Assembly (NCBI GenBank): GCA_034620365.1
Contig: JAQGEQ010000124.1
Location: forward strand, 1 to 64,000
DNA: 64,000 nt
Reading direction: 5' to 3'
Origin: Pegea sp. RAD2-039
Taxonomy: Eukaryota > Chordata > Thaliacea > Salpida > Salpidae
Part shown: positions 1 through 64,000 of the stretch, one piece after another
Layout: every line of letters starts with the position of its first letter
Numbering within the stretch: the stretch's first letter is position 1
Position numbers and translations under genes: made by a program
The notes under the pieces: generated by a model
Seen by the model: the letters and a program-made list of their open reading frames with translations, nothing else
The model's database searches: none
Told to the model about the DNA's origin: nothing

Positions 1-3000
1 AATATTTTTTGAAAAGTTGAAATGAAATTTTCAATTTTATAGAAATAATAAACATTTCATTTATGAATCAAAGTTTTTTACTTTTGATTTTACTTTTTGC
101 AAATAATTTCGAATCATTTTCAAAATCTTACAAATAGTCTGTTTTATAAAATAAGAAAAAATCTATTTTGATTGAGTTATTGCTTTATGCTCGCAAACAC
201 ACATTTAAACATAATTATTAATTATTTCAATTTAATTTTAAAAATGTTTAAAATTAGCTTTTAATTACATTTTTTATCAACAAATATTCCTATTTTATAA
301 AAACTTATTTATATATAAAATGATGAACAATTTTTTTATGACAATTTTTTAAACAATATTTTAGAAGCCCTTAAAATTTCAGATGCAAATATTTGTTGAG
401 TTTTATTTTAGAAGTCGTTATCACTTTTGATTATCAGATGTAGTTGATAGAAGAGCAAGGTTTAGTCTTCATTATTATCAAACTGAATTGACAAGCAGAA
501 AAGATGTATGGGAATTAACTGGTTGGGGCAAAAATAAAATATAGCAAAAGTAAAATCTTGGATTCATAAATTAGAATTTTAATGTTTGTTGATTTTTACT
601 TTTTACTATAATCAAAGCTTACGCCAGTGTAAAATACAAGTATTCATATGAAGTACCCATCCGTCTACAACTTTAATTTGAATATATTCAGTTGTAGAAA
701 AAGTAGAATTTACAAATAGAAATCAAACCGTAAATAACGGTTCTCCAAAAGGATTAACTAATAATGATATAAAGGGTGTTAAGTTGTCATGGGAATATTT
801 GCTGACTTTATAATTTCAAAGAAATTTAGTGTTTGTGGCTCAAATTCAGATATAAATCATCTAAATTAGAGAACTTTGGTTAGTAAATAAACAAATATCA
901 AATCGATATAAACTTTTCTTGAAATGATATGAAAAAATTATGAATAAATTTAAATGGTAATATGAAGTTTCAGATTCAAAAATTTTTATAATAATTTTAA
1001 AGAAAAGAGAAATATTTTAATTTCAAAAATTTCAATTCCTAAAAATTTTGAGAAATGGATATGAATTAGATGAACCAATTCTGAAAAGATAATTTATGTG
1101 ATGCTCATACTTTAAATCTTTATAAATTTTTTAGCTTTTAGATTTTCAAGTCTTTCAGAAAAATAATTAAATATAAAAAAGTTTGCAAAAAAAGATTACA
1201 TTTTATGAAAACAGAAATTTCTGAAATTTTTTTTCAACTTTTTTCTGCAGTTTTTTAACTATTTCCAAAAATTTGTTTTCTATAAAAACTTATTTTTGTA
1301 ATTTCATAATAAAACAAAATTTTTATTTTTGCAAAAAGATATTTTCAAAAACTCTTTGGAAATAATTTCAGATTTAAATATTTACTAAACAAAAATAATT
1401 TTAATTTTAATCTATTTTTTCAATTAACAACAATTTGATAGAAAAAAGTAGAAGCTTTAAATATTTAGTGAAAAAAAATAAGAATTTCAAATATTCTATT
1501 TTTAATATTTAATATTTTAGATATTCTGTAAATTAAAAATACCTTTTAAAAATAAACTCAAAGAAAAATTAAATATTAATGATATTAAAATGTTTGTGAT
1601 GTAAAAACAACAGATATTTATCTGTAGTGGTGTTCAATGTATTTTTAAACATGTTTGTTTTAAACATAAAATATTTCTGCTAATATATAAATAAAAAAAT
1701 TGTTTATTATTTTTATCATATAAATTTACATGAAGTATTTAAGAAAATCTTTTTCAAAAAAAAGACAATCAATATGTTTAAACTTAAAAATAACACTTAA
1801 AAATATATAATTGACCAAAACAAAAGCAAAATTTTAAAAATTAATTTTTCAAATGAAATATGTAAACTAATTTCATAAAAAAAAAATGAATTCAGTTTTT
1901 TAACAACATTTTAGATAAAACTGTTTTCACATTTTTAATAAACTGCGCCACAAACACTAAGTTTCATTATTAGTTTAAATAATGCAAAAAGCTAACTAAA
2001 TCCGGATTTGTAATGTTTCGAATGATTCATTTGTCTAAATTTTGGAAACCGTTTCTTTTACGGTTGATAATTTATCAATACTTTCTACTTAATTTAAATA
2101 ATTTTGTAGAAACTGAAGAAATAGATGGAAGGTATATAATGCCACTACATTCTATCTGCTTCCAGATTAGGTGTGATAATATTAAATACTAGAAACTTCT
2201 CGTTTATCAACTGCACCTGATAGTCAAAGGTGATAAAATGTTTTGAAGAAATAAATTGTAAATTTTTGGAGTTAATATTTGTTAGTTATAAGAACAAAAA
2301 AGATTTAATCAATTGTAGCAAAAAAGAATTGTCTAAAATTATTCAGTATATAAAATTTTTATTTAAAAATGCAGATAATTACTAATAATAAGGTTTAATA
2401 ACAGTTTTAGTTGCTACAGTTAAGTAATATTTTAAAAGTTAAAAAAAGATACTATAAATCAAATTTTATAAATAGTATTATAGTTTAAAACTATTTTTTT
2501 ATTTATAATTTTTTGTTATTCTATTTTATATCAATTTTTAAGATCGATTAATTTTTAGCAAAATTTTGCTTTCAAATCACATCTTTTCAAAAAGCAAAAA
2601 AAAAAGATTAATTAATAAGTGTCTACTTGACTATACTTGTCAATTCAGTTTGATAATAATGAAGACTAAACCTTGCTCTTCTATCAACTGCATCTGATAA
2701 TCAAAAGTGATAAGGACTTCTAAAACAAAACTCAACAAATATTTTCATCTGAAATTTTTAGGTCTTCTAAAATATTGTTTAAAAAATTGTCATAAAAAAT
2801 TTGTTCAACATTTTATATTTAAATAAGTTTTTTATAAATTAGTAATATTTGTTGATAAGAAATGTAATTAAAAGCTAATTTTAAAACATTTTTTAAATTA
2901 AATTGAAATAATTAATAATTATGTTTAAATGTGTGTTTGCAAGCATAAAGCAATAACTCAATCAAAATAGATTTTTACTTATTTTATAAAACAGACTATT

Positions 3001-3133
3001 TGTAAGATTTTGAAAATGATTCGAAATTATTTGCAAAAAGTAAAATCAAAAGTAAAAAACTTTGATTCATAAATGAAATGTTTATTATTTCTATAAAATT
3101 GAAAAATTCATTTCAACTTTTCAAAAAATATTC
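1..3133. repeat. Large inverted repeat, probable foldback DNA element (left end cut by window)
   Basis: Bases 1 to about 500 are repeated in inverted orientation at about 2634-3132, with only scattered differences: base 1 pairs with 3132, and the inner ends lie near 498 and 2636. The roughly 2.1-kb spacer holds a weaker second-level inverted pair (about 822-848 against 1940-1965) and a diverged direct copy of part of the arm (about 2190-2250 against 2672-2730, sharing a TATCAACTGCA core). No ORF of useful length or transposase motif is visible. The layout resembles a foldback or long-TIR non-autonomous DNA transposon. Because the left arm starts at the window edge, the true ends and any target-site duplication cannot be seen. 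Confidence 0.7.
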
Positions 3134-3137
3134 AAGC

Positions 3138-3530
3138 ATAACAACTGAAAAGTTCATTTTATTTTTGTTATCAGCAATTCTCTGCAATTTCCAAATATCA
3201 ATTCAATATTTAGTTTATTTCCAAAACTACAAATTGTCATTCAAACAACTCATTAAAATTAAAACAATTTCTAAAAAATAATCTATTTATTGGCTAATTA
3301 TCTAAAAGTAACTATTACCTAATAAACAAATAAAGGAACTTGATTTTTCATCTAGTATTAAAATTAAAGATCACATTTCTATCAAAGTATTCAAACTTAT
3401 TAGAAATCACTCAACTGTAACAACTGAAAATTGTAATTTTATTTTTATCTTATCAACAAATCTCCACTATCTTCTAAAATAAATTCAATATTTACTGAAG
3501 TTTGAAGGACATGTAACAAATTGATATTAA
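3138..3530. repeat. Diverged direct repeat beside the inverted repeat
   Basis: A segment starting near 3140 (TAACAACTGAAAAGTTCATT) recurs in diverged form near 3414 (TAACAACTGAAAATTGTAAT). Both are followed by a shared AATTCAATATTTA stretch. The spacing is about 275 bp. It is AT-rich and no coding signal is seen. It may be the outer part of the same element family or an older tandem duplication. Confidence 0.4.
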
Positions 3531-3609
3531 CTTCTCTCACAAAGCAATCGTTTGCTTAGTGGTTGAAGATGCTGATGACTCTTCTGCTTCTAGCACAATC
3601 ACTTGTTTA

Positions 3610-4325
3610 GTTTAAAAATATCTCAAAAATATTCCATATTTAACTTATTTTAATTCTAACTATAAATAAGAATGAACTCAGTACTGCCATCTACCGGTTA
3701 AAAAATACTCGTCAATAAAAAATGATTAAAAATAAAAAGAATTATATTTAAGCTCTCAGATACTCTTCTAATAATAATTTGTTGAAGTTCACTTGGCTTC
3801 ATTAAAAAGTTAAATTTATTATTTAACGATTATCTTCGGTCCTAGACCTTGGCATTACTCTATCATCTGACTTTAAATGGCATAATTATGTTTCCAAAAT
3901 CTTTGCAACTCAATCAACCTTGTCTTCCTTATTATAAACAGCTTTAATTCTAAGGACCCATGCTTTTTTATCAATCTTTTCAAATTGTACGTACGTCTAA
4001 TTCTTGAATACAATGTTAGTGCATGGATGCTATATCAAGTTGGTGATATCAAAAAAATCGAATCTGTTCAGGCCACATTTACGAGATTAGTATGCAGGAA
4101 ACTTAATATCAAATATGATAATTATAAAAGTAATTATTATTACTATAATTCTATGTAATTGTTTACTGTTATATGATTTGAAGATTACTGAAATGTCATA
4201 TGTGTTTCATCTTTTACTTTCTATATTTTTAACTAAAAAGATGTTATTTATGAGATTGTGTGTTAGCGAGAGATACTCTCTTCAGGTAACCTCCTTCGGA
4301 TTTATTGAAATAAATAAATAACTTA
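3610..4325 (+). mobile_element. Non-LTR retrotransposon (LINE) 3' fragment, internally deleted
   Basis: Around 3985-4110 the plus strand reads as the C-terminal part of a non-LTR reverse transcriptase ORF (LILEYNVSAWM, then VGDIKKIESVQATFTRL), a familiar region downstream of the catalytic domain. Upstream the frame is broken by stops. The far end (about 4200-4325) matches the 3' ends of the copies near 47.4, 49.6 and 63.3 kb and finishes in a TAAATAAATAA tail. Compared with the copy at 49.5-50.6 kb, several hundred bases between about 4110 and 4190 are missing. It is a dead, 5'-truncated copy. Confidence 0.75.
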
Positions 4326-4704
4326 AATAAATAATAAATAATTAACAATTAGTTATTTTTAACAAAAGCTTTTCCTAATTTTTTAGAAATTCCTTATTGC
4401 TAATAGTCTCAAGAATACTTTGTATATTTACATAAAAATTTTTCTAAATTTTGTAGAAAAATATTTTTACTAAAAGTTTATTTTTTTCGAAATTTAATAT
4501 TTTAGTTATTAAGCAGTAAAGATGTCAAATGTGGAATTTAAAAACTAAATCTTGTTTTTTATAATCTAATAATCTCTTTAAAAATCAAAATTTAATTCAG
4601 AATCGACTTTATTTTTAAAACTAGAAAAACTTGACAGAAAAAATTAACTAAAAAACACAGAAAACTAAAAAGTGCTCCACCTAGTGGCCAAAAATACAAA
4701 AAAG
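4326..4704. other. Gene-free AT-rich stretch
   Basis: AT-rich sequence between the LINE tail and the AGBL5 stop codon. It would include the AGBL5 3' UTR. Nothing else is recognisable. Confidence 0.6.
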
Positions 4705-7700
4705 TTATCTTGTAGAAGCAAAAGGGAGTTCCAAAGACATTGCACTAATCACAAACGGCTTTTTACTGTCTCCAGCTTCCGCTTTTACACTTTGACTTTT
4801 CATCCAAAACTCTCCTCCAGCAGATCGAGTCTTCTTCCGACTTCTTCTCTTCACAAGATCGCTCTTTGCTCTTGCACGCTTCATTACTTCGCCTAGTGAC
4901 GTCACAGTGTCGTTATGACCAGTTTGTAGTTGCTTAGAAACGATGTTTATTTGAGTTGGGGCTCGTTGTCGGTTGGCATAGAAACGGTTACGACCCAAAA
5001 TTTCATTCAGATCTGACTTCATCGGTTGCCTAGCAACTGGAGGATCATTAATTGAGACATCCTCGGCAAATCTCATCATTTGTTGAAACGCTGACGTCAT
5101 CAACGGCACAGGACGCGTTAATTCGCTGTCTGAGCTGCTACCAGGTGGTCTTAGGGTGATTGGGGCACGATGCTCGGGACTGGACATGGGCGAAAGAAGC
5201 TTATAGCGGCCCACGATGGTTGGTGGTGAAGTTTTCTTGTTTCTTATCTTTAACAAATCTTTGTTGCGTTGAATGAAGTCACGTGATCGATTGTTAAGAC
5301 GCGGTAATGACGTCATAGTGGTTTGTGATTGGTTACAGGTGGTTGTTATGCGGTTGTTGCTACGGCGTTGATGAAGTCCAAATGCTACTGTGTTGCCACG
5401 CAGCCCGTTGATATGACTGTAAACAAACACAATTAGCTAATTGCTACTAACGCTGGTTGCTAAGTAATATTCGTTGCTAAGTAATATTCGTTGCTAAGCA
5501 ACGATAGTTACTAGATTATACTTGTTGCTAGGCAACAATAATTGCTAGATTAAGATATTTGCTGGGCAATTTTGGCTACTAGGTAATTTTGGCTACTAGG
5601 TAATTTTGGTTGCTAGGCAATTTTGGTTGCTAAGCAAAATTTTAGAAATTATTGTTATTTACCGAACCATCCAACTTCGTAGATTTGCAAGTGTTCCAAA
5701 CTCTGATTGGACAATACGAGGCCAAGGATTTGATTGCGTCATATCAAGTGCTGCTATTGACAACGCTTTACCAACATCTTCATAAATCTCGATCGTGTAT
5801 CTAGGTGGCATCCCTGGTGGAGGAGGAGGAGTAGCTCTTCCTCCATCTAGTGATGAAGGTGGAATTGAATTGACACATCGACCAGTATTGTAATTACATT
5901 CAAGCGTGTAACTGTGAGTTATCCCAGTTGCCTAGAAACGACAAAATTGCCAGCAGGTGGCGTGGTTTTCTGAGGAGCACCTTATGGATAGCAACGCGAC
6001 CGCTTCCAGCTTTTGATTGTCCATCGCGACGATCTTTTAAATACATATTTCTCTCCGTGAAATTACAAGCGTTGAAATCGAAATTCGCGTTGTTCAGCGC
6101 CACCAAGCGAGCATACATCATGTTTGTTGCCTTGGTAACCAATTTGTAGTCACGTGGTTACGGTTGCTAAGTGCTTACCTGAGTTTCAATGTCTTCGATG
6201 TAATTTCCGTAAATAAAACATCCACGCTTTGACACGTGACCATGAAGATCGATGTAAAACGCCACGCCGCTGTTGCTAGGTGACAAACGCGAATAGTCGA
6301 TGATGACGTCATCTTCAACTTCAGCATTTTCGGAGTATTTGAATAATTGCGCAAGTTTTTTACCGTTTAGTATCTCATCAACTTGTTCTTGGTTTGTTGA
6401 ATAAAAGAGATGATAGAAGAGCAATAAAGATTTGGCTCCAAAAATAGCTGAATGATTAATAGGGTCTGGGTTTACGTAAACCCGATTTAAATTGACGCCA
6501 AAAACGTCGGTCCGGTAGTGACCCAAAGCCACCCCATCAGGATTTAACATTGGAATTAGTTTGAAGATGAATCTGAGCGTAAAAGCGATTTAGTGACGTC
6601 ATCGCTGTGCTTATGACGTCATCATACTTTTTTCTGAGCTCTTTAGCTCGTTGGTCGTCTGTTTGGAGGATAAATTTTATGAAACCATTGAACACGTGAC
6701 TAGCTGGGGTTTCCCCGGGGTGTACGCGGGCAGAAAGGAAAAAGACCGTTTTGTTAGTGAATCTGAAATTCAGTTTTGTTATTTGATGGTCGGGAAATTT
6801 TTAAAAACCTGCGGCATCTTGGTGTTGATTTGTCAGGGAAAAGACGATGGAGTCTTGGTTCTTCTTCCTCCATTTTGTGTGATTGTGATGAGATTGTAAT
6901 GAGATCGATTCTACGTTGTCCTGGTGAGTAACAAAGAAGTTCTCGATGAAAATAAATTTGCTCATCAGGGTCTTCTGGTTGATTAGGAGCTTGAGAAGAT
7001 GAATATTTATCTTCTAGATTCTGTTGAAAAAAATTATTTCTTAATAAAATCTGAAAATTTTGAGATCTTAAAAAGACTTTTATGAAGAAGCAAATAATAT
7101 GATGAAAAATATCTCTCAAAACTTAAATGAAGAAAGAATTTGAGCTGAACAAACTGAAGTAACTCTGATACAAGTGGTTAGAGAGTTTAAAGATCAGAAA
7201 AATTAGAAGAAATCATATTTTGATCTTAATGAGATGAAAGATATCAAAACAAACAAATGTAACTCTGAAACAAGTGGTTAGAGAGTTTGAAGATCAGAAT
7301 AATTAGAAAAAGAAATCATATTTTGATCTTAAAGAGATGGAAGATATCAAAACAAACTGAAGTAACTCTGTTACAAGTGGTTAGAGAGTTTGAACATCAG
7401 AAGAATTAGAAGAAATCATATTTTGATCTTAAAGAGATGGAAGATATCAAAACAAACTGATGTAACTCTGATACAAGTGGTTAGAGAGTTTGAACATTAG
7501 AATAATTAGAAGAAGAAATCATATTTTGATCTTAAAGAGATGGAAGATATCAAAACAAACTGAAGTAACTCTGATACAAGTTGTTAGAAAGTTTGAAGAT
7601 CAGAATAATTAGAAGAAGAAGTCATATTTTGATCTTAAAGAGATGGAAGATATCAAAACAAACTGAAGTAACTCTGTTACAAGTGGTTAGAGAGTTTGAA

Positions 7701-10700
7701 CATCAGAAGAATTAGAAGAAATCATATTTTGATCTTAAAGAGATGGAAGATATCAAAACAAACTGATGTAACTCTGAAACAAGTGGTTAGAGAGTTTGAA
7801 GATCAGAATAATTAGAAGAAGAAATCATATTTTGATCTCAATGAGATGGAAGATATCAAACCAAATAAATGTAACTCTGAAACAAGTGGTTAGAAAGTTT
7901 GAAGATCAGAATAATTAGAAGAAGAAATCATATTTTGATCTTAAAGAGATGAAAGATATCAAAACAAACAGATGTAACTCTAAAACAAGTGGTTAGTGTT
8001 TAAACATCAGAAGAATTAGAAAAAGAAATCATATTTTGATCTTAATGAGATGGAAGATATCAAAACAAACTGAAGTAACTCTGATACAAGTTGTTAGAAA
8101 GTTTGAAGATCAGAATAATTAGAAGAAGAAGTCATATTTTGATCTTAAAGAGATGGAAGATATCAAAACAAACTGAAGTAACTCTGTTACAAGTGGTTAG
8201 AGAGTTTGAACATCAGAAGAATTAGAAGAAATCATATTTTGATCTTAAAGAGATGGAAGATATCAAAACAAACTGATGTAACTCTGATACAAGTGGTTAG
8301 AGAGTTTGAACATTAGAATAATTAGAAGAAGAAATCATATTTTGATCTTAAAGAGATGGAAGATATCAAAACAAACTGAAGTAACTCTGTTACAAGTGGT
8401 TAGAAAGTTTGAAGATCAGAAGAATTAGAAGAAGAAATCATATTTTGATCTTAATGAGATGGAAGATATCAAAACAAACAGAAGTAACTCTGATACAAGT
8501 TGTTAGAAAGTTTGAAGATCAGAATAATTAGAAAAAGAAATCATATTTTGATCTTAATGAGATGGAAGATATCAAAACAAACAGATGTAACTCTGATACA
8601 AGTGGTTAGAGAGTTTAAAGATCAGAAAAATTAGAAGAAATCATATTTTGATCTTAATGAGATGGAAGATATCAAAACAAACTGAAGTAACTCTGATACA
8701 AGTTGTTAGAAAGTTTGAAGATCAGAATAATTAGAAGAAGAAGTCATATTTTGATCTTAAAGAGATGGAAGATATCAAAACAAACTGAAGTAACTCTGTT
8801 ACAAGTGGTTAGAGAGTTTGAACATCAGAAGAATTAGAAGAAATCATATTTTGATCTTAAAGAGATGGAAGATATCAAAACAAACTGATGTAACTCTGAT
8901 ACAAGTGGTTAGAGAGTTTGAACATTAGAATAATTAGAAGAAGAAATCATATTTTGATCTTAAAGAGATGGAAGATATCAAAACAAACTGAAGTAACTCT
9001 GTTACAAGTGGTTAGAAAGTTTGAAGATCAGAAGAATTAGAAGAAGAAATCATATTTTGATCTTAATGAGATGGAAGATATCAAAACAAACAGAAGTAAC
9101 TCTGATACAAGTTGTTAGAAAGTTTGAAGATCAGAATAATTAGAAAAAGAAATCATATTTTGATCTTAATGAGATGGAAGATATCAAAACAAACTGATGT
9201 AACTCTGATACAAGTGGTTAGAAAGTTTGAACATCAGAAGAATTAGAAGAAGAAATCATATTTTGATCTTAAAGAGATGGAAGATATCAAAACAAACTGA
9301 AGTAACTCTGTTACAAGTGGTTAGAGAGTTTGAACATCAGAAGAATTAGAAGAAATCATATTTTGATCTTAAAGAGATGGAAGATATCAAAACAAACTGA
9401 TGTAACTCTGATACAAGTGGTTAGAGAGTTTGAACATTAGAATAATTAGAAGAAGAAATCATATTTTGATCTTAAAGAGATGGAAGATATCAAAACAAAC
9501 TGAAGTAACTCTGTTACAAGTGGTTAGAAAGTTTGAAGATCAGAAGAATTAGAAGAAGAAATCATATTTTGATCTTAATGAGATGGAAGATATCAAAACA
9601 AACAGAAGTAACTCTGATACAAGTTGTTAGAAAGTTTGAAGATCAGAATAATTAGAAAAAGAAATCATATTTTGATCTTAATGAGATGGAAGATATCAAA
9701 ACAAACTGATGTAACTCTGATACAAGTGGTTAGAGATTTTGAATATCAGAATAATTAGAAGAAGAAATCATATTTTGATCTTAAAGAGATGGAAGATATC
9801 AAAACAAACTGAAGTAACTCTGTTACAAGTGGTTAGAGAGTTTGAACATCAGAAGAAATAGAAGAAGAAATCATATTTTGATCTTGATGAGATGGAAGAT
9901 ATCAAAACAAACTGATGTAACTCTGATACAAGTGGTTAGAGATTTTGAATATCAGAATAATTAGAAGAAGAAATCATATTTTGATCTTAAAGAGATGGAA
10001 GATATCAAAACAAACTGAAGTAACTCTGTTACAAGTGGTTAGAGAGTTTGAACATCAGAAGAAATAGAAGAAGAAATCATATTTTGATCTTGATGAGATG
10101 GAAGATATCAAAACAAACTGATGTAACTCTGATACAAGTGGTTAGAAAGTTTGAAGATCAAAATATTTGGAAGAAGAATTCATAATTTGATCTTAATGAG
10201 ATGGGAGATATCAAAACAAACAGAAGTAACTCTGATACAAGTTGCTAGAAAGTTTGAAGATCAGAATAATTAGAAGAAGAAATCATATTTTGATCTTAAT
10301 GAGATGGAAGATATCAAAACAAACTGATGTAACTCTGATACAAGTTGTTAGAAAGTTTGAAGATAAAAATAATTAGAAGATGAAGTCATTTTTGCATCTT
10401 CATAAGAAGAGATGGGAAGATACCAGAATGAAGTGATGCAATTTTGATAGATGAAGAGGTAATCTGAGATCAAAGAGGTAATCTGAGATCAAAGAGGTGA
10501 TCTGAGATCAAAACATCAAATTTCATGAAATTGAAACTCGATATAAAATTGAAAAATTGTTAAATTAAGAACTAACTTGGAGGAACTGTTGACACTCAGT
10601 ATATGTCCACGGATAACAAAACGCAAAATAAGTGCTTCCACCTTTTCCTTCATGAAAACGATGAAGAAATGAAAGAGTAAATTTGCCATCAATAGTATGA

Positions 10701-11174
10701 TGTTTAGGACGTTCTCTTATTCTTTCCCATTTTGGTTTTCGAGGCAACGTTCGGACAAGCGGATGCATTCCTTGATTGTAGAGTTTGCTCTGTAATCAAT
10801 TCCAGCAGATTAGTTTCATGAAAATATCGATTTAATTTCTAGAGGTTCAAATCATTATTATCCTAATATATAACCACGTGATAAAGTGAAGTGGTAACCT
10901 AGCAACAAACCTGCTTGTTCATATTAGTGATGTTGATCTTTATCATTTTACCAGTTGAATAACCTTTGACCCCAAAAAAGAACCAAGTTCTGTTACCGTT
11001 TTCATATTCACTCCCACTACAATCTGGCTTCGTTTCTACGTTGAACTCGTAGTCAGGTGATGACGCTATTGAATCTGTGACGTCATCATCACTGCGTTCG
11101 ACGTGTTCGACAGTTGCAAGGTTTCCGGAGTCGAAGTTGGAGAAAAAGAGGAGACCTCCACAACGGATTTCCAT
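4705..11174 (-). CDS. AGBL5: Cytosolic carboxypeptidase-like protein 5 (AGBL5/CCP5), eight coding exons
   Basis: Zinc metallocarboxypeptidase (M14, CCP subfamily) that in animals removes branch-point glutamates added to tubulin. Exons (minus): 10911-11174, 10577-10789, 6809-7020, 6628-6762, 6179-6572, 5981-6130, 5663-5931, 4705-5416. All phases join, giving about 782 aa. The N-terminus [10 protein letters not shown], the SSPDYEFNV and WERIRERP blocks, the zinc motif HPGE (exon 4), NPDGV, NLNR, the third ligand in [10 protein letters not shown], and [12 protein letters not shown] all match the family in order. The tail after residue ~550 is basic and poorly conserved. Introns are mostly short (46 and 55 nt around exon 4), but intron 2 is about 3.5 kb and filled with a ~103-bp satellite. 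The gene starts 215 bp downstream of the PIGK stop on the same strand. Family assignment is near certain; activity is inferred from intact metal ligands. Confidence 0.95.
5417..5662. repeat. AGBL5 intron 7, packed with TTGCTAGGCAA-like half-palindromes
   Basis: Almost the whole 246-bp intron consists of variants of TTGCTAAGTAAT, TTGCTAGGCAAC and GGCTACTAGGTAA repeated about every 20-25 bp from about 5440 to 5640. The perfect palindrome GTTGCTAGGCAAC occurs near 5533. The same motif recurs singly elsewhere in the window. Confidence 0.8.
7140..10440. repeat. Tandem satellite, ~103-bp unit, about 31 copies, inside AGBL5 intron 2
   Basis: The unit runs GTAACTCTGATACAAGTGG, TTAGAGAGTTTGAAGATCAG, AATAATTAGAAGAAGAAATC, ATATTTTGATCTTAAAGAG, ATGGAAGATATCAAAACAAA. 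Lengths vary from about 98 to 105 bp through small indels. Variant units recur in blocks (for example near 7570, 8073 and 8690), showing higher-order structure of roughly five to six units. Diverged units and a separate 19-bp repeat (GAGGTAATCTGAGATCAAA, three copies) occupy 10380-10515. The purine-rich strand is the plus strand, so the AGBL5 transcript carries the pyrimidine-rich strand. Confidence 0.95.
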
Positions 11175-11388
11175 AATTGTCTAATTGATGGTCTACAAAC
11201 AAAGTGGGTCATTTTGGTTAAAAGCCATTTTTGTAAAAAGCCATTTTTTTAAACTTACCATCTTTTTAGGACAGTCGGAAGCTGGGTCACAAAAAATAAA
11301 CTAAAAAAAAATTGTCTACAAAAAAAATCTGTAAAAATAAAATCTCAAAATCATCGACCAATCAGCAGCAAGCGAATTGATGACGTCA

Positions 11389-12501
11389 TCAGTGCGTTTT
11401 AACCGCGATTGTTTGAAAAAGAAAAAAACAAAAACAAAAAGTCAGAAACGAAACAGAGATTGTTCCTAGAAGAGTATGATCCTGCTCTTTGGGATCATCC
11501 ACAAGATTTTCACTATGATCCTCTTCAATGACGTCATCAACAACGACGTCATCAACCACAGAGGTAGGATTAATATCGAAATAATTATCAGAAAGATCAA
11601 CAGATCTTACAGATCCGAAGAAATCAGTGATGAGGACTGAAGAAGGGTCTCGGAGGAAGAGATGAGTAGAAATCCCGACTGTAGAGACACATTGATACTT
11701 GGGACACACTTTAAACAGCTCCGAGAGGTTCTTCCGACTTCCTGGATGTATTCCTTCTAGAAATTCGAGAAGATGATAAGTATATCTGTCGATGATGTAG
11801 ACTCCGATCTTAGAATCAACATGATGAGAAAGTGAGTCTTCTCCAACTAATGAAGATGCAATTGAGATTATATTAGGAGTATAAAAATGTTGATACATGG
11901 ATGCTGCTTGACATGTGTCTATGACGAAGAGCAGTTCATTATATCTTCTCTTTTCCCACATCTGAGCAAACGCATCCGCAAGCTCTACATTTGATATCTC
12001 TTTCGAATCTTGAAATTTTAAGAATCCATCTCCCCCATGCCCTGTCATATACACTAAAACGTTACTCCCATCATCAGTATTTAAACGTTTTGATCTTGGA
12101 GTATCTTCCGGGAGTCGATCCGTTAGAACACGGATAAAATTTTCAACTGTGACGTCATAATCGCGATAATCAACTTCTACATCTGATCCATAGACATCAA
12201 TTGCTTGGTTACGATTGTTATAGACTGTCCCAGGACTTGGGTTTCTTGGGTTGCAGGCCATATCATCGCTTAGCATCAAAATGATTTGACTATCTGGGAT
12301 TCCAAGTCGTTTTACGCTTCTGTATATTGAGAGAGCATTTGCTATATGTCTGTAGTTGAACCAAAACCTTGAGGTGCAGACCAACACTGCCCAATTGTTG
12401 GAATGGGAACCAGTTTTAAAGGTTTTTTTGATTTCTCGGTGGATTGTTTCATCTAATGCAAATGCTGAAGAAACAAGAATTAAGAAATTTAAGAAATTCA
12501 T
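11389..12501 (-). CDS. PIGK: GPI-anchor transamidase catalytic subunit (PIG-K/GPI8), single exon
   Basis: C13-family cysteine protease, the catalytic subunit of the ER complex that cleaves the C-terminal signal of precursor proteins and attaches the GPI anchor. The 370-aa ORF has a signal peptide (first ~15 residues), the conserved NWAVLVCTSRFWFNYRH block, LSDDMACNPRNP, the catalytic His in GHGGDGFLKF and the catalytic Cys in FVIDTCQAA. A C-terminal hydrophobic segment (about 345-365) fits the family's membrane anchor. Human PIGK is slightly longer and its gene has many introns; here there are none. The linker before the membrane segment is Asp/Val-rich (VVDDVVVDDVIEED), partly because TGACGTC palindromes run through that reading frame. 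The ATG gives a good signal peptide, supporting this start. Confidence 0.97.
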   Translation of the reverse strand: MNFLNFLILVSSAFALDETIHREIKKTFKTGSHSNNWAVLVCTSRFWFNYRHIANALSIYRSVKRLGIPDSQIILMLSDDMACNPRNPSPGTVYNNRNQAIDVYGSDVEVDYRDYDVTVENFIRVLTDRLPEDTPRSKRLNTDDGSNVLVYMTGHGGDGFLKFQDSKEISNVELADAFAQMWEKRRYNELLFVIDTCQAASMYQHFYTPNIISIASSLVGEDSLSHHVDSKIGVYIIDRYTYHLLEFLEGIHPGSRKNLSELFKVCPKYQCVSTVGISTHLFLRDPSSVLITDFFGSVRSVDLSDNYFDINPTSVVDDVVVDDVIEEDHSENLVDDPKEQDHTLLGTISVSFLTFCFCFFLFQTIAVKTH

Positions 12502-12556
12502 TTTAAAATTTCATCTAAAAACTAAAAAGTTAGAATTAGTCTGGTCCAGAAGATGA

Positions 12557-15042
12557 TAACAGATGCCCAGATAGCTTTTTCATTTGATTTTATTATCAAT
12601 TGGGTTATTAAAAACACCAATTGTCTCAAATCATATTTTTAAAACACCATAATAGGTTTTAGGAAGCCAATAATATTTATATAGAGGTGTGAACCATACT
12701 TCTTAAGTATCACAGCAGATAGTACCAAATAATTCTCTACTCTACAAACAACTGAAAGATATAAAAGAAAAACTGACAAGAAAGTAAAGCAAGAAATATA
12801 TAAAAAATTCATTATTTTTTAAGCTACATTTCTGGAGCACTTTATTATTATCATATTCAGATTTCATAAAAAATAATTGTTTAAAGATTTATAAAGACCT
12901 TTAAAAGGTAATTCAAATAGTATAAATTTTATCATAATGTTTTATAGATCATAAAGTTTACCCACTAAGCATAAAACTTATCAAATAAATTACTGATACT
13001 GTGAATAATGTTCAATAACTCCTTTTTATACTAAAAATTAATCTTAAATTGAAAAACAAGTCATTAATGAACAGTTAAACTAAAATTTTCTTATAAAAGC
13101 AAAAATGTAAAAGCATAAGAGAAAAATTTTGACTAATTTGTAATTAATTTATAGATAAAGATTTAATTTTTACACCTTAAATTTAGGTTAAATATTAATA
13201 AATTTGACATAAAAGCCTTATTTATATATAAATTAAATAAATACCAATTTATTATGAAGTCTTTAAACAATCAAAAGCAATTTTAAAAATAATTCAATTG
13301 TATGCTAATCAAATATTTAACTTAACTTGTTTTAAAAAGTTTCATTTTAAAAGGAAAAATTAAGATCAAGTCTAAAAAATGGCAAAATATATAATTTTTG
13401 TAAAAAAAATAATTTGACAAACTTATTCAGTTAAAATTATGAAAACTATTATTTATGATATAATAATATTATTTATAAAACCGATCTAAAAAGTTTATAA
13501 AATAATCTAAATAGAAAAGAAAAAGTTTAACTACATATAAAATGAAATTATAAATTTAAAATAATAGTTTTTATATTTAAAGAAATATCTGATGCATTTG
13601 AATAAAGTAATAAAATAGAAAATTTTTACACTTGCAAATCTAATTTGTGACAATTTTTAATTATCAATCTCAATTTTTTTTTAATAAAATGAAAAAATAA
13701 CAGATATTTGTTGAAATTTAGATTTCATTGAATTAAAAACAAAAAAACGCGCAAAGGAATAGTAATGATTGAAACAAAGACATAACTAAATATTAAGAAT
13801 AATATTTTTCATTAATTATAAGTATTATATATTAAAGTTTAGAAATATTTATAAAAAATGTAAACAAAATTTGAAACGGAGTCTTAAACTTGAAGTCAAA
13901 GAAAACAAACAAAATGTCCATAGCAATGAAAGTGAGACAAAATGAGTTTTTTTTTCTATTTTTAAATTTACTTATTTAAAAACTTTTACTTCTAGCTTGA
14001 AAATTATATAATTTGAGAAAAATATTTGTTAGATTGTTGTAAAAAAAAATTTCACTGCCTTGTTTCATTTAGAAAATTTTTTTTTTCTCAACAGCTAAAT
14101 AGATGAATATTTGCCGATTTTAAAAGAAAATATTCTTGCAATCGTTAAGCAGGAGTATAAAAATGTTTGAGTTACTAAAATCTTTGATTGTAGATAATAT
14201 ATAAACTCAGCTGTATTGATAATATAACCATATATTCTTATCAATTTTGTATTTTAAAAATAGTTTCCCTTTAGTTATTTAGTAAGTTTACAAACTAAAA
14301 TACTGATTTAAATACCGAGCTATTATTTATTTGACTAATTTTTTTTATAAAATGTTTAATTTTAATTGCAGTAATGTCAGGTTAATAAAATATCTGCGTT
14401 CTATATAAAAATAAAATAAGTATAAAAACTAATTCATTAAAGTGAACTACATACAACTGTACGTGTCAAATTTAGAAAAATTCTGAAACCTAATATATGC
14501 AGAACAATATTTTTGATATTTTTCAGTTTAGTATTAATCAAATTAAAAAACTTTAGTTGCTTTTTTTAACAAAAATACTTTTACGTAGTTTCACTAAAGT
14601 TTCACTAAAGGGAATTTTAATTATTTATGCAAGCTTTCATCCAGTATTCTGCTTACTTTCATAATCAGATTTTCTTATTTTTCATTAGTTGTTTTTACTT
14701 CTGTAATGTTATCATAAATATACTTTAAAATCGTCATTTTGAAAGTGTAAAATATCACTTTTTTTAGGTTTAAATAATTCTATCTACCTTAATCATCTTT
14801 ATATTTTAACTTTGCTTATTTTTTAAATCTAAAATAAAATTTGTTCTTATTCTTTTGTTTTTTTTATTAAATTTTCAACAGATCTATAATTAGAAAATCA
14901 TTTATAATACCTTTTTATCTAAATTTTATTAAATAAATTAATCTTGATATTTAGCAATTATTAAATTATTATATATACTTTTATATAAACTTTAATATTT
15001 TATGAAATATTTAACCTGAAAACTTTTTGTAGATTTTCAATA
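12557..15042. other. Long AT-rich intergenic stretch
   Basis: About 2.5 kb between divergent PIGK and ZFYVE19. It must include both promoters. No ORF, RNA gene, repeat family or TGACGTCA palindrome is visible; poly-A and poly-T runs are common. Confidence 0.6.
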
Positions 15043-18000
15043 ATGTCTGCAGCAAATAAGTGTTTCTTTTGTCTTTCAAAATTCAGTATTTTTAAGAAAC
15101 AGGTAATAATATTTAATCAAATTAAATAATATTTATTTTTATGACTCAATAACTTTTGAATTGACTCATAGCTGACTTATTAAATGTTCAAATAACTTTT
15201 GATTGTATTTTAGAAAAAATAATTTTTTTAAAGAATTTTTATCTATTTATATTTATGAATAATTTGTAATCTTATAATTTATTTATCAATTTCTGATTTT
15301 GAATCTATTTACTACTTTTACTACTAATTTTACTACTTTGATTTTCTACTTTATATTTATTCCTTTTTAATTTAATTAGTTTGTATTTGTATTCTATAAT
15401 AACTATTTATAATTCAAATATTTTTAAGTTTTATAATTAACTTTATAATAAAAGTTTTTTTACTTATTATAAATTCAAATAGTTTTTATAATTTTACTTT
15501 TTCTTTAACCATTAAAAAATTTGTTCAAATAAAGTAAAACTAAAGTTTGAACTCTATAAATTATTCATAAGTTAAAAAAATCATTCATAATTTATATATA
15601 AATAAACTGAAAACAAATTTATAATTATTTTTCAGCTACAATGTAAGAATTGTGGATACGCTGCTTGCTCAGATTGTTTACCTCATAAACTATCTCTTAA
15701 AGGAATGGAATTACAAAGAGTTTGCAGAAAATGTTATAAAGATTTAACAACCAACAAAGAAAATGATGGAAGAGTTTCACCTCCAGCAAATTTTAAAAGG
15801 TTTTTGAGTTTTAAAATTAGATGAACAAGTTTTAAGTTTATCTTGATGACTAATTTTAAGTTGTTTTTTTATTGGCTTGTCTATAAGTTACTTTGTTTAC
15901 AAATTAATATTTGTTTAAAGTAGATTAAAGTTTAATAAAAAACCATATTTAGTATTTTTATCTGGTTTAGTTTAGATGTTTTAACTGATATAAATAAATC
16001 TCAAATTAAATTTTCCACTTCATGTTAATCAAATCTAACCTTTAATCTTACATCTTCATCTTTAAGATGTATTTGATGTTTATCAACTTTTTCATCAGAT
16101 TTTTATCATCTTTCAACTGATCTTTTTTATAGACATCTTCAATCTGTAGAATCTTCAAATTTGAAGTCTTCAACTTTTGATGAAGATCAAGATTTTGAAA
16201 AAAGACTGCAGAAGTTAAAAGAAGGTTCAGAGCCTCCTAAAGGTAGGACTCTCAATCTACGCTCATAACCTCTCATAACTTCTTTTGTTCATTCTGATAT
16301 CTTCTTTTGAAGATCAAATTATGATTTCTTCTTCTAATTCTTCTGATCTTTAAACTCTATAACCACTTGTATCAGAGTTACATCAGTTTGTTTTGATATC
16401 TTCCATCTCATCAAGATCAAAATATGATTTCTTCTAATTATTGTGATCTTCAAACTCTCTAACAACTTGTATCAGAGTTACATCTGTTTGTTTTGATATC
16501 TTCTATCTCTTTAAGATCAAAATATGATTTCTTCTAATTCTTCTGATGTTCAAACTTTCTAATCACTTGTATCAGAGTTACATCTGTTTGTTTTGATATC
16601 TTCCATCTCTTTAAAATCAAAATATGATTTCTTTTTCTAATTATTCTGATCTTCAAACTCTCTAACCACTTGTATCAGAGTTACATCAGTTTGTTTTGAT
16701 ATCTTCCATCTCATCAAGATCAAAATATGATTTCTTCTAATTATTCTGATCTTCAAACTTTCTAACCACTTGTATCAGAGTTACATCTGTTTGTTTTGAT
16801 ATCTTCCATCTCTTTAAAATCAAAATATGATTTCTTTTTCTAATTATTCTGATCTTCAAACTCTCTAACCACTTGTATCAGAGTTACATCAGTTTGTTTT
16901 GATATCTTCCATCTCATCAAGATTAAAATATGATTTCTTCTAATTATTCTGATCTTCAAACTTTCTAACCACTTGTATCAGAGCTACATCAGTTTGTTTT
17001 GATATCTTCCATCTCTTTAAGATCAAAATATGATTTCTTCTAATTATTCTGATCTTCAAACTTTCTAACCACTTGTATCAGAGCTACATCAGTTTGTTTT
17101 GATATCTTCCATCTCTTTCAGATCAATTTAATATATTTCAAAACTTCTAAAAAAAATTCCAATCTTCTAACAAAGACTTCTTCTTTTTTCTCTTTAATCT
17201 CAACCTTTAGCTCCTTAATGACGTCATCACCTCTCGCGCAGATATATCAATGAGTGAACTTGAAACACGTGCGCGCAACTTAACAACAAATCTCCATCCA
17301 ACCGTGACTGCCGAAGAACTTCAATCTCGTCTCGACAAGTTGAAGGGAAATCCCCTTCCACCAGCAATCCGCGTCCTCAGTATCAAGGTGAAACCCAAAA
17401 TGGCTTTTAGAAAAATGTCTTTTTACGAAAATGTTTTTTTTACGAAAATGGCTTTTGACAAAACAAAACTTTTAGAAGCGAACTGCTGAACCTGACCAAC
17501 CTTCTACATCATCAGCTACGTCATCAACGCCCGAAGATGACGTCACGCAGATAAAAAAACTCATTCGTCAGTACACTGATGACGCCTTTGACTTTACGCC
17601 TTCAAAAGGTAACAACCAATCAGCTGTCTGCTTCGATAACGCGTGTATGACGTCACAGGTAATCCAGTTGATGACCTCATCAGTAAAGCGATGTTGGAAG
17701 TGGAACAAATTGAAGCAGAAGACAAAGAAATTGAAGAAATGCAAAAAAGAGTAAAAAATCTGGGTAAGTGATGACGTCACCAAGTGATGACGTCATTGAT
17801 GATGTGTTTGTAGGTTTTAATCGTGCTGAGATGGACGATGAAACTGCAAGATTAATTGAGAAGATCTTAGAGGAAGATCGGATCGAATCTTTGAATCCAA
17901 GATCTGATGAAGTCTCGGATGTTGATAAAAAGATAAAAAAGTTTGAAAATTTTTATTTAATCTTTCAATTTAGATTTGGTTAAATTGTTCCTCATCTTAG

Positions 18001-19016
18001 GGACCTTTTAGCTAGGGATCTCCTAATTGATCTCAAAGATCAGATCCTGATCCAACATCCATTTTAATCTTTTATTTCTTCTTAAAAAGTTATATTCTTG
18101 AATTAGTTGAAATATAAGAAAATTTATCAGCGAATTTCGAAAAGTTTTGTAATCTTAAATTTTAAAAAAGACTTTTTTTGAAAGTTGAGATTTCCAATGA
18201 AGTCTGATGATTTCAAAATTAAATCAAAAATTTAACTAAATCTTTCAATCAAAATTCATTCATCTTCAACATGAAACTAACCTCTAAATGACGCTATTTA
18301 TCAACTAACTACATCTTCTTATATTTGTGTCTTTTTATCTGATATCTGAAGATTTTATCTGAATACTTGAAGATAAACTTCATCAACCAGTTTCTGAATA
18401 AAAAGATTAAAATCTATAAAAGATGTTTTCATAATTTAATAAATTAAATATTTATTTATAAAATATTATCTTAAAAGTTGTCTATTTATATTATAAATTA
18501 CAGAATAGATATATATTCGAATAATTATTATAAATACCAAAGAAATCATCAAAGTAACTAATTTTTAAAAATATTTTCTAATTTATTGAAAAACAAAAAT
18601 TTAAATATTCAAATCTTGAAACTCTTCAACCTCTAAAAGAATATAATGAAAGACCCACACTGTCCTAGACTGTCCCAGGTCACCGGGCTGAGTCACCAAA
18701 CAGGATTTCAAGGGACTCTTCACTAGAATCTTCCATCTACTGATTAGGAAAATAACAAATTTAAGAAACTTGATTTTCAAAAAAATAAAATTATTAAAAA
18801 AGTCTTTAAATATTTGAAAAAGTTTAAATCTTCCACAGATCTGATGATGAAGAAGATGAATTTCCTTGGTGTTATATGTGTAATGATGATGCTACAATAC
18901 GATGTCTTACTTGTGAAGATCTTTACTGTAAAAGATGTTTTAAGGAGGTACACAGTGAAAAGGGGATGAAGGATCATCAAAATGAGGTCTTTAAACCTCC
19001 AAAGAGGCTCTCTTAA
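15043..19016 (+). CDS. ZFYVE19: ZFYVE19/ANCHR-like FYVE-finger abscission regulator, eight exons
   Basis: In animals ANCHR holds VPS4 at the midbody to delay abscission (NoCut checkpoint). Exons (plus): 15043-15102, 15636-15799, 16133-16242, 17242-17387, 17476-17608, 17659-17763, 17814-17940, 18839-19016; phases agree and give 320 aa. The N-terminal FYVE-like finger has CFFC, CKNCGYAACSDC and CRKC zinc pairs. Then follow MSELETRARNL and a RLDKLKGNPLP segment (MIM-like region of the family), an acidic helical middle, and a C-terminal B-box-like finger with FPWCYMCNDDATIRCLTC, CKRCF and KDHQ. Order and spacing match ANCHR. Intron 3 carries about eight units of the 103-bp satellite in reverse orientation. 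The stop codon lies in a short tandem duplication (19001-19052). Confidence 0.92.
16290..17130. repeat. Same ~103-bp satellite, about eight units, reverse orientation, in ZFYVE19 intron 3
   Basis: Units read as the reverse complement of the 7.1-10.4 kb array (TTTGATATCTTCCATCTC, then TCTAACCACTTGTATCAGAG). Since ZFYVE19 is on the plus strand, the pyrimidine-rich strand is again the transcribed sense. Confidence 0.95.
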
Positions 19017-19554
19017 AAGTCTTCTTCCAAAGAGGCTCTCTTAAAAGTCTTCTTGTGTCTTTTCTGGTGATCTTAACATCTTCTTCTTATTCAATCTTTT
19101 AATTATGTTTCTTTTCAAAGATTTGCACAAAAGTGAAATTAAAAAGTTTTTTTTTTTGAATTTTTTTAATTTCAAATCAATTTTAGTTTGATAAATAAAT
19201 CAATAATTTATTTTATAAATATTTATATATTTATTTATAAATCTTGTAATTAAATCAATGATTAATTTTATAAATATTTATATATTTATTTATAAATCTT
19301 GTAATTAAATCAATAATTTATTTTTGATTCTAAAAATCTATTTAGAAATAAAAATTAATTTTCCGAGTTTTATTTAACTTTTTAAAAATCATATTAAAAA
19401 TTCAGCTTCAATTTAAACAATTAATAAAAGAAATAAATTCAAATTTACCACCAATCAAATCAGTTATTTAAATTATGATAATTTGTTTAATTAAAAATAG
19501 AATAGAATATTTTCGAATTAGAATTTTAACTAAAAAAAAATGTAAAAAAAATTA
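19017..19554. other. AT-rich intergenic sequence
   Basis: Begins with a 27-bp duplication of the ZFYVE19 stop region, then an approximate direct repeat of a TATATATTTATTTATAAATC segment around 19210-19320. No gene is seen. Confidence 0.5.
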
Positions 19555-19636
19555 TGGCAGCGGTGGGATTCGAACCCACGCCATCGAAATGACTGGTGCC
19601 TTAAACCAGCGCCTTAGACCGCTCGGCCACGCTACC
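19555..19636 (-). tRNA. tRNA-Leu (AAG)
   Basis: 82-nt class II tRNA on the minus strand. The acceptor pairs GGTAGCG with CGCTGCC, the discriminator is A, the anticodon stem CTGGT/ACCAG encloses loop TTAAGGC (anticodon AAG), and there is a variable arm and GGTTCGAATCC T-arm. A T-run follows on the minus strand for pol III termination. A second copy lies at 52213-52294. Confidence 0.95.
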
Positions 19637-20110
19637 TTACGATATCTAATTAGATTTATTTAATTTATTAAAAATAGTTGGATTTAGTTTTGACTAGAGT
19701 TCTGAAAAATGTTTTTAACTTGCAAAGACTTTTTATATTATAGTTTTTATCTCATTCAAAACTGTTTAATGTTTCAACAATTTAGTTTTTATTTGAATCA
19801 AACAAGAATTGAATAAAACATTTCTTTATTTTTGTTGTTAAAATTCCACAACACAAAATGATTTTAGAAAAAATACAAAAAAGTGTAGAATATTGTTGTT
19901 AATATTATTGTAGAAAAATAACTTAACAATAAAAAACAAACGGAAATTAACTTTTCAGGTTGTTAAATTTTAAAACTAATTTTCAGATTTAAAAATTTTA
20001 TTAAAATTTAAAATTTTTTAACTTGAAACACTTTCACAAAAGTTGTTTGCTCTTTGCTGATCTTGATCCCTTAGAAGTTCTTGAAAGTCTTCCTTCTAAG
20101 ATTTAGATCT
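19637..20110. other. AT-rich intergenic sequence
   Basis: Between the tRNA and the next minus-strand coding exon, so it probably contains that gene's 3' UTR. No other feature is visible. Confidence 0.5.
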
Positions 20111-21284
20111 TCATCTCTTAGGGAGCAATCCCAAAGCAGTCTTTATCTGATATTCAGCACAAAGTCTCGAAATTTCGCGACCATAAGGGTCATCTGGGGC
20201 ACCCGGATACATTTGTGGGGCAAAACGACCCATTAAGGGTCTCAAATTAGGTATGAAAGGACCACAGAGTCTTGGTTGCGGTCCACAAAGTTCAAGCGGT
20301 CCAATTGATCGTCCATCTGGTCGGAATGGACCAGGAAATATTTGTGGTCCATAAATAGGTCGAGGGCAGTTGAAATTGGGCGCGAAACCTCGATCTGACG
20401 TCATCGTACTTTGCGGTCTGATGACGTCATGGTTTTTCTCGCCAGGAGGCGCTGTTGGTGTTTCGGTTTGATTCGATGTAGTGACGTCATCATTGAGATT
20501 TTGTCGCTGGAGTTCACGAATTCGGCGATAAGAAAATTTGGGCAAATTCGAAAATGGCCTCTGAAAATATAAACTTTTTTAAAAATCAACTTTTTATAAA
20601 TAATAATTAATAATTTATAATAATAATTATAATAATAAAATATAATACAATAAATTTAATATAATATTTTCAAAATATATTTGACCTTTAAGTTAATTTA
20701 CTGAAGTTTTTATTGAATTTTTTAGCTAGGTGTTCTTTTTCGAGGAGTTTTTAAAATTCAAAGTATTTTGTTGTTATATTTAAAAAATATATTCCAAATC
20801 TCTTTTTACAATTTCCATTTTGAAAATTTACTTTTTTTATTTCAGTTTATTTAAAAAAGGAAAAAGTTTTACAAAATGTTTTTCTAATTGAAGAATTTTT
20901 ATTCGAAAAATGCAAAGTTTAAAAAGATATTTTTGTCAAAGTTTTAATTAAAAGAATATTTTTTATATAATTTCAAATCGACAATTTTTATTCTATATAA
21001 AATAATATTTATTATTTATTATTTGTATGAAATTATTATTTCTATAAAATAAATGTTCTCTTTATAACATATTTTCTTAATTGACTAAAAAAGAAAAATT
21101 ATTTGTTTAACTTATTTTGCTACTTTCATAAAACTTTTTTAAAAAATAAAATAAACAGAAAAAATAATGAGAAAATAATTTCGTGTTTTGATTTAAAGAA
21201 ATACAAATAGAGAAAATGATTTGTTATATGCAATAATACATAATAAGTATTTATAAATTATATCTAAGCTGGAAATACAGACAT

Positions 21285-21358
<74 letters not shown>

Positions 21359-21804
21359 CTTTTTTTATTTATTTTTTAATTATCCGAAAATAAAGCAAAA
21401 TATAAAGTACACGACTAATTAAACAACAAAAAATATTTTAAGTAATTTTACCAATTAAAAAAATAGTTTATATTTAGACGGATTCAAATAATAATTTATT
21501 TCTAAAAACTTTTATCTATTTGAAAATGTTGAGTTTTGTCTAAATCATATTCAGGTTTCAGATAAACCGTAAAAGAATAAATCGTTGAAAAAAGTTGTCT
21601 TTAAATGAATTTTTTTGATGTCTATATTCTTATAAATGAAAAAGTTTCAAATGAGAGTCTCAAAAATTAAAAAAGAATTTCTATTTGCTTTTTACGAGAT
21701 TATATTGAAGAAAAATAATTTCAATAATTTATATTCACAAAAATTTATATAAAATAAATATCTATTTAACTTACTTTTGATATTTCAATTCGTTTTTCAT
21801 TCAT
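20111..21804 (-). CDS. Unrecognised Pro/Gly-rich protein, two coding exons
   Basis: Not recognised. Exons (minus): 21775-21804 (start MNEKRIEISK) and 20111-20560; donor GTAAGT and acceptor TTTTCAG join in phase 0 to give about 159 aa. The upstream part of exon 1 stays open in the same frame for ten more codons, so an earlier start is possible. The N-terminus is basic and helical (KFSYRRIRELQRQNLN). The middle is rich in Pro and Gly (GPQIFPGPFRPDGRS, CGPFIPNLRP). The C-terminus RLCAEYQIKTALGLLPKR looks helical. No signal peptide or membrane segment. Codons in the second exon are much less AT-rich than the flanks, and TGACGTCA palindromes encode its DDVTTS and MTSD segments. A plus-strand tRNA-Asn lies in the intron. 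It may be a lineage-specific protein. Confidence 0.6.
21285..21358 (+). tRNA. tRNA-Asn (GTT)
   Basis: 74-nt cloverleaf: acceptor GTCTCCG with CGGGGAC, anticodon arm TCGGCTGTTAACCGA (anticodon GTT), T-arm GGTTCAAGCC, then a T-run terminator. Identical in sequence to the copy at 37783-37856. It lies in the intron of the minus-strand gene at 20.1-21.8 kb, antisense to it. Confidence 0.97.
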
Positions 21805-22504
21805 TTTTTTAGATTGTCCAAATATACCGATTTCTTCATTTTATAAATTTTTTAATTTTCTGCAATTTGTAATTTCAGTTGTTAAACCATTAATAGTGAC
21901 GTCATACTAATTATTGAAGATACAGTCACAACTTAATAAAACAATTTGGACTTTTTCATTTTTGGAACGCATTTATTATTTTGTTTTTATTATTTATTTT
22001 ATATTTCTATTATTGTTGATAATTTAAATGAAGAAAAAAAGAATTAAATATAGAAAATATTTTGAGTCTAATTTGGATATTATTTATTAAAATGTTTAGA
22101 AGAAATATCAATATAAACTATTTAATGTGAATTCTACTATAATATAGATCTATAAAAATAATCTTATTTAAAAAAAAATATTTTTTACTAAAAGCTTTCA
22201 ATCTAAAAAACTCTTTTTAATATTTGCAAAAATTTTCGATTTCTAAAATATCTTTAAAAGAAATTTAATTTAAAATTAAAAAATTGAAAAATATTCTTTT
22301 GATTAAAGATTGAAGATTCTTCTCTTTTCGAAGAAGAAATCCGAAATAAATCCTTAAAAATCGTTTCAAATATTTATCAAATAATAAAATAAATAAATAT
22401 AATAAATAAAATAATAAAATACTTTTATCATATTTTTTTGATTTTTATATAATATAAACTGATCTTAAAATATTTAAATATTAAATAAAAAAAAATTCAT
22501 TTAC

Positions 22505-22619
22505 ATCAAAGAAAAGAAAATAGATGATTTTAGTCTTTTGCCTCTCATGTCAGAGAGCCTTATATCATCATCACATCCAGAATGTCGGAGCAAAGAAAAA
22601 TTCACATTGTAATTTTCTA
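22505..22619 (-). CDS. Possible orphan coding exon
   Basis: Between an acceptor (ATAATTTTAG) and a donor (GAT|GTAAAT), the minus strand has one open frame of 38 codons reading NFSLLRHSGCDDDIRLSDMR and then basic residues. Sequence around it is far more AT-rich. It does not join in phase to the exon at 21775-21804, so it may be an upstream exon of that gene with a missed junction, or belong elsewhere. No family recognised. Confidence 0.3.
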
Positions 22620-22964
22620 CTAAAATTATCATTTGAATATTTTATAAAAATATTAAATAAACTTTTTTGTAAAAATTAAATTAAAAGCTTTTCAAATAAA
22701 ATGTATTTTCAAAGCATATCTGTTGAAACTTAAAAAGTAATAATTTTCTTAGCAGAAATACTAGACGTGAAGATAATTTTAAAGATGTTGATTTACTTGT
22801 GTGTCCTCAAATTGAATAAAAATTGAAATATTTTCGAAATTACGAATTTATAACAAAATTGGTTTCTTGGTTTCTTTGTATAAAAATAAAAAATTCACTT
22901 TCGTTTCGTTTGATAAATAAATTTTCACAGAAAAATATTTTATTCAAATTCTAAAACGAAATCT

Positions 22965-25900
22965 TCAGCTAGTGACGTCATAAGCTACGTCATATCGCGC
23001 AAACTTTTTATATCCTAAAGTTATTCCAGAGACGATGAAATAATGAAAATAACCGATCAAAATAAACAGAAAAACAAAAAGAATCAAAAGCAACAAAAAC
23101 GTAACAAAAAAGAACACCGCGTTTGATGACGTCACTATCGGCATCACTTCTGTGGTTTCCATAGCAACCGATCGAAGCTTTCGACTAATACTAACCTCTT
23201 CCTAACAAAAAATGACGTCACGATCGCGACAAAATGGTGTTTTTTAAAACTTACTTTTCGACAAATCACTTCATTAGCAACATCACAATCACATCGCCAT
23301 TCTAATGACGTCATTTGCCGCCATATGCAATTAGCGGGACAATCGAGCAGTGTGCATTCATGCGGAACTTCACATTTAACACCCAAGAGAGTTTCACATC
23401 GAGCTTTCTAAAAAAAAGAGTTAATGACGTCATAAAACGTAGTAATGACGTCATACCTTAAAACATCGTGGATCAGGGTTAGGTCCTTCACATAAACACG
23501 TGATTTTTGTGATGTAAGGATACGAGAGCGCTGATTGGTTGATATTTGATTGACAGACGTTTAGATGACAACGACTGTCCCAACAAGGGTTTCTAAGGTG
23601 ACAAAACTGACCAGTAAATCGTGGATCCCGACATTTGCAGTACCAACTTCCAATCGTGTTTCGACATTTCCCGCCATTTAAACAAAATGGCCGATTTTCC
23701 TTACATTCATCTCGATCGACGCATCTGTTAAAGTGACGTTATTTAGCGCTTGTTACGTCATTGTTACGTCATTCTATCGAATAATATTTATAGAAATTTT
23801 TTTTTTAATTTCTAAAGATTTTTATTATTTTTATTAAGTTGTATATTTATAATTATAACTATCATAAAAAAATGAACTTGATTTTATAAATAAATATAAA
23901 AATATTTGACAAACAAATTAATTATAATGATAGTTCACGTTTTACTATAGTGAATATATTATCGCTAATATTCTAATAAAATAATATTTATATATTTAAT
24001 TATATGTTACAAATATTTATAATAAATTGATTATAGGTAAAATCGTTTAGTTTTGCATTCATATTAAAAATCTTCGAAATAATTAGTTTGAAATTTATAA
24101 TATATATTTAAAATATATATTTATTATTATTATTATCATTATAAATAAGTTATTATTATTATTAGTCAAACATAAGCTGATATTATTGAAACTAATAATT
24201 GCGATAATAATAAATATATATTTAATAATTTGATAATAACGAAATTACAAATAATAATAATTACTAACTGTAGCGTTTTTTCGTCTACATGGTAACCATG
24301 GTTACAAGCGCACGCTGGAGTAGTATGATTAAAGGCCACACAATGAGTGTTGCTTGGACACGTGTGGTTAATACAGAGATTGGTTTCGCATTGCTCTCCA
24401 ACAACACCTAGTGATAAAAAGTTGTAAAAGACGCGATTCAACGCGATTTCATTCAACCAACCTTTTCTGCATTTACAGAAATATCCACTAGATATTTCAT
24501 ACCTAATTCGGTGTTTAAAGATTGGTCGGGTCGAAGTTCGGTGTTTTCCGACTCCACAGCCTCTTAATCCCCGCAAAGTTTCATAATTTTTCCGATCACT
24601 ACGATCGTAACAAGTCCCGCCATGTTGGCATGGATTCGAAGCACAATCATCAAAATCAATCTAAAACAGGAAATGACGTCATCGCTGACTACGTCATTAA
24701 GTCGCTAACCTCACAACGAGAACCAGAAAATCCTTTGTGACATCGACACTCAACACCGTTGATGACGTCAACACAAACACCGTCATGATGACAGGGGTTG
24801 TGGGTCTTACATTGGGGCACCTCACAATACATTCCCGTGTACCCAGTGACGTCACAATTGCATAGGAAAGTACCTGAGATGAAATAGAACAAAATTTCAA
24901 TTCTGAGTTTAGAATTAAAAAATAATTTATTTTTATTTATAGCAACGGGGCCCTTTAAGACTGGTCAGCGTTTGAGTCGACCTTACTAAGTCTCTAATCC
25001 TACGCCCGATTTAATAAATTGTTATGTCAGAATCACTCGCGTTGTTCAAGAAGAAGTTGAACCTTTATAATATTGCCATTTCGAAACTGTGAATTTTTCC
25101 CTTTTTTTTAAATATTATTTTAATTTTATCTAATTGTTTATCTAATAATCATATTATTGTTATTATATACTTTGAGGTATTTCGAAATGCCACGTGTTAC
25201 ATCTTTTGCTTTCTATATATTTGACTGATTGTATTTTTTGATGTGAATTCACAAGTCAATTGATGCATCTTCAGTCACCAAACACAAGATTTTTTCGTGG
25301 ACTTTTTACACGTCAAGGTGCTGGCGAATTTTATCAAATAGTTTTTTGAAGTCACGCTCTTTAATATTAGTGACTGAAGTAGACGCCCCGGAAGCACCTT
25401 AACGTGCCGCTAAGATGTTTTGTGGACCATAATTTTGTAAAATAAATCAAAGTAATTTGGTGACCAGTTTTTGACCTCTAAACTAAAAAGCGTTTTTATC
25501 ACGATTCAATTAAAGATCATAAAAATTATGAAAAATAACCAAAACTGACCATTTAAACAACTTCCACCATTCAAACAGGTGCCTGGACCACATTCTGACT
25601 TGGTCTCACATCTGGGACCCTCATAACCAGGGTCGCAAGCACAACGAAACTAAAAAAAAATAATCAAAATTCTAAAAATCGCAACTTTTATCTTTGCTTA
25701 CGTCATCAACTTCTACGTCATCAATACAGTTGCCATGGTCACCACACGGAATGACGTCACAGGGCCGTGTAGTGTTCTGGTCACATTCTGGGCCAGTTAG
25801 ACCAGGGGGACACTCGCAAACGTACTGCTGGTCACTTTTACTGGTTGCTAGGTTACGACATCGGGCGTTGCTAGGACAAGGCTCATATGTGTCGCAATAA

Positions 25901-26742
25901 TCGGCTTCGCGCTCGCATCGGAGACCATAGAAGGGCGTCGGGCATGAACAGAAACTAAAACTGAGAATTGGAGTCAAAAAAGGATTTTTTTGTTTAATTT
26001 AAATATTTACTCGTTTCCTTGGTGACAGATTCCACCGTTTTGGCATCGATCAGAGCCGTCGTCATGGAAACAGGATTCATAGCAACTGTAGTCTGAATGA
26101 GTTTCAGTTTTAGGGAATTCCCGAAAAATTTAGATTTCATACCAAAAGAGATTTCGGCGAAATCGCGGTAATGATGACGACACACGCACGCGAAATCTTT
26201 CGGATCTTCATCTGATTCCGGAGTATTGATGCAGAACGGTTTTGATTTTGAAATCTGTGAAAAAAAGTGTTCCCAATTGTTTTTTTTTATTTTTTACTGT
26301 GTGACTTACTGTCATGCAAATTAAAGTTCCAAGACGTAAGGGACATATACAACGTCCCCTGCTATTCTGTGCCACGCAGGATCCGTCATTGAGGTTGATG
26401 GACAAAATGGTCGCTGAATAAGTTGGAGTTGAAAAAACTGAAAAAAAATTTTCAATTAAACAAAAAATTTGAAAAAAGTTTAAAAAATATAAACAAATAA
26501 GAATTATAAATTTCTATAAAATAATAATTAAAAATAAATAAATATTATAAATTAGTAGTAATAAAAAATAATTTATAATTAAAAATTAACAATATAAATA
26601 TCAAAAATTTATTAGTTAAAAAGATTTTTCGAAAATTCAAAAAATACAAAAAATCATAAAATAAAAAAGCCAAAAACGTACCATTGATAATAACCGAAGT
26701 AAAAATCAAATTATAAAATACTGACATCGTACTAGAAGCCAT
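22965..26742 (-). CDS. Single-pass membrane protein with eight EGF modules, twelve exons
   Basis: Exons (minus): 26682-26742, 26310-26437, 26143-26254, 26011-26092, 25702-25954, 25550-25649, 24710-24873, 24462-24660, 24269-24407, 23457-23724, 23255-23407, 22965-23201; all phases agree, about 631 aa. A signal peptide (MASSTMSVFYNLIFTSVIING) precedes a Cys-containing N-terminal region and eight EGF-like modules (for example CQNGGICHQGN, CVCECPPGLTGPEC-type, CLNGGSC, CHHDGVC, CQHGGTC, CLNGGKC). One calcium-binding-type module starts RDECKENRPFCLNGG. A further Cys-rich region follows, then a membrane helix (about 20 residues of F/L/I/V after NAVFFF) and a short cytoplasmic tail ending at a TGACGTCA palindrome. 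No DSL, laminin-G or kinase domain is seen, so it is not a standard Notch ligand. Adhesion or receptor role is inferred. Module 6 carries an unusually long loop, so an intron could have been missed there. Confidence 0.8.
24950..25245 (+). mobile_element. LINE 3'-end fragment in an intron of the EGF gene
   Basis: Plus-strand sequence around 25030-25080 encodes SESLALFKKKLNLYNIAISK, matching the C-terminus of the LINE ORF at 49.8 kb, then a 3' end with CACGTGTTACATCTTTTGC. It lies antisense in the intron between 24874 and 25549. 5'-truncated. Confidence 0.7.
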
Positions 26743-27239
26743 AGAAAAAAAATTGATATTCTAACAACAAAAAATCTACTAATTGATAAAACTCAATAAA
26801 ACCCTTTCGTATATATATCAAAAAATCGCGTTTTTCTACAAATCGCCAGACGATGACGTCATTTTTAGACACACGAAGAGACTTTTACCATATAAAGAAA
26901 TTAACAATAACTAATAAAAATAAGTTAATTTTTTATCAGATGACATATAACTAAATATTTATAAAATTTCATTTGTTATTTAAAAATTGAACAAATTGTT
27001 TTGAAATCTTAAAATTTTTGCTGATTATTATTAACTTATTCAAATTCTCAATAACTTTTCTATATTTAGACATAAAAAATTTAACTAAATTTTTTTGCAA
27101 GCGTTTATTTATTAATTGATTTAATTATCAAATTATTATAATTTTCTGTTATAAATCCAATTATTTACATATTTATGTTTAATATTAAAAATAATTAATA
27201 AAGTTCCGGCCTTTATGGTTGTACTCCAAAATAGTTTCA
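26743..27239. other. Upstream region of the EGF gene
   Basis: AT-rich. Contains one TGACGTCA palindrome near 26852, about 110 bp upstream of the EGF-gene start, which could be a promoter element or simply one of the many copies here. Nothing else is recognised. Confidence 0.4.
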
Positions 27240-27545
27240 AAGATAAATTGAAGTTAGATACAAAAGACGTTTCTTCTGGATGCTTATTTTCTTCTCTTCT
27301 TCAGTTGTTTACGAAGTAGAGAGCGCCAGTCGGAGCGATCCGCTGCGATATCTTCCCAATTGCTGGTATTGATGTTGAGCGATTTCATATCGCGCTTCCA
27401 AGTATCTTTAAAACGTAGAAGAGATGTGATCTTTGATAGCTCCTCGGACAACAGATCATTTGAGATCTGCTCTTCTTTCATCTGACCATCGTTGTCAGGC
27501 CAGTTGGTCCAGGACTTTCTTGTTTGAGGACTTTTTCTGTCATTG
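27240..27545 (-). mobile_element. Remnant of a second type of non-LTR retrotransposon ORF
   Basis: The minus strand is open for about 90 codons ending near 27284. It reads RFKDTWKRDMKSLNINTSNW, then EDIAADRSDWRSLLRKQLKK, the well-known tail of RT-containing LINE polyproteins (KDxxKRDLKxLxIDxxxWExxAxDRxxWR). It is preceded by a WTNWPDNDGQM-type segment. Only the 3' end of the ORF survives. It differs from the LINE fragments at 3.6, 24.9, 47, 49.5 and 63 kb. Confidence 0.8.
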
Positions 27546-29572
27546 TACCGACAACGAACATAAAATTTGTTTAGCTCAATAGAAGCTTTACAATATTTAT
27601 AAAATTATTATTAGAATTATTTAAATATTATATTTTAAATCTAGATTATTAGCAGAAGTTATTTTCAGGATTTTATAAATTAATTAACAATTAAAAGAAA
27701 TATTAAAACAAAATTATTTTAAAAAGTTTTAACTAAATATATATTAGAGTGTCACGTGAACAAATTTATTGTTTCTACTTCAAGATAATCCTTGTGTTTC
27801 TTTCCACTAACCAATAAATTTTCTTTTTTGAAAAAGAGGAACTAAATATGTTTTGTATTTCAAAGATTTACTGGTGACAAAAAAACGCCAAAAATTTAAA
27901 AAATCAGTTTAAAAAAAAACAACGCTTAAAAAAATAAAGTTAAAAATCAGTTTTTTTTAATGAAAAAGTTTGATTAGGGGCAGATTTGTGAAATAAGTAA
28001 ACAAAAGTCCTTTTTTGGAAACTGGCCCGTTGTTTTATGTAGTAGTAAATAAATAAATAAATTTTTCAGAAAATATTTTAAAATTGTTATTTTCGATATG
28101 ACAGCTTTTTATACAATTTGTGGTTCAGCTCGTGCGACGATTCAATCAAGAGAGAAATTTTTAAAATATTTAGATTTCAACAAAAGATTATATCAAGTTA
28201 GTATGTTTGATAGTTGGAAACACAAAAAATCTTTTGAAGTAAAACTAGTTAAAACTCATAAAATGGCTTTTTAACTTTTTGGATTTTCTGTAAATTAATT
28301 TAATGTTGATGATTTCATTTTAAAATAATTTTAGGGTTTTAAACTTTCTAGTTTAAATTAAATAATATACTTTTAGAATTTATAGTTAAAACATTTTATT
28401 TGAAAATGAATAAAATAAGTATTCAGCTTTTTCTTATGTTGCTATTTAATTACAGATTTACTCTAAAATATAAACAAAACAAATTTGTATTTTTATTGTA
28501 ACCAACTTTTCAATATTTCCATTTGAATTAAAAATTCCACAGTTTTATATATTACCAGTTTTATCATCAGTCTTGTGAGTTTTATATCCTTGTATAATTT
28601 TAAAAACTAAATAAAGAGAAATAACTTAAAAAAAGATTAATACAAAAATGTAAAATTCAAAGATTAGATTGTAAATAAGAAAGATTTTTTTATAAATTAA
28701 TTTTTTATTTTTCAATCTAAAATGTTCATGTTTTTCTGCTTCTGATATTAAACCATTTGGAAAAACTAACATCATAATACAACTATATATTTTCCATCAC
28801 CTAACTTATTGTTGTTTGTTACAACATTTGAAGCTATTCAGGAAACACGACATTTTGGTGTCTTCATCAAATTATTACAACAAATATTATCAGTTTTTCG
28901 ACTTTGTCTGAATCTTTTTCAGACATAAACAATTTGTCTCAAAAATCAGATTTTGAAATAAACATTTATTAAATATTTTGAATACTTATTGATTCAGTTT
29001 TTCTTCTCTTAATTTTTTTTTAATCAAACATATCTTGTTCCAAATCAATATTTTGATTAAATTCTAAAACTATTTAGGAATTGTTAAAGTATTTTTGAAA
29101 TATTTTAAACTTATTTTTAGATTCTAAGTTATTGAATCTTAAATTTATAAAAAAAATTTTCTAATTTTTAACTTGGTGACTATTTAGTTTCATGGAAACG
29201 AAAAGCAAAAATAAGAAACTTTTTAAAAATGAAATTTAAAAAATATTGTTTAAAGATTACTTTATCGAAACTGAAAAAATAATTAATTTATAAAAATTTA
29301 GATAAATTTTCTTCACCTTTAAAACACTTTTAAAACAATTTTTTCAAATTTAATTTTTAATGGTTGTATAAATTTGAAATTAATTTAATCAGAAAATGTA
29401 ATTAATCGACAACCTTGACTTTGAAACAAAGAGGTCATCAGTGACGTCATCTTAAATAACTTTCAGTGCAAGTTTTGAAATGTTAACAATTTTATTAAAC
29501 AGTTTGAAGATATAAAATTTTATACAAAGAAAATTTCCGAATAATTCACTTTTAATATAATTATTATTATTA
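27546..29572. other. AT-rich stretch, one possible exon
   Basis: Apart from the candidate exon at 28098-28196 I see only AT-rich sequence. A TGACGTCA palindrome lies near 29440. Confidence 0.4.
28098..28196 (+). CDS. Possible first coding exon, unassigned
   Basis: An ATG opens 33 codons ending exactly at a donor-like GTTAGT. It reads MTAFYTICGSARATIQSREK and continues FLKYLDFNKRLYQ. Composition is less AT-rich than the flanks and the residues look protein-like (helical, basic). No matching downstream exon was found in the next 1.3 kb. Peroxin-11-like N-termini have a vaguely similar feel, but this is not strong enough to name. Confidence 0.25.
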
Positions 29573-30259
29573 TTATGTCATTTCTATATAATTATAATTA
29601 TATGGGGATTCTGTTGAAGATAACAGGACTTTCAGCGATTCAAGCCAATTCTTTGCTTCGTTGTACTTCCTTATCAGGTTATTATTCAATTTCTTCAGAT
29701 AATCAGAAATTGTTTTCAAAGCTTAAAAGATGATGACGTCATAAGAAAAATTGTAAATACATTACTTAAAGTCTGTTTTTTTAATTTTTAGAAATCTTGT
29801 TTGGAAACACTTTTATTCGCAACTAAATTAATTTTTAACTAACCGTTTAAATCTGGCATTGCTGTTGTTGGCCACCATTGTCTAGTTGTTGATGACGTGT
29901 ACCACCAAGGTCGACCAGTTGTTGATGACGTGTACCACCAAGGTCGACCAGTTGTGGATGACGTGTACCACCAAGGCCGACCAGTTGTGGATGACGTGTA
30001 CCACCAAGGTCGACCAGTTGTACTGATTGTGTTCCACCACGAATATTTGGTAAACCTCCACCAAGACGAATTAGTAGTCGTAGGAACTATGACGTAATAA
30101 TGACGTCATGTTACTTCCATAATAAAAAATAGAATATTTACCATTGTTATAAGGCCAATAATTATAAGAACGACTTATATTATGACGTGGTACGTAAATA
30201 GATTGCGTTTCTATGACAACCAATGAAGCAACGAACAAAATCTTGAAGAAAAAATTCAT
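29573..30259 (-). CDS. Small secreted protein with Trp-rich tandem repeats, possible amidated-peptide precursor
   Basis: Exons (minus): 30142-30259, 29844-30086, 29573-29721; phases agree, 169 aa. Residues 1-20 form a clear signal peptide (MNFFFKILFVASLVVIETQS). After a Tyr/Asn-rich stretch come four tandem copies of PWWYTSSTTGR (33 bp each, about 29887-30018), preceded by a degenerate SWWNTISTTGR; the last copy ends STTRQWW. Each boundary is Gly-Arg, the usual amidation plus monobasic cleavage signal in invertebrate neuropeptide precursors, so processing could release several PWWYTSSTT-amide peptides. Against this, Pro follows each Arg, which many convertases dislike. The C-terminal ~50 residues form a Lys/Leu helix. 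Alternatives: an adhesive or structural secreted protein. Intron 1 is 55 nt. No family recognised. Confidence 0.75.
29887..30020. repeat. 33-bp in-frame tandem repeat (four copies) in the secreted-protein exon
   Basis: Unit on the plus strand: GACGTGTACCACCAAGGTC followed by GACCAGTTGTTGAT. Copies are nearly identical (third-position differences such as CGA/CGG), suggesting recent expansion or homogenisation while keeping frame. Confidence 0.95.
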
Positions 30260-31127
30260 TTTTAAGACTCTGTAAAAAAACGATCAGAAAAAGTTGTTTA
30301 TTTTCATGTATACAGTAAACTAAAAATGTTTAAATAACTTTATAACAATCGGTTTCTTATAAACCTTTGATTTTTCAATCTTCTTGTTTTCATTCTATTT
30401 ACTTTCGAAATTTTTTTTATTTATATATCCAAGTGTTTGTTGAAATGATTATTGGAAATGATGCATTTCCTAAATAGCTTTCAATGTTGTAACAAACAAT
30501 ATACATAACAATATAGAAAGCAAAAAGAAATTAAAAGGAAAAGTTGTAACAGAAAACTGCTAATATAATACTTTGGAGTTTTTTTAAATAATTAAAATTT
30601 TATCACTTAGAAGATAATTATTTTCTTTTAATCAAATATTTCAAATTGAAAAAATTTCTCATTTAAATAAATACATTTTAATTTTGGATTATTATAGATT
30701 ACTTTTGATTTTGAAATTAAAGAAAAATAAATTAATTAATTTTGTTTAGAGATCCAAAAATTAATTCAGATTATATTAAAAGTTTAATCTACAATTATTA
30801 CAAAAAATTATTAAAGGTATAAAAGTAAAATTTATTTTCAGGTTAAAAGAAAATTGGTCGCTAAGTGGCGCTAATGAATCTTTTTATTTAAGTTTAATTT
30901 TGTTTTTTAAAATCGAAATTTTAGATAATTATAGAAATAGAACTCAAAATTTATTGAAATTTAAAACAAAATAATTTTTATTTTTAAGATAAATCATTAA
31001 CTAATCTTTAAACTAAAAACTTTGTAAAAAAATATTAATCAATTGTCATCAAACATTTTATTAATCGACTAAAAACAAAATGAGGCCAAAACAGTAAAAA
31101 GCCATTTTGGACACAGCAAACAAAAAC
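30260..31127. other. AT-rich spacer
   Basis: Lies between the Kremen stop and the secreted-protein start, both on the minus strand. It contains the promoter side of the latter and the Kremen 3' UTR. No other feature is visible. Confidence 0.5.
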
Positions 31128-32143
31128 TTATTCACTCATTTGGATAGGATTATGAAAAGTACTTGAAGGTAATGACGTCACATTTGCTTGCATTTCTAAT
31201 CTAGTGTTTGTTGTCGTCACGTGTTTACTTCGGCGCCTTGACAACTCCCATAGCAACAGAATAGCGCAAATTAGTAAAATAATCGCTGCCGCAGCAGATC
31301 CTAACATTATTCCGATTGATTTAACGTTATGACCGATTGATGACGTCATCGTTTCGTCTTCAAATCCAATGACGTCAATAGTTTCGATAACTTCTTCAGG
31401 ATCTGCGTATGACGTCATCGATTATTTGAAAAATGGATTTTAGCAAAAATGACCCAAATAATTAAAAAAAAATTTAGAATAAATTAAAAGAAAACTTAAA
31501 TCTATTAAATTTATTTAAATTTTCTAAAAAAAGGATTAAAAATATAAGATAAAGTTGTTTATCGAACTAATGACGTCATTGGCGCTTTTACCTTCTGTTG
31601 TGACGTCATCAACTACACCTTCCAACTTCAGAATGTAATTGGTTGTGTTAGTGACGTCAGTATTTGTTACTGTAGCTAAAATTGTAAACAGAAATTTCAA
31701 AAGATTATATCGCAATTTTGATGACGTCACCTTTTGTAAAAGTTTGAGGAGTCAGTTGGATTGATGATGACGTATTTGTGTCCGTTTGATTGACAACTAA
31801 AATAAATTCAAAATTTTGTTTTAATATTGAAATTTGATTTAAACAAAATTAATGATTTAAGAGAAAGAAAAATTTACAACCGCTAGAAGTCGCTAGCGAG
31901 TTATTTGTTTCAAATGTTTAAATATTTTGACTAATCGAATTTAATAATTAAATTATTAATCGATTTAATAAATAAAATATATTGACTGTCGTTAAGAGGT
32001 CACTAGCAAGTTAATAAATAATAAATATTGATTTATAATTGATAATCTTTTAGATAAAAAGATATAAAAATTAAAAAGTTGGTATAAACTAGAAAATAAT
32101 GTAATTAAAATAAAAAAAATGTGGAGGTGCCGGGCATCGATCC

Positions 32144-32178
<35 letters not shown>

Positions 32179-34580
32179 TCTGAGCTACACCCCCGTTAAT
32201 ACCGATTGAATAATAACTTAAATTAAATTAAAAAATTAAACTTACTATTAAAAAGTAAAGTAAATCCAAAATGTTTGATTGAATGGAAAGACTCAAAATG
32301 AATAATAATCGATCTGACTTCTTCAAGATCGAGTTTCACGCTCTTTGGAGGTTTATTTGATCCCTGATAAATCGCGTAAGTGTTTGGATGTGACGATTTA
32401 ACTGAATCCAATGAATGAATTGAAAGAAGGTCTGTGATTGGTTGAATATCGAAAAATATGAATTTCAAAATTAATTTCAAATTTTTTCGAATTTTTAATA
32501 AATTGCTGGGAATATGAATCGTCCAATCACAGGATTGTTGATGTTGATATGGTCCTGGCCATCTGGGTGAATATATTACGCCAGATATATCTTGATAATA
32601 AACACCACCACACATTCCAGCAATTGCTAAAAAAGTAGAAACAATTTTCAACTAAATTTTCAACTAAATTTTCAACTAAATTTTTCAACCAATTTTTCAA
32701 CTAAATTTTCAACTAAATTTTCAACTAAATTTTCAACTAAATTTTTCAACTAAATTTTCAACTAAATTTTTCAACTAAATTTTCAACCAAATTTTCAACC
32801 AAATTTTCAACTAAATTTTCAACCAAATTTTCAACTAAATTTTCAACTAAATTTTCAACTAAAATTTTCAACTAAATTTTTCAACTAAATTTTTCAACTA
32901 AATTTTTCAACTAAATTTTCAACTAAATTTTCAACTAAATTTTTCAACTAAATTTTCAACTAAATTTTTCAACTAAATTTTCAACTAAATTTTCAACTAA
33001 ATTTTCAACTAAATTTTCAACTAATTTTTCAACCAAATTTTCAACTAAATTTTCAACTAAATTTTTCAACTAAATTTTCAACCAAATTTTCAACCAAATT
33101 TTCAACTAAATTTTCAACCAAATTTTCAACTAAATTTTCAACTAAATTTTCAACTAAAATTTTCAACTAAATTTTTCAACTAAATTTTTCAACTAAATTT
33201 TTCAACTAACTATCATATACGGCAACTGCATCAGTTCCTCCACAAGCATGTACAGGATCTCCTACACAATGATCTTTGAGACACAAAATCGGAGCAAGTT
33301 CTTCCAGATCATCAACATCTTCAAGACATTGGCAAGATTTCCCTTCAAATAATCCTCCAAAACCAAATCTTTGATCTCTACAAAAATCCAAACATCTCGA
33401 TATCTTCATGGTGACGTCATTCTTCATCACGACCGTCTTATTCGAATCTCCGGGCGGAAGAAAGCATCCCTGATATGATGGTGCTGACGTCATCACGAAA
33501 TCAGTCACATGATTAGATGACGTCATCGAACTTACTGGAGCATGAAGGGATTTCACAAAGACGCATTTCTGGTTGGTTGCTAGTAGCGATAAAGCACCAT
33601 GGAAACACGCTGGCGTTCGGGTTTCTATGGAGATATGAAATCGGTTGCTAGGGATAATTTTGCTAAGGTTTTGTTTCAATTTTTTATGATGACGTCATCA
33701 CGACAAGTTTGTGAGTTGCTATGGAAACTGATTTTTGAAATTTTAAAATTACATTTTTATTTTTTAGTTAATAAAATTAATTAAATGAAAAAAAAATAAT
33801 AAAATTTTATTAAAAAACAAAATAATTTTTTGAAAGAATTTAATTTAATTTCAAAAGTTTAAAAAATGAAGTAGTACCTGCAGTAGTTTTCATCGAGATC
33901 TTTAAACTCTTCGAATCCAGTTTCATTCCAAAACAAGCATGACGTCATAATACCGCTCGTCGATTTTGGGGATTCGATATGATTCTGTGAACCTTCATAA
34001 TCGGCGCCATTGACAGTGTAGCATTCAGTTTCAACTAAAAAAAATTTTCAAAAATAGACTCTTTAGCACTATCTTGCGGAAATTTAAAAAAATATTTTAT
34101 TTTTATTCGACTAATTTTGAAATATTGTAAAATAATTTTATTATTATTTAATTGTAAAGTTAGTTCAGTAATTATGATTAGTTAAAAAAATATCTTTATT
34201 ATGTAAATTTAAAAATATTTAATAATTTACATTTAATTGGTGACGTCATCAACGTTTTTCGTCTATTTTAAAATTTTTTGTAGAATCTTATATTTTACAA
34301 CAACAACAACAATTTGAAAATTTCTCTTTAATAAAATGATTTATAAGTTTACATAAAGCTATAAATAATTACCTTAAAATTTTATTATGAGATTTAAAAA
34401 AACTTTAATTTAGTTTCCAGTTTTATTATAAACTTTAATTTGAAATATTTTTCAAAAATGTAAAAGTTAAATAATAATAAATAATTCAAACTTACCTTTA
34501 TCATAATCGTCTAAACTAAAAGTGAAAATTGTCGTAACTAAGCAACAAGTAAATAAAAATAAAAAAAATTTCATTTTCAT
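31128..34580 (-). CDS. KREMEN1: Kremen-type receptor: kringle, WSC, CUB, transmembrane
   Basis: In vertebrates Kremen binds Dickkopf and removes LRP5/6 from the surface, dampening Wnt signalling. Exons (minus): 34496-34580, 33878-34034, 33536-33624, 33211-33483, 32246-32626, 31731-31796, 31592-31675, 31128-31402; phases agree, 469 aa, close to the vertebrate length. A signal peptide is followed by a kringle with six Cys (CYTVNGADYEGSQN, SCLFWNETG, NYCRNP, PWCF, LCEIPSC). Next are a WSC domain (YQGCFLPPG, CLDFCRDQRFGFGGL, CQCLED) and a CUB domain (CGGVYYQDISGVIYSPRWP). A Thr-rich stalk, one membrane helix (GIMLGSAAAAIILLICAILL) and a short tail complete it. The domain order is diagnostic. Symbol KREMEN1 is used for the family; I cannot distinguish paralogues. 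A tRNA-Ala and a large minisatellite lie in introns. Confidence 0.93.
32122..32194 (-). tRNA. tRNA-Ala (AGC)
   Basis: 73 nt: acceptor GGGGGTG with CACCTCC (one G-T pair), D-arm GCTCAGATGGTAGAGC, anticodon loop TTAGCAT (AGC), T-arm GGATCGATGCC. T-run follows. Located in the Kremen intron between exons 5 and 6, same strand as the host. Confidence 0.97.
32640..33207. repeat. 12-13 bp minisatellite filling a Kremen intron
   Basis: About 44 units of TTTTCAACTAAA(T), with minor CCAAA variants, occupy nearly the entire intron between the donor at 33210 and the acceptor at 32627. The donor GTTAGTTG blends into the repeat itself, so the array starts at the splice site. Confidence 0.97.
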
Positions 34581-37500
34581 AAAACAATCACAAATAAAAA
34601 ATTCTGCAAAAAAAACTTGTGTCAAAAAAAATGTTTAAAAAAACTCATGTCAATTTAGGCCATTTTAGTTAAAAGCCAAATTAGTCGTAGGTGATAAATT
34701 AGTGAAAGTTTTGAAGTGGACTTGAAGAGAAGTGAAGAGACTGGGAGGGCTAATTTAAAGATCAAGATCGGACAAGAGCTTTTGTTGTTAAAAGATAACA
34801 ACAAAAATTTGGAAAAATTATAACTTTGTTAATTAACTTAAAAACTAAAAGTTTTGAATAGTTTTTATTAAACTAAATAATAATTATTATCGAAATATAA
34901 ACTAAATAACTAAAATTAAATCGATTTAAATCGTTAAAAAATTATCAAAAAAAAATAACTTTTAAAAATAGTTGCTAGGCAACCACTTGAAATGTTGCAA
35001 AGTGATGACAACAACAAAAATCAAAATTTAAAAAAGAATTTAAAAAAAAACTAAATTAAAACTAATTCGTAAATTGAAAATAAAGTTTCAAAAAATTTCA
35101 AACTTCAATTTTTTTTCCTATCTCTCTCATTATTAACAAAGACCTCCTTGTTGAAGTTTTAATCTCATCATAAAAGTCTTCTAACTTCCGTTTCTAACAG
35201 TTTATTTAATGCAAATTATCCGTAGCAACTTTTTAGCACGGGACATTTTGGCTTTTTACAAACTTAACATATTTTTTTAAAGCATAAAATTATTCAAATG
35301 TTTATTAAACAATAAAATTAAAAATAAATGAAATTATCTGATTATAATTTATTTTAACCGTATATTATTTTATAATAGCTTTTTGAACAAACGCGTTTTC
35401 AAGGTATTTATTTATTCGAATATTTATAATAAATATTATATAATTAAAAGTATAAAAGTAATTAAAGTGAATTTAAGTTAACAAAAAATTTGATTTTCTT
35501 AAATTTTTAAGTTTTAATTTGATTCTGTATATTTAAAACAAATAATAATTATAATATATTATAATTTATTTTATTTTCGACTGATTAAAATATTCTTTAT
35601 TTCAAATTCTAAATATAATTTAAAGTTTCACATTTCACATTTTAATCGATAAGTGAAAGATATCAAATTATTCGTTAAAAAGTTGTTTTTTGATAAAACT
35701 TCAAAACCACGTGACTTTGTCATCAGTAAACTAACTTATTGATTGGAATCAATGAAGCGTAACGGGATAGGAAAAGTTGTAGACAATTTGAAGATTTAGA
35801 AAAAAAGTATTTTAGATAATCAGATTTAAACCCAAATAAATTGAAATTAAAAGTAATAGTAAAGTAAAATAGAAATACAAATAAATAAATTTTTAATATA
35901 ATTTAATAAAAAATACAATTTTCAATTTCAAATAATTTTCAAATAATTTTCTTTTAATTTTCTTTTAATTTACTGTAATTTAAAAAAGCTAAATAAAAAA
36001 CAAATTTTTTTTTAATTTTGAACAGATTAATAAAAAATTTACGAAAGGGCTTACAGGCTGTTGGTTGTCATAGCAACGATGCTGTACGTGCAAAGTTATC
36101 AACTAGTGACGTCATTAATGTAGATTTATATTCGTCATGGTAACAACCGATTTTCGCTTTAAATTTTCGATTGCCCTGGTAATAGTTAACGTAATCAGTT
36201 AACGTCGATGACGTCATGATCACGCGTCAATTTGCACTTGAAAAACTCAAAGTCAGTTTTAAGTGGTAGTGACGTCATCACAATTATATCAGATTTTGAA
36301 ATATTTTTTTTATAAATTTTATCAAATAATATTTAAATACTAAATATTTAAACAATATTTTTAAATAAAATTTTAAAATTAAAAAATATTTAAAAAGTCT
36401 TAAACAGAAATAATTAAACTTTTTTTTTAATTATTTATAATTTCTTCTTTATAAGTTTAAAATTGTTTCTAATTATTTTTCTTTTAAAAATTTTTATCCT
36501 GTTTAAAATATAATTAATTTTCACAAATAATTTACAAAAAATGAAATTAGGAAAAAAAGTTATAAAAAATAAGTTTAAAATCTTTAAAAAATATATTTTA
36601 TCTTTTTGAAAAATGTAAACTGCATTTTAAGAAAATTGTGTTTTACTGAAACAAAAAATATTTAGAAAATCAGATTTTCGATTAGATTAAAAAAAGATAA
36701 GTTTTACGAAGTCATAATTGAAAATTACTGGGTTCCAATTGTGAATAAAGCCAGTTTAGTAAGATTTTGCTAAAAACTTTATTTTTTTAGAAATAAGTTT
36801 TTGTTATTTTGAAATTCGTTTTTTAGGAATAATTCTAATAAGAAATTTTTTTTAAATTTTATTTAAATTTACTGAAAATTAAAAGAAAAAAATTATGTTT
36901 AAATCAAAATAAAATTAAAAATGTTAAAAAAAATTATTTTAAAATAAAATTTTCTATTAAAATTATTTTATATTTTAAACTATAAAAACTTCAATTTAGT
37001 TAAATCACCAAATTCGAATCGATCTGAACTTCCGAATATGACGTCATCACAAAAATCTTGAATGCATTGAAGCGTAACTAAGAAAATGATTTTAAAAAGT
37101 TATTAAGAATAACGAATAATTGAATTTCAAATAAATAAAAAAAAGTACATAAGGCTCAAGAAGCAAATTAGTTACTTCTAAAAAAAGCTCTTAACGTGTA
37201 AACTTCAGTTTTTAATTTTTTTAAGCTTTAAAATTGATTTTTTTGACTCAAACTTATAATTGATTTCATAATAGATTTAAATTTACTTTTAATTGTTTGG
37301 TAACAAATTCGAAAAACTTAGAAAAAGTAAAAGAGATTTTTTTGAATTGTAGCTTTATTTTACAAATTACTTTTTAATTACTATTTTATTGACTTTTTTA
37401 TTTGTATTTATAATAATGATTATAAAAAGTTAAAGTAATTTTTGTTATAATTCATATTTTAATGTAATAATTAAATATTTAAAAAGTGCTTTTTTAAAAA

Positions 37501-37782
37501 ATACTTTTTGCAAATTAATATAGTTTTTAAACAAGTAATTTTAAAATAAAAGAATATAGATAAATATTGAAAACTTTTTGATGCATATTTATTACTAAGA
37601 TAATTTATCGCAAAAGTTAAATAATTAAATTTTTAACAAACATATTTAAAGAATCTTTAAACAGTTAAAATAAGAAACTTAATTTAATAAATTATTTAAT
37701 TAACTTAATTATATTATAATCCAAGAAAATATCAGCGTGTATTTCATAATAAATATTAACTATTTAAAAAAAAATAAAAAAG
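34581..37782. other. Intergenic region with a patch of possible coding exons
   Basis: Mostly AT-rich. The less AT-rich, palindrome-containing patches at 35.7-35.8, 36.05-36.3 and 37.0-37.08 kb are described separately. The rest shows nothing. Confidence 0.4.
36070..37075 (-). CDS. Possible exons of an unrecognised minus-strand gene
   Basis: Two minus-strand segments look coding. From an acceptor (TTTTCTTAG) near 37073, one reads TLRFNAFKIFVMTSYSEVQI, continues DSNL, and ends at a GTGATT donor. A second, about 36070-36215, reads TDYVNYYQGNRKFKAKIGCY and continues HDEYKSTLMTSLVDNFARTA before a stop; it may begin at an ATG within a TGACGTCA copy (36212). A further segment near 36280 reads PLKTDFEFFKCKLTRDHDVI in another frame. 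I could not join them in phase, so this may be a small gene, a decayed gene, or partly chance. No family recognised. Confidence 0.3.

Positions 37783-37856
<74 letters not shown>
37783..37856 (-). tRNA. tRNA-Asn (GTT)
   Basis: Same 74-nt sequence as the copy at 21285-21358, on the opposite strand, followed by a T-run. Intergenic. Confidence 0.97.
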
Positions 37857-37857
<1 letters not shown>

Positions 37858-39294
37858 TGTTGGCAAATTTTAAATAATATTTATATTTTAATAATTTTAA
37901 AACAACTAAGATTTTGTGCAATTTTTTTCAAAATATAAACATTAATAAATCTATAAACTTATGTTTTAAATTAAAAAATAATTATAATAATCAGTTTTAT
38001 TCATCCAAATGATCTTAAATACACAAAAAAGTAATAAAGTTTAATTATTTGTAAAACATAATTCTTGTCGAAAAAAAGTTTTTTAAATTTTCTTAAAACT
38101 GTTAAATGATTTTATATGAATGGTTTTAAGAGCACTAATTTTGTCATATTGTTAAATTTCTTTAAATTTTAAAATTCAAGAAAAAGATGTAGTTTTATAT
38201 TTCAAGTTTTAAAGTTTTTCTGTAATTAATTTTCTTATATTATAACCTTAAATGTATTTTATTAGTTTTAAAATCGAAAAACTATCATATAAAATCTTTA
38301 AATTTTTTTAGAAAAAGCTTAATATAAACGAAAAACGATTTCTTTCTTTAGAACAACAAAAAATAATATTTTATTATAATAAATGGATTTTATATCACAT
38401 ATAAATATTTTATTTATAAAAACAAAAAGTAATATTTTACTAATATTAAAATTATTTTAAAAACAAAATGGCTTTTAAACTTTAAATGTTTATTTCTTAT
38501 TCCTATGGAGACTGTGAAAAGCTTCAACTTTTAATTTTGAATTTTCTTGTTGATTTATGATTTAAAATTTAAAAATTTTAAATTAGAATTTGTAATTTAT
38601 TAGAATTTTTAATGAGAAGAAACTTTTTATATTTTGTACTATTTAGATTTAGCTGTTTACAAAATGTTTGTTATTGTTTCTTTATTTTAGCAATGTGTTT
38701 TTAAAAGTTTGTTTATGATTTTAGTAAATGAAATTGTTTTTATACAAAAGTTAAATATAAATCCGTACTTTTCAAACTTTTCTATTTATTTAATATATTA
38801 ATAATTAAACTTAATTATAGATAAGTTATTAATTTTTTCTTTAAAAATTTTTAATTTTAGTAAAATAAATTAAGTTTATATTATTATTAAATATTTTTTC
38901 TAAATCATCTTTTTCTAAAATAGCTGATTTTTTTAAAAATTAAAATTAAATTGTATTTAAACTTAAAATTTTTTTAAGAACTTAAAATTTGATTTTAAAT
39001 AAATTCTTATCATGTAAATAATTTAGCATTTTAGTGATGATCTTTATATACTTATGAGTTTTATAATTTGTATCATTTAAATTAAAAAATAAAATTTTAC
39101 TTATTAATTTGTTAACTTATTAACTTTATTAATTTATCTTGAGTTAAATATTTGTTGTCATATAATAAAGAAGAAAATATTTATTCTATTTAAAAGACTT
39201 AAATCGATATTATATTTTATAATAACTTAAATCAATTTAATTTTTAATAAAAATAATAATTTTTTTAAAGATTTTAGCTTTTTTATCTTTAAAA
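37857..39294. other. AT-rich intergenic sequence upstream of the C7orf57 homologue
   Basis: No ORF, repeat family or palindrome motif recognised. Confidence 0.5.
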
Positions 39295-40128
39295 ATGAAA
39301 GGACTTGAAAATGGACAAGACTGGTATTATCAGTCTCCTGTTAGTAGGAAGAAGAAGCCAGAAAAAGTCCTTGTTCCTCCCCCTTCCCAAATCCCAGGAC
39401 TTTCATTTTATAATTCAGATGATAAAAACAATAAAATGTAAACTTTTTAGATTTTTAAGAATTATTATTTTAAAAAAAAATTTTGATTTAATTAATTAAT
39501 TAAATTAAAATTACCTAAACTGAAAATTAATAATTAATTATTTCTTTGAATTTACTTAACATTGTTTTATTTTTATTTTATATAATAAAGTTTTATTATT
39601 TTTTATGATAAGTTTATGATTTATATATTTATATATAGATACTTTATTTTATGAGCTTTTAAATCTTCTTTAGAAAGATTCTGAAATATGTTTATAAGAA
39701 CATCTTTTTTTAGTTGTTCAATTATTTTTCTTTAATGTTTTTAGAAAAATAGTTGAAAATTTTTGAAAAGTTTTTTAAATCAGTCAATTTTGAATTAATT
39801 TTTATGTAAATAAGTTTTAATATCAAATTTATAAAAATTATCTTTTTAAATCTTTTCATTACAAATTTGATTTTTAATTAATTTTATTTATCTTTTGATT
39901 AAACTTATTTTCAAATTCTAACCTTTAATTGGTTGTTAACAGATCACGTGGTACTATACGGGCGACAGACTCAAAATATATTCGACTAGCAAAGCAAGGA
40001 GGAAGACCTAATTTGCTACAATTTCAGTTAAAGGTGTTCAAAAATATCTGTTTAAAATAATAATATTAAAACAGTGGTTTAAAAAAAAATATTTTTTCTC
40101 TATTATTATAAGCCTTGATAGCTCAGTC

Positions 40129-40167
<39 letters not shown>

Positions 40168-40991
40168 AATCCCGGGTCGAGGCATTTATTTTTTTTCTTA
40201 TTTTGTAGGAACAAGTTAAGAAAGAACCAGTTCCTTATCCTAGAGTAGATTGGTTTGATCATAATCAAATGACTCATGATGAAGAAAAGCAAATGTAAGA
40301 CCTGTTTTTTAATCTGTTCATCTTATTTGTTATCTCTATCAGACTTCGTGAAAGTTCTTGGGTTCCTCCTGATTATATTGTTCATGAAAATGTTAAAGAT
40401 GATTTTACAACAAAATCAAAGAAAAAATTTAACAAAATAGAATCAAAAGATGAAGAAAATGTTGTTGAAACCCCAAAAATGGTAAAATTTTATAAAAATT
40501 TCCAATATTTTCAACTAAACTTTTATAGAAGCAACAAAATAAACAAGAAATAATTCCAAAGCAACAAACAAGGTTAAATATTAAAGTTAATTTTCGATAT
40601 TAAATTTAAGTTTGTTGATTTAGAAAACCAGATGTAAGTTTTAACAAGCTGATAAGTGGCGGGTATGGACATGACTGGCTCGATGAAAGAAAAAAAGCTC
40701 ATGAAAAACAATTACAAAAATGGTCTTTAGCACGTTTGGGTTTGTTCTAAAATTGATAATGAATAATGAATTTTGAGATTTTTACTTTTTCAGATGATAA
40801 AATGAGAAAAAAGAGACATAAGAATATAAATTATGATAAGTTTTTTACGAAAATGCCCGTCGATACTAAACTTTGGACCTTGAACAGGTTATAAGTTATT
40901 GAAGGAAAACTTCGGCCATTATTAATAAAAAGCCATAATTTTTTTCAGGTTCAACAAAGCAAAACCAAAAGTTGTAACTGGTTTAAAGTAG
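39295..40991 (+). CDS. C7orf57: C7orf57-family protein, eight exons
   Basis: Homologue of a vertebrate protein of unknown function. Exons (plus): 39295-39437, 39943-40033, 40209-40294, 40343-40481, 40529-40572, 40624-40739, 40794-40887, 40949-40991; phases agree, 251 aa. Shared blocks: DWYYQSPV near residue 10, PPPSQIPGLS (about 30-40), ATDSKYIRLAKQGGRPNLL (about 55-75), WVPPDYIVHEN, and FNKLISGGYGHDWLDERKK. The tail is Lys-rich (DKMRKKRHKN). No signal peptide or membrane segment. Most introns are 50-60 nt; the second (40034-40208) contains a tRNA-Phe. No TGACGTCA palindrome occurs in this gene, unlike its leftward neighbours. Assignment rests on remembered human sequence; function unknown. 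Confidence 0.85.
40112..40184 (+). tRNA. tRNA-Phe (GAA), inside a 175-nt intron
   Basis: 73 nt: acceptor GCCTTGA with TCGAGGC, anticodon arm TCAGACTGAAGATCTGA (anticodon GAA), T-arm GGTTCAATCC, discriminator A. Its T-run terminator lies within 24 nt of the 3' splice site of the host intron (TTTTTTTTCTTATTTTGTAG). Confidence 0.97.
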
Positions 40992-41682
40992 ATAAGTTGT
41001 AAAAAGTTATTAGTAAATGGAGTTAGAATGATTATACACTAAAAATTATTCTGATAAAAATCTATTTTAACTTCTTTAGTTAAAGATAAAAAAGTAGAGA
41101 TTCAATTTAAACAACTTTTATTTAACTTAAAACGACAAAATAGAAAAACTGAGGTAAAAAACGTATAAAAAACAGATTGAGACTAACAGCTGACAAACCC
41201 TTATTAGCAATTTTATAAGTAACAGTGGATTGCATGTAAACTTATTCGCAAATAACTTACGTACTTATAAAAAATATTGCAAAAAACAAGAGGTTGTTGA
41301 ATAAAAAAGGGCAGCTGAAAATCTCGAAGCAGATAGAAAGATGTTTGTATCAGTGTGTGTTGATACTAGTAGAAAAATTAGTTTCAAGAAAACCTCGATA
41401 AAAAAACGTGAAAATTATCAGATTTATAAAACTCTCAACAATTTTATAAACTATTTGCTCCATAAACGATCTTAGGATGTAGATTTGTAAAGAGTCTTCT
41501 TGCTTGAAGTCTCTGACGATGTCCTGGAACAATCCAAAAAAATAATTCCTTTTACTTGATAAGACTTCATATTTCTAAAAACTTATGTCAAGTAGTGGTT
41601 GGAATTGTCTTCAAATATAAAAAAATATAAAAATTTTGTTTCAATATCTTTAATGTCTGTTAGATTTGATCCATAAAAAGTC
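40992..41682. other. Spacer between convergent C7orf57 homologue and Dcp2-like gene
   Basis: Contains a minus-strand open frame (41350-41535) starting at an acceptor-like TTGTTCCAG and reading DIVRDFKQEDSLQIYILRSF. It might be a stray exon, but no partner was found. Confidence 0.35.
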
Positions 41683-42947
41683 CTAGCGTCCAGGTGAGAT
41701 GTAGAAGGCTGTTACTCCATTTCCCACAAAATCAAAAACTGAACGTAATTCTCTTGGTTCAAACCAATTATTGTGATAAAGAACAAAATGTCTGGAGTAT
41801 TGATCTAAATTTGTTTCATTTTCAAATAACTTCTTAGTATCTACTAATTTCAGTTTAATTGTCTGACTTTCATCTAATTGGTTTTGAAAGAATTCTTGAC
41901 CAATTTTAACGTAGAGGACTTCAAATTTATATTCTTCAATTTCTATAGATGCTTTTTGTTCTATATTTACAACTTTTACTTGTAAATTAGGAATGATTGA
42001 ACTAAGAAATACTTGTGATTGAACTTCAACAGATTGCTCGCTAGTACAGCTTGTATTCGGGAAAATAAAGTTCCCATCTTTTTGGTACAACAAAACGTGG
42101 TTAGTGTATTCTAACATTGGGACCACGACCAGCGTGTTCAGCGAAGGTGGTCTGAAAGAGAACAATTAACATTTTTATTAAGCAGAAAGTGATTTGATAC
42201 TCACTTTACTACAGGATATGATAAAGTTCTTTGATCTGATGCATAATTTACCATGTCTTCCCACTTAAACTTCAAAACATTGAGGGAATGAAACTCTGTT
42301 GAATATCTGATATCTTCGTTTAAAGGGAAGAACTTCGCTTGCCTTATCTCGTTTTGCATTACTGGTTTAAAACAAGTGTCTAAAGATACTCCATGAACGA
42401 TGAAGAAGTTGACGTTTCTTCCGTACCATCGGAATTTCCATGAATCCTTCAAATCTTCTAGAGTCAATTGGTAACCTGTTTCTTCTCTTACTTCTCGTAT
42501 ACATCCTTCTTCATCTGTTTCTGTTGATTCACAACTTCCTTTCGGCAAACCCCATTTGTTGTCCATATTTTTAACGAGGACAACATGTTTGAATGATTGG
42601 TCGAACATAATTGCCCCTGAGGTGGTTAGGGTGCTGTCAGCAAAGCTGTAAAATAATTATCAACTTATCAAAACTGTTTAATTAATCGCTATTTAAAAAA
42701 AGAAGACGAAGAAATAAATAGTTTACTGGTCGCATAGTCTTTGTGCTGTTATTTCTTCAAATAGAACCGGATATTTTCTTTCAAAACCTTTAACAAACTT
42801 TGGAAAACATAAAAATCCTTCCTCATTCGAAGAGCAGTTCACAACCCAAAGATATTTAATTAATTGAAAACTTGATTCAAACTCTTTGAGAGGACTTTTA
42901 TCTTCCAAGCTGTTAAAGATTTCTTGGTAATTTGGATAAAATTTCAT
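41683..42947 (-). CDS. DCP2: Dcp2-like mRNA-decapping Nudix hydrolase with an extra C-terminal domain
   Basis: Dcp2 hydrolyses the m7G cap of mRNA. Exons (minus): 42727-42947, 42205-42645, 41683-42151; phases agree, 376 aa. The N-terminal helical part (FESSFQLIKYLWVVNC, then FPKFVKGFERKYP) fits the Dcp2 regulatory domain (box A). The Nudix domain follows: SGAIMFDQSFKHVVLVKN, WGLPKG and a complete Nudix box (G-x5-E-x7-REVREETGY). Then comes FFIVHGVSLDTCFKP with NEIRQAKFFPL, as in the family. After about residue 220 a further ~155 residues start LNTLVVVPMLEYTNHVLLYQ, which looks like a second, Nudix-box-less copy of the fold. Box B is not obvious. An acceptor upstream of the ATG (TTTCAAATTTTAG) suggests a 5' noncoding exon or earlier start. 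Confidence 0.72.
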
Positions 42948-44540
42948 TCCATTAACAAAAACAAAGCCTAAAATTTGAAATTAATTCTGAAAAACGAATT
43001 GAAAAAGCTTTTTAGAAGCACTTTACGTAGATACAAGCTTATAAAGTAAAACGAAATACTTATTTTTAGATTAAACTGATAGATAATCTAACATAAACAT
43101 AATATTATAACTAATATATAAATAATTGATAATAATACAATTCTAAGGTATTCAATAAAATTTTTTAAGTGACTATTCAAAAAAAAAACTTTAAAACTGA
43201 AGTGACTCAGCTTTAGATAAACAGAGATCTTTATCATAAAACGCCTAGAGTTAAACAGCAGAGCTTATCTTTCAAAAAATAGAAAAAAAATCATTTTTTT
43301 AGTTGTAACATCCTCGCCTAGTATCTTCTGTTGATATTCACCAAGAATAAATATTATCAATATTAAAATTCACTGAAATAATTAAAGGTGAAAAGATTTC
43401 AATCAGTTTAAAAATTGAATTAAGCAGCAATAACGAATATTGAAGCATAAAATTAACCACAAAACATGATGAAGAAACGTTCATAAAAATCTGAACTGAA
43501 TTTCCTTCTTAGTCTGATTAATCACAGCACTTCTAGAAGACTCTTAGTTTGAAGCCTTATTCTGCTGCATATCTTGTTAGCGTTGATAGAGGAACTTGCT
43601 GCGTGGACAAAACTGATATATCTCCAGAATTTCTGCTCATACAGGCAGAAAAATACAGAAGTCAAGATGTTATGAAGAAACTCTTCATCAGTATCAATTG
43701 TTTTAAGAGATAGAATCATGGAAATTGTTTCCTGAAAAGTTTCCAGTTTTGAAAATAGTATTTTTTTAGAAATTCTGAAAAATATTCAACATATTTTGAT
43801 AAATCCATTAATAAAATATTTAGATTCATTTTTCCTTCTGTAAAAATTTAAATCAGAACTGCCTACTTCATTATCAACTCTCACAGAAAAGGGTTTTGAT
43901 CAAAATTGAGATTATTTCTTCTGTAATTTGAAAATTAAGATGAATTAATAGAAACTTACCTATAATTATTTATATTATAAAATAGAAAATACTTTTGAGC
44001 CTTTTAAATATTCTAAAAAGTAAAAAAATAAGATTATTTAGTGATTTATATGATTATTATGTTTGTTGGTTTGTATGAAGTCAGTTTTACAATTTAATCT
44101 GTTAGTTTTATACCTCCAAGCCCTTTTACAATATCAGATATTTTCAACAAAAGCTGAAATATTTACTTTCATTAAAAGCTGAATTTTAAGGGTTTCTCCT
44201 CAGCACCTTCAAACATCTTACAACTGATTTATATATAAATACTTCTGCTTGTATTTCATAAACTAACTCTTTAACAACTAAATACACTCAAAACACAACA
44301 ATTTCTAGAATATAATTCTAATCAAACCTTTCAAAATATTTACACCAAAAATGGTTTCAGCTAAAAACATCAAAGCTATTAACCAAATCTCAAACTTTAA
44401 CTAAAATGGTTTTAATACAAAATTAAAATTTTACTATTAAAATGAAAAACTTTACAAAATGATCAATAGTAAATGAATATTAAATTATTATTACCAAAAT
44501 AATTTTTAAAAGGTTAAAAGGTTGTTTTAATAATTTAATA
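42948..44540. other. Upstream region of the Dcp2-like gene with one unassigned open frame
   Basis: A minus-strand frame at 43520-43740, behind an acceptor-like ACTTTTCAG, reads ETISMILSLKTIDTDEEFLH and continues NILTSVFFCLYEQKFWRYIS before a stop. It could be an upstream exon or unrelated. The remaining sequence is AT-rich. Confidence 0.35.
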
Positions 44541-44544
44541 AACA

Positions 44545-46530
44545 AATGTAACTCTAATGCAAATGGTTAGAGAGTTTGAAGATCAGAATAATTAGAAAAA
44601 GAAATCATATTTTGATCTTAATGAGATGGAAGATATCAAAACAAACAGAAGTAACTCTGATACAAGTGGTTAGAAATTTGAAGATCAGAATAATTAGAAG
44701 AAGAAATCATATTTTGATCTTAATGAGATGGAAGATATCAAAACAAACAGATGTAACTCTGATACAAGTGGCTAGAGAGTTTGAAGATCAGAATAATTAG
44801 AAAAAGAAATCATAATTTGATCTTAAAGAGATGGAAGATATCAAAACAAACAGATGTAACTCTGATACAAGTGGCTAAAGAGTTTGAAGATCAGAATAAT
44901 TAGAAAAAGAAATCATATGTTGATCTTAAAGAGATGGAAGATATCAAAACAAACAGATGTAACTCTGATACAAGTGGCTAGAGAGTTTGAAAATCAGAAT
45001 AATTAGAAGATGAAGACATATTTTGATCTTAATGAGATAGAAGATATCAAAACAAACTGATGTAACTCTGATACAAGTTGTTAGAGAGTTTGAAGATCAG
45101 AAGAATTAGAAGATGAAGTCATATTTTGATCTTAAAGAGATGGAAGATATCAAAACAAACAGATGTAACTCTGATACAAGTGGTTAGAGAGTTTGAAGAT
45201 CAGATTAATTAGAAAAAGAAATCATATGTTGATCTTAAAGAGATGGAAGATATCAAAACAAACAGATGTAACTCTGATACAAGTGGTTAGAGAGTTTGAA
45301 GATCAGAATAATTAGAAAAAGAAATCATATTTTGATCTTAAAGAGATGGAAGATATCAAAACAAACTGATGTAACTCTGATATAAGTGGTTAGAAAGTTT
45401 GAAGATCAAAAGAATTAGAAGATGAAGTCATATGTTGATCTTAAAGAGATGGAAGATATCAAAACAAACAGATGTAACTCTGATACAAGTGGCTAGAGAG
45501 TTTGAAAATCAGAATAATTAGAAGATGAAGACATATTTTGATCTTAAAGAGATGGAAGATATCAAAACAAACAGATGTAACTCTGATACAAGTGGTTAGA
45601 GAGTTTGAAGATCAGATTAATTAGAAAAAGAAATCATATGTTGATCTTAAAGAGATGGAAGATATCAAAACAAACAGATGTAACTCTGATACAAGTGGTT
45701 AGAGAGTTTGAAGATCAGAATAATTAGAAAAAGAAATCATATTTTGATCTTAAAGAGATGGAAGATATCAAAACAAACTGATGTAACTCTGATATAAGTG
45801 GTTAGAAAGTTTGAAGATCAAAAGAATTAGAAGATGAAGTCATATGTTGATCTTAAAGAGATGGAAGATATCAAAACAAACAGATGTAACTCTGATACAA
45901 GTGGCTAGAGAGTTTGAAAATCAGAATAATTAGAAGATGAAGACATATTTTGATCTTAAAGAGATGGAAGATATCAAAACAAACAGATGTAACTCTGATA
46001 CAAGTGGTTAGAGAGTTTGAAGATCAGAATAATTAGAAAAAGAAATCATATTTTGATCTTAATGAGATAGAAGATATCAAAACAAACAGATGTAACTCTG
46101 ATACAAGTGGTTAGAGAGTTTGAACATCATAATAATTAGAAGAAGGAATCATATTTTGATCTTGATGAGATGGAAGATATCAAAACAAACAGATGTAACT
46201 CTGATACAAGTGGTTAGAGAGTTTGAAGATCAGAATAATTAGAAAAAGAAATCATATTTTGATCTTAATGAGATAGAAGATATCAAAACAAACTGATGTA
46301 ACTCTGATACAAGTGGTTAGAGAGTTTGAACATCATAATAATTAGAAGAAGGAATCATATTTTGATCTTGATGAGATGGAAGATATCAAAACAAACTGAT
46401 GTAACTCTGATACAAGTGGTTAGAGAGTTTGAACATCATAATAATTAGAAGAAGGAATCATATTTTGATCTTGATGAGATGGAAGATATCAAAACAAACA
46501 GATGTAACTCTGATACAAGAGGTTAAATTA
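44545..46530. repeat. ~103-bp satellite array, about 19 units
   Basis: Same family and same plus-strand orientation as the AGBL5 intron array. Variant units recur every four units (for example GATCAGATTAATTAG at 45200 and 45612, about 412 bp apart), so recent amplification involved a four-unit block. It lies upstream of the minus-strand Dcp2-like gene, possibly in a 5' intron. Confidence 0.95.
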
Positions 46531-47340
46531 AATAAACCTGAGCTACAAGATGAGGACTACTGGTGATTCAAGGAAACGTTCTGACCATCATTGTTGGATC
46601 TGTTTATCAAAAACAGAAATTGTTGACATCATATTCTTGTTTGTGTCTTCTGACTTATTGTTGGATTTTCATGAAAGTTTCAATTTCTGAAAAAGATTTC
46701 AAATTAATTTTAACAATCAAAGATAAGAGAGTTTTAGAATTTCATTTTAAAATACTTTTTGAGCTGGCATTTAAATATGAAAATTGTTGAATGTGTCATA
46801 TTGTCTTCTGAAAACTTTCTAGTCTCTTAAAAGAGATAAAAATAAAATTTAAAATAAAATTTGTTTAAAAAAATAGCTTCATTTTGAAATTAAATATTGA
46901 AACTTGTTTAAGCTTCAGAAAGATCTAAATAGAAAAACAATTATTAAAAAATATTTTGAGATTAAATAATTATATCTGTTTTAAAAGCATTAAACTTTCA
47001 AATTTCTTTGAATTGTTGAATTAGTTATATTAACATATAAATCAACTAAATGTTCCATCAAAATACTGATTTAAATTTTCTAGATTTATCATTTACTTAA
47101 AAAGAAGTTGCAAAAGTTGAAATATAACTTAAATCTGATTTAAGTTTTAAAGAATAGATTTAAAATTTAATAAATGTTAAAGTTTAAAAATTGATTAGAT
47201 TTCAGTAAAAATAAAAGAACTAATAGATAATAGTAAATAAAATATGTAGTTGTTAGTAACTATAAAAAAACAAAGCAGTATTAAAACTAAGCTGGCAAGA
47301 TGTTAATCTTTTTTTGACAAATCTTAAAATATTGAAAGTA
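46531..47340. other. Spacer between satellite and LINE fragment
   Basis: A 75-codon open frame at 46563-46790 (plus) starts right after the array but has unremarkable, hydrophobic content and no family resemblance. Nothing firm. Confidence 0.4.
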
Positions 47341-47344
47341 AAAG

Positions 47345-47545
47345 AAGAGAGCACCTCTCACTAACACACATTCTCATAAATAACATCTATTTAGTCAAAA
47401 ATATAGAAAGTAAAAGATGAAACACATATGGTATTTCAGTAATCTTCAAATCATATAACAGTAAACAATTACATGGAGTAATAATAAGACAAAAAAAGGA
47501 AAATCACCGATTTAGAAATGACAATGTTAATGACAATTATTATAT
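47345..47545 (-). mobile_element. LINE 3'-end fragment
   Basis: Matches the 3' ends at 49.55-49.75 and 63.2-63.4 kb (ACACACATTCTCATAAATAA, CAAAAGATGAAACACAT-like, AACAATTACATGGAG, GAAATGACAATG). 5'-truncated and diverged. Confidence 0.7.
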
Positions 47546-48285
47546 GCTATTTCATCAAGATATAATAATTATATAATAATTGGGGTTTATAGAATCTAAA
47601 ATTCATTTTTTATAGATATAATTCCCTAAACGGAAGATGTCCATCAAAAATGAAGAAAGATTCAGATTAAATAGACATTTAAGAAATATATAAATTCAAT
47701 AATTTATAAAATAATAAAGAAATTGGTAAAAATATATAAAAAAAAATTTATAAAATTAAATCATTTTTAAAATGTTGTCTAACTTTCATTACAAAAGATA
47801 AATAATAATAAGAAAATGAAATGAATAAAAAATTAATAAAACTCTTAAATAAATGAATAATAAATTTTAACTTTTAGTAAGATTCCAATAGAAAATGAAA
47901 AGCTCCATGTGGGTAGTTAAAACAACATTTGAACATCTAAAAGTGTTACCAATAAAAAAATGTTTCTAAATTAAAAAAGAATAAAAAAGAATTAAATTAG
48001 ATTATTATATTTAATTCATAAATATAATAAATAAATTATTAAAAAGAAAATAATATTTAATAACTAAGAGCTTAATAAATGAATAAAAAAATAGTTTATA
48101 CAATTACCGACAATATAAAGAATTTTTATTTATTCTATAAAAAATTTATAAGTTAAATGCCTATATATGTTTAAATTATAATTAAATAATTACAAAAATT
48201 ATTTAAAAATAAAATAACTTTAATTTATCTCAAAAATAATTATCGAAGTTTCTTTTAAGAGTTTTTAACATTTTAACATTTTATT
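47546..48285. other. AT-rich sequence
   Basis: No recognisable feature. Confidence 0.5.
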
Positions 48286-48289
48286 GTTT

Positions 48290-48540
48290 TTAGGGTTTCG
48301 TTTCTTTCTGATATATTTCATCTCTTCTTATAAAGATTCAAATATGATTTCTTCTTCTTATTATTCTGATCTTCAAACTCTCTAACCACTTGTATCAGAG
48401 TTATATCAGTTTGTTTTGATATCTTCTATCTTATCTTTTGAAGATGCAAACATGACTTCATCTTCTGATCTTCAAACTCTTCCTCCGTTCATTCTCAAAG
48501 TGTCTCCGACAATCTCTCTCAGTTCCTTTTAAGACCTTAA
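48290..48540. repeat. Two degenerate satellite units, reverse orientation
   Basis: Pyrimidine-rich strand is the plus strand here (CTCTAACCACTTGTATCAGA near 48380). The second unit resembles the variant seen at 10.4 and 54.2 kb (GCAAACATGACTTCATCTTC). No host gene was identified on the plus strand. Confidence 0.8.
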
Positions 48541-49544
48541 ATCTACCCTACAAACTTTTAACAATTATAGAAAGAGTAAAGTAAATAATATTAATAAGTA
48601 AAAGTTTGCCTATATATAAAAAAGTAATCTAACAATTTAATGAGCTAAACTATAAACGTTAGGGAAAAAGTGAAAAGGAAAAATTGACTAATTTTAGAGG
48701 ATATAAAATAAAAGAAAACCAAAAGTTCAAATTACTAAAAATTTATTTAAACTTTATATTTTATTATTGAACATGTGTGAAAATACACTTCAGCAAAAGC
48801 TAAAAATAAATCAAAGTTAAAAGCATAAAATTCATTGAGAGATTTGAAAAAAATTATAAATTTAAAAAAGCACCGAGCTACAGAAATATTGTACATGCGT
48901 TGCTATTATGGCATTGTGATTATTTGGTTTAAATAAAAACATTTGTGGTTTTTTTTGAGTATTAGTTTTTTAACATCATTTTGCATTAAATTTGTTTAAC
49001 CTTTTTTTTTCAACTTTTGTTTATTGTCAAATTAAAGTTTTTTTTTTTAAACGAACTGTCTGGTAACTTTCTGAAAATGTTAATAGTTATTATTAGTTCG
49101 AAATAATTTTTTTAAACTGAAATATCTACTCAAGATATTAGTATGTTTTAAACATCTTAATATACCTTTATCATCTATAGATTGATTTCATTTAAATTTA
49201 TTAATTAGTTTATAGATTTATCAAATATGGATTTTTTAGCTGTTTAGTTTAATAAATTAAATAAACTTACTTTTATAAAAGTTTAGTAGTTATTATAAAT
49301 AGTAGATTATTTCATTTTAATTATAAATGATATGTTATATTACAAAAAGTTAACAAGTTTCAATAAAAATAAAACTAATTGAATAAGGAATTTTTTATTA
49401 TGAAGGTTCTTAAAGTTTTTTTTTATTTGATTATTGTGTAAAAAACTAACACTTTTATATTTAATAGATATTTGGTGTAAATATAAAATGTATAAATATT
49501 AAAAAATTGATTTCTCTGATAATTTTTTGACAATAAATCTTGTA
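48541..49544. other. AT-rich sequence
   Basis: No recognisable feature. Confidence 0.5.
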
Positions 49545-50620
49545 TTTTGTATTTATTTATTTCACTAAATGCGAAGGAGGATACCTGAAGAGACCACCTC
49601 TCGCTAACACACATTCTCACAAATAACATCTATTTAGCCAAAAATATAAAAAGCAAAAGATGTAACACATGGTATTTCAGTAGCCCTCAAAGCATATACC
49701 AGTGAACAATTACATTGAATGTAAATAATATTAAAAAAGGAAAAATTCGCAGTTTAGAAATGACAATGTTGGCAATATTATAACGGTTCAACTTTTGCTT
49801 GAACAACGCAAGCGACTTCGACATGACAATGTCTGATACCAGCTGGTTTCATGTACTAATTGTACGGTATGAGAAAATATTCAATCTAATTAATGTACCA
49901 GGTGATATAGACTTATTAAGGTGTAATGTGTGTCGACTGAGTTGATATAACTTGAGGGAAGGACTAATGGAAAAGAAATCATCAAACTGAATGTCAATTA
50001 AATTGTGGATAATTTAAAAAATAAGAATTAAATTGTATTTAATTCGTTGAATTTTCAAAGTTTCTAAATTGAAGAAGATGAGACGATGTTTATAACTATC
50101 ATATTTAATATTAAGCTTCCTGCATACTAATCTCGTAAATGTGGCCTGAATAGATTCGATTTCTTTGATATCACCAACTTAATATGGCATCCATGCACTA
50201 ACATTGTATTCAAGAATTGGACATACGTACAATTTGAAAAGATTGATAAAAAATCATGGGTCCTTATAATTAAAGCTGTTTATAATAAGGAAGACAAGGT
50301 TGATTGAGTTGCAAAGATTTTGGAAACATAATTGCGCCATTTAAAGTCAGTTGATAGAGTAAGGCCAAGGTCTAGGACCGAAGATACTCGTTGAATATAA
50401 ATTTAACTTTTTAATGAAGCCAAGTGAACTTCAACAAATTATTATTAGAAGAGTATCTGAGAACTTAAATATAATTCTTTTTATTTTTAATCATTTTTTT
50501 ATTGACGAGTATTTTTTAACCGGTAGATGGCAGTACTGAGTTCATTCTTATTTATAGTTAGAATTAAAATAGGTTAAATATGGAATATTTTTGAGATATT
50601 TTTAAACTAAATTTATTCAT
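49545..50620 (-). mobile_element. LINE 3' half, the longest copy in the window
   Basis: On the minus strand it starts with the same LTG-to-RT sequence as 3.6 kb (LYVRPILEYNVSAWM-like, VQATFTRLVCRKLNI). It continues through the C-terminal segment (QLVSDIVMSKSLALFKQKLN, RYNIANIVISKL) to a 3' UTR with TGTGTTAGCGAGAGGTGGTC and a TTTATT-rich tail. Stops and frameshifts interrupt the ORF. No 5' half is present. Confidence 0.8.
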
Positions 50621-50861
50621 AATACGAATAGTACTGATTAATTGCATAAATAAAAAGTTTTTGATTTCAACTATTCTAAATTATATTATAATTAATTTTA
50701 TATTCCAACTTATTATATTATTAAATATTTCATTACGAAAATATTAGATTAACAAAGAATTTAAATTTTCTGTTGTTTCAAATTTTAAGCATTTATTGCA
50801 TCAATTTGATATTACTCATTAAAATTATTAATTAATTAACATATTATTGTAACCCTCATAA

Positions 50862-50934
50862 GCCCGGTTAGCTCAGTCGGTAGAGCGTTGGACTTTTAAT
50901 CCAACGGTCGCGGGTTCAAGTCCCTCATCGGGCG
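50862..50934 (+). tRNA. tRNA-Lys (TTT)
   Basis: 73 nt: acceptor GCCCGGT with ATCGGGC, anticodon arm TTGGACTTTTAATCCAA (anticodon TTT), T-arm GGGTTCAAGTCC, discriminator G, then an 8-T terminator. Intergenic. Confidence 0.97.
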
Positions 50935-51507
50935 GCTTTTTTTTAAACATTCTTTTGATTGAAATTTTTTTTTTAAGCATCACTTAGTTAAAGTTTTACC
51001 TTTCTAGATTTTCTGGACATTTTAGAAGATTTTTTTTATGCTAAACACAAAAGAGATATTTTTCACAAATCTATTGGAGGTTGAATTAGCAGAGATTTTT
51101 ATATAAAATTTTACATTTGATTCAATTCTTTTGTTTCTTAAATTTAAAACTTTAAATTTTTATAAAAATCAAAAAGTTTAATTTATAAATTAAGCAGCAA
51201 AATAAAAAGTCCTTTTAAATTAAATGGTTTTTATTCAAGAACTTTGATTACAGAAAAAATTAAAAAAAAATCAAACCGTCAAAACGATGATGACGTCATC
51301 ATTACGTGATCATTACGTCATCAAAAGAAATAAACTACAAAAAAATAACTTTTGAGGTTTTTCGTTTTCCATTTGCACAGTTCTCGCAACTGTGACGTCA
51401 TCGTCGCTATTTACAAGTCATGACGTCATCAGCACCAAACTCATGACGTCATTGTCGAGTACAAGCTAGTTGTGGTTTAAAAAAAGTTAAAAAAAGAAGT
51501 GATGACG
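50935..51507. other. Spacer downstream of TTLL4
   Basis: AT-rich up to about 51280, then a dense cluster of TGACGTCA palindromes (51290, 51391, 51419, 51442, 51502) running into the TTLL4 stop codon, which itself overlaps a copy. Confidence 0.7.
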
Positions 51508-53099
51508 TCATGAACGCGCTCGTATCGCTTCGGCGACGCTCTGCTTGATTGCACACGCTATTCGACTGGATTCGGTGAGACCAGGTTCAAATTTTTCTGA
51601 CACAAATGCTGCAGTAGGGAAATCCCTAAAAAATCGATGACGTCAGTATACGGTTGCCATGACAACCGCAATGACGTCATACCTCTATTTCGATCTTTGC
51701 GATGACGTAATTCCCAGTGATGAAGCAGCATGTTGTAGTATCGAGTAGTAGCAAAGTAGCTCAGGTACTTTCTGGCGTTAATGACGTCATCAGTCGATTG
51801 ATGACGTCATGCAAAGATTCGGACTTACTTTTTGAATGATGGGTAGACTCGTTGAAAGTTACCGCGACGTTTTAATTCATCTTCAGCTTCTGCTAGAGCG
51901 TTGATGTCATTACAAGTTAGATGATCGAGAAGTGATGACGTCATTTCCGTCTAGATATGTAAATTAGTGACGTCATCAGCGATTGATGTCGAATTTGAAC
52001 CTGATTCATATTTTTGTAGTTTTGTGTGAAGAATGAATGCTTAGATCGCGTTTCTGGGGTTATTTCAGCCAAGTTTTGACGTTTATCGCGGGTGAAGGTG
52101 TTAGTTGAAGAACTGGAAAATAAATTTGGAGTTTAGAGTGAAATTATTGAGTTACAAAATAGAATAAAACATTTTCGAATTAGAATTTCAACTGAAAAAA
52201 AAAAAAAAATTATGGCAGCGGTGGGATTCGAACCCACGCCATCGAAATGACTGGTGCCTTAAACCAGCGCCTTAGACCGCTCGGCCACGCTACCTACTGT
52301 CTTCCACCGTTTAATTTCAATTTTATTTATAACAAAATGTTTTTTCTTACAATTTAGAATTTATAAAAATATCTTTTTAAACCAACAAAATTTAAACCAA
52401 AAGGAATATTTTTACTTATTCATTTTTTTAATTTAAACTTAATGTAGAATTATTATAAATAGAAATTTTCAAACTAACTTATTCGATAAATTTCTATTGG
52501 TCGGGATTTCAAATCCAGCAATATTAAACATATCTTTAACCATACCACCTTTAATTTCAATATCTAATGGAGAATTCGAATGTAAACTAAAAAAAAAAAT
52601 AAATAATTATTTAATAATAAGAAAAAAATTCGTTAAAAATTCTAAAATTTTCAATTTAATTTATTATCATAAAATATCAACAAAAGTAAATTGTTAAAAG
52701 ATATTTTCTCCTTAACTACATCTACTGTGTTCACTCAAGCAGAACCTAGGAGAAATGTTCACTTCTAAGAGCCAAGCTTTGAGTTTCTCATCCAACATGA
52801 TATCAAAACCGAAGACTTCATGACAACAATAATCTCTTCGACAATTTGATTTTATCAAACCATTAGTATACGGCTCCACACTACCAACACATTACAGTGA
52901 TGACGTCATTGACCATAAGGGAAGTCTGTTTTACCTTATTAGGGTTTTGACGACGATATCTTTTATTTCGTTCCATATTTTGGTGACTTCAATGTTTTTC
53001 TCGCTTAGATGACGCCATAAAGCGCTTATACTCCTTTAAAAGTTAAAAAAAAAATGTGTTAAAAATTAAAAAAAAAATAAAGTGCCTCGACCCGGGATT

Positions 53100-53138
<39 letters not shown>

Positions 53139-56100
53139 GACTGAGCTATCAAGGCTTACGAAATACGAAAGAAAATATTTGTTTTAAAGCTAAATATTTC
53201 GACTAGGTTAGATATTAAAATAAATAATTAAATAAAAAGTTTGAATTTAATTTATTTTCGGCAGATTTATATTTAAACTGAAACAGAAACTTTCAAATTA
53301 TAGGAATTTGTTGAAAATTTAATTAAAAACTAATATTTGATGAAGTTACTCCTAAAAGTCAAACAAAAGTTGAGATTTCTGCAAATGAAGATTTCAAACC
53401 ATTTGTGTCCCTGGCATTCATTGATGTCTTCATTTTGTTCAAATTTGCCGGACTTTTTATTGATGCTGTAGTTGGTGAGGTGCATGTATCGGTTGTTGAT
53501 GTGCTTTGCTGATGATGAGTATCTGAGTGAAAAGATGATGAAGATGAGGATCAAGATGAAGATGATGAGGATCAAGATCAAGATGGTGAAGATGAGGATC
53601 AAGATCAAGATGATGAAGATGAGGATCAAGATCAAGATGGTGAAGATGAGGATCAAGATGGTGAAGATGAGGATCAAGATGGTGAAGATGAGGATCAAGA
53701 TGGTGAAGATGAGGATCAAGATGGTGAAGATGAGGATCAAGATGGTGAAGATGAGGATCAAGATGGTGAAGATGAGGATCAAGATGGTGAAGATGAGGAT
53801 CAAGATCAAGATGGTGAAGATGAGGATCAAGATCAAGATGATGAAGATGAGGATCAAGATGATGAAGACATAAATAAGGATTGTGAAAAGATTTTGTTTA
53901 TTGAAGAAACATCTGTTTGAAGTTTTTGAAGATTTAAGAATTTCACTAAAAACAATTTACTTTCTAGAAGAAGTTTCTGAACAAAAAAATATTAAATGAA
54001 ATGGATAAGAAGATGAAAAAGAAGTTTATAGATCATGTCAAGATGATAAAGATGAAGATCAGAATAATAAGAAGATAAACACATGTCTGAATCTTCAAAA
54101 GAAGAGATGGGAAGATATCAGAATGAACTGATGTAACTCTGAGACAAGTTGTTAGAGAGTTTGAAGATCAGAATAATTAGTAGATGAAGTCATGTTTGCA
54201 TCTTCAAAAGAAGAGATGGGAAGATATCAGAATGAACTGATGTAACTCTGAGACAAGTGGTTAGATGAAAGCGTGTTTGGAAAGCCACAAGACTAACCAA
54301 AGAAACATTTAATATTTGCCTAAAGTGTTTTTAAAAACAAAAAATTGAAAAAAATATTCAAGAATTTTGTAGCAGGTGAAAATATTAAAGAAAAATAATT
54401 GAACGATGACCGAAGTTTGAATAAATATCATTTTTTATTGTTACTTTATGTTTTCTTTTATTTATTTAAAATCTAATTTGTTCAAAATTTTGTTTTATCT
54501 GGAAATGGCACCAATCGTTGTGAAAATAAAATTCAAAATTTTTTTTAGTTGGAGACAATTTACAGAAGCGACAAAATCTTACTTGCAAGTAGCAAATCGA
54601 ACCAAACCATTTTCGTAAACGTAAGCGCGAAGCGGATCGAATGACGTCACATACACGTAAACGCGAAGATCAAATTTATTTCCATTAATTAGATAGGGCC
54701 GAGATAAATATCTGAAAAACTAATTTGGAAACCCTGGTTTTAAAATAAAGTGAAAAAAATACTTTTGGACAATAACAGGTTTTTTTTGGGGAATTTGAGT
54801 CCATTTGTTGATGACTTTGATTCCGATTCCTCTCGCTGCCGCTGGCTAAAAATTTATAGAAAAATATTTGGAAACACTGATTAATAGAAATTCATTTTTT
54901 TAGTTAAATTAATAATTTTAATGTTTTAAATTACGCAGAAAAACATTTTACTGGTTTGAGGATATATTTTTGTTTTCCATGTGAGTCTTCCCAAGTATTC
55001 TTCAGAAGTTTACGATCCCAAGGAAGTATATAAGTTTGAGGAATAAAACCAAATTCTTTTTTTCCAAATCTATGCTGAAAAACATTAAACAAAAAAGTTA
55101 AAAAAGATAAAAAAAGTGCCTCGACCCGGGATTGAACCAGGGACCTTCAGGTCTTCAGTCTGACGCTCTCCCGACTGAGCTATCAAGGCTCGTGGTTACG
55201 GAAACAGAAAATAAGAAAAATTCTAACCAATTTACAAACTGAATTCTAATTTTAACTGAATTTAATTAAATACAAGAACACAAAAGCATCTACTCAACCA
55301 TTAACCACTATCTCAAAAAAAACTAAACAACAAAAACACTCGAATGACGTCACAAAAATGTAAAAATCCCAAAATGGTCGCTAACTAAAACGAACCTGCA
55401 TTTTCGATAAATTTCGCCATAAACGATCTTTACGTCCAATTTGAAACGAACCGGGAAAATGATTCACCTAAACAACAACACGACGATGACGTCACACCTA
55501 TGACGTCATCACCGCTTACTTTTTGATGGTTACGAACTGATTTAAAAGCTTGTGACTTCATATGTTTGCCGAAGTAACCTAACCATTCAGCACTTTCTAA
55601 AATTCGAATAATGACGTCATCAGTGACGTCATCACAGGAATAACTGACTTTTGGTGGGTTTGAAACCGGATCTTGCGATTGTGCTCTTCACTATAAGAGG
55701 AGTGATGGAGCTCATCTTCCATTTCAGCATCCTTCGGACTTCGTAGGGATGAGACTCGACTGTAATGACGTCATCAGTGTGAAGATTATGCAAATGAGGT
55801 TTGAAGTGATTTATGATGACGTAGTTAAAAGTTGAAGATGGAAAATTAAAGAACATAGAAGATGAGATTAAAGACATCAGCAAAGATCTTCATCACTAAC
55901 TCTTCACTTTTTCCACTCACTTGTGAAATCATGCGTGACGAAATTGATTACAGATGGTTTATTTGCAAACAAACTTTCAATTAAAGCTGGTTCGCGAGTG
56001 ACGTCATCACTTGGTGACATAGATTTAGTATCATCTGACTGTGACGTCATCAACGAGCCTATATCAATTGATTTAAAGGACGTTTTGACGTTATAGTGAC

Positions 56101-58054
56101 GTCATCACCTGATTCGTCAATAAAATCGTCTTCTAAAGAAGTTATGACGTCATCAGATTCCTCATCAAAGCTGACACAACTGTTAGGCTGGAATACAAAT
56201 TGAAAGTGACGTCATATACGCGAGATGATGTCGTCACTTACATCCAGTTGAGAATCATCTTCATATTCGGATAAATTAGAAGAAACACTAAAATACAAAA
56301 TGGTCGTTTATCAAAATGGTTTAGATCCAACTAAATTTACCAAAAATCTTCATCTTCTTCTTCCAGATCTTTCTCATCTTCCACACATTCACAAATGTCT
56401 TCTTCTTCTTTTGGAGTATTTTTGTCATTTAAGAGCATTTTTGGAAATGGTCTTCAAAAAAAAAAATGCCAAAACTGAAAAACGCCAAAAAAGTCACCAA
56501 AAAATTCTCACTGAATACTAGGAATAGGAACAGAGCTGGTTCTGCTCGACCGCACACGATTATGTGTCCACAGCGTCGGGTTTAAAGGTCTTCTCTGTCG
56601 CGCTGGTGACATGGTAACAGAACGAACATTCACTGGCAACATGCATGGACGACCAGTGACAAATTTTTGGTTCAAACCCAGCTTTTGTGGCCCATTAGTC
56701 CTTTGAATTGAGTTAAAATGGCGTTTTTTCAAATATGCAACTTCAAGCTCAAGATCAGATAGTTTTTTGTTTTGTGACGTCATCGTTTTTGGGGCGTTTT
56801 TGCGTTGTAATCTGGGAACAGATAACTTCGGTGATGAACCAGTCATACAGAGCATCTTGCTTTCACTGTTGAAAAAGAATGACGTCATTAAAATGTGAGT
56901 GACGTCATCAAATTTTGAAAAGAGGTATTATTGAATTATTTCAATTTAGTAAATCAGGTTCCTGGACATAATCTGAGCTCCCTGGACATGCTTTGAGCCC
57001 CCTGGACATGTTTTGAGCCCCTGGACATGTTTTGAACCACTTGGACATGTTTTGAGTCCCCTGGACATGTTTTGAGCCCCTGGACATGCTTTGAGTCCCC
57101 TAAACATGCTTTGATCCCCGTGGACATGTTTTGAACCACCTGGACATGTTTTGAACCCCCCTGAACATGTTTTGAGTCCCCTGGACATGTTTTGAACCAC
57201 CTGGACATACTCTGAACCCCCTGGACATGCTCTGAACCACCTGGACATCTACTTCATATCTAATTACAGACTAGATTAAATAGTTGATTATAAAATATCT
57301 TATTTTATAAGATGATTGGAAAAGGTTTATTTCAAATTATAAACTTTCAGAAGCATTTTTTGAAGATTAAACTGGAAAGTAACACAGTAGATGAAAATAG
57401 TTTTTCTATAAAATTAAAATTATTACAGATTTGACCTTAAAAAATATACTTTTATTTAAATGATTTCAAAAAGCAACTAAATTTAAATCAGTATTTATTC
57501 AATCAACAACTTAATAACTTTTAAACCCAGAAAAAAAATTTAAATTTGTAAAACAAGTTCATTAATATAAATATTTTCTTTTTATACAACTTAAACTTAT
57601 ATTCATTAAAAGCAAAATACATGATAATAAATAAATAGAAACAAAGTATATCAAGATTTTATTCATAAATATAAGAAATAAGTTTTTACAGGAATTTAAT
57701 TATTATTAATTTTCAATATATCATTTTTATCTAAACTAAATACAGTTGAAGACTTATTAAAATTAGCTATAAATAAACAACAAAGTTTTTCTAGAATATA
57801 GAAATAAGTTAGATGTATATAAAATGATTATTTATAATAAATAAATATCATAAAAATAAGAAAAGATCTATAGTTAAAAAATTATATAAGACATAAATAC
57901 CTACCCTTAATCTTTAAGTAAACAAAAAACAATAAATTGATAGAAATACAAACCTTTTTTCAGCAACTAATTTCTGATTCAAACTTGGCAAAATAACTCT
58001 ATTAATTCCATTCACAATACGTTTTTTAGCATTTTCATTTTTACCTTTTATCAT
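51508..58054 (-). CDS. TTLL4: Tubulin polyglutamylase TTLL4, twenty exons
   Basis: ATP-grasp ligase; TTLL4 starts glutamate side chains on tubulin and other proteins. Exons (minus): 57954-58054, 56512-56865, 56341-56451, 56242-56287, 56109-56187, 55921-56058, 55649-55759, 55520-55596, 55396-55467, 54952-55074, 54763-54845, 54583-54711, 53400-53522, 52935-53033, 52746-52880, 52479-52586, 52001-52112, 51829-51950, 51683-51771, 51508-51625; about 776 aa, shorter than human (~1200). The N-terminal third is acidic and unconserved. Core: LKWKMSSITPLIVKSTIARS, NHFPGSFQIGRKDRLWRNLS, RFGKKEFGFIPQTYILP, KPPAAARGIGIKVINKW, QKYLSRPYLINGNKFDLRVY, NNRYMHLTNYSINKK, CCHEVFGFDIMLDE and LLEVNISPSLHS. The last junction is one base out of phase, so the final ~40 codons are uncertain. 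Introns hold three sense-strand tRNA genes. Confidence 0.93.
52213..52294 (-). tRNA. tRNA-Leu (AAG), in a TTLL4 intron
   Basis: 82-nt gene identical to the copy at 19555-19636. Its 3' flank (CTAATTCGAAAATG side) also matches that copy for about 30 bp. Lies in the intron between exons 16 and 17, host orientation, followed by a long T-run. Confidence 0.96.
53083..53155 (-). tRNA. tRNA-Phe (GAA), in a TTLL4 intron
   Basis: Same sequence as the gene at 40112-40184. Host orientation; the T-run terminator is within about 50 nt of the acceptor of the exon starting at 53033. Confidence 0.97.
53537..53870. repeat. 21-bp minisatellite in a TTLL4 intron
   Basis: About 16 units of GATGAGGATCAAGATGGTGAA (with GATCAA insertions) begin only about 15 bp upstream, in the host sense, of the exon start at 53522. 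The host strand carries the pyrimidine-rich complement, so the array abuts the polypyrimidine tract. Open frames across it on both strands are a by-product of the 3n repeat length. Confidence 0.95.
54040..54265. repeat. Two diverged satellite units in a TTLL4 intron
   Basis: Units contain GAAGAGATGGGAAGATATCA and CTCTGAGACAAGTTGTTAGA, plus orientation (purine strand), hence pyrimidine-rich in the TTLL4 transcript. They belong to the variant subfamily also seen at 10.38-10.44 and 48.4 kb. Confidence 0.85.
55117..55189 (-). tRNA. tRNA-Phe (GAA) with a stem mismatch, in a TTLL4 intron
   Basis: As the other two Phe genes except for C instead of T at position 39 (ACTGAAGACCTGA), which turns the last anticodon-stem pair A31-T39 into A-C. 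Host orientation; T-run about 40 nt from the acceptor of the exon starting at 55074. Confidence 0.93.
56956..57250. repeat. ~20-bp minisatellite in TTLL4 intron 1
   Basis: About 14 units of CCCCTGGACATGTTTTGAGC with C-run and GAACC/GAGCC variation. Markedly less AT-rich than its surroundings. The minus-strand open frames (SRGLKTCPGGSKHVQ-like) arise from the repeat and are not taken as genes. Confidence 0.95.
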
Positions 58055-59862
58055 AACAAGTTTGATAACAATAGCCAGAAAAAAAGCTTTATTCTTTTAC
58101 AATAAAATAAACTTTTATATAAGTAACCTGTCAAGTGAATAAAGCTAATTAATCAAAAGTTCGCTTATGCTAACTTCTACTTTTTCTATTTATAATTTGA
58201 TATACATTGATAAAAAGTTGCTTGTTTAATTATTATACTTATTATATGATGACTAATAATAATAAAAATACTTAAAAGTAAATTTAAATAAATATTTAAA
58301 ACAAAACTTTACAAATTAAAAACTAATTAATAAATTAAAATACAAAAGTTTTGAATTTAATTTTTTTTTAATGTAATTAAGAATAATTATAAAGTATAAA
58401 AAATTTAAAACAAAATCTATATATTAGCAAATAATTAAATAATAATATAGTTTTTTGTTTTTAAAAAACTTTAAAAGATTTCTATTTTAAACTTGAGAGT
58501 AAATTGAAAATTAGGCTGGTCTCTATGGAGATAAAATTTTACTTTTGGTTTAAAAAAAGACTTTTTGTTCCAAACGTTTTAACATATTAAAAAAACTGTT
58601 ATTTTAAAGATTGTATATTAATTTACAGAAGAAAAGAAAAAAAAACATAACTACGGAAAAATATCACTATAAAAATTTCTCGCTCACTATATTTATATGC
58701 TACCGGTTTAAAAATAAAGGTAGCTTCAAATTAAAACATATTCAAACCTTTAAAAAGAAGCCTTTTAAGAAGTTACAAAATTCCGATTTTAATAAAATAA
58801 CTGATATGTCTATAAGATTGTAGTAAGTTTTCAAAACAGCTCATTTCCAGTTGTATAGTTTTTTAGGACTCCCGAATTAGATTTTATTTAGTAACCCTAC
58901 AAACTCTATCTTGTACTTGTATTTACTGTTTTTTTTTATTATCATTTCTTGAGTATAACCAGCATGGCCGTTCTTGGTCGAAGCAGGCCTTATTATATTA
59001 ATAAAACTAGATTTATTTAAAATCTGTATTGACAATATCTTATTTTATTCATTAAAGTAAATTTTGCTTAACAATAAATATAAATATTGTTTAAATAAGT
59101 TTGAAACTATCATAAGGTTCATTTAAAAAACTAATTAGTATATACAAAACTGTGAAAGAAACCTTGTAAATTAATAAACTAAGTTTTTAGAGAAAGAAGT
59201 ATATTTTCTTCTAGGTACATTAAAAAAAAACTTCTAAAAATATCAAATAGTTGAAAGTTAATTTACAAAATAAACCATTTTTGTAGTCAAACAACTCGTA
59301 TTCAGACTCGTTAGTTCTCAAACTTTGAACTACTTTGAATACACTTTTGCTTTTTTGAATATATGAATAGTAGCTATAAACCTATATATAAATAGTTACT
59401 TGAAAATTAACAATAATAATGCATTTCTGGAGAAGCTATTCTTGTCATCGTCCTTTATTTTTCTCTTACCATTTCCGATTATTTAAAAATCACTATTCAT
59501 AACTTTCTAAGGAGTAAGGAGAAAATTAGATTAACTCTATATCAACTCCAGAATTTAATTTATTAATAAATTTTCAGGCTTAAATTTCTTAAGACTTGTC
59601 TTAATTCTATCAAATAATTACAAAAAACTATTTTTATCTACTATAGTTTTCAAATTTTAATTGATACTTGAAACATTTCCAAATCGTGAAAAAACTAAAA
59701 AAAATATTTAAACATAATTTTATTGATTAAAATTTTTTTCTATCTAAAAAAATATTATACATTTTAACTCTTTCAAGTTAAAAGTTTTAAGAAAAAGTCA
59801 AAATTTGTAATTTATTGTTTGGAAACCCGAATAAATTTGTAGTTGCTGGTTTAGCTTCAGTG
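58055..59862. other. AT-rich spacer between divergent TTLL4 and RPL5
   Basis: Contains both promoters. A Lys-rich frame at 58611-58823 has no family resemblance. Nothing else recognised. Confidence 0.5.
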
Positions 59863-59885
59863 TAATTTCTTTTCGGCTGGTCCTC
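59863..59885 (+). promoter_or_regulatory. Probable RPL5 transcription start with 5' TOP-like tract
   Basis: The sequence TTTCTTTTCGGCTGG about 30 bp upstream of the ATG has the C plus pyrimidine run typical of ribosomal-protein mRNA starts. The start would be the C near 59869. Inferred from gene class and sequence only. Confidence 0.5.
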
Positions 59886-59902
59886 TCGTGAATTACCTAG
59901 CT

Positions 59903-62407
59903 ATGGTTAGTTAATTTTTTTTTATTTGAAGTTTTTATTATATTTTATTAATTTCATTAATTTCATTTTAGTTTATGTTCAAAGTGTGTTAGACTAAACT
60001 ATTTCTTAAATTATATATTTTTTTGATAGTTTTTTTTTGTTCTAGGCCTATAGAACTGAATAATAAAATTTAATTTTTTGCTTTTAAGTACTTTGTGTAT
60101 CTTTCTAATCTTTTATATAGAAGTGTGTATATATAATCTTTTATATAGTTCAATTTGAATAACTAGTTTTATTTTCTAACTCTTGTTTTTGATGGTCAAA
60201 TAAATTATTATTATCTGTTTATATTGTCATTTTTTATGTTTCATCTTCCACCAATTGTTTCTATTAACTTATTTATTATATTTTTAGTTTAAATTTAATA
60301 TCTTCAATGTTAAAAACTCTTTGATTTTTTTACTTTTTCATTTGATAAAGTATAAGAAATTTAAAGACTATATAGATTTTTATAAAAGTTTTTTTCATAA
60401 TTTTATTTATAAGTTTGTAATTGTTTGCTCATATATAAATTGAAATTTTGTATATAAAATAATTTATATTTTTTTTCTTGTAAATGTAAAATTTTATATC
60501 TTGGTTGGCACTAAATTATATAATTTTCCAGTTTTTTAGCAATTGGGCTTATATAAAATTTTACCAAAATTATTTCTATATTTTAGTCTTTAATACCTTT
60601 ATTTGACTTAATTTTATTTGAACATTTTTCTACAAAATATTTATATATTTATTTGAAAGGTTATTTTATAAAAAGCTGAATTATTTAAAGATTAGTTATT
60701 TAAATAAGTATATATTATATATAAATATCTGCTTTATAATTTTTGTCTTTTATAATTAAGATATTGATTTATTAATTGATTATTAACTATTTTTATAATA
60801 ATATGATAATTATATTTGTTATAACTTCATTGAAATAGTTTTACTTTCATTATAATTCTCCTATATTAATCTTGATAAATTTGAATTATATGAATTTTTT
60901 TTATAACTATTTTTTTTCTCTTTCACTTCTAGCTAAAATTTATATAGTATAATATTTAATTTATTGTTTAATATAATAATAATTCATTTATGATTTTAAT
61001 TTACTATAGAACATTTTTTATATTATTATAATTAGTTTTTCATATTTCTAACTTTACTTCTAACTTTTTATTTTATTATTTACTATAATAAGTAATTTTT
61101 ATACTGGTTATAAACCATAATTTCTAACTTTACTAAATCAAAAAGCTTTTATTAAATTCTCTTTTAATGCTACCAATTATTTATAATATATCTAAATAAT
61201 GAAGTATGCTTGAACAAACTTCAAAATAATTAACAACTCGTCTATATATTCTAAATAATATTTCATAAAAGTTTACCTCTAATAATCTTTGTATTTTTTA
61301 GGCATTCGTCAAAGTCATCAAGAATAAGGCCTACTTTAAAAGGTTTCAAGTCAAATACAAGCGACGACGACAGGGTGTTACAGACTATCATGCTCGTAAG
61401 AAGTTGGTGGTCCAGGACAAAAACAAATACAACACCCCTAAATATCGCATGATTGTTCGATTTACCAACAAAGACATCATCTGTCAAGTGAGTCTTCTGC
61501 TTTTCTGCTTACCAACTTATCTTATGATAACTTTTTCAGGTTGCTTATGCTCGTGTGGTCGGTGATGTTGTCATTTGCTCTGCTTATGCTCATGAACTTC
61601 CTAGATACGGTGTCAAAGTAGGCTTGACCAATTATGCCGCTGCATACTGCACTGGGCTCTTATTGGGACGTCGTTTATTGGCCAAGTACAATCTGGACAA
61701 AGCTTTTATTGGTCAGACTAAAGTTGACGGAGAAGAATTCATCATCTCAGCACAAGATGATTATGAAACACAAGATGCTAAATCCTTTAGGTAAGTTGGT
61801 ATCATCTGATAAATCATCTATTAATTGATCTTTATCAGAGCATTTTTGGATATTGGATTAGCTCGTACATCAACCGGAGCTCGAATTTTTGGAGCTATGA
61901 AAGGAGCAGCAGATGCAGGACTAGATATTCCTCATTCGACTAAAAGATTTCCAGGTTTGTGTCTTTCATCTCGACATCTATCTCAAGTATTTGTTGAAAT
62001 TTCCCAGGTGCTGGTGATGATGGCAGCTTTGATGCTTCAGTCCATCGTGACCATATCTTTGGTCAACATGTTGCTAGCTACATGGAACAATTGGAAAGTG
62101 CTGATGATGATGGTGCAGCTTACAAAAAACAATTTGGACAATACATAAAACATGGAATCACACATGATACCATTGAAGATATGTATCTAAAAGCTCATCA
62201 AGCAATTAGAGATGACCCTTCACCTAGCCCCAAATCTGACAAAGTTGTCAAAGCTAAGAGGTTCGTGTTTCATCATTCCCTTCTCCTTCACTTCTTAACT
62301 GGAATATTTTTAGATGGAATCGCGCTAAGATGAGTAAAGCTCAAAAAATGGACCGTGTCCGTCAACTCAAGGCCGATTTTATTGCTAATTTAGCAAAAGC
62401 TGAATAA
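59903..62407 (+). CDS. RPL5: 60S ribosomal protein L5 (uL18), six exons
   Basis: Binds 5S rRNA and helps form the central protuberance of the large subunit. Exons (plus): 59903-59905 (the ATG alone), 61302-61487, 61540-61790, 61839-61954, 62008-62260, 62314-62407; phases agree, 300 aa (human 297). The protein begins M then [20 protein letters not shown] and contains [82 protein letters not shown], a GGSFD-equivalent [15 protein letters not shown], and the C-terminal [13 protein letters not shown]. An exon holding only the start codon followed by a 1.4-kb intron is a common ribosomal-gene layout. Codon use is less AT-rich than the flanks. No TGACGTCA in the gene. Confidence 0.98.
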
Positions 62408-62439
62408 TTTCAATATTGTTTGGTTTGATTATTGTGTCT

Positions 62440-62445
62440 AATAAA
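62440..62445 (+). terminator. RPL5 polyadenylation signal
   Basis: AATAAA 33 bp after the stop codon. Confidence 0.7.
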
Positions 62446-62520
62446 CCAAATTCAAATGAATTAGAATTATTAGAAGTATCAACTGAAATTATTAAAAAGT
62501 TGATTTGTCTCAGCGAGTTT

Positions 62521-62837
62521 TCAAATCTCTTCATCATCAAACTGATCTTTTGCTTCTAAAGACATCCTCAGATTACTAATTGATTTACAAATTCCCTCGC
62601 CAACTTCAACCCAAACCTTTTCGATATCATCAGCATCAGAAGTTACCCTTCTTCCACTAACTTCTTTCAAAACCAAATGCTAAAGTGACCAATCAGAAAT
62701 ATGAGTAGCTTTGTTTGATGTATTCCAGAAAGACTTCGTTTTTAAAACGATTTAAATATTCCAATATTTTTGCTAAAATCTTTTGACAGAAGAGGCTTGT
62801 AAAAGTTTTGTTTCTTGAAGAACTTTTCAGTTGGATC
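62521..62837 (-). CDS. 3' end of an unrecognised gene (last two exons)
   Basis: Exons 62735-62837 and 62521-62679 (minus) are joined by a 55-nt intron (GTCTTT to CACTTTAG) in phase. They read FCQKILAKILEYLNRFKNE, then HLVLKEVSGRRVTSDADDIE and KVWVEVGEGICKSISNLRM, ending DQFDDEEI and a stop about 115 bp from the RPL5 stop (convergent genes). The product looks helical and charged. Upstream exons would lie to the right or outside the window. The family is not recognised. Confidence 0.6.
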
Positions 62838-63209
62838 CTGAAACAGCATTCATGAAGGTAGTATATTTAATCAACAATTAAAAAGTCTTCAGGTTAAAAA
62901 TTAATTTGGTTGCAATTAGTTTAACAGAAGAACCTGGTTTACAAGATCAAAAATTGAGCTCTGTTCAAAACAATAATTTTAAATTACAATTTTAGCTGAA
63001 GAGCAAGATAGTGTTTGTTGTATAATAAAAACTATTTAACGAGTAGATGTAATCATTAAATCAATAAATTAATTACATTTTATCATAAATTACGCAAAAG
63101 ACGGTAGTTTTGGAGTTACTACATCTTTAGTAGTGTTTTTGGAAAGATAATTTTATAAATATTTATAAGGGTGACGCAATTGAGTGTGGATAGTATAAAA
63201 ATCATTTAT
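62838..63209. other. AT-rich sequence, presumably intron of the partial gene
   Basis: Nothing firm recognised. Confidence 0.4.
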
Positions 63210-63500
63210 TTCAATAAACACACATTCTCACAAAATGCATATATTTAGTTTAAAATATAAAAAGCAAAAGATGTAACACATGGCACTTCAGTAGTCCTCA
63301 AAGCATATAACAGTGAACAATTACATTGAATGCTAATAATATAAAAAAAGGAAAAACTCACAGTTTAGAAATGACAAATTTGGCAATATTAAAACGATTC
63401 AACTTCTTCTTGAACAACGCGAGTGACTTCGACATGACAATGTCTGATGGCAGCTGGTTTCATGTACTAAATGTGAGGTATAAGAAAAAATTCGCTCTGA
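63210..63500 (-). mobile_element. LINE 3'-end fragment
   Basis: Minus strand reads MKPAAIRHCHVEVTRVVQEE region in one frame and, in the LINE frame, SKSLALFKKKLNRFNIAKFV. It then has the shared 3' UTR with TGTTACATCTTTTGC. Close relative of the 49.55 kb copy, 5'-truncated. Confidence 0.75.
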
Positions 63501-64000
63501 TTAACTGAGTAAACAACTTTGATTAAAAATCTAAGTCTAATCATAAACATTTCAGTTGTAGAAAGACTAAATAACTTTGATAAAAGATTTTTTTTTAATT
63601 ATGGATATTGTAGTTGCAGAATGGTTCTTACTAATATCAAAAACTTTTTAATATTACCGAATAAAGTCTTAGATTTATGAACACAATCTTAGGGTATAGG
63701 ACTTAAAATTCTACTTTACTGACTAACATTTAAAAATGCCAGGCGTAGTTACTGGTTTGATCAGTAGTAGTATTTAGTTGATTTGTTATTTTATTTATTC
63801 AACTTTTTATTTATAGCTACTTTTGTTTTGTGCCAAATGTTCAATGCAATAAAGATCTGTCAAAGTATAATTACTAATTTCATTATTTATTACTCCATGG
63901 TTTTTCAAGCGCTGGCTTATTAATCATTTTAAGTTTAGCTAGTTTATTAATATAAAATCTAGAAGATTAAATGATTGTATTAAATTAGATAATTACAAGG
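63501..64000. other. AT-rich sequence to the window end
   Basis: No recognisable feature. Confidence 0.5.

Follow-up and report, generated by a model that had tools for sequence, protein, structure and literature searches.

What keeps one exact eight-base palindrome so abundant in an animal genome, and why does it crowd some stretches of DNA and leave others empty? In the 64-kb window (the whole stretch of DNA analysed here), a sequence-only reading had estimated about 78 copies of TGACGTCA, the classic CRE/ATF site and a palindrome, where fewer than one was predicted. We count exactly 78, from 4897 to 56907, against an order-1 Markov expectation of 0.38.

Abundance, exactness and spread of the octamer

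The octamer accounts for nearly every copy of its own core, since only 2 of the window's 80 GACGTC lie outside TGACGTCA. The excess over expectation, which the sequence-only reading had proposed to check genome-wide, is confirmed there (105.7 Mb): 27,792 copies versus 969 of the reversed word. The spread is highly uneven, from 0.064/kb at the start of contig C1 (its first 1.56 Mb), through 0.263/kb for the genome and 1.22/kb for the window (4.6x the genome), to 29 copies within 3.0 kb at locus L003, one of four loci (L001-L004) that came from a motif-pair search and whose densities are extremes. Loci L005-L024 were partly picked with motif places known. In a 264-kb sample made up of the window and 20 stretches of contig C1, many chosen from listed motif places, no 8-mer palindrome with 6 or more occurrences is more enriched than TGACGTCA (132 versus 1.8 expected). 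A second palindrome that contains CpG, TCACGTGA, is enriched as well (4,614 versus 237).

Single-base deviants of TGACGTCA are rare, with an excess that is not nil (0.34-0.6 per copy). One-mismatch words number 106 versus 51 expected in the sample, an excess of 0.41 per copy under the Markov expectation that comes near 0.6 when scaled to the genome by our own arithmetic, and by the reversed-word control the genome has about 0.34 surplus neighbours for each exact copy (64,917-27,792 versus 28,668-969). The three dense, pair-selected loci L002-L004 hold 73 exact copies and 10 neighbours, and TGATGTCA with its complement occurs 11,070 times versus 2,673.

Within the window the copies form islands and domains (Table 1). 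The gaps described earlier are indeed empty, with zero copies in 1-4896, 12158-17218, 37047-51290 and 56908-64000; they are mostly CpG-poor, and a NUDIX domain at 42204-42656 bears out the Dcp2-like gene that had been placed in one of them. The word 'confined', used of these compartments, fits the window but slightly overstates the case for the wider sample, where 1-kb bins of CpG o/e below 0.8 contain 16 of the 132 copies. The M14 match of the gene in the first island is below the curated cut-off, and its name, AGBL5, is presumptive, assigned by eye; the same holds for the names TTLL, JUN, FOS, CREB, C/EBP, ATF6, DNMT1 and SRCAP wherever no family or PDB match is given.

Table 1. Copies of TGACGTCA and associated features along the window
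Feature	Position	Strand	Remarks
Island 1, six copies	4897..6621		3' part of AGBL5-like (M14 carboxypeptidase) gene, minus strand
Predicted 55-nt mini-intron	6573..6627	-	two copies (6594, 6614)
Island 2, four copies	11078..12157		GPI8/PIGK gene and downstream
Single-exon GPI8/PIGK gene	11389-12501	minus	
Coding copy in GPI8	12150..12157	-	DV of YDVTV; human PIGK YEVTV; no indel
Island 3, five copies	17219..17795		
Predicted 50-nt mini-intron	17764..17813	+	two copies (17772, 17788)
Domain, 15 copies	20396..26861		CpG o/e about 1.1-1.8; EGF-type exons (minus), matches just under cut-off
Predicted 49-nt mini-intron	23408..23456	-	two copies (23425, 23446)
Domain, 21 copies	29442..37046		CpG o/e >1 in every 1-kb bin, GC 18-32%; CUB and WSC exons (minus)
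Island, 12 copies	51291..52908		in and beside TTLL-like tubulin polyglutamylase gene (minus), named by eye, one exon tested
Predicted 57-nt mini-intron	51772..51828	-	two copies (51782, 51802)
Coding copy in TTLL-like exon	54642..54649	-	VTS; TTLL6 VTS at same place; no indel
Island, 14 copies	55345..56907		minus-strand mini-introns
Predicted 52-nt mini-intron	55468..55519	-	two copies (55487, 55501); from pair test, missed by motif-blind prediction
Predicted 52-nt mini-intron	55597..55648	-	two copies (55612, 55624)

The octamer follows CpG content

Two links had escaped the sequence-only reading: copies lie mainly in CpG-normal DNA, and they are often paired in mini-introns. As to the first, sharp boundaries explained by GC content alone had been named as one outcome that would speak against the earlier interpretation. 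CpG content predicts copy density better than GC does, with Poisson deviances for copies per kb of 490 for the null, 397 for GC, 335 for CpG o/e and 245 for both. Predicted mini-introns tell the same story, since a copy is present in 33/76 of those in CpG-rich surroundings, 6/78 in mid and 1/90 in poor ones (16/53, 5/77 and 1/90 without the four pair-selected loci), with flank GC of 0.37, 0.36 and 0.32. GC as the sole cause is rejected by the deviance fits and by these mini-intron classes.

Up to 25 bp from a copy the CpG density is 53/kb, and it falls to 9.5-9.9/kb at distances over 3.2 kb. The profile of random CpGs starts from 27/kb, the halo of CACGTG resembles that of the motif (45/kb) and AP-1 sites have hardly any. 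GC outside CpG is 0.29-0.30 within 200 bp of the motif versus 0.24 beyond 3.2 kb, and climbs equally near random CpGs (0.30 within 25 bp versus 0.23 beyond 0.8 kb). Within CpG-rich DNA, copies reach 1.51 per kb in stop-free stretches of at least 100 codons, false ORFs included, versus 1.23 outside.

Pairs in mini-introns

Pairs of TGACGTCA tend to fall in predicted GT-AG introns of 50-60 nt. Outside the pair-picked loci, an intron that restores the reading frame fits 12 of 25 pairs, versus 2.4-3.7 at control places. A spectrin-like gene, at a locus picked for a pair, carries exactly two copies in 8 of its 10 mini-introns (Poisson P about 0.0006, or 0.002 when the intron that led to this locus is left out), and the exons of L003 join as one open frame of 647 codons. 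Mini-intron prediction gave 244 introns versus 96 on reversed sequence, so that perhaps four in ten of them are not real introns; this is certain for at least two, one in a COASY exon and one (12122-12193, +) within the intact GPI8 frame. Copies number 60 in 13,588 nt of predicted introns (4.4/kb) versus 10 in 5,621 nt of reversed pseudo-introns (1.8/kb), or 2.3/kb versus 1.0/kb without L001-L004. In CpG-rich surroundings without these loci, a copy is found in 16/53 introns versus 4/28 reversed pseudo-introns (7/33 for the latter with all loci included). Some of the intron signal is thus due simply to the CpG-rich setting, as the copies in reversed pseudo-introns show. Among 253 neighbouring copies no spacing is below 11, and helical phasing of the spacings is unconvincing over the seven periods tried (period 10.0, p 0.018; 10.2, p 0.025; 10.5, p 0.25; 9, p 0.024).

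Coding copies and position along genes

The octamer had also been reported in coding DNA, and we find it in the exons of GPI8, COASY and a TTLL-like gene. Four of the five aligned coding copies (GPI8 12150, two in COASY and one in TTLL) lie in gap-free blocks, which points to gain of the coding copies by substitution; on the strength of these four, insertion of the octamer was rejected as their source. The fifth, in the GPI8 tail (11529), aligns poorly, and at L002 the copy lies beyond the aligned part. These alignments take in 4 of the 39 ORF copies; among the other 35, the three in the ORF of L023 had no PDB match.

The earlier view that such copies do not resemble promoter usage agrees with their positions, mid-gene or 3', in the three genes that allowed a judgement (the tail of the AGBL5-like gene, the kinase part of COASY, and GPI8), given the presumed domain order of the AGBL5-like and COASY genes. 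Copies also occupy internal introns of the spectrin-like gene and coding parts of GPI8 and COASY. These gene-body positions speak tentatively against promoter islands.

Flanks and candidate proteins

The flanks give the consensus RTGACGTCAY, resembling an ATF/CREB bZIP site: over 145 copies the frequencies are 0.92 for R at -1, 0.91 for Y at +1, 0.51 for T at -3 and 0.57 for A at +3. Published ATF-type strings such as GGATGACGTCATCC resemble the flanked motif (PMC9930257, in extract). For the 60 copies in predicted introns, the flanks are without clear asymmetry along the sense strand at the three nearest positions, k1-3 (p 0.056, 0.096, 0.91), and the two sides differ at k4 (p 0.014). The genome holds 12 bZIP_1 matches above cut-off, of which that at locus L026 reads by eye like CREB, and 11 DNA_methylase matches, several of these genes being intronless.

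What maintains the palindrome

The abundance and exactness of the octamer, its CpG link and its pairing in mini-introns beyond control are established, as are the two-per-intron habit (in one gene), the bZIP-like flanks and the presence of bZIP and DNA methylase genes. To account for them we favour, with a probability of roughly 0.45, the reading that unmethylated gene bodies retain TGACGTCA copies as DNA sites of the ATF/CREB type, where methylation state, binding and benefit are what we infer. An ATF/CREB-type bZIP dimer would bind the octamer with high affinity, the upkeep of the site being at the DNA level, and a class of genes whose bodies escape germ-line CpG methylation would bear 1 to 10 copies per kb. 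Copies would be densest in 50-60-nt introns, because coding constraint would be absent there, and fewer in exons. Gene bodies with bound dimers would stay open and free of methylation, and unmethylated CpG would keep the site bindable, so that motif and CpG-rich DNA would uphold each other.

The R/Y bias of the flanks and the lack of clear k1-3 asymmetry in introns, as for a dimer on DNA, agree with this reading, and so do the CpG halo, the CpG o/e fit, the mini-intron copies by CpG class, the bZIP_1 and DNA_methylase matches and the TCACGTGA excess. Sitting less easily with it are the k4 flank difference, the 16/132 copies in low-CpG bins, the copies in reversed pseudo-introns, a density that is no thinner in stop-free stretches than outside, and a recognition that is nearly all-or-none, where a transcription factor should use weaker variants too. 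Moreover, we know of no bZIP regulation that resembles ten sites per kb within gene bodies.

Among the other explanations, ordinary composition, a repeat family or an assembly artefact is very improbable. The copies do lie in GC- and CpG-richer DNA, but in CpG-rich bins TGACGTCA occurs 77 times versus a mean of 0.52 for 1,080 one-CpG words of the same composition, which rules out composition as the cause. The lone array found, in L003, is one 27-base tandem stretch, and the 647-codon open frame of this locus also argues against this explanation. When the 6.1 kb from 50900-57000 were compared with the genome, only the minisatellite part was hit besides the window itself, among the at least 402 matches listed. 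A real though rather small chance belongs to a HIP-like process, in which biased repair or mutation (steered, for example, by mismatch repair or a DNA methyltransferase) would create and restore the exact palindrome at any place where the sequence permits, the host making no use of the copies. It would suit the few one-mismatch neighbours, 0.34 per copy against about 1.09 at neutral birth-decay steady state (our own arithmetic), their scarcity in dense, pair-selected L002-L004 (10 to 73 exact copies), the apparent origin of coding copies by substitution and the several intronless DNA methylase genes, and cyanobacterial HIP1 has been modelled in this way (PMC4390886, in extract). However, the flank preference reaches +/-3, unexpected for a plain 8-bp enzyme site; the Markov-based neighbour excess is larger (0.41; near 0.6), so that restoration is not forced; the surplus of TGATGTCA and its complement suggests that decay may well occur; and the density is very uneven.

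We consider it improbable that the copies are M26-like meiotic hotspots, at which an ATF/CREB dimer on ATGACGTCAT would open chromatin for breaks and GC-biased repair would lift local GC and CpG. Experiments in fission and budding yeast used ATGACGTCAT as the 10-bp form of M26 (PMC3534124, in extract), and 37 of the 78 window copies have this form; M26 works within a coding frame via Atf1-Pcr1 (PMC9775316, in extract). The climb of non-CpG GC toward the motif, from 0.24 to 0.29-0.30, would also fit, yet it is equalled around random CpGs. Conversion tends to remove break sites, so the abundance needs a counterforce; copies of the 29-37 kb domain lie in bins with 19-32% GC and high CpG o/e; and in budding yeast the M26 word was without link to breaks (PMC3534124, in extract). 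We would give similarly little credence to an RNA hairpin or splicing signal, in which two self-complementary copies would pair in pre-mRNA and bring the splice sites of a mini-intron together. The 8/10 mini-introns with exactly two copies in the spectrin-like gene argue for it, as do the good folding of predicted introns with at least two copies (mean z -3.24, n=19) and the absence of spacings below 11, as a loop would need. But a two-copy fold is inherent in the words, the spacing limit equally suits bound proteins, and motif-free predicted mini-introns, some of them false, are nearly unstructured (z -0.30, n=204). An extended RNA stem was rejected, as flank complementarity over 56 pairs is at chance (outer 75 versus 85.1 shuffled, inner 91 versus 92.5), and changes matching on both sides of paired copies do not exceed chance in the flanks, the core being invariant. 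A hairpin would also leave the single copies, the exonic copies and the CpG link unexplained.

These results bear on the earlier interpretation, a genome-wide palindrome kept by a mutational, conversion or chromatin process. That it is genome-wide, also coding and beyond GC stands; as to its upkeep, the flanks fit the site of a bZIP protein, so that selection on binding accounts for it no worse than a mutational or conversion process would. More tentatively, with chances clearly short of even, TGACGTCA may be an animal genome's own highly iterated palindrome, paired in mini-introns and tied to CpG-normal gene bodies, that marks a class of genes: a sequence-coded gene-body tag for germ-line openness or unmethylation, or for some process at the DNA level, for example the placing of breaks.

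Significance and comparison with known systems

No process known to us accounts for a pattern of this kind in an animal, and the iterated palindromes we know of so far are bacterial. We found no report of an over-represented TGACGTCA in any animal genome in those parts of the open PMC literature covered here. Such a genome would make it possible to ask, genome-wide, whether gene-body methylation, intron sequence and codon choice can be moulded by transcription factor sites, and by what route a palindrome arises and persists.

In human DNA the CRE is depleted: the octamer stands at about 25% of expectation, and it is found much more often in the 150 bp upstream of a TSS than in other places (PMC1796609, in extract), in contrast to the filling of introns and even conserved codons here. 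Methylation of the central CpG in a CRE can inhibit CREB binding (PMC1796609, in extract). CREs of vertebrate CpG-island promoters share with our case the octamer, its central CpG and the CpG-rich surroundings, whereas here it stands at about 29x its reversed control, in introns and exons along gene bodies. The CRE-type hotspots of Schizosaccharomyces pombe, such as ade6-M26, likewise use ATGACGT(CAT), coding DNA included, and act there through an ATF/CREB dimer (PMC9775316, PMC3534124, both in extract). The density here would seem far beyond that of a sparse hotspot motif.

Introners are introns spread by transposons, and they resemble the present mini-introns in being many, similar in size and marked by a shared palindromic word, often present twice. 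Past the octamer and its flanks, however, the listed introns share no visible sequence by eye, no target-site duplication was seen by eye at the mini-introns, and copies are exonic too. HIP1 (GCGATCGC) is, like TGACGTCA, an exact 8-bp palindrome, massively repeated in genomes with DNA methyltransferases, and it too occurs in coding DNA. HIP words are spread fairly evenly over the genome, an evenness that TGACGTCA does not match. HIP1 is moreover a cyanobacterial word (PMC4390886, in extract), whereas the palindrome described here belongs to an animal, intron-rich genome, is strongly compartmental and has the flank preference of a bZIP-like site.

Results

In the window, the start of contig C107, the CRE/ATF-type octamer palindrome TGACGTCA occurs as 78 exact copies where an order-1 Markov model predicts 0.38, lying where the sequence-only reading had placed them, and its view that the excess is genome-wide is borne out by 27,792 copies against 969 of the reversed word (105.7 Mb, 387 contigs; 64,917 against 28,668 with up to one mismatch). 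Density is 4.6 times the genome mean in the window and about a quarter of it in the first 1.56 Mb of contig C1, and is thus uneven over genes and contigs.

Flanking bases are biased towards R on the 5' side and Y on the 3' side; beyond the Y, C or T and next A are preferred, with the mirror image on the opposite side. In a 264 kb sample there were 132 exact copies (1.3 expected) and 106 single-mismatch words (51 expected). As products of CpG decay, TGATGTCA and TGACATCA together reach 11,070 against 2,673 for reversed controls, and since the R/Y flanks are kept in 13 of 30 TGATGTCA-type words (336 kb) against about 17% for seven unrelated control words, perhaps ten of the 30 are, by our own arithmetic, decayed copies, compared with 145 exact ones. 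A second palindrome, TCACGTGA (E-box type), is also enriched (4,614 genome-wide, 237 reversed), and, with both strands counted, one X-box-like pattern matched 10 times, compared with 0 for the reversed control; such words at AGBL5-like and TTLL-like genes would be consistent with control of cilium genes by RFX. The CAATGATGACGTCATCA words on contig C50 may mark a repeated element or a family of genes.

Locations of repeats and other words
Feature	Location	Remark
100-109-bp tandem repeat, array	window 7148-10400	
100-109-bp tandem repeat, array	window 16303-17126	
100-109-bp tandem repeat, array	window 44540-46525	
100-109-bp tandem repeat, array	window 54053-54265	
20-bp tandem repeat CCTGGACATGTTTTGAGCCC	window 56961-57248	just beyond last TGACGTCA island
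X-box-like words (GTTGCTAGGCAAC and kin)	window 5024-5640, 34970, ~51653-51669	several within or next to genes of the tubulin code (AGBL5-like, TTLL-like)
TCACGTGA overlapping TGACGTCA as TGACGTCACGTGA (sometimes)	e.g. C1:23084, C1:1212792	
CAATGATGACGTCATCA words (9 of 64)	C50:91026-289096	minus strand throughout, spaced 8-41 kb

CpG observed/expected (o/e) was computed with TGACGTCA masked in 264 bins of 1 kb, which cover the window plus 20 C1 stretches, many of the latter picked from listed motif places. Copies per kb were 1.97 at o/e of at least 1.0, 0.72 at 0.8-1.0, 0.12 at 0.5-0.8 and 0.05 below 0.5, with mean GC of 0.31, 0.31, 0.29 and 0.26, respectively. Within 25 bp of a copy CpG o/e is 1.37, and it drops to 0.58 at distances over 3.2 kb; this halo is weaker around random CpGs, similar around CACGTG and hardly present at AP-1 sites. 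Density boundaries therefore track CpG content more than GC, and GC alone does not set them. Non-CpG GC is raised near copies, no more than near random CpGs. Low CpG in the motif-free compartment, in a genome that encodes DNA methylases (DNMT1-like by eye), suggests that this compartment may be methylated in the germ line. Seven long intronless ORFs (832-873 aa) on C57 (two, facing each other), C249, C32 (three) and C52 have a cytosine-5 DNA methylase domain; those inspected by eye resemble DNMT1 C-terminal ends, and the seven are perhaps retrocopies or mobile genes. The 100-109-bp repeat is nearly without CpG and has at least 402 genome matches, counting those in the window; contigs that carry it include C22, C24, C100, C200, C208, C210, C226 and C254.

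Four loci, L001-L004, were fetched for two copies 14 bases apart and so are extreme cases, with 8 copies in L001 and 24, 29 and 20 per 3 kb in L002 (a NALCN channel gene), L003 (spectrin-like; weak Pfam match) and L004. Removing ten hand-annotated mini-introns (49-63 nt) from L003 leaves a single 647-codon frame without stop; in order they hold 2, 2, 2, 1, 2, 0, 2, 2, 2 and 2 copies, or 31.3 per kb against 6.2 in the nine exons between. Across all sequence read, a frame-restoring GT-AG intron fits 31 of 56 pairs within 45 bases, against 8.8 +/- 2.8 at places drawn at random within the loci tested and 9.3 +/- 2.3 at places shifted by 120-600 bp; without the four loci, 12 of 25 fit (controls, 2.4 and 3.7).

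Motif-blind prediction gave 244 mini-introns, and 96 when the sequence was reversed, which implies that a considerable fraction are false. Copies occur in 33/76 of those in CpG-rich, 6/78 in mid-CpG and 1/90 in CpG-poor surroundings (flank GC 0.37, 0.36 and 0.32). Without the four loci these become 16/53, 5/77 and 1/90, against 4/28, 1/31 and 0/31 reversed pseudo-introns, which carry copies too; two copies occur in 6/220 predicted introns and 0/90 pseudo-introns. Again leaving out the four loci, predicted introns span 12,286 bases and contain 28 of the 145 copies, a density 6.3 times that outside them; as the pseudo-introns show, this enrichment is partly due to the CpG-rich setting.

Four coding copies align without gaps and thus, by sequence comparison, most likely arose through base changes rather than insertion: one in GPI8 at 12150 (part of YDVTV; human PIGK, YEVTV), two in COASY (DDV, NDV) and one TTLL-like (VTS, as in TTLL6). 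A fifth copy, near the end of GPI8 in its tail, gave a poor alignment. In 19 ORFs chosen for holding the motif, several of which may not be genes, there are 39 copies; the MTS-type frame accounts for 19 and the DV-type frame for 20, the remaining frame containing a stop and being left out by construction.

Discussion

The flanks, the lack of clear sense-strand asymmetry and the dependence on CpG-normal DNA favour an ATF/CREB-type DNA-binding dimer, which would act on TGACGTCA. In introns no clear asymmetry was found at the nearest three flank places (p 0.056, 0.096 and 0.91); at the fourth the sides differ (p 0.014). Dependence on CpG-normal DNA would fit such a dimer because methylation can inhibit CREB binding (PMC1796609), and intron preference would then reflect freedom from coding constraint. 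Pairing may reflect two cooperating dimers or RNA pairing between copies, although the flank test of pairs counts against an extended stem and mini-introns without the motif are hardly structured. Single-base neighbours scarcer than expected for a transcription factor site keep alive a repair process like that of HIP1, and by analogy a recombination role like that of M26, the fission yeast ATF/CREB-type meiotic hotspot, would suit the same sequence.

A search of open-access papers found no report of over-represented TGACGTCA in an animal. HIP1 is cyanobacterial (PMC4390886), whereas this is an animal genome, and CREs in vertebrates are bound to promoters and depleted across the genome (PMC1796609), in contrast to 27,792 copies here. 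The pattern is best regarded as a variation on the known theme of CRE sites, and it stands a fair chance of being new in kind.
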